Of a stretch of 45,897 nucleotides of DNA, positions 1-45,897 are shown in pieces. Numbering within the stretch: position 1 is the stretch's first letter; each line of letters starts with the position of its first letter. Origin of the DNA: Fragilaria crotonensis (lineage: Eukaryota > Bacillariophyta > Fragilariophyceae > Fragilariales > Fragilariaceae); assembly GCA_022925895.1 (NCBI GenBank), contig JAKSYS010000512.1, positions 1-45,897 on the forward strand, written 5' to 3'. The translations under genes were made by a program, and so were the position numbers. A model generated the notes under the pieces. The model ran no database searches. It was not told the DNA's origin and saw nothing but the letters and a program-made list of their open reading frames with translations.

Positions 1-140
1 CAAGGCGAGTATATTAATACTGTAGTACTGTGTAATGTCAGGATCGTAGATTTGCGTAGCTTGTACTAGGCTTGGAATAATACCAGAATGCAACTTCAGC
101 GCATGCAGAATTAGATATTCCGATCCCGATTTGCTTCAAA

Positions 141-2333
141 GTGGCACTGGTGTCACTAGTACCATCAGTAGAAGATGTACCAGAAAAGAACAATATGAAC
201 TGTCGGTATTCCTTGGAGCGAGTTCATTTGATGTGTTTATGTTTCGGAGCCAGAAACACTATAAACGCAATGAGAGGTCAAAAGGTTTACAAACGGATAT
301 TGGACAGCTTGATGTCAAGTGTTCATCGCAGGGGACCTGGACAGGAATACGAGTATGACCGTGTTTATACAGATGTGGAGAAGCGACAAGTAACCCCTGA
401 AGAATTGTTACGTTGGTTGAACGTGCGAACATTTGGTATCCCTGATCCTGCGCCGGACACAAGGATTCGGCCATTGGTAGAGCTAACACCATTGCATTTT
501 GGAAAAGGCAATTTCGTTTCACATGCCAGACCGTCTGCACGGATGGCGTACTGGGAGCAATGATGGTAATCCAACAAAGTGTGCTGAGGTTAATGATTTC
601 GTGAAATTTGTTAAGAAGTTGGAAGCGAGAAACAAGGTGCAGCATCACAAACGAGGCGACCGATGGTTGAGACTGAATTCGGACGTCTCCACGAAGTGTT
701 TAAGACATTTGCGGTCCTCACAGTTCAGGGATTTGGAAATTTGGAATGCCGGCTCTTATTAACTTTCAGTTTCATATGATAGCAAGAATTGACGATACTA
801 CACAGGTGATTATGGATCACATTCGGGTGCATGACAATTTTGACAATGCGTTGAAGACTCGGTTAAATTGGAGCAAGAATGTACAAGATGAACGCGATGC
901 GCCGTGGCAGATCATCCTTGCAAGTATGAACCCTGTGTATTGTGTGTATATCAGTTTGGGCTTGTGGTTGGAATCTAATTTGCGATCAAATGCGTCGGCG
1001 ATGGCGTCACCGTACGTCTTTTCATTCTCGGATGACGTTACGATACCGGGTGGTGGGCTAAAGGCAAAGGACACCGCGCAAAACATCTTTGGTCAAAGGT
1101 CTTGAAGTTGCAAGAGTTTCAGAACGGAGGTCTATTGGGAAGTCACAGTATTCGGAAATTCGCATCGACACGTTCGTCGCTGTGGAATATCGAAAGACGA
1201 CAAGGACACGAGAGGCCGTTGGAAAGGAAAGGTCGGGTTTCAGATCGTTATGATGACGTGGAATTGCCGTACCCAGATTGTAAAGTGGCAGAAAAAGTTG
1301 TGTATGGGCGGAGCTTGTTATTATGTGATTGACAGTGCCATTTGCGATTCTAACATCTTGAAAACGTTTATTCTCACAAAGTGGTTCCAAATATTCGGCA
1401 AAGAGTACCCGATTCGGCAGCAATTGTGCTTGGTAAGGCTATACTTTGGCTTGTATATTCAAATGTGTCGTGCAATTTCATTTCTGTTGCGGAGCGAGAT
1501 CGTGTGAAAACGGATTTGGCGGAGACGGGTATTGTGATTGTTGATGGACAGAATCCTATTGCAAAGGTGCCGATCATTGTTAGCGGAGACCAAGGTACTG
1601 TGTATATTGATGAAGTCCCAAGGGTCCCGCTGCCGGCGGGCGTCAACAATGGTATCATGGACAATGATGGAGCAGCCCTGCAAGGATTGAATGCGCGAAC
1701 ACTGAATAGGCGAATCCTCGAGAACAATCAAGCCAGCGGTGATAAACTTCAGAACTGGATGCTTCAGCTGCAAAGTGGTTTTATGAGTTTGAGACGAGAG
1801 AATGTGGAACTTCAGGTGAGATTGCTGCACTGACACTGAAGATGGAGCGAGGATTTGAAGTAATGAATGGGAATATGAGAAGGATTGCACTACAGCCGGC
1901 GCGACAACGACTTGTGACAGCAACAACGGCAGCTGCTGGCGGAGCTGCAACCGGAGAAGGAACTGCTGCCGCAGATGCCGCTGCTACTGGTGAACTAGCG
2001 TTGCTTGCCTGCCCTCGCCATGACGAATCCTGCCACCCTGATGCCGATCCAAAAAGTCTATATGACTTGTGGCATGAGTATCTACATGGGGTTGGAGGGA
2101 AAACCCGCGAGGCTTTTTCCGAAACTGAGCGAGGGCGGGTCAAGTACAAGTTCACCAGAAGGAAGGTTGTCTGGGATGTGGTTCGGGATCTGGTTAGCTT
2201 GGGCCATAGTTCCCAAAGAGCGATCGACCTCATCTACGGTGTCTATGGACCGCAGACGAGTGTCACGGTCATCATTAATAGGCTGAGGAGGGACAAGAAA
2301 AATGGGACTATCAATCCCAATCTTCGGATTTAG
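141..2333 (+). mobile_element. Crypton-like tyrosine recombinase, frame-broken
   Basis: A single protein can be followed through at least seven reading-frame segments (about 141-563, 499-745, 746-1100, 1102-1290, 1290-1375, 1375-1833, 1842-2333), each joining the next by a small indel. The middle part has tyrosine-recombinase features: an Arg-containing block near 860-900 (RLNWSKNV), an H-x-x-R box near 1140-1170 (GSHSIRKFAST), then a candidate nucleophile Tyr near 1245 (VSDRYDD). The C-terminal segment (about 2044-2333) has a Trp/Arg-rich block (LYDLWHEYLHG, FTRRKVVWD, IINRLRRDKK) resembling the GCR1_C DNA-binding domain. A tyrosine recombinase joined to a GCR1_C-like domain is the known build of Crypton DNA transposons in stramenopiles. 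The family assignment is from memory, not a search. No in-frame stops occur within the segments, so the breaks are recent or are sequence errors. Element ends were not found; Cryptons lack terminal inverted repeats. Confidence 0.65.
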
Positions 2334-2335
2334 TT

Positions 2336-3430
2336 TTAGTTGACATAGTGCTGGCGGGCTGGGAGTAACAGTCTGCATAGCTTGATAGATTTGGTTCGAA
2401 CATGGGGTTTATACTCCGTAGTATGACATCTGTCATGAGCGGTCGTATGTCGTGATAGTTTGTACTCGCAGTACAGTACACTTCAGTATACTTTTCACTT
2501 ACGTAGTCGTTTACGTTGCATGCCCTATTGAGTGGTATACCTTCATGCATGAATTCCGGATACATTCGTAGTACTCCACAATTGAATTCCGGAATCTGAC
2601 ACAGACTTCGGACAAAGCATTTGTACTCATATACCAGTACACCAGTACCAAGAATACTGGATGCTGGATACCCAGGCTCACGTCAACGGTTCGTCTTCGT
2701 CTAACACAGTGTGGTATGGTAGTAGCTTCGAAACGACACTTGCAGATTGACGCCGTTGAAGTTCAACAATAATTCAATCTGAACTCAGGCTCATGTTGAA
2801 GGTGCGTCATCTGCTGTATGGCAGGTTCAGCAACAAGACGCTTAAGAAACTATGCTGTTGCAGTCATTCTGCAGTAATTCCAAACTCAACTCAGGCTCAC
2901 GTCGATTGTTGTGTGTCATCTGCTATATGGCAGCTTCAGCAACAAGATGCTTGCAAATTGATGTTGTGGAAAGTGGTTGAAAGCACTAACAAATTGATGT
3001 TCCTTCAGCCCACCTTATCTGCTGCATGGCAAGTTTGGCAACAACAAAATGATGACTTCTGAAAGGGGAATTCCTGTTGCAACCACACAGCCAACAAAGT
3101 CTTCATTGATTTCAATGATGTTGGTACACACAAACATGATTGTAGCTGCACGGATGAATGGAGGCAGCAACCTGACAATGGAGTTCAAGGAGTATCAGTT
3201 TGACAACATGAGATACCCGGTAGTGTGCTGGCAACAGCATCTAGTACTTCACTATTATGCCAGTTTGCTTTGTACTAGTAACATTTGGCTGCAGGAAGGA
3301 TTTGGAAATTCTGATACTGGATCCTTGTTCTTCAACTGGTTGTTGCTTTTGCTAGTAAGTCACAGTACTTGCAGAATCTGATCTCACTTCAGCATGGAGC
3401 GAATACTACAAGACCCCATTTTGCGTAAGC
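2336..3430. other. Gene-free stretch with degenerate repeats
   Basis: No supported gene. Between about 2744 and 3060 an imperfect unit recurs, recognisable by 'CTCAGGCTCA', 'CATCTGCT.TATGGCA' and 'TTCAGCAACAAGA' near 2785-2840, 2890-2950 and 3008-3045. The 2400-2660 part is rich in AGTAC/GTACT words. The short open frames at 2793-3062 and 3049-3381 resemble nothing known and cross the repeat. Confidence 0.5.
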
Positions 3431-3433
3431 ATC

Positions 3434-4145
3434 CTAATTAGAGCCACCAGAAGGGAAGGAGGAGCCATCCTTGTAGGGTGAATGGTGAGCCATCACCAGA
3501 GCTATCATCTTCTTACAGTTGCAAAGCACTTCTTTGCCAATCACAGCAAGGTCCTCCCACTGATAGTAGCTGGCGGTACTAGCATTGAGCAAACTCTTCC
3601 TTGCAAGAAGACCCTTCTCAATTAAACCTTTGCCCGCATATATGTTGATGGATGACTGTCCGTGAAGAGATGGGATCATAATCAAGCAAGACAGTTCCTC
3701 CATTGATGTCCTAGAGTGGACATCATCAGTGAGAAGTCCTTGGAACTTGTTAGTAAGCCCTCCAACAAGGAACTGATCTTCATAGCACATCCCATCAGAG
3801 TTGCCATTTTTGTCACCAAAGCAAAGCTTTGCCATCAACTGCTCCATGCATGAGTGTTTCAATCATTGATGTGCCACCTTGACTACTAACTAGAGGGGAG
3901 TTGAAGCATTCAAAAGCAAGTTGTCCTTGAAACTCCACTAGGAGCTTCTTCATCACATTCCTCATATCAGCTCTCCTGGTGCAATCCTGCCTCTTATTTA
4001 AAGAGATGAGACATCTTGAGTAAGCATGCTGCGCAAGAAATGGCACGGCTGATGCAAGAGTGATCAAAATTGGAGGGATGTCGATTTGTTGTGGTCGTGG
4101 AATGTGGTATAAGTTTTTCTTGTCAGGATACAAGGAATGAATCAT
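3434..4145 (-). pseudogene. Possible uncharacterised coding relic
   Basis: Two minus-strand open frames, 4145-3813 (110 codons) and 3862-3434 (142 codons), abut in different frames and could form one protein of about 220 residues if a single indel near 3840-3860 is allowed. The joined sequence is of mixed, protein-like composition, but no domain is recognised. There is no clear start context, and the surroundings are the gene-poor, low-GC type of sequence. It could be a fragment of a mobile element or chance. Its function is unknown. Confidence 0.25.
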
Positions 4146-4585
4146 CTATTTTGTGTTCGTTTTGCTCTTGTAAGGCAGCTCTTAAACAAAGTTCACAAAT
4201 GGGATGATCCCGTTCGTTTTGTGTTTCTTATGTTCACGGAAAAATCGCCCTTGACCAACAATACCTGAAAACACGGCAACACGGCTGGTGCACAGTGCGC
4301 AGCCCTTGCTCGGCGATGATACCAGTACCAGTACCAGTAGTTTGACATCGATTGCGCCAACGAAGGCGCGATGACGCGTTTGCCAGGCCTTCCTTGTACT
4401 GTAGACTTGCACTGTACGTCGCGTTGGTGAGGTTCGCATTGTGGCTACTCTCGAGAGCTACCGTTTCCGGGAAGTTCGGATTTGGGACACGATTCGAGTA
4501 TGAATGTATGAATGCCTTGCCATTTTTCGTTCACATTTCGATTTTCATTCGGATTCCCTTCGGCATCCGGACTCCAAAGCCAGCC

Positions 4586-5962
4586 ATGCGTCTTCGATTA
4601 CTGCTCGTTGTTTGGATCTGGCGCATCGTCGCCGTCTCAACAATAGATTCGATTCGGAAGCAGATAACAATCATGAATAAAAGCGGAACCAGGCTCCAAG
4701 TCCTTTGGGTGAGTCAACCGGTGACCAGGTCCCATTCTCGGACATCTACAACGGTGCACGCGTTAGCGTCGACAGCTTCGTTAATCACACATTTGTCATA
4801 AGGCAAATGAACGTCGAAGCGAAACAGAGTCGCATAGGCTACCTCACTGTCGACAACAGTGACAACCAAGGTAAGTGGACGCCCTCGCGCCCAAACTTTG
4901 CATCTCGTCAGCATTAACCATTTTTTCTCGTCAGTCGTTCTCATCAAGGAAAACATGGAGATCAAACGAGAGGACAACGGAGCCAATACAGAGGTGAACA
5001 CCACGCTGGAAGTCGAGAACCCTTCCATTCGAACGATCAGATCGATGAACTTGTGGCCGGATACGAAGAGCGGCTTACCTCGATCTTAGAGAAAAGAATA
5101 AAGAGATCAGTTTCGAGGCGAAGAATCGCATGCACATAGGGAGCTTGCAGAAGACTACACTTGTCTAGATGATGAGCTTCCAACGAGTCAAGGAAAAGAG
5201 ACACGTCAGTGGGCTTATAACGACAAATTGCACGATGTTAATGTGCTTCTGGAACGTCCTGACAGTCAGATTCATCTGATCCGTAATTTCATCACGCAAG
5301 AGGAATGTGATGCATTTCAAGGGGCCGCTTCAAGTATTCTGCATCGAGGAACAGTGGCTGATGGCAACGGTGGCAGCAAACTTTCCGAGAATCGCAAGGC
5401 TTGGCAAGCAGGTATTGCTGTTCCATGGGAGAAAGAAGCTGACGGTGATCTCCTCGCCAGATACACACGACGAATGTACGCCTATGCAAATCATGCTACA
5501 GGCTACAACTTGAATGTAGAAGGCCAGGAAGACATAATGAGTATTCAATACTTTGGTCACAACGGTGATCACCCCATCGGGAGCTCGTATAGCCCCGAAA
5601 CTCCAGATAGGTACACGCCGCATTGTGATGGTGATTGTCATGGGTTGCCTCATCGAAAAGGAGCCAGAGTCGCAACGATGGTTGCCTACTGCACCGTTCC
5701 GTCCAAAGGTGGTGCGACGAACTTCAAGAATGTTGCAGCTCACGTGAAGCCAGAATTCGGAGCTGGAGTCTTCTTCAGCTATATGAATCCAGACACGAAG
5801 GTCATGGACACCGGGTGGACAACACACTCAGGCTGCCCCGTTCTTGAGGGAACTAAGAGAATTGTTGTTCACTGGATGCGTGTGGGAGTGTCCACTGACG
5901 AACCGTGGGATTCATTCAACACTTTGAATCTACCAAAGCACTCGGAACAGGAATATTATTAG
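4586..5962 (+). CDS. Prolyl 4-hydroxylase-like 2OG-Fe(II) dioxygenase, frame-disrupted
   Basis: Predicted to hydroxylate a protein or amino-acid residue using O2, 2-oxoglutarate and Fe(II), probably in the secretory pathway. The N-terminus (MRLRLLLVVWIW) looks like a signal peptide or membrane anchor. A short membrane-distal domain follows, then the catalytic double-stranded beta-helix encoded at about 5220-5900. The iron-binding H-x-D is visible (HCDGDC, near 5620-5640), as are the distal His (HSGCPV, near 5825) and the 2-oxoglutarate-binding basic residue (KRIVVHW). One GT-AG intron lies at 4871-4934 (64 bp; GTAAGT...TCGTCAG). The reading frame must shift near 4704, 5034 and 5101 for the conserved protein to continue; the region from 5102 to the stop is open. 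The start was chosen because the leader is in frame with the first conserved block. Its stop lies 8 nt from the stop of the convergent UNC-45-like gene. The fold is certain; the substrate is unknown. Confidence 0.8.
4871..4934 (+). other. Intron in dioxygenase gene
   Basis: GTAAGT donor directly after an in-frame CAA-G. A pyrimidine-rich tract (TTTTTTCTCG) precedes the TCAG acceptor. Removal joins the two coding parts in phase 1 (G|TC, Val). Confidence 0.75.
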
Positions 5963-5970
5963 TGTCGTCA

Positions 5971-8900
5971 TTAGAATCCTTCTTTAGCAATATTCTTCGC
6001 AAGGTTGACTGTCAACGTCATGATATCTTGTTCCGCATCTGTGAAACCTAGGTCTGAGGCCAGCGAACCGTCATGGTATGAATCAACGTAGACACGGCAG
6101 AACACGGTCAGCCCAGCCGCGACCACCTCCTCCTTGCATTTGCCACCAAGTTCCATTAAGTTCTGAATCACAACTAAAACGCGATGCATTAGCTCTAGGT
6201 TTCCACTTTGGAGGAGGGCGGTCATAGATTCTTTGAAGGAAGGAAGTCCCACCAATGCGATGGCTATGTCGATGATGTGTGTCGACATCGCAAGACAGCC
6301 CGATGCGGCGCGAGCGCATTCCAAGTTGGATTCGTGGTCAGCTGCGAAAGCTAACCAAAGTCGCAAGTTCTGCGGGTCTGAGAGGTGCTTGACCATCGCA
6401 GGGTGGGGCACGAGGTTGCACATGGCTTCCGTCCCAGCTCGGCGAACCAGCGAGTGGTCCGAAAACATGGCATAATTGAGAACCGATACGCCTTTCTCTG
6501 AGACAATCTTCTCCTTTGCGTCGTCGCCTGATGCCGCCAGATTGGTCACAGCCAATAGGCCCTCAAAGCATTGCAGATCCGAGGCGTCTGAGTCACCAAT
6601 CAACAGGAGTAACGGCTTGATCGCACCGAGTCGTTGAGACGTCGTGAGAATACTAGGATTGGTTGTCACCAGCAATCGAGCGATGCATTGGCGGGCCTCT
6701 CTCACGCTCCTCTTTTTTACAGCTGAGGCGTTTTCTGCCTCTTCGAACTTTATGCAGGCCGACAAAGCCCCTTGTTGGATTAATAGACCACGAGACGGTA
6801 TGTCATTTGCCATGCGATTGATACCAACAGCAAGCTTCTCAAGCGTGGTTTCTTTTGCACCTTCCATAAGTTTGACCATGGCTTGCGGGACGTTAGCAAC
6901 AGCAAGCTTCCGGATACGTTCTTCCACAGCCTTCGGGTGGTCATCCGGTACTTTCGGCGTTGCCTCTTTCTCTTCTTCTGTTTTCCCAAGCGCTTGCAGC
7001 TCATCATATTGCTCCATTGAAATCTCTTTCCCAGCAAAAGCTTCTCTTCTTAGTGTCTCGTTCGAAACCGCGATCAAGGAAAAGACGGTTGCAAGCGCGA
7101 ATGCCGACACAGACTCGCCTGCATTCGGCCGATTTGCTAGTTCAACAAGCCTTTCGAGTGCTGTTTGTTTTGCATCCACTTGACTCTTGAACCCGTGTGC
7201 CAACTCTTCCTTCACCTGAGTTTTGGATGACAGATATCCAATCAATTCGATTCCTCGCTCAATAGACGTCGTTGCCATCACAAAGGCCCTTCTTGATAAC
7301 TTTATTTTCCACCTCGTCAGATTCATCCTCGTCCAAGAGTTCCGAAGCAATCTGAAGAAGCTCCATAACGTCACTACTACTTGATTCAAGATTCTTGTCG
7401 GCCATACCGAGCTTAGCTACCGCAGATGCGGCTCCAGAGCGAATGCATTGTTCTGGATGCTCTAGTAAAGGATCTACAGACCCATCTGTAAACATGGACG
7501 AAATGGCAGGTCGACTTTCTCCACCGATGCAGCAGCCGAGACCAGCTCAGATACAATTGCCATTGCATTTGGATCGTTTGATAAAATTAAGTCACGCGTT
7601 TCATGGCGCACTTGGTCCAGGGCCCAGGCGCCGACATCCGGTTTCCCAAAGAGCAGTGACGACACAAATTGCCCTCTAATCATCAACTCGAAAAGCCTTT
7701 CGCGCGTCACGTCACTTTCCTCCTTGGTCTCATCAACCTCTTCAATCGAAATCAATCCGTCACCGATCATTTGTTTTGCAACTTTCATGGCATCATCGTC
7801 GTCCTCAATAGAGGATAGAATTCTTCCCAACACAACCCCGACCTGCTTTCGCAAAATATGATTACTTTTTGTCACAGACACTTCCAAGAGCTTTCTCAGG
7901 CCTCCTTCATCACAAAAAGAAAATCGCACGTCGGGTGGCCCATTCTTTGTCTCGCTTCAAGCGTTGGTATTCTATTTTCTTTATGGCAGCGACATCCCGC
8001 GGTTTCAGGCGACGCAACTCCGATTCCGTATGTTTGTGCAGGAGTGGCTCAGTGGTTGAGGCAGTCACAACGCTCTCACGATTCGCAGCTGTCCATGTGC
8101 TGAGTACATCAAGAGCTGCCGGAAGCAATGCATCGTCGGTAAAGCAAGACATGCACGATCGCATGAGCAGATTGTCGTCAATGGATGACGTCGTTTCCTG
8201 AGAATCGAGTGGATCGAGGTAAAGCACTAACCGCAGCCAAATAGATAGGCAGCCCATTCGTAAGTCTTCAAACAGATCGCCTTGCATCCATTCCGCAAGG
8301 CGAGGCTTGTGATATTTCGTTGCCGTGTTCTCTGACTAATTTCGGGTTAGAGCATGCGAGCGCCAAAACCTGTAGCGCCTTCGCAGACTGGAAGTCCAAC
8401 ATCATACCCACGCCGCCGCGTCGACCGAATTCCAGAGGGGCGGATTTGTCATCATCAGTAAGCAAACCAAGCAAAATATTGAACTGCTTCGTGCGTTCGT
8501 CCTCCTCCCCTGCCTCTCGTATCGAATCAAGAGTTTGACTTATTGGAGTACCCTTGGTCATGTCATGCTTGGCCCGAATCGTTTTCAGCAATGCCCCGGC
8601 AGGTCCATTCTTAGGATCCAACGAGTAGCTGCAGCAAATCTTTCGCAGCATCCTGTAATAAGGCTTTCATCGCGCTGCTGGACGCTTCTGTCAGCAAGAA
8701 CCGCGCTTTCGCTCTTCGATACAAAGCTTTGTTCGAACCGTATCATCCTTCACCGCGGATAGAGCTTCCGGAGCAATCGTCCACACACTCTTGTAAATTT
8801 CCGCGGCTGAGGTGGCATGCAGCTCGGTTCGAAAGGAAAGTGGCCTTGAGGTTTGGATCGACTGCACCCGACTTGCATAAATCAATTCCTTTAGTGTACT

Positions 8901-9001
8901 CAACAATGGCAGCGTCAAATTCGACGATTGAAAATGCCTGTTTCCCTCACTTTTGATACTCTCAGTTGATTCGAGAGTCCTTCTTTCGCCCTGGCTTCCA
9001 T
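5971..9001 (-). CDS. UNC-45/Cro1/She4-like myosin chaperone, frame-disrupted
   Basis: UNC-45 proteins are Hsp90 co-chaperones that fold and stabilise myosin motors in the cytosol. The N-terminal segment (about 8970-8600) encodes TPR repeats: a K-x-E-G-N-x-x-F block, then FDAAIVEYTKGIDL, LSNRAACHL and KALYRRAKARFLL. The rest is an Arm/HEAT solenoid ending in the conserved UNC-45 C-terminal region, with LQCFEGLLAVTNLAAS near 6570-6520 and LVRRAGTEAMCNLV near 6455-6410. The total length of about 1010 codons matches the family (about 930). The protein must be followed across at least seven frame changes, near 8930, 8745, 8620, 8310, 7925, 7500 and 7280. The last 430 codons (7270-5971) are open. 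The start at 9001 is the nearest ATG upstream of the TPR but is uncertain, because a frame change follows it. The breaks may be sequence errors, since the gene is normally single-copy and conserved. Confidence 0.8.
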
Positions 9002-9621
9002 CTTGTCTGCGTAATTCGGCCTGTGGTGAGGAACCTCGTGAAGATGGATGGAGGTACTTGTGTTGTGTTTGTTACCATCGTTAATGTTTCACAGTCATGT
9101 CGTCGGTCGTCGGAGAAGATCGGAAATCAATGCACTCAGCCAGTACAGTATCCAGTATCTCGTACTGGAAAATGCTGTAAGAAGAGTCACGAATGTCAAT
9201 CACACGTCCGAAACGCTGTTGGGGAGAGGGGGTGGGGTTGAGTGTGTTCTGACTGCTGACGAGATTTACGAATGGACTCTATGACACATGACACTGTACG
9301 ACGTACTTGTAGTATATAACATTGTTGTACTCTGAGTACTCTGTGAATTCGGATCTCATTGACTAAACAAGTGAGCGGGAATATGAAATATGAGATGCAC
9401 GCATTTCTCTAAACTCAACAGGCTGGTTTACACAAGATAAGCTCAATAGTAGGCGAGATAACATGAACATACGTAGCAAATGCTATGGAACAACATCCTT
9501 CTAGTCGGAGTACAATAATATTTACAACATTTTCATTTTTGGACGGGGCCCACTCGCAATCGGGAAGGAAAACCGATATTTCGCGAGACATCCTTAGTGG
9601 CGTTCGCAGTCAACCTCGTAA
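9002..9621. other. Intergenic region
   Basis: Lies between the UNC-45-like start and the POT transporter stop. No gene is seen. AGTAC/GTACT words are dense at 9140-9170 and 9290-9345. It should contain the UNC-45 promoter and the POT 3' end. Confidence 0.5.
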
Positions 9622-11159
9622 TCACTTGTCAGTTGGAGAGAAGAATACTCGCCCTTGCTTAGATGACTCCTTCGATGCTCGTAGAGCTGCCAACTCCATG
9701 TCGGTACCAGCGTCATGTGCCTTCCGTTTCTCCCAGACTTTGCCAACCCAACAAAACACCAATAGATTGCACAACATGAGGCCAGCACAAATTTGCATCA
9801 CGAAAGCTCGATTCAGATCCTGAAAACACTAGAGTAAAGCAATGCTCCAAAAAGTTGCCAATAGCAGTCATCACAAGATAGATTCCCATGATGAAGGCTT
9901 TCAGTCGTTCCGGGACATGGCGTAGGCAAACTCAATCCCGTTACAGACACGAAAATCTCGGCCACAGCCAAAATAGTTATTTGCGGGTTGCCAGAAGACG
10001 CTAACGGATTTTTCTTCGCTGTTCTGAATCAAAATTCTAGAAAGCCGCTTATTGAAAAGGCGACGGCTGTCAAGAACATGCCCCAACGCATGCGGCTCAA
10101 GTGTGACGTATTGACTCCCAGGTCTTCAAGAGCGGGATAGATGAGGCGATCAAACAGGGGAATGAAAATCATGATCTCCACTGGGTTCACAACAATAAGT
10201 TGCTCTGCCTGGAGCCCATGCAGCTTCATACGCGTCGCCTGCAAGGTCCAAACGGAACTTTGCTGATCATACAACATCCAAAACATGGGAAACATGATCA
10301 TGATGGGCAGGACGCGCAGTGCTTGTTTGGCATCATTCAGTTGCTGATTGGTATCTTCTTCGTCATCGAGCCCGCTTATTGGTGATCTCTTCGGTATGAC
10401 ACCAGGGAAAACACGACACATCCACGTTCGTGCCAATTCCTTTCGAACCACCCAAATGCATACTGCAAATGTTGTCGACAATGACTTTCCATCTTGTCCC
10501 GGTATGTGATGGACGTAATCGTTCCGTTTCGATAAAAAAGTGAGCATAGCCGTTATAATAAAGATGGTCGGTAGCAAGAATGCCGCTCCAAATCCAAAAT
10601 GGTACTTTACGATAGGGATGACTGCTATCGAAGTGACTGCCCCTAAATTAATGCAAAAATAAAATGAGGCGAAGGGCTCTCACTCGCTCGGAGCTGGACG
10701 ATGAAGCCGACTCAACATCAATTGCGCTTTCTCCCGGTCCCTTTCCATCGATGACACTTGGTCTGCCCCAAAGGATGATACACATGGCTTGATGCCTCCA
10801 GTGCCCATGCAAAAGAAGAAGAGGCCACAGAAGCTCAACGCACGCTTCCGCACGAGATTGTCTTCCACGAAAGCCCCGACCGTCAGAATAGACAGACCAA
10901 CGGCATATATCCAACCAAAGCAAAGGATAGTTTTATATCGTCCTAAGTACGCATCTGCCAGGAAGGCTCCGAGCATTGGCGAGGCGTATGCCAAGGACGT
11001 GACGTAGGCATACAGGGCGATGGCCGTTTCTTCGGTGAAGTTCAGCGAATGGACGAAATAGAGAACTAAGACTGCACGAAAACCGAAGTATGCAAAGCGT
11101 TCCACCGTCTCGGTTATCAGAATGCACCAAACGACCGGGGTTAGAAAGGTGGCATCCAT
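9622..11159 (-). CDS. POT/PTR family proton-coupled peptide transporter, frame-disrupted
   Basis: Encodes a 12-helix major-facilitator carrier that imports di- or tripeptides (or nitrate and related solutes) with protons. The N-terminal part shows the E-x-x-E-R proton-coupling motif with the family signature (ETVERFAYFGFRAVL, near 11120-11075) and the GTGGIKPCVSSFGADQ signature (near 10800-10750). FASFYFCINLGAV follows near 10675-10640 and AVAEIFVSVTG near 9965-9930. The C-terminus ends at a TGA at 9622. The length, about 512 codons, fits the family. Breaks: an in-frame TGA at 10680-10682 (or a pair of indels around a Ser-rich linker), then frame changes near 10040, 9985, 9925, 9905, 9850 and 9825. 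The start at 11159 (MDATFLTPVVW) is preferred over the upstream in-frame ATG at 11240, because that ATG lies inside the inserted hAT element. The gene is broken as written. Substrate unknown. Confidence 0.8.
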
Positions 11160-11200
11160 TGTCAGCAGTTCGTTGCTAACTGTGTGCGTAGGAGGTGCCA

Positions 11201-11208
11201 GTCCCCAG
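11201..11208. repeat. Target-site duplication, left copy
   Basis: GTCCCCAG, repeated exactly at 12001-12008 on the other side of the element. Confidence 0.85.
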
Positions 11209-12000
11209 CAGGCCGTGTAAAATTGGGGTATTTTCCTCAAATTGGGGTATTTTCCCCAATTTGAACCTTAAATCTACCCCAATTTAAAATCACGTAGAAT
11301 ACGTAGGAGTAGTATGATAGTATTGGCCGGTTGGCGGGAAGACCTCTGTGTTGATTTGAAGGGAAAACATGGAGCATGGAGTTGATTCTCCGTATTTTGA
11401 GTTGTAGTATATGTTATAAATTTTGTCAAACAAATTGTCAAGCAAATGCAGGCCAATAAGAAGCATACCAAGGGTACTAAGCCAACTCTTTTCCACGAGA
11501 AGTGGTTAATGGCTTATGCACTTCGCGTGACTGCTCGAGATGCTGCAACGGGCAGTTTTTGCCGAGGCTTGGGCTCCGTTCAAAAACAATCATTTTGAAC
11601 CACTAAAGCGGTTCTTTGGTGGTCTCGCAACTGTTTTCCCTGGGACTGTTGAGTCTGATTTTTGTTGATTAATTGGGAAAAGGACGATTATTGTACTAAT
11701 CTCACTGATCTTCCCTTGAGGGGATCCTGCACTACAAACAATACTTTGAATTGCTTGGTGTAGCTAATGAAATGAAGTAGTATTGATAAAAAATTGAAGA
11801 TAAAAGACAGGTAAGTGTGGTCTACTACATCGTAAACAAGTCTATTCTTACCTCTAGTAGTTGTAGTAGTACTAGTATTAAGCGTGGAAATGGTGCACCC
11901 GAGTTGCACCCCAGTTGGCACCCCATTTGAAGACCCAAATTCACCCCAGAAATAGCCTATTCTGGGGTTTTTGGGGTATACCCCAATTTTACACGGCCTG
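11209..12000. mobile_element. Non-autonomous hAT-type DNA transposon, 792 bp
   Basis: Terminal inverted repeats begin CAGGCCGTGTAAAATTGGGG on both strands (11209-11232 and 11977-12000), flanked by a perfect 8-bp duplication. An 8-bp duplication with CAG-type ends is the hAT superfamily pattern. On the plus strand, 11454-11574 encodes a piece resembling the N-terminal region of a stramenopile hAT-like transposase (FHEKWLMAYALRVTARDAATG, then a Cys motif). At 11530-11720, overlapping frames encode a C-terminal-like piece (FFGGLATVFPGTVESDF, then WEKDDY). The two meet near 11545, as expected of an internally deleted copy. No functional transposase remains. The element lies 49 bp upstream of the POT start codon. 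The ends and duplication are directly visible; the transposase family is by recall. Confidence 0.8.
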
Positions 12001-12008
12001 GTCCCCAG
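12001..12008. repeat. Target-site duplication, right copy
   Basis: GTCCCCAG, identical to 11201-11208. Confidence 0.85.
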
Positions 12009-12302
12009 TCGCCATAAAAAGGCGAACATTTTCGTTATCGCGTGCAACGGCCAGTACAAGTGGCCGTGGACCTATTACCAACCGTAAAAAAGAAAGTACT
12101 GTACAATTACTACAAGAGTAACTAGGAAATATAATAACGCAGGATGTTACCGTAGGGTTTGGTACAGAATGCACGCACGGGAAAATCTACTGCAAGACAT
12201 CCGACAAGACTGTCCTATTTTATGCCAAGTGCCAAGTGCCAAGTGCACAGTAGACATGATGCACGCAAAATGTATATTCATGTCACTATTTCTAACCAAC
12301 AT

Positions 12303-13121
12303 ATTCCACCACAAGTCAATCAATTCTCGTCCAATTGCAGAATTTGAAGCAGATCCAAGACCACGGAAGTACCTCAAAACTTACTACGTACTCAGATTGT
12401 TCCCAAGTCCATTTTCTCCGAAATTCCAACTTCAACAGGCGACGACATCCATGGCATCCGGACTCTACATCTTGATGACATATTCGACCACAAGTCGATC
12501 AATTCTCGTTCAATTGCAGAATTTGAAGCAGATCCAAGACCACGGAAGTACCTCGAAACTTACTGCGTACTCAGATTGTTCCCAAGTCCATTTCTCCGAA
12601 ATTCCAACTTCAACAGGCGACGACATCCATGGCATCCGGACTCTACATCTTGATGACATATTCGACCACAAGTCGATCAATTCTCGTCCAAATGCAGAAT
12701 TTGAAGCAGATCCAAGACCACGGAAGTACCTCGAAACTTACTGCGTACTCAGATTGTTCCCAAGTCCATTTTTCCGAAATTCCAACTTCAACAGGCGACG
12801 ACATCCATGGCATCCGGACTCTACATCTTGATGACATATTCGACCACAAGTCGATCAATTCTCGTCCAAATGCAGAATTTGAAGCAGATCCAAGACCACG
12901 GAAGTACCTCGAAACTTACTGCGTACTCAGATTGTTCCCAAGTCCATTTTCTCCGAAATTCCAACTTCAACAGGCGACGACATCCATGGCATCCGGACTC
13001 TACAACTTGACAACAGATTCGACCACAAGTCAATCAATTCTCGTCCGATTGCAGAATTTGAAGCAGATCCAAGACCAGGGAAGTACCTCAAAACTTACTG
13101 CGTACTCAGATTGTTCCCAAG
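12303..13121. repeat. Tandem satellite, 178-179 bp unit, about 4.6 copies
   Basis: The word CAATTCTCGT recurs at 12321, 12500, 12678, 12856 and 13035, giving spacings of 179, 178, 178 and 179. Units are about 95% alike; the outer ones diverge most. Plus-strand open frames of more than 200 codons cross it, but the unit length is not a multiple of three, so these frames drift from copy to copy and are not evidence of a gene. A small preceding repeat (GCCAAGT) lies near 12222-12248. Confidence 0.9.
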
Positions 13122-13779
13122 CAAAACCAGCCATCAGCATGATTGCCAAATGTAGTTGTTGTGACTGTCGCTGGTATGTGAGAACTATGATACAAAGTAC
13201 CACCGAGAAAGTGTCTTCAAGTAACGTTTTACTTAGGGCAGAAGTAACATTTCTGCACCATTTTTGAGTACCCACAGCGTTACGGAATCATCGAAAATAC
13301 CATTCAATTCAGTAGGAATTACCCGCAAGAATACTGCTGCCTTCAGAGGGGGTATTTCAGATTTACGTAGAGCGCCTCGTAGCATATAGTATCGATGAGG
13401 AAAGATCTACTACCGTAACGTTACTTTAGTAACGTTTACGATCTAATACATATGTACTATGTAATATAGCCGGTACTTGTAGTACTGCTACTACATGCAT
13501 ACGGTCGCATAAAGCCAAAACATGAAAACATGACACCTGGAGGTTCCGGAAGGTTGGCTTATTTGCCGTACGGAATACTGGCGGCTACGCATACTATCGT
13601 ATTCCATTTCGAACGGATCCAGATAAAATATCCCCCCCTTGCACCGATTTCGAATGTCTTGATTATGTGTCCCTTTTTTAATTACCAAACGTGATGTCGA
13701 GAGTCTTAAGTACATTGCATCGAAACGACGTGTGCAAACGTCAAATCAACGCATTGTTCGTGGAACTACTTAGGGATAA

Positions 13780-13870
13780 AAGCCATTGGCTTCCAGAAGC
13801 CAATGGCTTAAGACAAAGGCTTCTGGAAGTCATTGGCTTAAGCCAAAGGCTTCTGGAAGCCAATGGCTTC
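13780..13870. repeat. Palindromic minisatellite, 30-bp period
   Basis: Built from AGCCAATGGCTT and CTTCTGGAAG palindromes, period about 30 bp, in the left arm of the foldback-like element. Confidence 0.8.
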
Positions 13871-14100
13871 CACGCTACAGTCGGCGAAGCCAAACTGAAA
13901 AACACACGTTTTAATATTATTGGAAGAAGCTCGTCATCAAAGGTCTAACTTACGGCTTTTCATCTTCAAATAGACAGTGTCGTTCGAACTTAGAGACTTG
14001 AATATATGGTACGCATTTGACGATGACCCCTCATTATGTCTCGTTTCCTTTATAACGAGTTCCCATAGGAATAAAACACGTTCTTTGATTAGCTCGGCGA

Positions 14101-14204
14101 AGCCATTGGCTTAAGCCATTGACTTCCAGAAGCCATTGGCTTAAGCCAATGACTTTCAGAAGCCACTGGCTTAAGCCAATGGCTTCTGGAAGCCAATGGC
14201 TTTT
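14101..14204. repeat. Palindromic minisatellite, inverted copy
   Basis: Same 30-bp AGCCATTGGCTTAAG / CTTCCAGAAG units as 13780-13870, in opposite orientation. Confidence 0.8.
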
Positions 14205-14471
14205 GGACATATCCTTACTAAGTAGTTTAACCACCTTATTTAAACCGTCGTCAGAGAAGTCATTTCACTTCCATTACTTAACTTTAAATACAAGTGCTTG
14301 TTGTTAATTAAAAAGGATCATTAGCTCACCGTTCCGATTTATATCAGACTTGGATTTATTTAGCTTTTGTTTTGAAGGAATCGCACGTACAGAATTTGTG
14401 TATGTAGACAAATGTACGATACGGCATAAAAGCCAGACTTCCGGAACCTCCAGATGATGGTGGCCATCGAG

Positions 14472-15655
14472 AAAGCTTAACGTCTAGATATTTCGATCTA
14501 TTTAGAATCTATATCGAAGATAAAAGTATATACTTTTGTATACATTCATCTTCATTTGTCCTTCAGCCCCATGGACGTCATCAGCTTTGTTCGTTCACCA
14601 ATCAGAGTGCTAGTTGAAAGGGGTGTTCGCAAGTGCGCGCTGGCACGGTTGCCAAATTTTGGTTACACCACATCCGATGATCACATGTGATGAATTGATG
14701 AATACCAGGTACCACAACAGTTGAAACATGTGTTGTGCCTCCAGTGGGTTGTGCTAGCTAGTAGTACTCCGCGCACGAGGTACAAGTACGATACCCATGT
14801 ACAACACGAAAGTTCCATCCAAAATCGAGCATCCCCATTTTCTTGAGACAAACCTACAACGGTTTAATACTGAAAGTCTACGAGTTGCTGTTAGCGTTGG
14901 TACTACTGGTACATAGGACATCCCCGCGAGTATAAAATTCGAACAACGATAGTTCGAATTCATCGTAGATTCTACGTGCATCCCAGTACTCTGAGTGCTC
15001 CAGCGGCACAGTCGAGATTTTATACTGCACACTACAATACTGAAGTGCTCCGCGTACTCGATTCCACTACTACAGTGGCGGTATCACGATACCGGTACGC
15101 CGGTGAGCTTTCTTTGTCATGAGGCCCTTCTCAAACAATGCTTTGAAAGTCAATCAAAACAGACATGTTCACTCTATTGTCTCTACTACTGACTACAATT
15201 GGTACATGTGCTAAAGACACAGATTGGAGAGTAAAAAGAAGGAGAACTACAGAGATATTACAAGCAGATTGTCTGCAGTGGAGGTCCATTGTCCAAGTTT
15301 GAATTGTGGAATTTTGTGATGATATTGTGCATTTGGCGTTCCAAATGCATTCAGGTACATCGTCTACCGTTTCTACTTACCTGCGTAGGTGTATACCAGA
15401 CCTTCCGTTGGTTTCAACTTCGGATTTGGGCGCGGCTAAAACGAACAAATGATTCAAAAGCACCAACGTAGAAGTCAAAGTACCCCAAGTATGACATATT
15501 TGGACTAATCGATGCACATGGAATGAGATTTTAAGTGAACCGAGGGGTTCGTATCGATGACGTTCACATGACGTTATAATCATCTGTTCGGGAAGGGTTA
15601 CTTTTATCTTCGATGTAGATTCTAAATAGATCGAAATATCTAGACGTTAAGCTTT
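14472..15655. mobile_element. Inverted-repeat-bounded element, about 1.18 kb
   Basis: 57-bp arms at 14472-14528 and 15599-15655 are inverted copies with one mismatch (core AACGTCTAGATATTTCGATC). TGGCCA lies just outside each arm. The interior has no recognised gene. It directly adjoins the foldback-like element, and the flank near 15681-15705 resembles that near 13523-13550, so the two may form one composite. Class unknown; no target duplication seen. Confidence 0.55.
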
Positions 15656-15791
15656 ATCGTGGCCATCGTTCCGAAACGCAAACATGACATGAGAAGTTCC
15701 AGAACTTTGTTTATCGAGTTCATCAACATAATGATGCGTTGCTCACGTGATTAACAAATACACCGCATGCCCAGTCATTGGCATTGTCGGT

Positions 15792-15807
15792 CCCCCCCCC
15801 CCCCCCC
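15792..15807 (+). repeat. Poly-C tract
   Basis: Sixteen consecutive C, 24 bp upstream of the sulfotransferase 1 start codon, so probably in its 5' leader or promoter. The length is likely to be unstable. Confidence 0.9.
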
Positions 15808-15831
15808 ATTCGTTCAAAATCCAGCTTCATC

Positions 15832-17097
15832 ATGGTTGCCGTGACCTCGTTAACCTCGAAGCAAAAGAAACAGTGTGTGACAGGAGAAACGTTGTTTCTG
15901 ATAATACGTCTTCTGATTCGTTATTCAGTGGTCGTCGCTATCGTAGCGCTGCTTGGTGTTACCATGCTCATGCATTCACAGTCGAAAGAAATTCCCACTA
16001 AGGGAGAATTCGAGAAGGTGGCAAAAGTCAACCATCGCGATTTACAATTGAAGGCCGTTGCTCAGGCTGTCTCTCAGACTAGGAAAGTAGACACCCCAGA
16101 GTTGCTGAATGCCAAGCAGAAGTCCTTTCTTAGCAAGCACTGCAAACTTGGCTCTGAGAAGAAGTGGTGGATACAAGACGGGGACATAAACTCCTGGCGG
16201 AGACGAGCTCCATATTTTCTTCTCATCGGAGCCAAAAAGTGTGGTACGACATCAATCTTCTCATATTTACAACAGCATCCCAATATAGTCACAGGTGATA
16301 CCAAAGGAGGTGGAAAAGAATTGCATTCTTTTCAACCTGATGGCGGCTTCCCTCAGTGGAAAAACGTGACTGATATTGGCAAAGAGTGATGGTCGACGTC
16401 GCCCGAGAACAGCTGTACCAAAGATTCTACCTGAATCCCAGGATCAAATCCGACCCAAGCGTTGTAAGTTTTGACGCGACACCAGATTATTTACTGTACT
16501 CTGCACTTTCGCCGAAGGCGATTCTTTAATACCGTACCGTGGGTCAAGTTGATGGTATCTCTCCGAAATCCCATTGATCGATTGTTCAGTAACTTTAACT
16601 TCGTCATTGACAAGACGAAGAATGAAACGTTCGAAGAATTTATTGAGGCCGATATAAAGAAGCTAACATCGTTCGGTGTTCTTCAGAACGAGATCCCGCA
16701 GGAAGAATTTTTTGGCTCAGAAAAGGAGAAGACCGTATGGCGGCGATATCAAAGCACACCGAAAATTCGCGCGCGCGCAATTGCTCGCTCGCTTTATGCT
16801 CTTCAAGTTGAAGAATGGTTTGCTTGGCTGGAAGAGGCGGACCGAGATCCATCAGAAATCTTGTTTGTGACTGAGGAGGAATTGAAGGAGAACGCCAGTG
16901 GTGTTATGAAAAGAGTAGTTGAATGGTTAGGCTTGCCACCACATGAGATTAACACGAAGAATAAGCTCATGGTGACTAAGTACACCTCGTCAGGAATGGA
17001 TTCAAAGACAAGGGCGAAACTGCAAGCTTTATTCGATCCTTACAACAAGCGCTTCTATAAATTGATGGGCCCTGAATGGCAGGGTGTTTGGGATTGA
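15832..17097 (+). CDS. Golgi-type sulfotransferase, copy 1 (two compensating indels)
   Basis: Transfers sulfate from PAPS to an acceptor, probably a glycan, in the Golgi lumen. It is a type II membrane protein: a short cytosolic tail, then a hydrophobic anchor at residues 27-46 (SVVVAIVALLGVTMLM in its core), a stem, and the catalytic domain. The PAPS 5'-phosphosulfate loop is LLIGAKKCGTTS (near residue 129) and the 3'-phosphate motif is SLRNPIDRLFSN (near residue 242). Compared with copy 3, one base is missing near 16386 and one is gained near 16535, so the middle 50 codons are in another frame, with stops in the main frame. If these are errors the protein is 421 residues. The start at 15832 was chosen because copy 2 has the same leader (ATGG.TGC.GT). 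An earlier in-frame ATG at 15778 is separated from it by the poly-C tract. Confidence 0.8.
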
Positions 17098-17275
17098 GCG
17101 AATGCGAGGTTAACACGACGGGGACTCATGGTGCCTTTGTGGCCCTCGCCGGTCATGGACTTAAAGGCAGGGGCGAAACTGCAAGCCTTCTTCGATCCTC
17201 GAAATAAGCGCTTCCACAAGTTGATGAGCCCTGAATGGGAGGGTGTTTGAGATTGAGCGAAGGCAACTTCGCCTC
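17098..17275 (+). pseudogene. Duplicated 3' end of a sulfotransferase
   Basis: Directly after the copy 1 stop, about 150 bp repeat the last coding part of the family (GGGCGAAACTGCAAGC, TTCGATCCT, AAGCGCTTC, CCTGAATGGGAGGGTGTTTG) plus the GATTGAGCGA tail. It lacks a start and most of the catalytic domain. It is a short tandem-duplication scar. Confidence 0.75.
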
Positions 17276-17742
17276 GTCGAATGGAAAGCGAACTCAGCAT
17301 TATCATCGTAACACCAGGAAAATCCTTTGAGTGTTTTCCTCTTCTGCGAAAGCCCCTTTGCTGCATGAATCGCCATCGATTGCCACCCCGATGCCGCTGG
17401 GGAAGGGGGGGGAGTGCGGAGTGCGGAGTATCAGGAAGTGTGCGAAACCAAACAGTGCAGTCTAATCATCTGTATTGTACGTTCTGGATACGTTAGAGAG
17501 GTTCTCCGAGTGCATGACATATACATACTTGTAATGCTTGCCTGAAACAACTTTTCCCAGTTGTGCCATAGGAGGAAGGAGGAAGTACGCGCCTGTATAA
17601 GGGCCTGGTTGTTGAAAATTGAGTATTGTACTGTGTGCTGTATGCCAGTACCTTGCACCGAGTACTACAGTAAAATATACGACGCAGTACTAATACACTT
17701 TTACTCTGGTACTGTACGAACTATTCGGAGTATCGCTTATCG
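17276..17742. other. Intergenic region downstream of the duplicated sulfotransferase tail
   Basis: No gene. The first 120 bp resemble the 3' flank of copy 3 (TCGTCGAATGGAA, then AGCGAACT or CGCGAATT), so the duplicated unit extended past the coding region. A G-rich run lies at 17401-17413. Confidence 0.5.
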
Positions 17743-17750
17743 CAGAGCAT
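17743..17750. repeat. Target-site duplication, left copy
   Basis: CAGAGCAT, identical to 18072-18079. Confidence 0.9.
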
Positions 17751-18071
17751 CAGAGACGGGAATTTCAAACCCAGCCCACCCAAACCCACGGCCCACCCAA
17801 ACCCATTGGGTTAAGGGTGGGTTTTGGGTGAGCTCAGGATTTCATGGGTGGGTCTGGGTGGGCCGGCAAATCATTGCAAAAAATGACAGTAGATGTTTGC
17901 TACCGGTAGTAGTAGAACCATCTACTCCAGTACTAACTACTGGGTTTGGGTGGGTTTGGGTAGGTCTTGGTAGATCGTATGGGTTCTGGGTGGGTTTGGG
18001 CTGGTACTTCCGTGAGCGTAGCTTTACGTGGGTACCCATGGGTTTGATATTTTCAGAAATTCCCGTCTCTG
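17751..18071. mobile_element. hAT-type MITE, 321 bp, with CCCAAACCCAC-rich arms
   Basis: The ends are perfect inverted repeats of 16 bp (CAGAGACGGGAATTTC ... GAAATTCCCGTCTCTG), flanked by an exact 8-bp duplication. Internally the left arm has CCCACCCAAACCCA units (17772-17803), followed at once by GGGTGGGTTTTGGGTG units (17812-17860). A second G-rich array occurs at 17939-18003. It has no coding capacity. The end sequence and duplication length fit the hAT superfamily, but the TIR differs from that of the 11209-12000 element, so it is another family. Confidence 0.88.
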
Positions 18072-18079
18072 CAGAGCAT
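18072..18079. repeat. Target-site duplication, right copy
   Basis: CAGAGCAT, identical to 17743-17750. Confidence 0.9.
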
Positions 18080-18399
18080 GTTACATTGTTAATTGGCCGT
18101 CCATCGTCCATGCTTTGTATACTGTCTACTGTCTACTACGTATAACTCTGTCATACGCGTACAGCGACGAGAGGAGCGTAATTTCTACATCCGTAGTACC
18201 TGGTACCAACGCATGAATCTCTATCAGATATGCATCCACAGTCCACAGTCCACAGCATACCCAACTTCCCGCGCCATACAATTTTTGTAAACTCAGCGCA
18301 AGCAAGGGACCTTCTCATGTGTTTCTAACTTGATTTAAAGCGACGCCGCCTTCCAATCTCTGCATTTCGGACCTCATCGTCCTTCAAATCCATTTCATC

Positions 18400-19710
18400 A
18401 TGGCTGCAGTCGCATCCTTGACCTCAAACCAAAAGAAGCAGTATGCGCCAGCGAAATGGTGTTTCTTATCCGATTGTCCTGTCTCGTGGCTGTCGTAGCG
18501 CTCCTTGGGGTAAGAGTCCTCATGCATTCACAGTCGCACGGATTCATAACTCAGGTCGACTACGAAAAGGTGATGCATGTTGAGCGTTTCGATTCACAAC
18601 AACCGCAAGTGAACGTGCCCCTAAATCATGGAGAACACGAGACTGTGATATATGATGAGAATATCGATTTCCCCAGCATTGCTCCTTCTGCTGAAGCATT
18701 CGTAAATGAGAATTGTGAGATCGGCATGGACGAATGGCAAGGCGAGGAAGAGTGGCAGAGGCGTGCACCCGCGTTTTTGCTCGTTGGAGCCAAGATGTGG
18801 GACAACATCCCTATTCCAGTATTTGCAACAGCACCCCGACATCATTCAGCCGCGCCGAAAGGAACTTCTTTCCTTCATACCACAGCGCTTTCGACATTGG
18901 GCACATCCTGGTGACTTCGAGAGCAAAATAAATGTTCAAGCTGCCCGCAAAGATATGTACGCCCACGATTACCGCAGTGAAACCATCAAGAGGAGGAATA
19001 TGTCGATCTCCTTCGAAGCTACCCCAGATTACTTGCTCTACTCAAGGTTTTCGGCTAAAGCCATTCTATGTACCGTGCCTTGGGTCAAGATTTTGGTGAT
19101 ACTGCGGAATCCTGTCGATCGGGTTTTCTCGCATTATAACTATCTTACGGACGTAAGTCGCATGTCTCAATTGAACTTTTCTATGCCGAAGGAGACTTTC
19201 GAAGAATGGATCCTTGCAGACATGGTGCGGCTGGCGAAACACGGTGTGTCGATTTCCGCAACACAACCGATGACTTCTTCGGTTCTCAAAGCGAAAAAGA
19301 TGCATGGACGAAGTATCAAAGATTCCAAACGCACGGATGCATGATCGTCCCTTGGCGCGGTCACTGTACGCTATCCAGCTTGAAGAATGGTTCGATGCTC
19401 TTCGCTCAATCGGACGAGACCCGAGGTCAGACGTTCTAATTGTTCTTGAGGAAGACCTCAAGGTAGACGCTGCGACCGTAGCCAACAAAATATTCAAGTG
19501 GTTGGGTGTTCCCCTTATGAAATCTCGGCACAGAAAAAGGGAATGGTCACGGCATACAGTAGCACGCTCAAACCCGGGACCCGCCAACTTCTGGAAGACT
19601 TTTACTATCCTTATAATCAGCGACTCTACAAGCTGCTCGGGGAGGATTGGCAGGGCATTTGGGACTGGAACTCAGAAGAAAAAAATTTCTCACATGTAGC
19701 TCAAATTGTC
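18400..19710 (+). pseudogene. Golgi-type sulfotransferase, copy 2, frame-broken and lacking its stop
   Basis: Same layout as copy 1: the leader MAAVASLTSNQKKQ at 18400, a membrane anchor near 18462-18525, and the PAPS loop split across frames (FLLVGAK in one, CGTTSLFQYLQQHP in the next, near 18790). The 3'-phosphate motif is ILRNPVDRVFSHYN near 19095-19140. Frame changes are needed near 18450, 18795, 19240, 19310 and 19500. Sequence identity to copies 1 and 3 is clearly lower than theirs to each other, so it is an older duplicate. The usual C-terminal WQGIWD is not followed by a stop: the frame continues into the stem of copy 3. It could be one half of a two-domain enzyme if the frame breaks are errors. 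Confidence 0.7.
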
Positions 19711-20776
19711 GCTCAGGGAGTCGCTCAAGGCAAGAAAAAAGACACGCCGGAGTTACTGAATTCCAAGCAGAAGTCCTTTCTTAGCAAGCACTGTAAACTT
19801 GGTTCTGAGAAGAGGTGGTGGATACAAGAAGGGACAAGAACTCCTGGCGGAGACAGCTCCATATTTTCTTCTCATCGGGGCCAAAAAGGGTGGTACAACA
19901 TCAATCTTCATCTATTTGCAACAACATCCCAATATAGTTCCAGGCGATACCGAACGAGGTGGAAAAGAATTGCATTCTTTTCAACCTGATGGCAGCTTCC
20001 CTCAGTGGAAAAACATGACTCACGTTGGCAACGCAGTCCTGGTCGATGTCGCCCGAGAACAGCTGTACCAAAGATTCTACCTGAATCCCAGGATCAAATC
20101 CGACCCAAGCGTTGTTAGTTTTGACGCAACACCAGATTATTTGCTGTATTCTGCGCTTTCGTCGAAGGCGATTCTTTGTACCGTACCGTGGGTCAAATTG
20201 ATGGTATCACTTCGAAATCCCATTGATCGATTGTTCAGTAACTACAACTTCATCATGGACAATTCAAAAATGCCGGAGTGGTTCATCCGGACAAGGAAGA
20301 ATTACACGTTCGAAGAATTTATCGAGGCCGATGTGAAACAGCTAACATCGTTCGGGGTTCTTCAGAACGAGATCCCGCAGGAAGAATTTTTTGGCTCAGA
20401 AAAGGAGAAGACCGCATGGCGGCGATATCAAAGCACACGGAATCTTGGTGAACGTTCGATTGCTCGTTCGCTTTATGCTCTTCAAGTGGAAGAATGGTTT
20501 GCTTGGCTGGAAGAGGCAGACCGAGATCCATCAGAAATCTTGTTTGTGACTGAGGAGGAATTGAAGGAGAACGCCAGTGGTGTTATGAAAAGAGTAGTTG
20601 AATGGTTAGGCTTGCCACCACATGAGATTAACACGACGGAAAAGGTAATGGTGACTAAGTACTCATCACCCGCAATGAACTCAACAACAAGGGCGAAACT
20701 GCAAGCTTTCTTCGATCCTTACAACAAGCGTTTCTACAAGTTGATGGGCCCTGAATGGGAGGGTATGTGGGATTGA
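19711..20776 (+). CDS. Sulfotransferase, copy 3, without its own membrane anchor
   Basis: A PAPS-dependent sulfotransferase domain, closely similar to copy 1. The PAPS loop LLIGAKKGGTTS is near 19869-19905 and the 3'-phosphate motif SLRNPIDRLFSN near 20209-20245; it ends GMWD-stop. Unlike copies 1 and 2 it has no start codon, cytosolic tail or anchor of its own. Its stem (KKKDTPELLNSKQKSFL) is read in frame from the end of copy 2. Two one-base losses relative to copy 1 occur near 19830 and 19853; from 19860 to the stop the frame is open. An ATG at 19799 opens the long frame but would give an unanchored, cytosolic protein, so it is unlikely to be the true start. Confidence 0.75.
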
Positions 20777-21587
20777 GCGACGGCAGCTAACTCCTTTCGT
20801 CGAATGGAACGCGAATTAAACCAGGAGGATAATGTGAAAGTTTTCCGCATTTCCCGAAACCTCTTTCCAACATGCATCGCTATCGAAGCATTATAAATGC
20901 GCGAAACCAACCAGGGCAGGCTTTCTTCCGTAAGTTCGGGATCGTATTCGACGCGAGCGTTTATTAACTAGACAATTTGTCTATTACTCACGGATTTAAT
21001 GCCCCACTAGCCACTTGTAGATCGATGACACCACTATGGAGTTCAACCGATGGTTATCTTGTGCTTGTGGTCACCTGGTGAAGATAGCTATTGGACTTGC
21101 GTTGTCCAGCTTATGGCCCGTGTGACTCTAATACTCTAATGCTCTTTGCGACTTCCGTTGGGTCCGTAGCTTTTGTGGTGCTATGATTGTAGCAGACCAG
21201 GATGCGGCATGTCAGTGAGCTCCCAGCTCCCGGTATTGTACCCAGTACTGCGGTACATAAGAACTCAGTGCTACATGGTATACAGTACAGTTGCTCATGA
21301 TTGAAATAATGGCAAGTACAATAGATCCATTGTGAAAATGGAGCGCCACTGCTACAGGACTTCTGCATACTTGAATGGCGGTCTGCCATTGTCCTGTCCT
21401 ACACTAGTAGTAGAGGTATCATAGCCCAACACCACCAACCTTCCTTTCAATTCTCACACCACTGCTTTCTTTCTTCAGATTTTATGTTTTATTGGGATTC
21501 TAATTTCTTGCCCCCATAGCCCACATACAACTCAGGAATCCTAAATCGGAGACACAGCGTTTGAGTTTGAAGGAAAGTATACCCACC
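20777..21587. other. Intergenic region before LSG1
   Basis: No gene seen. The first 110 bp are the 3' flank shared with the copy 1 repeat. The rest has AGTAC/GTACT words near 21240-21290. Confidence 0.5.
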
Positions 21588-23758
21588 ATGCCCCGCAGTC
21601 AAGGCACGTCCCGTAAGGGCAAGCCCAAGAAGAGTGAACGAGAGGCTGGTATGGGACGAGCTTTGGCGAAGTCGCAGACGAAACGTTTCAAGCCCAAACT
21701 GAATGGTAGCAGTCGTGGTGAAGGCATGGCTATGGCACCAGGAACAACGCACATTGGTATAGAGACGGATAAGGAAAAGACTATGTTGTCAGTTTTGGAA
21801 ATGCATGATCTTGCAGACTTCTTGGGACAGGCCGAAATGGCAAACCGCGAGTTCGTCTCGGAACGTGAGCAATTCCTGGTTCTGGATGAGGTCGGAACAG
21901 AAGTTCGGAACGATTCTGATATTCGTGTCAGTTGGGCCGATCAAGCACAGCCACAGAGCGACTTTGTCTTCAAGGAGCTTTCGGTACCAAGACGACCTGC
22001 ATGGGATGAAGACACCTCCGCCGAAGAGTTGGATATCAACGAGAAGGAAGCCTTCCTGCAATGGCGTCGGGTATCGCTGCTCGAGGAGCAATTGCTCGAA
22101 TCAGGGCATGCTCGGGTTACACCCTGAGAAGAACCTCGAAGTTTGGCGTCAATTGTGGCGTGTCATGGAGCGTTGTGCATGTGTGCTGCAGATCGTGGAT
22201 GCGAAATCCACTGTTCTACGTATCAGAGGATCTGCGATCGTACGCGGTCGAGGAGCTCGGAAAGCCCATGTTGCTTGTTGTTAACAAGAGCGATTACCTT
22301 TCCAAAAGTCAACGAAAGGAGTGGCACAATTATTTCAAAGCGAAAGGATGGGATCACTTGTTTTTCTCTGCTCATCAGGAGCAAGAAAAATTGGATAGGG
22401 CAGCATTTGAGGAACGAAAGGAAGCAAGAGAACTCCCTTCGATTCAGTCTGATGAAAATGACATCGACGAGAACGACAACGATGAAGAAGAATCGAATGA
22501 CATCGACGAGAACGACAATGATGAAGAGGAATTGAATGAAATCGACGGCGATGACAAGGTGCCTAGCCAGCCCGTGGATGTTGGTGAGACTGGAGGTGCC
22601 AGTACGCCTACGAAGCGAATAAAGTCGCGAGAAAACATCGGGATCGAAATGCCCTTGACTCGCGAAGAGCTTCTAGATTGGCTGCAATCCTTTGCAGCGC
22701 AATATAGTGTCAACCCGACCCTCGATTCGACGGCAGAATTCAGTTCGGTATGGTCGGGTTTCCAAACGTTGGAAAATCTAGCGTCATCAACGTTTTGGTT
22801 GGAAGCTCCAAACATACGCATGGCGTCGTCAGGGTTGCTGTCGCATCACAACCGGGAAAGACAAAGCACTTTCAAACTCTCTTTTTGCCTGATCGTCATG
22901 ACATGATGCTTTGCGATTGTCCCGGTCTCGTATTTCCCTCATTCGTCAGCAATGCCGCGGATCTAATTGCAGCCGGAGTTTACCCCATAGCACAGATGAG
23001 AGATTTTTGGCCGGTGGTGGAACTCATTTGCCAACGAATACCCCGCGAGATCCTAAATGCACACTATGGAATTCATTTGCCTATCAAGAAAGATCTTGGA
23101 AACAGGGACATTGTCGCACCACCAACTGGAGAGGATCTCTTGACGACATACTGCATAGCAAGAAGCATGTTAGCGGCGTCATCGGGTGTGCCAGATTGTC
23201 AACGCGCCTCTCGCATTGTTATCAAAGACTATGCCGATGGACGTCTTCTCTATAACCACCGCCCCTAATGCAAACTTGAAAGAGTTCCAGCGTGAAACCA
23301 TAGCGACGGCACTCTCGAAAACTCGAAAGCTTCAGGAGAAGCTCGGAAGTGTGATGGAAAAGACTCTTGCGAAACAAAGCATGCATCACGAGGGTCACGA
23401 GGTTATGGAATCAGAGCAAAGCATTCTCGATAACCTTGAGGATGATTTTGACCTCCTTGACTTGGTGGAGGGTTTCGGTGCGGAATCGGACAAAGCCAAC
23501 GGTGGAAAGAGAGGCAAGAGCCACAAGACGATGCAGAAATGGGGAAAGAAGGGAAAGAAAATTCGTAACAAGGATCCGTATGGTTGCCATTCCACGCCAG
23601 ATGAAATGCTGCATGGCTCAGCTACTTCCACCGGAGCGGTAGTCTTGGCTGGAAAATATGGCAAGGCAGGGTACACCCGACCAACTAGTTATGCAGGACC
23701 GAAAACATCGACCGAGTTTGAGAAAGTTGATACAATCGCGAAGAAAGCACTGTACTAA
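21588..23758 (+). CDS. LSG1: LSG1-like circularly permuted GTPase, frame-disrupted
   Basis: Lsg1 is a cytosolic GTPase that releases the export adaptor Nmd3 from the pre-60S ribosomal subunit, a late and essential step of ribosome maturation. The motif order is the permuted one: G4 NKSD (about 22286), then an acidic insert, then the P-loop GFPNVGKSS (about 22756-22782) and G3 DCPGL (about 22915-22929). Family blocks flank these: EKNLEVWRQLWRV before G4, and GKTKHFQTL, QRIPR and KDYADGRLLYNHRP after. The C-terminus is Lys-rich. The insert contains a 39-nt acidic repeat present twice (DIDENDNDEEE). The frame must change near 22117, 22205, 22746 and 23266. The start at 21588 (MPRSQGTSRKGK) fits the basic family N-terminus better than the in-frame ATG at 21561. 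Because the gene is essential, sequence error is the likeliest cause of the breaks. Confidence 0.88.
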
Positions 23759-25824
23759 GACCTTTGGCGATTACAATCGTGCCCTGTGACTTCCGATTTC
23801 CAATTAATGTACTAGGAGTACTCCAGTACAGTAGTAATCGTCCTGTCTCATCAGCGGCACAATTACTTGGTGCAAGTACTTTTAGCAAGTCCGCCACTGT
23901 CTGCTCCCGTTTTCACATGTTTTTTTGCAAAAGCAATGACAAACTGCACCAAATGCAAAGCTGCACTTAGCACGCCAGGTTTTCTTTTGTTCAAACTTTC
24001 CAAAATGCAAGGGTATTTTCAAAAGCAAAAAGGATTTCTTAGTACAGGTTGCTTTGTACAAGCATAGCAAATTAAAGGGTATTTGCACATGACAGGAGAG
24101 CCCCAAAAAGGTCAAAACCACTTTTTTTGCTGTATTTCATTGATGATATGATTGCGGCATTGATTTCTTGTCTGGAAGTTGTAGCACTGCGTCGATCCTC
24201 TTGTCAAATTGCTCACAATCAATATTCTCGTGCTCATTGCCTGCTTGTTCCTCTTGATCCTCATGGGGGAATTCTTCTGCATCAACAGCAAAACCAGTGG
24301 CGTGACCACAACTTTTCTACTGTATGGCAATGAAGGAATAATCATCCTGGCATCTGGAAATCTGGAAAATCTCCTCAAATACCTCGCTAACACAATTGCA
24401 ACTCAATGCAGAGTTCTTCATTGGCTGGAATTTGTAGCACTGCTGGGTCTCTGCCTCAAATTGCTGATAAAAACTTGTGCAACCAATGCTTTCTGAACTA
24501 CTTGTCGTACTGGTGTAAGTTCATCAGAACTTCTTCTGATCTCAAGAAGCACCCTCCTTATGATACTACTGTTTGCCTCTTCCACTGTATGGAAGAGGAC
24601 AAGACTATGAATGAAATCAATGCAAGGAGAATGCTTGCTGGGTCCTAAGAATGGATGCGCAAATGCAGTAACAAGTAATACAATGAGCAAGTGTTGCAGA
24701 CAACATGAATGTTTGTCACATCAGGGAGTATGCAAATGACATCAATGACAGGCAACTGTGAAGGTATTGTACAAACAAGCTATGTAAAAGTATAGAGTGG
24801 TTGGCTGGCATACAGCAATGCTGGTTTTAACAATACATCTGCAACTCCATGTGAAAGAATAGTTTCTGATTGGCAAGATTCCTATGATGTCACAATGATG
24901 AAATGTGTGTGGTGGCAATCAATGGGATCCATATGATGTTCCTGGTTAGAACTCCAGGATGACTCTATTGGACAAAGGGACAAGAGTACAGAAGTCATAA
25001 TTGATACAAATATGACCTTGAGAGTCTACTTGTATGATACCCAGTAGATATTAGAAGTAGTATGTAGCTAGAGCATTACTTGCAGCACCATTTGTATGGG
25101 AGAGCTCTACTATGGCAGTGTCACTCTTGATGACTCCTGTAATGATGAATACATTAATAGTGTATTACAAGTACCATATAGTATATATATGGTCAGAGTG
25201 CACTAGCCACTACAGTAGCCACCAGAGTACATGACAGTAGGAGTATGACAGGAAATACTCGTTAAGTTGTCCAAGGAGAGTTTCAGTTGTACTGCTAGCT
25301 AGCATGCATGTGCTCTACGCTTATTAGTAGTAAAGTCTAGTACAGAATACTCTTAGTTCCTGGTACAGTACTCCGAGTTCCGATTACTACTGGTAGACCG
25401 GAAGTACATACGCATTTTGTACAGCTCTACCCTCGGATTTCATGAGACGCTCGTACAACGGACGCATACGAGTATGTTTTACATAGCCGTCATACATGTC
25501 GAATGTAGATCATAGAAAGGAGAGGGGGCGAACGTCACGTGTACAAATAACATGTACAAACCCAGTAGGCACCCGCCTCGGAATCGCCGGACAGGCCATG
25601 CAGCATCATGCAAGGTCTTAAGCGATGCTGGCAGGCAATTCCGGAAAGTCTATTGACGACCTTTCCGTCGGTTCATTGACCATTTTCCCATCATTTCCAC
25701 TCGTCGATAGCGTCATTCAATTGATATCACCTCGATTCGTCCGCTGGCACAGTTACCTGGAAGGAAAACCACCGGGAACGATTGTTTAACGAGTTCCCCC
25801 TTCCCCCGTGGGGTTTTTTCAATT
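23759..25824. other. Long gene-free stretch between LSG1 and the WNK kinase
   Basis: About 2 kb without a recognisable gene. The part from 23900 to 25150 is low-GC, TG/CA-rich sequence like that at 2800-4100 and 34700-36000; its open frames (up to 95 codons) match no family. From 25170 to 25520 it is dense in AGTAC/GTACT words and has a run of TA near 25181-25192. The last 300 bp should hold the kinase promoter. Confidence 0.5.
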
Positions 25825-25939
25825 TTGCTTGCTTTTCTTAGCTACAACGACCGTCGCTCCACACAACTCATACGGGCAAGTGTAAGCAGAGAGTCAATGG
25901 AAACAGAACAAGATGCCATTGGGCCAGAACTGACCCGCA

Positions 25940-28819
25940 ATGGCGCGTTGCAAGGTTCAGGTTTCTCTGGTACGCCGACGGACAGACATGACGTTCTGGC
26001 TAGTACCGAGTCTACGAGGGCACGCCGACTTCACCTCAGGAGAGGCCAGCGAACTCAACATTCGAATGCCAACTTTGTCGAAGTCTCCCGACGCAGAAGC
26101 CTCTTCAGAGCAGAAGAGAAATCCATTACAACGAGCTGCAAATGCTACAATTCCCTCGGATATAGACGTGGCAGATGCGCCAACCGAAGAGGAGAGGAAA
26201 ATGGAAGACTTACATGCCGTTCCTGACCTCAAGTTGTCGAAAGACGTAACGAATGAGGAAAATACCGACAGCGCGTCTCAGCCGATTCAAACGCCAACTC
26301 CAGTGGCCGTCAAAGTGGAAGGGCCTGTGGCAAGCGAAGGGTTTGAAGAGTTTATCAACAGTCCACGTGGTCAAAACGCGATAGTTGAAAGGTCACCAGA
26401 AGGCAGATATGTTCGGTTCATGGAAAAACTAGGCAGTGGAGCATCAAAAGATGTATATCGAGCTTATGACACAACGGAGGGAATTGAGGTGGCTTGGAAT
26501 GTAGTTCAATTGACAGGTGTTCCCAAGCCGGAGAGAAATCGCATTGTGAACGAAGTGCGGCTGCTTGAACGATTGCATCATCCGAACATCATCAGCTTCC
26601 ACGGATCTTGGGTTAATCGAGAACGGCAGGAAGTTAATTTTGTCACAGAGATCCTGTCATCTGGAACTCTAACAAGTTTCATTGAAAAGGTGCAAGTTAT
26701 TCGATGGAAAATTGCGAAAAGATGGGCCATCCAGATTCTGAAAGGCTTGGAGTATCTTCATTCTCAGGACCCGCCCGTCATTCATCGCGATCTGAAATGT
26801 GAAAATATTTTTATCAACGGAACAAGCGGAGACTTACGTATTGGAGATCTGGGGTTGAGTACCGTGCATCGAAATGGAAAAGTTCTCAGTGTGCTTGGAA
26901 CACCTGAGTTTATGGCGCCTGACTTGTACGAAGAATCTGCTTACGATGAAAAGGTCGACGTTTACGCATTTGGAATGTGTTTATTGGAGATCTTGACAAA
27001 GGAGATTCCTTACAGGGAATGCAGTAACCCGGCCCAGATTTATAAAAAAGTTATGAGTGGTGAGAAGCCTGATAGTCTCAACAGACTGAAAAGCAAGATG
27101 GCTCGTGATTTCATAGTTCTGTGCCTCGGTGTGAAGGACCCTGTTACCGGAAAGTATGACCGACCAAGTGTAACGGAGCTCCTTACACATCAATTCCTGG
27201 CAAAGAGTGCGGACGATGATTCGGAGGTCATTGTTGATGTCCCGCTGCAACGACGGACTATCGCGGAGGATCCTGGGACGACGAAAAGCCAGGGCACAGC
27301 GTCATCCGCTGATGATCGCACTGTTGAAGAGCAGGTTCCCTTGCCTACGAGTAGACGAAAGGGCGAGTCACATGAAGTGGACGATTCTGATAAATTTGAG
27401 GAGATGCCAGACAGCGAATCAAACATACGAAAAGTGAAAGTATTGATGGGTCGCAACAAAGAGTTAAAGGAGGAGAATCACGTTACGACAAACCATGGAA
27501 GTCCATTGCAGCCGGAGATGAACGATACCGACAGTGCAGCACCTGCTGCACCAGCACAGCTGCAGCCTTGTCTTGACAATGTGTTGCCTCCTTCAGCCCA
27601 AAACATTCTTGGACCTCTTTCAGATGATCAATCCAATCAATCTCCACCAGGGCAGCAATTAATATTTGCCGCGAACGTGATTGAGGACCAAGCGGCCGCG
27701 ATGCCGCACTACCAGGATGAACTTTTGAAGCTGATCATTACTCTGCATGTGCAAGGTCAGACTCAGAACGTTCAATTCCCCTTTCACTTGGTGGAAGACG
27801 ACCCAGTAGAGGTTGCGAAGGAAATGGTCGCTGACCTTGGTATCCCACAAGATGCCGTCTTGGAGATCGGCGGGACTATCAGTGCATTGGCGCGGCAAGC
27901 CCGTATCAAGCAAGGTCATTACAGGCGCCAACAACAAGTTGTGAAGGGGAACCCGCCCGCGTCGGTACCTCTTGTTGTGCTTCCAGAGCCCCTAGCCCTT
28001 TCTCAAGGCTACCCACTTCAGAACACGGTCCAAGGTTTGCAGACTATGCAAGCAGCAGGCACACCTGGTCAACCTGGCGCAGTCGTGCCCACGCCTGTCC
28101 CTATCCCAAATGTCCGCCCCTCGGCTGTTCCTATTGTTTCTCCTTCGCTCCCCTTGCCTCATCATTTATCCCAGGTGAATGCCTTGGAACAACTGCCAGG
28201 GACTTATCAACTCTCGAACCCGTCTTCCACAAACGCATCTCCAGTGGCGCACCTAATACCAAGGAAGGTTGCTGCTTCTCCTGATCAAACCGCATCCGAA
28301 CTGACCTCTCAGGATCAGCCTAGCCATGTTACTGAGAGTAGCGCCATTCGGGCACTGGGGTCATCAATTGGAGCAGTTACGAATGTGAGTGAGGACGATG
28401 AAGAAGATAGTGTGAGTGAAGAGCTTAGAAGGCTTGACGAAGATTTCCAGAAGAACGTCATTAGAGCTCAGAAAGTCTTCGACAGTCGGATGGACAACCT
28501 TCAACGATCGAAGCTAGAGAAGGAAGAACTTCACAAGAAAACACTGCAGAAGCATGAGAAAGAGAGGATCGAGTTTGAAAAGCGTCTCCAACAGGAAGAA
28601 ATCGAGCAAAGCCAACGGCTGGAGAAGATGCAGCGTGAATGGGAAATGCAGCGACAAATTCTGGAGCAAGCGAAGCGGAAGCATACAACGACAACCCCTG
28701 GTGAAAGCCTTGCGCATCAAGGACTTGTCCAAGGAACTGGCACGGGCACCCATCCGATCCCTAGGTCGCCTAGCCAAGAATCGATGGTACAAAACAGCAG
28801 TCAGCAACGTGACGACTAG
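25940..28819 (+). CDS. WNK-type protein kinase with OSR1_C-like domain
   Basis: A Ser/Thr kinase of the With-No-Lysine family, which in animals and plants controls ion transport and osmotic responses. The kinase domain is at about residues 158-420. The strand-3 region reads VAWNVV, lacking the usual Lys, and the Lys is instead in the Gly-rich loop (GSGASKDVYRA), the defining WNK feature. HRDLKCEN, GDLGLS (DLG in place of DFG) and GTPEFMAPDLYEE follow. Residues about 594-657 (LLKLIITLHVQG... FPFHLVEDD... VAKEMV) resemble the OSR1_C/PF2 domain found in WNKs. The C-terminus has a coiled coil, about 826-913. The frame is open throughout. The start is uncertain: a second frame from 25897 (METEQDAIGPELTRNG) looks more like a natural N-terminus and could join near 26020, by an indel or an unrecognised intron. 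Confidence 0.9.
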   Translation: MARCKVQVSLVRRRTDMTFWLVPSLRGHADFTSGEASELNIRMPTLSKSPDAEASSEQKRNPLQRAANATIPSDIDVADAPTEEERKMEDLHAVPDLKLSKDVTNEENTDSASQPIQTPTPVAVKVEGPVASEGFEEFINSPRGQNAIVERSPEGRYVRFMEKLGSGASKDVYRAYDTTEGIEVAWNVVQLTGVPKPERNRIVNEVRLLERLHHPNIISFHGSWVNRERQEVNFVTEILSSGTLTSFIEKVQVIRWKIAKRWAIQILKGLEYLHSQDPPVIHRDLKCENIFINGTSGDLRIGDLGLSTVHRNGKVLSVLGTPEFMAPDLYEESAYDEKVDVYAFGMCLLEILTKEIPYRECSNPAQIYKKVMSGEKPDSLNRLKSKMARDFIVLCLGVKDPVTGKYDRPSVTELLTHQFLAKSADDDSEVIVDVPLQRRTIAEDPGTTKSQGTASSADDRTVEEQVPLPTSRRKGESHEVDDSDKFEEMPDSESNIRKVKVLMGRNKELKEENHVTTNHGSPLQPEMNDTDSAAPAAPAQLQPCLDNVLPPSAQNILGPLSDDQSNQSPPGQQLIFAANVIEDQAAAMPHYQDELLKLIITLHVQGQTQNVQFPFHLVEDDPVEVAKEMVADLGIPQDAVLEIGGTISALARQARIKQGHYRRQQQVVKGNPPASVPLVVLPEPLALSQGYPLQNTVQGLQTMQAAGTPGQPGAVVPTPVPIPNVRPSAVPIVSPSLPLPHHLSQVNALEQLPGTYQLSNPSSTNASPVAHLIPRKVAASPDQTASELTSQDQPSHVTESSAIRALGSSIGAVTNVSEDDEEDSVSEELRRLDEDFQKNVIRAQKVFDSRMDNLQRSKLEKEELHKKTLQKHEKERIEFEKRLQQEEIEQSQRLEKMQREWEMQRQILEQAKRKHTTTTPGESLAHQGLVQGTGTGTHPIPRSPSQESMVQNSSQQRDD

Positions 28820-29640
28820 AGCCGACAGGCTTAAAAGGGCACACTCACTGACCACACTATTTGTTATTTTTTTAACTCTGTGCCTCATTTGCATGATGCT
28901 GATGCGTGGTGTGGGTGACAACACAAGTTGTTCGGTTAAGATCAAATATATATATCCCCTCTCACTGGCATTGTGTGCGTTCGTATGTTCATGTTTGCAA
29001 CGAAAGCCAACCCCAACCAGAATTATGTGAAAAAAATGAAAAATGGTTCTCTGCTAGCTATGAAGAAGTTGTATCTACTGAGATTTGAAACTCCTATTTG
29101 AGGCGAGTTTGTATGCAACCTGCAGAATGAATGCTCAGTGGACATTCGACGGTACCAGCACCAGGCAATGTAAATGCGTCTTATGCCTCCGTGCTGAGAG
29201 TCCGGGCCGCGCTTCTCGTACGTCGTAGTGGAGTATACTGTAGCTGGTAGAACTACCGGTATCATTTATTTGTATTCCTTTTCTTCTGTCAGACCACCTC
29301 AGACTTTTGTAACAAGGATGTGTAGATGCCTTGTCCAGAATCCACTGCTGTTAGTCAATTCTTGCGGACTCTCTTGCCTTGCTTGAATGCAGCTGATGAG
29401 TCGACGGGACCACGTACCGGAAAGGCGAACAACAATAATCTCATGATTATTTAGATTATCCGATTAGCAAGGGATTTGATCTCCCAGGTTCTACACTATC
29501 AGGCTATTCGGGCTTGATCCGTTATCTGACTAACGAGAGGAGTTCTAGTCACGAGGCTGTGTATTGCTTCACAATCCTTGTCTTCGTTTCTCGTCAGCTC
29601 ATTCCCTGTGCAAATAAACCTTTAACATAACCACACTGGC
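28820..29640. other. Intergenic region
   Basis: No supported gene. The open frame at 28554-29030 is a shadow of the kinase coiled coil. It should contain the kinase 3' end and the promoter of the downstream oxygenase-like gene. Confidence 0.5.
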
Positions 29641-31095
29641 ATGAGTCAAGCGCGTCAAAGGGACAAGCCGCGATATTCCCTGAGGTCGCTTTTGACCTTC
29701 GACTCCTTGAATCTCCATTCGTTGACTGTCGATCCATCAAACGTCACGAGAACCAGCCAAATCATTAACCGCTACGGTCAGGATGTAGCCTTCTGCTCTA
29801 TCAAAGAGGGAGGTCGATTCTTGCCATCGGAAGAACTTGAACCCTATCGCATGGTTGGGGACCCTCCACTGGATGAACTGATGGAGTTCATGGATATCGA
29901 AGGTTGGCCACTCAAGCCTGGTGACGATTTGCTGGAGAGGGATAAGTATCCATCGCACATACAAGAACGCATCGATGAGCTTCTGAATAGCCACACGACT
30001 CTGCCATCATGGGTTGATGTGGAACAGCTGCAACGAGGTCAGCAAGTTTTTCTGCGGTACATGCCTGCTGCGACGATTTCCCTGTACTATCGATCGTTGG
30101 TGGCAGGATTTAGTATACCAAAAATTTCTGCCGTTATTCAATCGACGGCCTATCTTGCTCCTCCGTCAACGCCAGAACAAGTTGCTTTCAGACTCGTTGA
30201 CACTGGAGCTCTCCTGGGAGCCTGCTCGACCGGCCTTGACAACCTCGTTCCTGGTGGGGAAGGTTGGAAAATCTGTCTTTACGTACGAATTTTGCATGCC
30301 AAGGTCAGGCGATCATTGCTGCGGCGTACAGGAGCGCGAGCTTGGAAAACTTCAGAAGTTGGTATTCCCATAAACCAGGAGGATATGGCGGCGACTCTTC
30401 TTGCGTTTTCGATCAATACTTTGAAAGGCATTGAATTTCTAGGTGGAGTGGACTTGCCGCGCCGCGAACAAGAAGACTACCTAGCACTTTGGCGCTACAT
30501 AGGATGGTTAATGGGCGTTCCAACAATACATGATCCCGAACTTCCTAATGGGCTGCGGCCTCTGGATCCGTGCGGACCAGGATGGATTGAATCGAATCCT
30601 GACTCCGTTGATCATGCTACGGCTTTGCTTCAAAGCATGGTTTTGCACCTACTCATACCGGACCAATCGTCAGTGATAGTATCACATCATTTACTCAAAA
30701 TTGGACGTCCCATTCGAAAGAAAGACGGCGACCTTGCGTCGAAAGAAGAAATCGCAAAGCAGGCCGCCAGCATGTACTTCTGGTTTCACTTCCGCTCCTT
30801 ATTGTGTCGATCGTTCATCGGAGACCCACTTGCCAATGCTCTTGAACTACCTCATCACCCACGCTTCGTTACCCGGATTTTCATTTATTGCGGAGTGCGG
30901 GCGTATTTATGGGCATTCCGCTGCGTAACCTGGGCAGCGTTTTGGGAGGGGGGCAGGACCCGAATGGAGCGATACTTTTCTGATATCTTGGGGAAGTTTC
31001 ATGTCGTCTGGACTGAGCGACACCAATCCCGCATGAGTTTAGCTCTTCAAACCAAGGCGCCGTGTTGTCCCTTTGCCATGATAACACACCAATGA
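29641..31095 (+). CDS. mpaB/DUF2236-type oxygenase-like protein
   Basis: 484 residues, an uninterrupted frame. The central part resembles the ER-bound oxygenase mpaB/rubber oxygenase (latex-clearing protein) catalytic domain, formerly DUF2236. This is an all-helical haem-binding fold; known members cleave isoprenoid chains or have unknown roles. Supporting blocks: LGACSTGLDNLV, GWKICLYVRILHAKVRR (with a candidate haem-ligand His), WKTSEVGIPINQEDMAATLL (the W...G-x-P-x-x-Q/E block) and YLALWRYIGWLMGVP. There is no signal peptide. A hydrophobic stretch near residues 420-440 (FIYCGVRAYLWAFRCVTW) could be membrane-associated. The substrate cannot be predicted. The start is the first ATG of the frame. 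Confidence 0.75.
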   Translation: MSQARQRDKPRYSLRSLLTFDSLNLHSLTVDPSNVTRTSQIINRYGQDVAFCSIKEGGRFLPSEELEPYRMVGDPPLDELMEFMDIEGWPLKPGDDLLERDKYPSHIQERIDELLNSHTTLPSWVDVEQLQRGQQVFLRYMPAATISLYYRSLVAGFSIPKISAVIQSTAYLAPPSTPEQVAFRLVDTGALLGACSTGLDNLVPGGEGWKICLYVRILHAKVRRSLLRRTGARAWKTSEVGIPINQEDMAATLLAFSINTLKGIEFLGGVDLPRREQEDYLALWRYIGWLMGVPTIHDPELPNGLRPLDPCGPGWIESNPDSVDHATALLQSMVLHLLIPDQSSVIVSHHLLKIGRPIRKKDGDLASKEEIAKQAASMYFWFHFRSLLCRSFIGDPLANALELPHHPRFVTRIFIYCGVRAYLWAFRCVTWAAFWEGGRTRMERYFSDILGKFHVVWTERHQSRMSLALQTKAPCCPFAMITHQ

Positions 31096-31937
31096 GGAGT
31101 TGACGGAATGAAACACCTGTATTCACAGGGCATTGGAAGCACTCAGTTTTAGAAGTACAATGATAGATGACAGTACTACCATGATGCATGAATGGATGTC
31201 GTTATGAAGTACGTAACGTGATAGAATGCTGAGGGTCGACAATGATCAAAATGAGGGTTGATCTTTCATATAGTATATGATTGAGCGTACATCGTACGCA
31301 TCATCTATATGTCGACGTTGCTGTGGCATAAATGGTGAGAGGTGATCACCCATGGGCTAAGGAGAGAGGATTGTTGACCTCAACCAGGTGATGGATGCCG
31401 TGTCAATCTAGATGGCGCCGGAGAGTCTCAGCTGAAATTGATTAAGAAATGAGAGCGTGATAATGATAATGCGCGAATCATTCACATGTGATGCCAAACG
31501 CAGCACTTTTGGTGGAGGCAGATGGCAGATGCATATGCCTACCTTAAACAGAGAAGTTTAGAGTGGGACTGCATGTAGCATGACGTATATCGTTTAGAGT
31601 GGGACTGCATGTAGCATGACGTATATCAAGCATAATGACTTAATGGTTCCTACTTCCATGTATGCATCAGCGGACAGTTGACGGGTGGGCTCTGCGTCTT
31701 ATACTAAGCCAATCGAACGGAGCTCACGAAACCCAGCTGCGTAGTGCCCCAGGCATACTCACTCCTTTGTTGTGACTCTCTGAATTCGTGCATCACACCC
31801 AGTTCTATAATCTCGACAAATCAATAGGCGACATGATGGAACTCGATCCCTTGCAATGGCTCCGAGCTTAACGATTTAACCATCTAAACAGAAAGTCGTC
31901 GATGACAACATCTTGTCTGCGATGTCTAGGTGCACCT
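31096..31937. other. Intergenic region with a tandem duplication
   Basis: No gene seen. It holds an exact 36-bp tandem duplication (31556-31627) and scattered short direct repeats. Confidence 0.5.
31556..31627. repeat. 36-bp exact tandem duplication
   Basis: The unit starting GTTTAGAGTGGGACTGCATG occurs twice in direct succession (31556-31591, 31592-31627). Confidence 0.95.
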
Positions 31938-32459
31938 TCAGACAAGGAAATTGGCATAAATGATAGCCGCAACAAGACCTCCTCCAACAATTCGATTGTG
32001 CCGAATCAATCTTTTTTCTGAAGACCCTAAGAAATACGTGTAATAACGATAGGCCACAGCAAATCCAAAAAGTTGATTCCAACCATCTTCGCGGCGCCGT
32101 ACGAGTTCCAGTGACTTGCAAGAAATGCTTTGGACAGCTAGGACAGTTCCAAACATGATCGCATTAGTGGGCAGAGCTTTTATCGATGAGAAAGGAGGCG
32201 CCGGACGAAAGACACCGGTGGATATCTCTGTGTGAAAATAGTTGAGAAGTCGTCATATTTGAGGTTTATTTCAATGTTTAAATCAAGCAGTCGACATTCG
32301 TCGTAACATACCTGCCAGTGCTGCTGGGCTTCCTGGAGCTGGAAACGGCGTGATCACACTCCAAACTGCACCGTAGACACTTCCTCGCAAAAATTGAAAG
32401 ACTCCCTCCCCAAGAACAGTGGAAGAAGATCTATAGGAGGTGTATCCGTCAGGGTCCAT
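31938..32459 (-). CDS. Small Tim17/NDUFA11-like membrane protein, two exons
   Basis: Two minus-strand exons, 32459-32312 and 32227-31938, join through an 84-bp GT-AG intron (GTATGT donor, CACACAG acceptor) into a 145-residue protein. Exon 1 encodes MDPDGYTSYRSSS and a Gly-containing hydrophobic segment (FLRGSVYGAVWSVITPFPAP). Exon 2 has further hydrophobic or small-residue segments (NAIMFGTVLAVQS, GWNQLFGFAVAYRYY, IVGGGLVAAIIYANFLV). Length, Gly-rich helices and charge pattern resemble the Tim17/Tim22/Tim23 fold, including complex I subunit NDUFA11 (B14.7), so a mitochondrial inner-membrane role is likely. The exact family is not certain. The start at 32459 fits this better than the in-frame ATG at 32519. 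It is divergent from the secreted Cys-rich gene. Confidence 0.6.
32228..32311 (-). other. Intron in Tim17/NDUFA11-like gene
   Basis: 84 bp on the minus strand, phase 1 (G|AG, Glu). Without its removal the first exon hits a stop shortly after GTATGT. Confidence 0.65.
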
Positions 32460-32565
32460 CGAGGAGGATGCTATAATTGAACGATCAGAACTGCCAATGT
32501 CAATTGTAAATACCAACATTTATGATGATCGACGCATCGACATCATCAACAAAACCTTGGAACAG

Positions 32566-32595
32566 TACCGGTACCAGTACCAGTACCAGTACCAG
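32566..32595. repeat. Short GTACCA microsatellite
   Basis: Five tandem GTACCR units (GTACCG then GTACCA x4) at 32566-32595, between the two divergent genes. It lies within a possible two-way promoter. Confidence 0.85.
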
Positions 32596-32736
32596 ACACT
32601 AATGTGTACTGTGCTGTCTGTGCTAGTGTCCGAATTGAGAAAGATGTCAGATCTCACGGACAAAATCACATCGCGAATTCGAATTCCTGGCCGGCACAAC
32701 AGCAATTGTTCTATCATTAATCATGGTCTGAAAACG

Positions 32737-33135
32737 ATGAAGACCACAACTTTCCTTCTCGCTTCCATTCTCGCACGTCCCTCCCTCCAAGCTGGCCTGA
32801 GATCTCAAGCTGGCGACGAAGGGAGTCAAAATGAGTGTGTCACCTGCTCCTACTTAGAGCTTTTCGACATTTGTGTCCCAAAGGAAAAATCTCCTTCTGG
32901 ATCAAAGTGGGCCTGCGACTTTCAGGGCAAGGATGAAAAAGTTGATTCCGATCTCTGGGGTTGCCTTATGACTGGAGTGGATTCTGCATCGTGCACTGGG
33001 GCCACGAATGGAACATGCATCTGGTGTGCCGAACCAGTCTTGGGACTATGTGTCACGCCTGAAGTTGCTGCCAAGCTGAACTTCCTGCCTTTCTTCACGT
33101 GCGATAGCCATATCACTCCAGTCTCACTACTTTAA
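32737..33135 (+). CDS. Secreted Cys-rich protein
   Basis: 132 residues starting at the ATG at 32737 (MKTTTFLLASILARPSLQAG), a typical signal peptide that should be cleaved after about residue 20. The mature part has ten cysteines in a regular pattern (CVTCSY, FDICVP, WACDF, GCL, SCTG, CIWCAEP, GLCVT, FTCDS), suggesting five disulfides. No enzyme motif is seen. Similar small secreted proteins with a C-x-W-C-A-E-P block are, by recall, a diatom-type family of unknown function. The longer frame starting at 32440 was rejected because its extra N-terminus is low-complexity (QYQYQYQ from the microsatellite) and precedes the signal peptide. Confidence 0.65.
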   Translation: MKTTTFLLASILARPSLQAGLRSQAGDEGSQNECVTCSYLELFDICVPKEKSPSGSKWACDFQGKDEKVDSDLWGCLMTGVDSASCTGATNGTCIWCAEPVLGLCVTPEVAAKLNFLPFFTCDSHITPVSLL

Positions 33136-33404
33136 GCTGTTCAGCTCCGATTGAGACCCATCAGGTTAGTGTAATAGTCCTCCGAGTCTAGTGTTTTCTT
33201 ATTATGACACTCTCCGAGTTCATGATATTCCCACTGGCATATATTCCTACTACTAGCGTTCAAAAATGTAACGTAGTAGATCTATTTCCCAGGCAGCTTT
33301 CTCATTGCGAAGACACGGCGGAAGGCGGTTTTCCTTATTGTGTTGATTTCAAACAATGTCTAATCCCGACGCCTTGTATTTACATCATGTGTCTCAGTAC
33401 ATGC
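33136..33404. other. Intergenic region between convergent genes
   Basis: It contains the 3' ends of the secreted Cys-rich protein gene (+) and the FKBP gene (-). Nothing else recognised. Confidence 0.5.
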
Positions 33405-33782
33405 TCAAAGGAGGCAGCACGTCCCATCACTGGAAGAGCCGGGAGCTTTGAGGGCTCCAATTGCCAAGAGTTCGACCTCGAAGTTCAAGTCGGCGTTGGG
33501 CGGAATTGCTCCAGGTGCCCCTTCAGCTCCGTAGCCATAGTCGCTCGTGATCCTTAGAATTGCCTTTTCACCGAGTGACATTTTAATGACTCCTTCATCC
33601 CAACCCGTGATAACTTGCCCAATGCCAATGACGAACTGAAATGGCTTGCCGCGAGCGACACTGCTATCAAACTGTTTCCCCCCATTTGCTAGCGTTCCTG
33701 TATAGTGCATCGTTAGCTGGTCGCCTCGCTTAGGGAAATTGATGCCATCGCCAGGCTTGATGATCTCCTTTTCAACACCCAT
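33405..33782 (-). CDS. FKBP12-like peptidyl-prolyl isomerase with C-terminal CCLL
   Basis: 125 residues, a single FKBP domain filling residues 1-110. It speeds cis-trans isomerisation of prolyl bonds and is the kind of domain bound by FK506 and rapamycin. The pocket residues are present: Tyr (HYTG), Asp (FDSS), Phe (FQFVIG), the VITGWDEGV loop with its Trp, Tyr (DYGYG) and Phe (NFEVELL). There is no signal peptide, so it is probably cytosolic. A 15-residue extension ends DGTCCLL. A Cys four residues from the end, followed by C-L-L, fits a CaaX prenylation signal, which would tether it to membranes. The start at 33782 gives the standard [14 protein letters not shown]-terminus. Confidence 0.92.
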
Positions 33783-35515
33783 CTTGTATTGCTGCGTGGT
33801 TGAGAGTCTTGGATCGAGGATGGACGACGAATGTGACTGAAAGCAATGGTGAAGTCTGCCTCATAAACGTTCGACGAGCTCGTCTCGAGTGAGACGGTGC
33901 AGCGACGAACCGTAAGACATACTGTCGTACTGTTACGAAAGATTCGATAAATGACGTTTCTACTGAAAGGCAATATTCCAGATAGGCAGATGCTAGGCCT
34001 CGGTAATGAGCATGCATTGTACATACCCGGAATACGACAGTCGTAGGCTCCTCTACTACCGGTAGCTACCGTATTTCTCGGAGATTTGTACCCTCACATT
34101 CCTGAACCCAGCACTCCCAAAATTATGTACATTTTCGAACCACTCGACTCAAAAATGAACGCCGATTTCTTATCCTTTGGCAGAAAAATCCTGGCATTTC
34201 ATTGAAACGTCAGGTCATTTGAATTCCACTCGCTGAAAGCTAGCTATGCATGTATAACTCTAATAATCAGAAGACGAGTTTAAATGTTCACTTTCCGTCT
34301 TTTCATTCGCCAGCGCGACATTATTTTTTCACGGATTCCCTTTATCCATCTGACATTTTTGATGAAGATTTGGTGGGATTCCGGCACCCCTCGATGTACA
34401 TTTGGTGGGTACAAATCTCCTTCGATGCGAGAAAAATTAACGCATTAACATCATTGTTGCAGTACTAGCCTCACGGGTCCTGGGGTAATGAACGTCGATG
34501 AAGTTCGAAGTTCACACGTTTGTATCACCGAAGCTGCCCCATGGCATACTCTTCTTGGATGCATTGAGGATTGTGCAACATGAGTGAGGCCTCAGGGACT
34601 CAGCTCCCGACCAAAAAAATGCGATTAATACGAGTGCCTTTGTGCGACTTGAGATGATAGCTTCCGGTAGTTTTTAACAGCAAATGTGGAGAAAATGGTT
34701 GCCAGTAGGGGCATGGGCTGTGCTATTGACTATGCCTGGTCTCATCAATAAAAGTGTACATTTAATGCTATGACAAAGTTCAATGCAGCACTGATTTTAG
34801 GCAAACAACTCTTTGATGACCCTCAAGCATGGCTAGATGTGATGCCACAAACAATTCTGGAGTGTTCCATGTCAGATTCCCAAAAAGCGTCACACTAGAT
34901 GGTAAAGGATCCATTTTATCAAACAGAGCATCCAAGTCTTCTTGACATGAATTGGGAGGACAGCATTGTTTCCAGGGCTGCAGATGTGATCTCAGCAATT
35001 CTTGTCATAACCATAAGGAGTGGCTGGTGCTTCAAAGTCATCACCTTTCTCAGTGACGATGCTCATGGGCAATTCAAACAGCAACTCTTGACAAATTATA
35101 ACAACCAAGCAACAAGATACTGAATAGCATTTTAATTAGGCTGCTGCTTCTAGTATTCTCAAATCAAAGACCCCCATGATACAATGTGCAAGCACTTGTA
35201 CTATTTGTTGCTTCTTCCAATTGTCATGGTGGCATCAGCAAGGTGCAAAACAAATTCACAGATGAAGACTATGCAATGTAACAAAATGGTGCTCCATAAG
35301 CAAGCTGGCTTTGTCGTCTTTCTGGAAAAGTTGTGATTCGCGGAATACATTTGCTGCTGGAGATAGTGCTTCTTTTGAGCCAGCAGTTTCAGCAAACATT
35401 GACAATGGCAATAATGATTTTACATAACATGTATTGGAGAGTCAAAGTGCAGCCAGCTTTGCAATCTGTGAGCAAAGTCTCTAATTGACTGGCAATATGT
35501 GATGCAATCATGCAA
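33783..35515. other. Gene-free stretch
   Basis: No supported gene. 33783-34030 should be the FKBP upstream region. From 34650 the DNA is low-GC and TG/CA-rich, like 2800-4100 and 23900-25150; its short open frames match nothing known. Confidence 0.5.
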
Positions 35516-36003
35516 TTCAGAAATGGTTGCTTGTTCAAAAATCTGACATCATGTTGAAGTACCAGGCAATTATTCAATACTACATGTCATGCGGCAAATG
35601 AATTTATAGACATTGAAGCAAGCCACCATTAGCTCAGTGTTAATGTAAAAGGTGCAATGATTTAACCACTTAAGGTATTGCATCTCAGAAATGGTTGTTC
35701 AAAAATCTGACATCATGTTGAAGTACCAGGCAATTATTCAATACTACATGTCATGCGGCAAATGAATTTATAGACATTGAAGCAAGCCACCATTAGCTCA
35801 GTGTTAATGTAAAAGGTGCAATGATTTAACCACTTAAGGTATTGCATCTCAGAAATGGTTGTTCAAAAATCTGACATCATGTTGAAGTACCAGGCAATTA
35901 TTCAATACTACATGTCATGCGGCAAATGAACTTAAAGACATTGAAGCAAGCCACCATTGGCTCAGTGTTAATGTAAAAGGTGCAATGATTTAACCATTTG
36001 AGG
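35516..36003. repeat. Tandem repeat, 164-bp unit, about 3 copies
   Basis: The word CATTGAAGCAAGCCACCATT (third copy CCATTGG) begins at 35611, 35775 and 35939, an exact spacing of 164. The first copy has a 4-bp insertion (GCTT) near 35528. Each unit carries ATTAGCTCAGTGTTAATG followed about 60 bp later by GGTTGTTCAAAAATC, which look loosely like tRNA promoter boxes A and B. Confidence 0.93.
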
Positions 36004-36198
36004 TTAGGGACCAGTTGCTGTATCAGTCGACATCACCCTACCCACCCACATCCGAAACACTACCAACAAATCAGCGTCATATTGATAATCGCTGTCCACG
36101 CCACACATAGGTGCCAACAATGGGACTCCGCGACCTAATGGGCGCGGCTCGAAAATAAAACGTAATTGGAGTACAGTGCTGGAGAAGAACTCATGCAG

Positions 36199-39100
36199 TT
36201 AAAAATTGTACTGCCAGTTTTCGTTTGGCGGAAAGATTGCTTCCTTCGGTTTGCTCTCGAACATGGAAATGATGTTGTTGAAACCTTTGTTTCCGCTTCT
36301 GCGCGCGGTTCCTTTAGTTCCAGAAGAAGCGGCAACCTGTTGATGCGATCCATCCCTTGTTCTCTCTTCATCAGAAGGAGCCATCGCAGACATGATCTCA
36401 GCGTCTTCGTCAACTATTGCACCATGTTTTCGAAGTGAGTTCAATCCCATCTTCTTCTCCCAGGATGATGGAGCCTTCGGCGGGAGCGCTTGACTTGGAA
36501 TGTTTGCACCACGACTGCGTCGTCGATTCTCCTCGATTAGGTCATTGGCATTCTCAGGGGGTACTACCGATGCCTTGCGATCTGAGGCGCTTGATCCAGA
36601 CTTCGGAAGAGGGGATCTTCCATGGTTTTTCTCGCTCGATCCAGTTTGATAATTCTCCGGAGCGGTCGGCGAGGACATTTTAGGCGACCTTCGAACATCC
36701 TTCCGCGTGTCAGGCGTCCGAATTGGATTACGCGATATATCATCGAGAGGTGCACGCCTCTGGGGAGGACTTTCCTCGTCGTAGTCGACATGCGAGTCTG
36801 GCGTGGCAGGGATTGGCGACAAGAGTGTCGACGTGTATGCGTTTCCAGTGACTGGAGGCTTTGAAACAGGCTTGGGAATTGGGGTCCTGTCAACTGGCTG
36901 CGACGCCAGGCGCGCCGCAATTCTTCGTCTGGATGCCTCAACGTCAGGTTGGGCAGCCATTATTTGCTGAACGTTAAATGGGTGAATACCAAGCCTGGAA
37001 TCATCAGATCCTTGGGCAGATGTCTGCAGGTCATTCTCACTCTCAGTAGAACTTTCATCATTTTCATCGTCGACTGCCGGACCAGATCGTGGCGCAAAAG
37101 ATCTCTTCTGAAAACGTTGACGTCCTTTTGGTCCATAGTCACCGTCTGACGACCAATCACTTTGCGACGATTCGGAGAGCGAATCGTCGTCGTAAGCGGT
37201 GCTTAGGGTCCTGGAACCGATGTCTCGGTCCGCGGATACAGCGTTCGTATTCACCGCGTCATAGCTTATGCGAAGAGAGCGAGGGTCACGACCAGAACGT
37301 TCAGACCAAGCGCTGTGTTCCCCTTCTTTCAGCTTGTCCTTTTCTCGTTTTAGCTCATAATTTTTAACGAACGAGGCTAGCTTCTGAACTTCTTTGACGA
37401 TGTCGATCGTCATAAGGGACTGGAATGAATTAGAGTCTTTACTCGGATCTTGCAATTCTGAGTCCTCGTCTTCCATCGATAGCCGCTTTACCACTTTTGG
37501 GGACATAGGTTCAGCACTTAGAGATCCTCGAGAATTCTTTTCCAGGGAAGTTTGAGACATCTGGACAGCCTGAGATGATTGAAACGAAGACGTCAGGGAT
37601 TGTGTTGGCGAGGCTCTAGGAACCTCACTGGGGGCATCTCTTGCTTGTGCTGACACTAAAGTGGTGTTCCTCGTGAGTGTATTCATCAAGTAAAACGCGG
37701 GATCGTAGCTGTCGTCGCTGCGATCCTCGACAGGGCTTTGTGCAAAGTCTTCTTTCGTATGCTCGATTCCCTCTTCTTCGATTGTCGAAATTGCAAGTTG
37801 TGACACTCGGAAGCCAGTAGGGTCGTCCACGGCTCGTTTCGGCTGGATTGAGGAGCTTCGTGGACCAGGCGGGTCTATGCGCCTCGCGTCCTCATCTCCA
37901 TAGGGAAAAGTATTACCTGAGATCACTGATCGGTAGTCATCGCTTTCAGTTTCGACAGGGCCTATAATCAACGTGGAACCAGCATCTGTGATCTCGAAAC
38001 CTTCATCTGTGTCAGACTCATCATCGGGGTCGTAACTTGTGCCGTACATCCCAGCCCCATCCAACGCCCTGCCGGATGACGCCCCCGCGGCACGACCGAT
38101 GCTCCGACTCGTTTCAGGTTCATTCCCCAGAACCAACCCCTGATGCTCAAGCGACTTGAGTTTCCTTTGGTAATCTTCCCACGCCCTTTTGTCCAATGAT
38201 GCCGCAAGCTTTAACTCTCGAGCAAACGCGTCCGATCCCTTCTCAGAATCGCTGTCAACCCCCTGGTAAGAGGAACCTTCCTCTGACGAATCCTCTTTCA
38301 CCGGCCTAATACTAGAGCTTGCCAGGAAGCCTGGAACAGCTTGGGCTTGAGCTGGTTGCGGTGTCTGGCCGTTGATTTGTGAAGCCTTCGTGCTAACAGC
38401 ATGGACTCCTTGTCGTTCGCGTTTGCGCTGAGCTGCTCGCTTTTTATATCCCTTCCAGAAAGTGACTGCATAAAACAACAAACTCAACACGGCGAGGAAC
38501 ACTAGAATAAATCCAAAGACAATTGCCACAATCGTTGGTTTCTTCGTCCCGCCGTTCTCGGGTGGTAGAGCCTGAGTCACAACTCCTGTTTGAACAGCGT
38601 TGCTTAGGACATTTGAATCAGGGTGATCCTGTACATAGCTGGAAAGCTCAGCCTGTTTCTCTGATCCACCAAAGGCGCTATTGATCGACGAGTCAACTGA
38701 TCTTGTCAAGGCACCGCTCTGGACACCTTCTCCCCCTGGATTGCTCACGTCGGCGGTTCCCCCTACGGTGTAATTGTATACTTGATAGACAGTCTCATCC
38801 TGAAGTTTCCTTACCCAACGTCGGGAAGCGATGGATCGAGTGGAATTTCCGGACGGACTTACAGTCAAGTTGAAGTCCGTAAATGCTATGCCACCAGGAA
38901 GGTCTTGGCCAGCGAGTTCTCGCAACAAGTAGTCGGAGAGAACAGTCTGTAACTCACTTGCACTGGCTTCAACTTCTGACTGGCTCAACGGATCGGTAAA
39001 GGCAAGACTTACTGCAAATGGCGTAATCGGGACGTCTTCCACAGGTATCGGAGATGAAGGGAACACGGTCTGTAGGTTTCGGGGCGATGGTTGATACGTC

Positions 39101-39804
39101 TGAGAAGGCACTGCACTAGGTAGAGGCGCACTGACGGGTGCTATTGATGGCTTTCGAGTAGGACGACTCGTAGCTTGACGGGTTGGGCCATTTGACGGAG
39201 TTTCGGTTGGAAATACGGTCGACAGCGACGTAGGCCGTTTGGAGGTTGGTGCTGGCGTTGACGGACTCGGTGTTGGCACTGGTGTCGGACTCGACGTTGG
39301 CGCTGGTGTCGGAGTTGGGGTGGGCCCTTTTGACGGCGATTCTGTCGTCGGCTCCTCGGTTGGATGTAAGGTGGGCGAGTCGGTTATCATCATTTCGGTC
39401 GGAAATTGAGTGGGTTTCTTCGTGGGTCGAGGGCTCATGGTTGGTGACGATGATGGAATCGGCGTTGGGGATAATGTTTCCGTCGGTGTCTCAGTAAGGA
39501 CCTCTGTGGGAGCTAAAGAGCGGGACGGCAGTGGTGTTGGTGTGTTCGACGGGGCTGGCGAAGGAGCCGGCGAGTCCGTCGGAGTCGTCGTTGGATAGGT
39601 GATTTCGTTTGGTCCCGAGTTGCTACTTGGCGCAAAATTAAAATCAACGTCAAACAGTTGTCCCCTATTGTAGAGATTTGAACCAATACCTTCAACAGCT
39701 ACAGAGTTCAACTCTGAGAAACATACCAACGCAATCAGTGTCAACCCCATGTTGGACCACCGCCGTCTCGTTCGTTTCATTCTGGGCTTCATTGGAGGGC
39801 CCAA
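36199..39804 (-). CDS. Mucin-like type I membrane protein, 1201 residues
   Basis: A predicted cell-surface protein; no enzyme domain recognised. Residues 1-38 hold a basic start and a hydrophobic signal peptide (MGLTLIALVCFSELNSVAVEG). Residues about 65-255 are Pro/Thr/Ser-rich with repeated P-T-x-x-P and P-S-P units, as in heavily O-glycosylated, frustule- or wall-associated diatom proteins. Residues about 265-415 form a more ordered extracellular part with Asn-glycosylation sites (FNLTVS, GNSTR, YNYTVGG). A single membrane span lies at about 420-446 (IVAIVFGFILVFLAVLSLLFYAV), followed by a basic stop-transfer (KGYKKRAAQRKRERQ). The 750-residue cytosolic tail is Ser/Asp/Glu-rich and mostly disordered, with a short helical stretch near 818-850. 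The frame is fully open. Several upstream Mets (1, 5, 9, 19) are possible starts; 39804 is the longest. Confidence 0.85.
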   Translation of the reverse strand: MGPPMKPRMKRTRRRWSNMGLTLIALVCFSELNSVAVEGIGSNLYNRGQLFDVDFNFAPSSNSGPNEITYPTTTPTDSPAPSPAPSNTPTPLPSRSLAPTEVLTETPTETLSPTPIPSSSPTMSPRPTKKPTQFPTEMMITDSPTLHPTEEPTTESPSKGPTPTPTPAPTSSPTPVPTPSPSTPAPTSKRPTSLSTVFPTETPSNGPTRQATSRPTRKPSIAPVSAPLPSAVPSQTYQPSPRNLQTVFPSSPIPVEDVPITPFAVSLAFTDPLSQSEVEASASELQTVLSDYLLRELAGQDLPGGIAFTDFNLTVSPSGNSTRSIASRRWVRKLQDETVYQVYNYTVGGTADVSNPGGEGVQSGALTRSVDSSINSAFGGSEKQAELSSYVQDHPDSNVLSNAVQTGVVTQALPPENGGTKKPTIVAIVFGFILVFLAVLSLLFYAVTFWKGYKKRAAQRKRERQGVHAVSTKASQINGQTPQPAQAQAVPGFLASSSIRPVKEDSSEEGSSYQGVDSDSEKGSDAFARELKLAASLDKRAWEDYQRKLKSLEHQGLVLGNEPETSRSIGRAAGASSGRALDGAGMYGTSYDPDDESDTDEGFEITDAGSTLIIGPVETESDDYRSVISGNTFPYGDEDARRIDPPGPRSSSIQPKRAVDDPTGFRVSQLAISTIEEEGIEHTKEDFAQSPVEDRSDDSYDPAFYLMNTLTRNTTLVSAQARDAPSEVPRASPTQSLTSSFQSSQAVQMSQTSLEKNSRGSLSAEPMSPKVVKRLSMEDEDSELQDPSKDSNSFQSLMTIDIVKEVQKLASFVKNYELKREKDKLKEGEHSAWSERSGRDPRSLRISYDAVNTNAVSADRDIGSRTLSTAYDDDSLSESSQSDWSSDGDYGPKGRQRFQKRSFAPRSGPAVDDENDESSTESENDLQTSAQGSDDSRLGIHPFNVQQIMAAQPDVEASRRRIAARLASQPVDRTPIPKPVSKPPVTGNAYTSTLLSPIPATPDSHVDYDEESPPQRRAPLDDISRNPIRTPDTRKDVRRSPKMSSPTAPENYQTGSSEKNHGRSPLPKSGSSASDRKASVVPPENANDLIEENRRRSRGANIPSQALPPKAPSSWEKKMGLNSLRKHGAIVDEDAEIMSAMAPSDEERTRDGSHQQVAASSGTKGTARRSGNKGFNNIISMFESKPKEAIFPPNENWQYNF

Positions 39805-40396
39805 GACGGAAAATCGAAGGTTCCAGACGCCTTCAATCCGTTTTCTTCACCCTTATCTGCGCTGAAAGCATCCAATTACTACCTGAGCAATGGCACCGAA
39901 TAGAGATAACCAAAAGTGGATCTGAATGTCAATCTATTCGCCAAACAGGGACTGCAAACTGCACCTTTCAACCTCCCGTACTGTCGTGTGTCGTGTAAAA
40001 GATGGTCTACTCGAGTTATGCTTATATCATATGCATCGACGATGTCGTTTTGGACTTTGTTTTTGTCGTTGGATTTTTGGGAATCAAGTATGCATACAAC
40101 AGGCTGTGACGTCACGATCCTTAAAGTACTGCCAACGGAAACTCCTTTTGTCCAGTCCCCCGTTGATCCCCGTAAACTTAATACTGAAATGCTCGGAGTA
40201 CGCTGGAGTCGGCAGGACTGACGTAGATTCATTACTACATGCTCGTATACTGTACAAACACACCAGTTAATCAAATTTAGCAGTCGCCAAATGGGAGACA
40301 AATCTGTCGCTTCATCCTCCACAAGTTTTACGACAATCCACACCTTCTCTGCTGCCTTGTTGGAAGCGTTGGCGGGTTGCGCCCCTCTTTGCGGGG
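39805..40396. promoter_or_regulatory. Divergent intergenic region
   Basis: 592 bp between the starts of the mucin-like gene (-) and the ankyrin gene (+). It must hold both promoters. No gene was seen; the overlapping open frames on both strands show no family resemblance. Confidence 0.4.
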
Positions 40397-41610
40397 ATGG
40401 AGTCCAAACTATCACGACACGAGAGTCCATCAAAAAGTCGCCGGTCCTCATCATCAGCTCGGAAAAACAGCGTTTCGACGGAGAGAGATGTTCCTATCAA
40501 GTATATATCTATTCAAGTGGAGGATGAAGCCAGAGATGACGAAGCGATCAACATCTTGGTAACGCTAATTCAAAAGAGAGACTGGAAAGGTGTAATGAAT
40601 CGCATCGAAATGCAAGAGGGCATCAACGAAGCTGCTCGTGTCCTGCCTAGAAATGACTATGCACTTCATTTTCTGTGCAAATGCGGTCGTGATCACAAGG
40701 TTTCCAAGTATAGATCCTTCAGATCAAGTCAAACCGAGTCAGGAAGCAGCGCGGGTGTGAGCAGTCGAGATAATAGCAGTGGAACCTACACATCAACCCA
40801 AAGCTTATCCACAAACGCCCTGTCCGCGGGTTCACCAGACGATTCCTTTCCTCCTCCAGCAGTGATGGAGGCAGTTTTAAACGCCTTTCCAGCTGCCATC
40901 AAGCTGCCGGGCGATGGAGATGCAACTCCACTCCATTGGTAAGTGCATCGAGTCGATAAATCGCTTTGGTATCACAACATGCTGACGTACTTCCTTGCAG
41001 GGCCGTCCGACATCGTTATCCACTGGAACTGCTCAATATTCTGATAAGGACGTACCCGCAAGCACTCGATATGAAAGACGCTGGAACTCGGACCCCAAGG
41101 AATTACGCTAACCTGACAGAGAGTCCATTTCACCGCACAGCCGTCATGCGGCCTACCTCGTGTTGGTTGCAACAACTTCAGGATGAACAAGTGTATGAAA
41201 CAATGAACAGGGATATCGTCGAGATGGAGGAACAACTACAGATTTTGTGTCGCGCTCTTGACGACTCACTTCAAGAAGAAGAACTTCTTCAACAACGAGT
41301 CCTGAGTTTGGAAACAGAAATAGAAACATTTGGAGATTTGACTCGATCACGTGACTTAACCGATAGGGCAGAGGAAATCCGAGAGGAGCTAGAAGGATCC
41401 ATTGGCGTTATTCGGGGCACTCTAGAAGGCTTGGTGGGGCAAACTTTACTCAAGTTTGCCGAGGAAGAAAAGGAGAGGTCGCTTTTGGCGTCGTTCAATA
41501 CGGATGTGGAAAGAATATACAACAACGCAAATGAAGGCATAGAAGAATTGAGATCGGATTTGAGTCGAGTCACCCAGAATCGGGGGTCGCCAACGCGTTC
41601 CAAACGATAG
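40397..41610 (+). CDS. Ankyrin-repeat protein with C-terminal coiled coil
   Basis: Two exons, 40397-40938 and 41001-41610, give 383 residues. The N-terminal 60 residues are Ser/Lys-rich. Residues about 48-200 resemble ankyrin-type helices (LIQKRDWKGVMNRIEM, RNDYALHFLCKCG, PPPAVMEAVLNAFPAAIKLPGDGDATPLHWAVRH). A typical repeat end straddles the intron (TPLHWAVRHRYPLELLNILIRTYPQALDMKD). The C-terminal half is a long coiled coil (about 245-370). This architecture is common in diatoms, where the role is generally unknown; it is probably a protein-interaction scaffold. The stop lies 15 nt from the stop of the convergent ATP-grasp gene. The start at 40397 is the first ATG of the frame. Confidence 0.8.
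40939..41000 (+). other. Intron in ankyrin gene
   Basis: 62 bp, GTAAGT donor and CCTTGCAG acceptor. It splits the Trp codon of the ankyrin TPLHW motif (TG|G), phase 2. Confidence 0.9.
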
Positions 41611-41625
41611 TTCTTATGAATGATC

Positions 41626-43170
41626 TTATCGTACAAAAAATAGCGTCGGCATCAATTCGACAATCCGATTGTAGTCACGAACAAAGGCCTCTTCGTCATC
41701 ATTGATGAGTTGTGCCCAACCTGCATCTGACCGAATGTCAAGCGTCGGCGTAATATCACGACCGAGTTCTAGAAATTGGTTGTAAACTTGCAGGTCCCAG
41801 ACACTTTGCATCCCTTGGATTTCTCTCAGTGCATCTTCGTTGACGCCGACCAGAGTCCCTCGCGCGTGATTGACAAAGTGTACCATAGCGCCAAACGCTC
41901 GAAGAACAGGCTTATCTGGAAGCAAGCTCCATTCCAAGCACATGCCGTCCTTATCAGGGGCGCACGACCCGTCTCCTAAATATGCTGCCAGCAGCATATC
42001 CAGCGCATTGTACCCTATACATGCCATGGTGATTGGGGCAAAGTTCATGTTATGCTGTCGACAGTTGACCTCTACTAGGCGACATCCATCTCTCGTCATG
42101 ATGATTTCGGTATGTGTCATACCCCACTTTATACCAAGCGTATCAAGTGTCTCCTTGGCATAATCGCAAATAGCATCGGCGTCTGGGGTATGCGTATCGA
42201 CAAGTTCCGTTGCATGATAGACAAAGGCTCGACCGTTGGCCGGTCGTTTATCATATCGCCATACAGCGGCAACCTTGTGTTCTCCATTTTTGGAAATAAT
42301 GTCCAACGCATACTCTGTGCCGATTGCGAACTCTTGGACAAGAACTGCATCATGTCGATCAGTCATGGATCCCAACACTGAACTATCATATATGTCATCA
42401 AACGCCTGTTGCACATCATTAAGGGTGTGACATAGAAAAACAGAGTCCGAGGCGGCACCTCGCATTGGTTTGACGATACAGATAGGGTTCTCGACGTGGT
42501 CATCGTTCCGACCCTCTCCAAGCAGCCCAACTATTGTCTCGGCTTCCTCGCTCTCCTCGGCGCCATCAAGAGACGCCTTTGTATCAGAAACATTCAGTGT
42601 CGCGGCGAAATCTTGAGCTTCTTGCACAGTCTTGCATAGCCGTTGCTTCACGACTTTGAAGCCAGCTCGCTCCATAGCCTCGTTCATAACATACTTATTT
42701 CGTCGTCCTTCATTGATACCGTTGTGTTTCACCACTTTGAGTTGGGCCGCAAAGACTTCCGCTTCTGCTAACCCCGCATCCGATTCGCAAATGACAGCTT
42801 CGAGTCGATCGACGCCAATCGCATCAATCCAATCCTTGATCTCGTCATTAGAGGACGGCAGTGGTGGCGGTGGTCGTTCACCTAGTTCTTGTACAAAGTA
42901 GCCTCGAATGTAGCTGCTCACGACGTGGACCACTGCAACTCCATACACTTCTAGCGCCATGTGTTGCAGGTACATTCCATGATATTCGGCAAATCGATCC
43001 ATCAAAATCAAGGCTCTCTTGGGGCCGGGTGCCCAAATTGGCGGAACGTGAACCTCCGGGGGTTCGACGTTGTGCCCTCCTCGCACGCTGAATATGCCCG
43101 CTAGCGGCAGCTCTTCTCTGTGAAGGGAAGGACGAGCTGCAACAAACGATAGAAGGTGCCACACTTTCAT
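41626..43170 (-). CDS. ATP-grasp carboxylate-amine ligase
   Basis: 514 residues, intact. ATP-grasp enzymes join a carboxylate to an amine or thiol through an acyl-phosphate. An N-terminal pre-ATP-grasp domain (about 50-150) is followed by KHNGINEGRRNKYVMNEAM, which is typical of the lid start. The ATP-binding Lys is in CIVKPMRGAASDSV (about residue 232). VLVQEFAIGTEYALDI and WGMTHTEIIMTRDGCRLVEVNCRQHN follow, with the metal-binding Glu and Asn at about 372-376. The overall pattern is nearest to the L-amino-acid ligase (BacD) type group, so a dipeptide or amino-acid conjugate is a reasonable product; the substrate is unknown. The first 35 residues (MKVWHLLSFVAARPS) could be a signal or targeting peptide. 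Confidence 0.85.
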   Translation of the reverse strand: MKVWHLLSFVAARPSLHREELPLAGIFSVRGGHNVEPPEVHVPPIWAPGPKRALILMDRFAEYHGMYLQHMALEVYGVAVVHVVSSYIRGYFVQELGERPPPPLPSSNDEIKDWIDAIGVDRLEAVICESDAGLAEAEVFAAQLKVVKHNGINEGRRNKYVMNEAMERAGFKVVKQRLCKTVQEAQDFAATLNVSDTKASLDGAEESEEAETIVGLLGEGRNDDHVENPICIVKPMRGAASDSVFLCHTLNDVQQAFDDIYDSSVLGSMTDRHDAVLVQEFAIGTEYALDIISKNGEHKVAAVWRYDKRPANGRAFVYHATELVDTHTPDADAICDYAKETLDTLGIKWGMTHTEIIMTRDGCRLVEVNCRQHNMNFAPITMACIGYNALDMLLAAYLGDGSCAPDKDGMCLEWSLLPDKPVLRAFGAMVHFVNHARGTLVGVNEDALREIQGMQSVWDLQVYNQFLELGRDITPTLDIRSDAGWAQLINDDEEAFVRDYNRIVELMPTLFFVR

Positions 43171-43521
43171 CTACACTAAACGTCCTTCTTCGTGATTAAG
43201 CTTCCTATTTTGTTCTATGAGGGGAGAACTCTACCAGTAGACTCTAGAGAGTAGAGTAACACTTGTTTGATCTCGGATTGTTTTTGTATCGAGACACATT
43301 CTGTCACACACATTTCTTGCTTTTTGATGAACTGGGCGCCAAGGCCATCGTACAAACGCGGAATACTACGGGAATTGTACCAGGTATGCATACTGTTCAC
43401 AGTTCACACTGTTCAGCTTCAGACGTTGAGAGGACCAAGCACCTGGTATCCAGTGTCGTACGCACTTACTGTACTTTACCAGGCTGGTTCATCAGACAAC
43501 AACAAACCCGATCATTAATAA
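43171..43521. promoter_or_regulatory. Divergent intergenic region, ATP-grasp and TatD genes
   Basis: 351 bp between the two starts; both promoters should lie here. No distinct element recognised. Confidence 0.4.
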
Positions 43522-44697
43522 TTGGCAGGAGATGGTTCGATGATGAGAGTGAACATTCATCGTCCTCCTTGGATTATCGCAGTTGCTAGTTTCGCTACAT
43601 TATCCCGTACGTCCACATCCTTTCGCTTTGTGGCTCGTTTCACTGAACGATTGAGCCGACGACCGATGTCATCGTTTTTGCGAGCATCCACCCCAGCCCT
43701 GATTGACGTCGATTGCAACCTCTGCCATGCTGATTTGAAATCACTTCGCTCTAGCAACGAGAACGATGTGACAGGCATTGGAGATATCTTGACGGAGGAT
43801 GCTGTGGCTGAATCCAACATTGTAGCCATGTTATCACCATCCTCGACTCTGGATGAAGCACGAAGGTCGATCCTATTTTTGAACGACGAAGACAAACGGA
43901 AACAATGCAATCTCGAAATTCGAACAACGGTCGGAGTACATCCCTACCACGTGAAGGATAAGGAACTGGCTTCGCCAGAACTTCACTATGCTGAATTCCA
44001 AGAACTCCTTCAACGTTCGCCTAATTCCATTGCTGCGATCGGAGAGTGCGGATTAGATGCCAGCGATGGTTTTCCTCCCCTTGAGGACCAAATTCCATGG
44101 TTCGAAGCTCAAGTTCAGTGGGCACAGGAATTCCGGTTACCACTCTTTGTCCACGAACGCCTGGCATTCCACGAGACGATGCGCATCTTGGAGGACATCA
44201 CGATGACGACGACGTCGTCGACGACTTCAGAACAAATACTGAGCCATCCAGTGCCTGTCATTATCCATTGCTTTACCGGTACGAGAGAAGAATGTGCTCA
44301 ATATGTCGCACGAGGCTATTCGCTCTCTGTCTCTGGCTTCATCGCTAGAAAGGATGGGATGGAAGTTCGTCAATGTCTCGTAGATGGCATTATTCCTCTG
44401 GACAAACTCATGATTGAAACGGATGCGCCGTACATGGGCTTTTCAGGATGTCGTGATCTGTGGATGGAAAAACAATCGGATCATGTGGCATCTCTCAATT
44501 CCAAGCAACGCAAGCGGTTGCAGAACACTATTTATCCGAATGTCCCCAGTGCTCTTCCTCTTGTATTGGACAAGGTGGTGGAATGCATCAATGCAGGGCG
44601 AAAGATTCGTGGAGAAGTGGAACTTACTCGAGAGTTCGTGGCGCAAGTCACGACAAAGAATGCCATTGAATTCTTTGGATTCAAATGTTCAATCTAG
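43522..44697 (+). CDS. TatD-family metal-dependent hydrolase
   Basis: 391 residues, intact. TatD proteins are TIM-barrel metal-dependent deoxyribonucleases, linked to DNA repair or breakdown. The metal ligands and signature blocks are present: DVDCNLCHADL (first-strand motif, near residue 62), GVHPYHV, AIGECGLD (with Glu), LPLFVHERLAF (His), IHCFTG (His) and METDAPYM-like IETDAPYM (Asp). The N-terminal 50 residues (WIIAVASFATLSRTSTSFRF) precede the domain and are Ser/Arg-rich, so mitochondrial or plastid import is possible. The start could be 43522 or the Met-Met at 43537-43540. An acid-rich insert separates the first two motifs. Confidence 0.9.
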   Translation: MAGDGSMMRVNIHRPPWIIAVASFATLSRTSTSFRFVARFTERLSRRPMSSFLRASTPALIDVDCNLCHADLKSLRSSNENDVTGIGDILTEDAVAESNIVAMLSPSSTLDEARRSILFLNDEDKRKQCNLEIRTTVGVHPYHVKDKELASPELHYAEFQELLQRSPNSIAAIGECGLDASDGFPPLEDQIPWFEAQVQWAQEFRLPLFVHERLAFHETMRILEDITMTTTSSTTSEQILSHPVPVIIHCFTGTREECAQYVARGYSLSVSGFIARKDGMEVRQCLVDGIIPLDKLMIETDAPYMGFSGCRDLWMEKQSDHVASLNSKQRKRLQNTIYPNVPSALPLVLDKVVECINAGRKIRGEVELTREFVAQVTTKNAIEFFGFKCSI

Positions 44698-45281
44698 AAT
44701 GGAGGGGTCAATCTTACGTTGACTGATGAGGTCCATGGATGGCTTCCTGTCTACTTTCTGTTGTGATGGAGCTGTTGCAGGAGCTGATGTCGCCTTCATA
44801 TGTACGCGTACGACGTACGCCTATTATGGAAATGGGAGAGACGAGAAAATAGAGATGCGCTGAATCTGTTTCAATTCAGACTTAATGCACCTGGTAAGTT
44901 GCAACAGCCCCACACTAAGGTTTCCCATTGCTTTTGAATTTCGGAAAGCCGTGCCAGAGTTTCAGTCATACTGGAGTCCCTGACAACACTTCATGTGCGG
45001 CTTCCCGTAGTCAAGCAGGTGATCATCTGCCATATTTGGGTCGATCGGAACAGGATAACCACAGACCACCAGTGTCTCTTGTCCTAAAATACTCTCTCCT
45101 ATTGTCGCTGATGTAAACGAGTACATGTACTTGTACTCTGGAAGGTCCGGCCAAAGCACGTTCTAGCCGTTAAGTTCCGGTAACGAAGTCATTTCCGCGC
45201 ACGCCGACTTCAAAATACATGTGCTGCGATATTTGTAGCTTTTGCAGTCAATGCAAACGAGCCGGCAAGGTTTTCTGATGC
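44698..45281. other. Intergenic region
   Basis: No gene seen. It has a GTACGCGTACGACGTACG near-palindrome at about 44801-44818. Confidence 0.5.
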
Positions 45282-45420
45282 GAAGTGGAAATCCACTTCA
45301 GTGAAGTGGAATTCCACTTCGGGTAAGTGGAATTTCACTTCGGGGAAGTGGAATTTCACTTAGGGGGAGTGGAATTCCACTTAGGGGAAGTGGAATTCCA
45401 CTTACCCGAAGTGAAATGCA
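45282..45420. repeat. 21-nt palindromic repeat array, first cluster
   Basis: Six and a half units of AAGTGGAATTCCACTT (a 16-nt palindrome) plus about 5 nt (CGGGT, AGGGG). Several units have the arm change TTTCACTT. A 62-bp unique spacer separates it from the second cluster. Confidence 0.93.
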
Positions 45421-45482
45421 CTGTTCCCAAAATGAATTCATACTGAATTGTGTAGGCGTCACTGTGTCCATCGCATTGTGAG

Positions 45483-45625
45483 GAAGTGGAATTCCACTTC
45501 GGGTAAGTGAAAATCCACTTCGGTGAAGTGGAATTCCACTTCGGGTAAGTGGAATTTCACTTTGGAGAAGTGGAATTTCACTTAGGGGAAGTGGAATTTC
45601 ACTTAGGTGAAGTGGAATTTCACTG
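45483..45625. repeat. 21-nt palindromic repeat array, second cluster
   Basis: Seven units of the same repeat as 45282-45420. A minus-strand open frame (45717-45298) crosses both clusters as a seven-residue repeat (SEIPLPL), only because 21 is a multiple of three. Confidence 0.93.
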
Positions 45626-45897
45626 ACTAGGATCCACATGATAAACGCGCCGGCCTTGCTTTTTATCAGTTGAAAATGACATAACGTGGACGCGAGACTC
45701 TTACTATGAGGTGTCACGTGTTCTCGTTTTTTCCTCGATTCCGACGGTGCGGCCGGACCTTCCTGGACTCTGGACCTCTGGATTAGCGGAGGTGATACTC
45801 AAAAAATGCTTTGCAAATACTACTACTAGTAGCTACTAGTAGTAGTACCGGTAGTAGAATTGTGAGATTGTGAGGCGCATGGCATACGATACTGGGT
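45626..45897. other. Window end, no gene
   Basis: Nothing recognised except a palindromic ACTAGTAGCTACTAGT / GTAGTACCGGTAG run at 45819-45857. Confidence 0.5.

Follow-up and report, generated by a model that had tools for sequence, protein, structure and literature searches.

The left ~26 kb of the 45,897-nt contig of Fragilaria crotonensis analyzed here in full (the window) very probably still carries small indel errors that went uncorrected in the consensus of the assembly, the rest of the contig having been corrected. Judging from the sequence itself, the genes under the left-half frame breaks are most likely intact and functional. On this reading, the breaks are an artefact and there is no new biology in them. 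Frame damage is restricted to the left part, as the initial annotation had proposed: at least 28 frame switches are needed to avoid stops in seven genes on the left (13,894 nt), and the right-half genes (12,615 nt) need 0, both figures coming from the same mechanical, parameter-free count.

Gene content and extent of the frame damage

The first of the broken genes, on the forward strand (positions 141 to 2333; about 9 breaks in the by-eye tally), is a transposon ORF with a recombinase recognized by eye and a weak C-terminal GCR1_C match, which weakly suggest a Crypton; the match is sub-threshold in Pfam (22.7 bits, cut-off 23), and four other pieces of the Crypton gave no Pfam match. It is followed on the same strand by a 2OG-Fe(II) dioxygenase (4586 to 5962, start uncertain; Pfam PF13640, E = 6.5e-9), whose roughly 4 breaks all lie in the first 550 nt and whose final ~820 nt are open. 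Two genes are on the reverse strand. An UNC-45-like gene (5971 to 9001; about 9 breaks) matches an insect UNC-45 chain in the PDB sequence search (E = 1.8e-27) and is open over its C-terminal 1.3 kb, and a POT/PTR2 transporter (9600 to 11159, 3' end approximate; Pfam PF00854) has all of its roughly 6 frame breaks inside 9,790 to 10,030 and, in addition, a single in-frame stop near 10,680. The remaining genes are again on the forward strand: sulfotransferase copy 1 (ST1, 15832 to 17097; Pfam PF00685; 2 breaks); sulfotransferase copies 2 and 3 (ST2-ST3, 18400 to 20776; Pfam PF13469/PF00685; about 7 breaks), which apparently form one two-domain gene with its final ~920 nt open; and the LSG1 GTPase (21588 to 23758; 4 breaks), which matches a Large subunit GTPase 1 homolog chain (E = 5.6e-44) and whose pieces carry the GTPase motifs, as recognized by eye, in intact form. 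LSG1, Crypton, and TatD queries found no relatives among viral contigs, and an LSG1 piece compared with prokaryote genome contigs matched one bacterial locus (L001, 40% identity over 61 residues), which is irrelevant here.

The right half (25940 to 44697) serves as the control and needs no frame switches. The initial annotation had counted nine intact genes in it; we observe eight genes in nine coding segments, namely a WNK-like kinase, an MPAB/Lcp oxygenase, a small Cys-rich protein, an FKBP, a 1201-aa protein, a two-exon gene, an ATP-grasp protein, and TatD. Gene identities were assigned by Pfam and PDB sequence search. Pfam supports the kinase, MPAB/Lcp, ATP-grasp, TatD, and FKBP, and gave no match for the small Cys-rich protein, the 1201-aa protein, or the two-exon gene, which is ankyrin-like by eye. 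Introns were rejected as a cause of the breaks: the two intron-like gaps, one of 64 nt in the dioxygenase (4871 to 4934) and one of 62 nt in the two-exon gene (40939 to 41000), both appear to be ordinary GT-AG introns and were left out of the break counts.

The lower bound of 28 is close to the figure of about 30 corrections given by the initial annotation, but inspection of the three-frame translations by eye yields a higher count on the left, about 41 breaks plus the in-frame stop in POT. The by-eye list is subjective, most of all for the Crypton, whose upper part was read without a reference, and 41 is an estimate for which 28 is the lower bound. The codon-model path requires 31, 29, and 28 switches on the left at penalties of 5, 7, and 9, respectively, versus 5, 1, and 1 on the right. 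The five right-half calls at penalty 5 fall in the 1201-aa protein (three), MPAB (one), and FKBP (one), and the persistent one, an FKBP "break" at 33,423, was rejected as an artefact, the analyzed span having taken in the stop codon of that gene. Gene spans used in the switch and coding-score counts are at most 3 nt off the verified starts, with no visible effect on the counts. The rate of frame-visible breaks on the left is thus roughly 3 per kb (2.95 per kb of coding DNA by eye), or 2 per kb if the lower bound is used, and the probability of finding 0 breaks on the right at the left rate lies between 9e-12 (lower-bound count) and 7e-17 (by-eye count).

LSG1 holds the last clear break, near 23.26 kb, and damage had initially been taken to end at 23.76 kb. 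Codon log-odds point to a later boundary. They place a probable kinase N-terminus at 25897 to 26040 on the forward strand, in a frame that differs from that of the main kinase ORF: over 25,890 to 26,009, the frame that begins with the ATG at 25,897 reaches +6.8 nats and the main kinase frame -0.7, and the order of the two flips past 26,040. The frame correction that had been suspected at the kinase N-terminus is on this basis probably real, with a break near 26.01 to 26.04 kb (log-odds ~7.5 nats), which moves the probable end of the damaged zone to near 26.0 kb. With the kinase break counted, the comparison becomes 1 on the right versus 41 on the left (p = 1e-10), or 1 versus 28 with the lower-bound count (p = 2e-7).

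Lesion spectrum, coding signal, and selection

Among the ~42 left-half lesions, at most 1 is a stop that leaves the net frame unchanged. The mutation rates reported for Phaeodactylum tricornutum (4.77e-10 substitutions and 1.58e-11 indels per site per generation; PMC6604790) correspond to a ratio of substitutions to indels of ~30:1, and 3.8 to 4.2% of random substitutions in these codons lead to a stop. At those rates, over half of the disabling lesions are therefore expected to be nonsense, and the probability of at most 1 nonsense lesion among 42 is 6e-13 to 6e-14. The comparison leans on a diatom origin of the window, whose gene content and style suggest a diatom or another stramenopile. 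Were indels 5 times commoner than in that report, this probability would be 9e-4 to 2e-3, and were they 10 times commoner, 0.04 to 0.06; when only the host genes are considered (33 lesions), or the mechanical count with the stop added (29), the corresponding ranges are 0.005 to 0.02 for the fivefold case and 0.10 to 0.19 for the tenfold case.

The coding signal is undiminished between the breaks. The median coding score per codon is 0.063 for 19 hand-chosen left pieces and 0.074 for 7 right segments (p = 1.0), under a codon model trained on the right half and with FKBP (its span included the stop) and the small Cys-rich gene excluded from the right segments. A chimera of two organisms was rejected as a candidate explanation, since the left pieces score as well as the right ones under this right-trained model. 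We also observe purifying selection between the sulfotransferase copies. Over 327 codons, 98 sites differ between ST1 and ST3 (55 at third, 29 at first, and 14 at second positions), with a dN/dS of 0.25 and 0 nonsense changes. The 327 codons consist of 288 of the 301 codons of the main block and 39 upstream codons, the 13 gapped codons having been dropped, and the alignment requires four frame-shifting one-base differences.

Break density is uniform over the seven unrelated genes (chi2 = 3.12, 6 df, p = 0.79), as it is with the lower-bound counts (p = 0.87) and between the Crypton and the host genes (p = 0.28). With genuine decay, one would expect essential genes to be spared and the density to vary with age. 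LSG1 is essential in yeast, whereas the essentiality of UNC-45 is less general, its counterpart She4 being dispensable in budding yeast.

Two single-base losses also occur in noncoding DNA. A tandem array of 4.6 near-identical copies of a 178-nt unit (12299 to 13121) serves as a noncoding control, and two of its copies have lost one base apiece, not the same one, within a shared T-rich spot. These losses, two events only, amount to 2 in 823 nt, or 2.4 per kb, versus the 2.95 per kb seen in coding DNA. On the right, a 164-nt array shows no one-base differences and one 4-nt difference at its edge.

The initial annotation had left the choice between a poor consensus and a decaying copy, and these results strongly favor the technical reading. 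Under decay, the left half would be a real, recently duplicated copy that is now degenerating, with intact versions of its genes elsewhere in the genome. Such a copy would account for broken frames in genes that the cell should need, and the POT pieces, which have the lowest coding scores (0.012 and 0.020) and a transposon insertion just upstream on the 5' side, fit it as well. However, the near absence of nonsense among the ~42 lesions, the full coding signal between breaks, the even density over seven genes, the dN/dS of 0.25 between sulfotransferase copies, and the two single-base losses in noncoding repeats make a decaying copy unlikely, with only a slight chance of being correct, and old decay was rejected as the cause of the left breaks. 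Because of its low scores, its possible stop, and the upstream transposon, POT alone could be genuinely decaying, as a true pseudogene inside an error-rich stretch.

Distribution of the breaks and further alternatives

The homopolymer comparisons give a weak, mixed picture. Runs of 4 identical bases are extended to at least 5 less often on the left (55/294) than on the right (66/250; p = 0.04, uncorrected), as homopolymer shortening would give. Extension from 3 to 4 (p = 0.88) and from 5 to 6 (p = 0.39) does not differ between the halves, and G/C runs of at least 5 are rarer on the left (6/74 versus 17/77; p = 0.02, uncorrected for several tests). Six errors could be pinned by comparison of paralogues or repeats, four from ST1/ST3 and two from the array, and about half or more of them lie outside homopolymers by eye. 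The net shift by eye leans toward loss without reaching significance (27 versus 14, p = 0.06), and the codon-model path at penalty 7 has no lean (15 to 14).

The left breaks are clustered (variance/mean 1.5 to 1.7, simulated p = 0.007 to 0.016), and the error is therefore patchy. In the by-eye list, six breaks fall in ~210 nt of POT and five in ~335 nt of the 5' part of the UNC-45-like gene, and none falls in the ~2.1 kb running from the dioxygenase end through UNC-45.

Such patchiness would suit high allelic divergence, and it bears on the suggestion that the consensus merges two diverged haplotypes, the breaks being alignment scars of two functional alleles. Divergent regions could also resist polishing. 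Yet each of two functional haplotypes should stay in frame, and mixed haplotypes alone, which the initial annotation had listed among the possible causes of a poor consensus, do not fit for this reason: merging in-frame alleles should not by itself yield 28 to 41 frame changes, and the right half is without any frame change. As the source of the breaks, a haplotype mix is thus highly improbable; it is more likely to have contributed, at most by hindering polishing, than to have produced the errors. Comparably little credence goes to a very recent regional burst of indels in one ~26-kb block of one homologue, in which the genes would have been broken before substitutions accumulated while the other homologue stayed functional. 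Finally, the cell might read through the breaks by programmed frameshifting, tiny introns, or editing. Apart from the breaks themselves, nothing further speaks for this, and it is extremely improbable: the shifts go both ways (27 and 14), the six pinned breaks share no common motif by eye and two of them lie in noncoding repeats, the breaks end at one boundary beyond which neighboring genes need none, and the two apparent introns are ordinary. Programmed frameshifting was accordingly rejected as the cause of the left breaks.

Probable source of the breaks and consequences for annotation

Most likely, the left part rests on few error-prone long reads, for instance as a contig tail of one or a few reads, or, alternatively, short reads failed to map there. 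In either case, it would have escaped the correction given to the right part. We infer that the errors stem from error-prone, under-polished long reads, and the boundary would then mark a change in read depth or polishing. A report on two diatom assemblies describes MinION errors as mostly indels, which can disturb gene prediction, and states that short reads were needed for their correction (PMC8147415). Accounts of bacterial drafts report that 1101 (89.2%) of the annotated pseudogenes in one draft were only frameshifted (PMC12007338) and that both SNPs and indels drop with coverage in MinION assemblies (PMC6325685).

The left half resembles these bacterial drafts, the diatom assemblies prior to polishing, and long-read consensus error regions in general, in having many small frame breaks (~41 frame changes versus at most 1 stop), few nonsense changes, and otherwise normal genes. 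It differs from them in that the damage occupies one side of the window and ends near 24 to 26 kb, and in the share of pinned errors outside homopolymers. Several adjacent genes broken together are also what a pseudogene cluster in a segmental duplication would present. What such a cluster would add, namely nonsense changes, a lost coding signal, and densities that differ between genes, is absent here, and the combination that marks a decaying copy, nonsense changes and lost codon bias or selection beside indels, is not seen in the left genes.

Claims of gene loss or of pseudogenes based on the left ~26 kb (LSG1, UNC-45, POT, the sulfotransferases, or the Crypton) are unwarranted, and automatic gene models in this part are likely to be truncated. 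The share of nonsense lesions, the coding signal between breaks, and a tandem-repeat control could flag similar regions from an assembly without recourse to its reads.

An insertion beside the POT transporter gene and a possible second element

We observe a 792-nt insertion at 11209-12000, bounded by perfect terminal inverted repeats of 21 nt and flanked at both ends by an 8-nt direct duplication, GTCCCCAG. The insertion, which we take to be a hAT-like nonautonomous element, lies on the upstream side of the POT/PTR2 transporter gene (9600-11159, minus strand), about 50 nt from its ATG. In addition, inverted repeats of approximately 61 to 68 nt, 96 to 97% alike and separated by approximately 1.07 kb, were found at 14461-15665, and this pair is perhaps another terminal-inverted-repeat element.

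Weak GCR1_C match in the Crypton-like element

The Crypton-like transposon open reading frame (141-2333, plus strand) displays a weak match to the GCR1_C domain at 1842-2333 (22.7 bits, versus a cut-off of 23). In Kojima and Jurka (2011; PMC3212892), this domain is reported for CryptonF of fungi and oomycetes and not for CryptonS, the group found there in oomycetes and one diatom.

Sulfotransferase copies

The two sulfotransferase domains at 18400-20776 (plus strand) seem to have no stop between them, the second copy, ST2, being apparently continuous into the third, ST3, and together they appear as one two-domain gene, as though fused from a tandem duplication. The first copy (ST1, 15832-17097, plus strand) is followed by an extra, partial copy of its tail at about 17106-17292. 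Directly upstream of ST1 lies the longest homopolymer of the window, a run of 16 C at 15792-15807, the second longest being 8.

Short-unit repeat blocks

Two blocks of 30-nt units based on a AAGCCAATGGCTT-like sequence occupy 13778-14204 and are mutually inverted at 92%. Finally, 21-nt palindromic, GAAGTGGAATTCCACTTC-like units form an array at 45282-45624, in which the copies are spaced by 21 nt throughout, save for one spacing of 117 nt.
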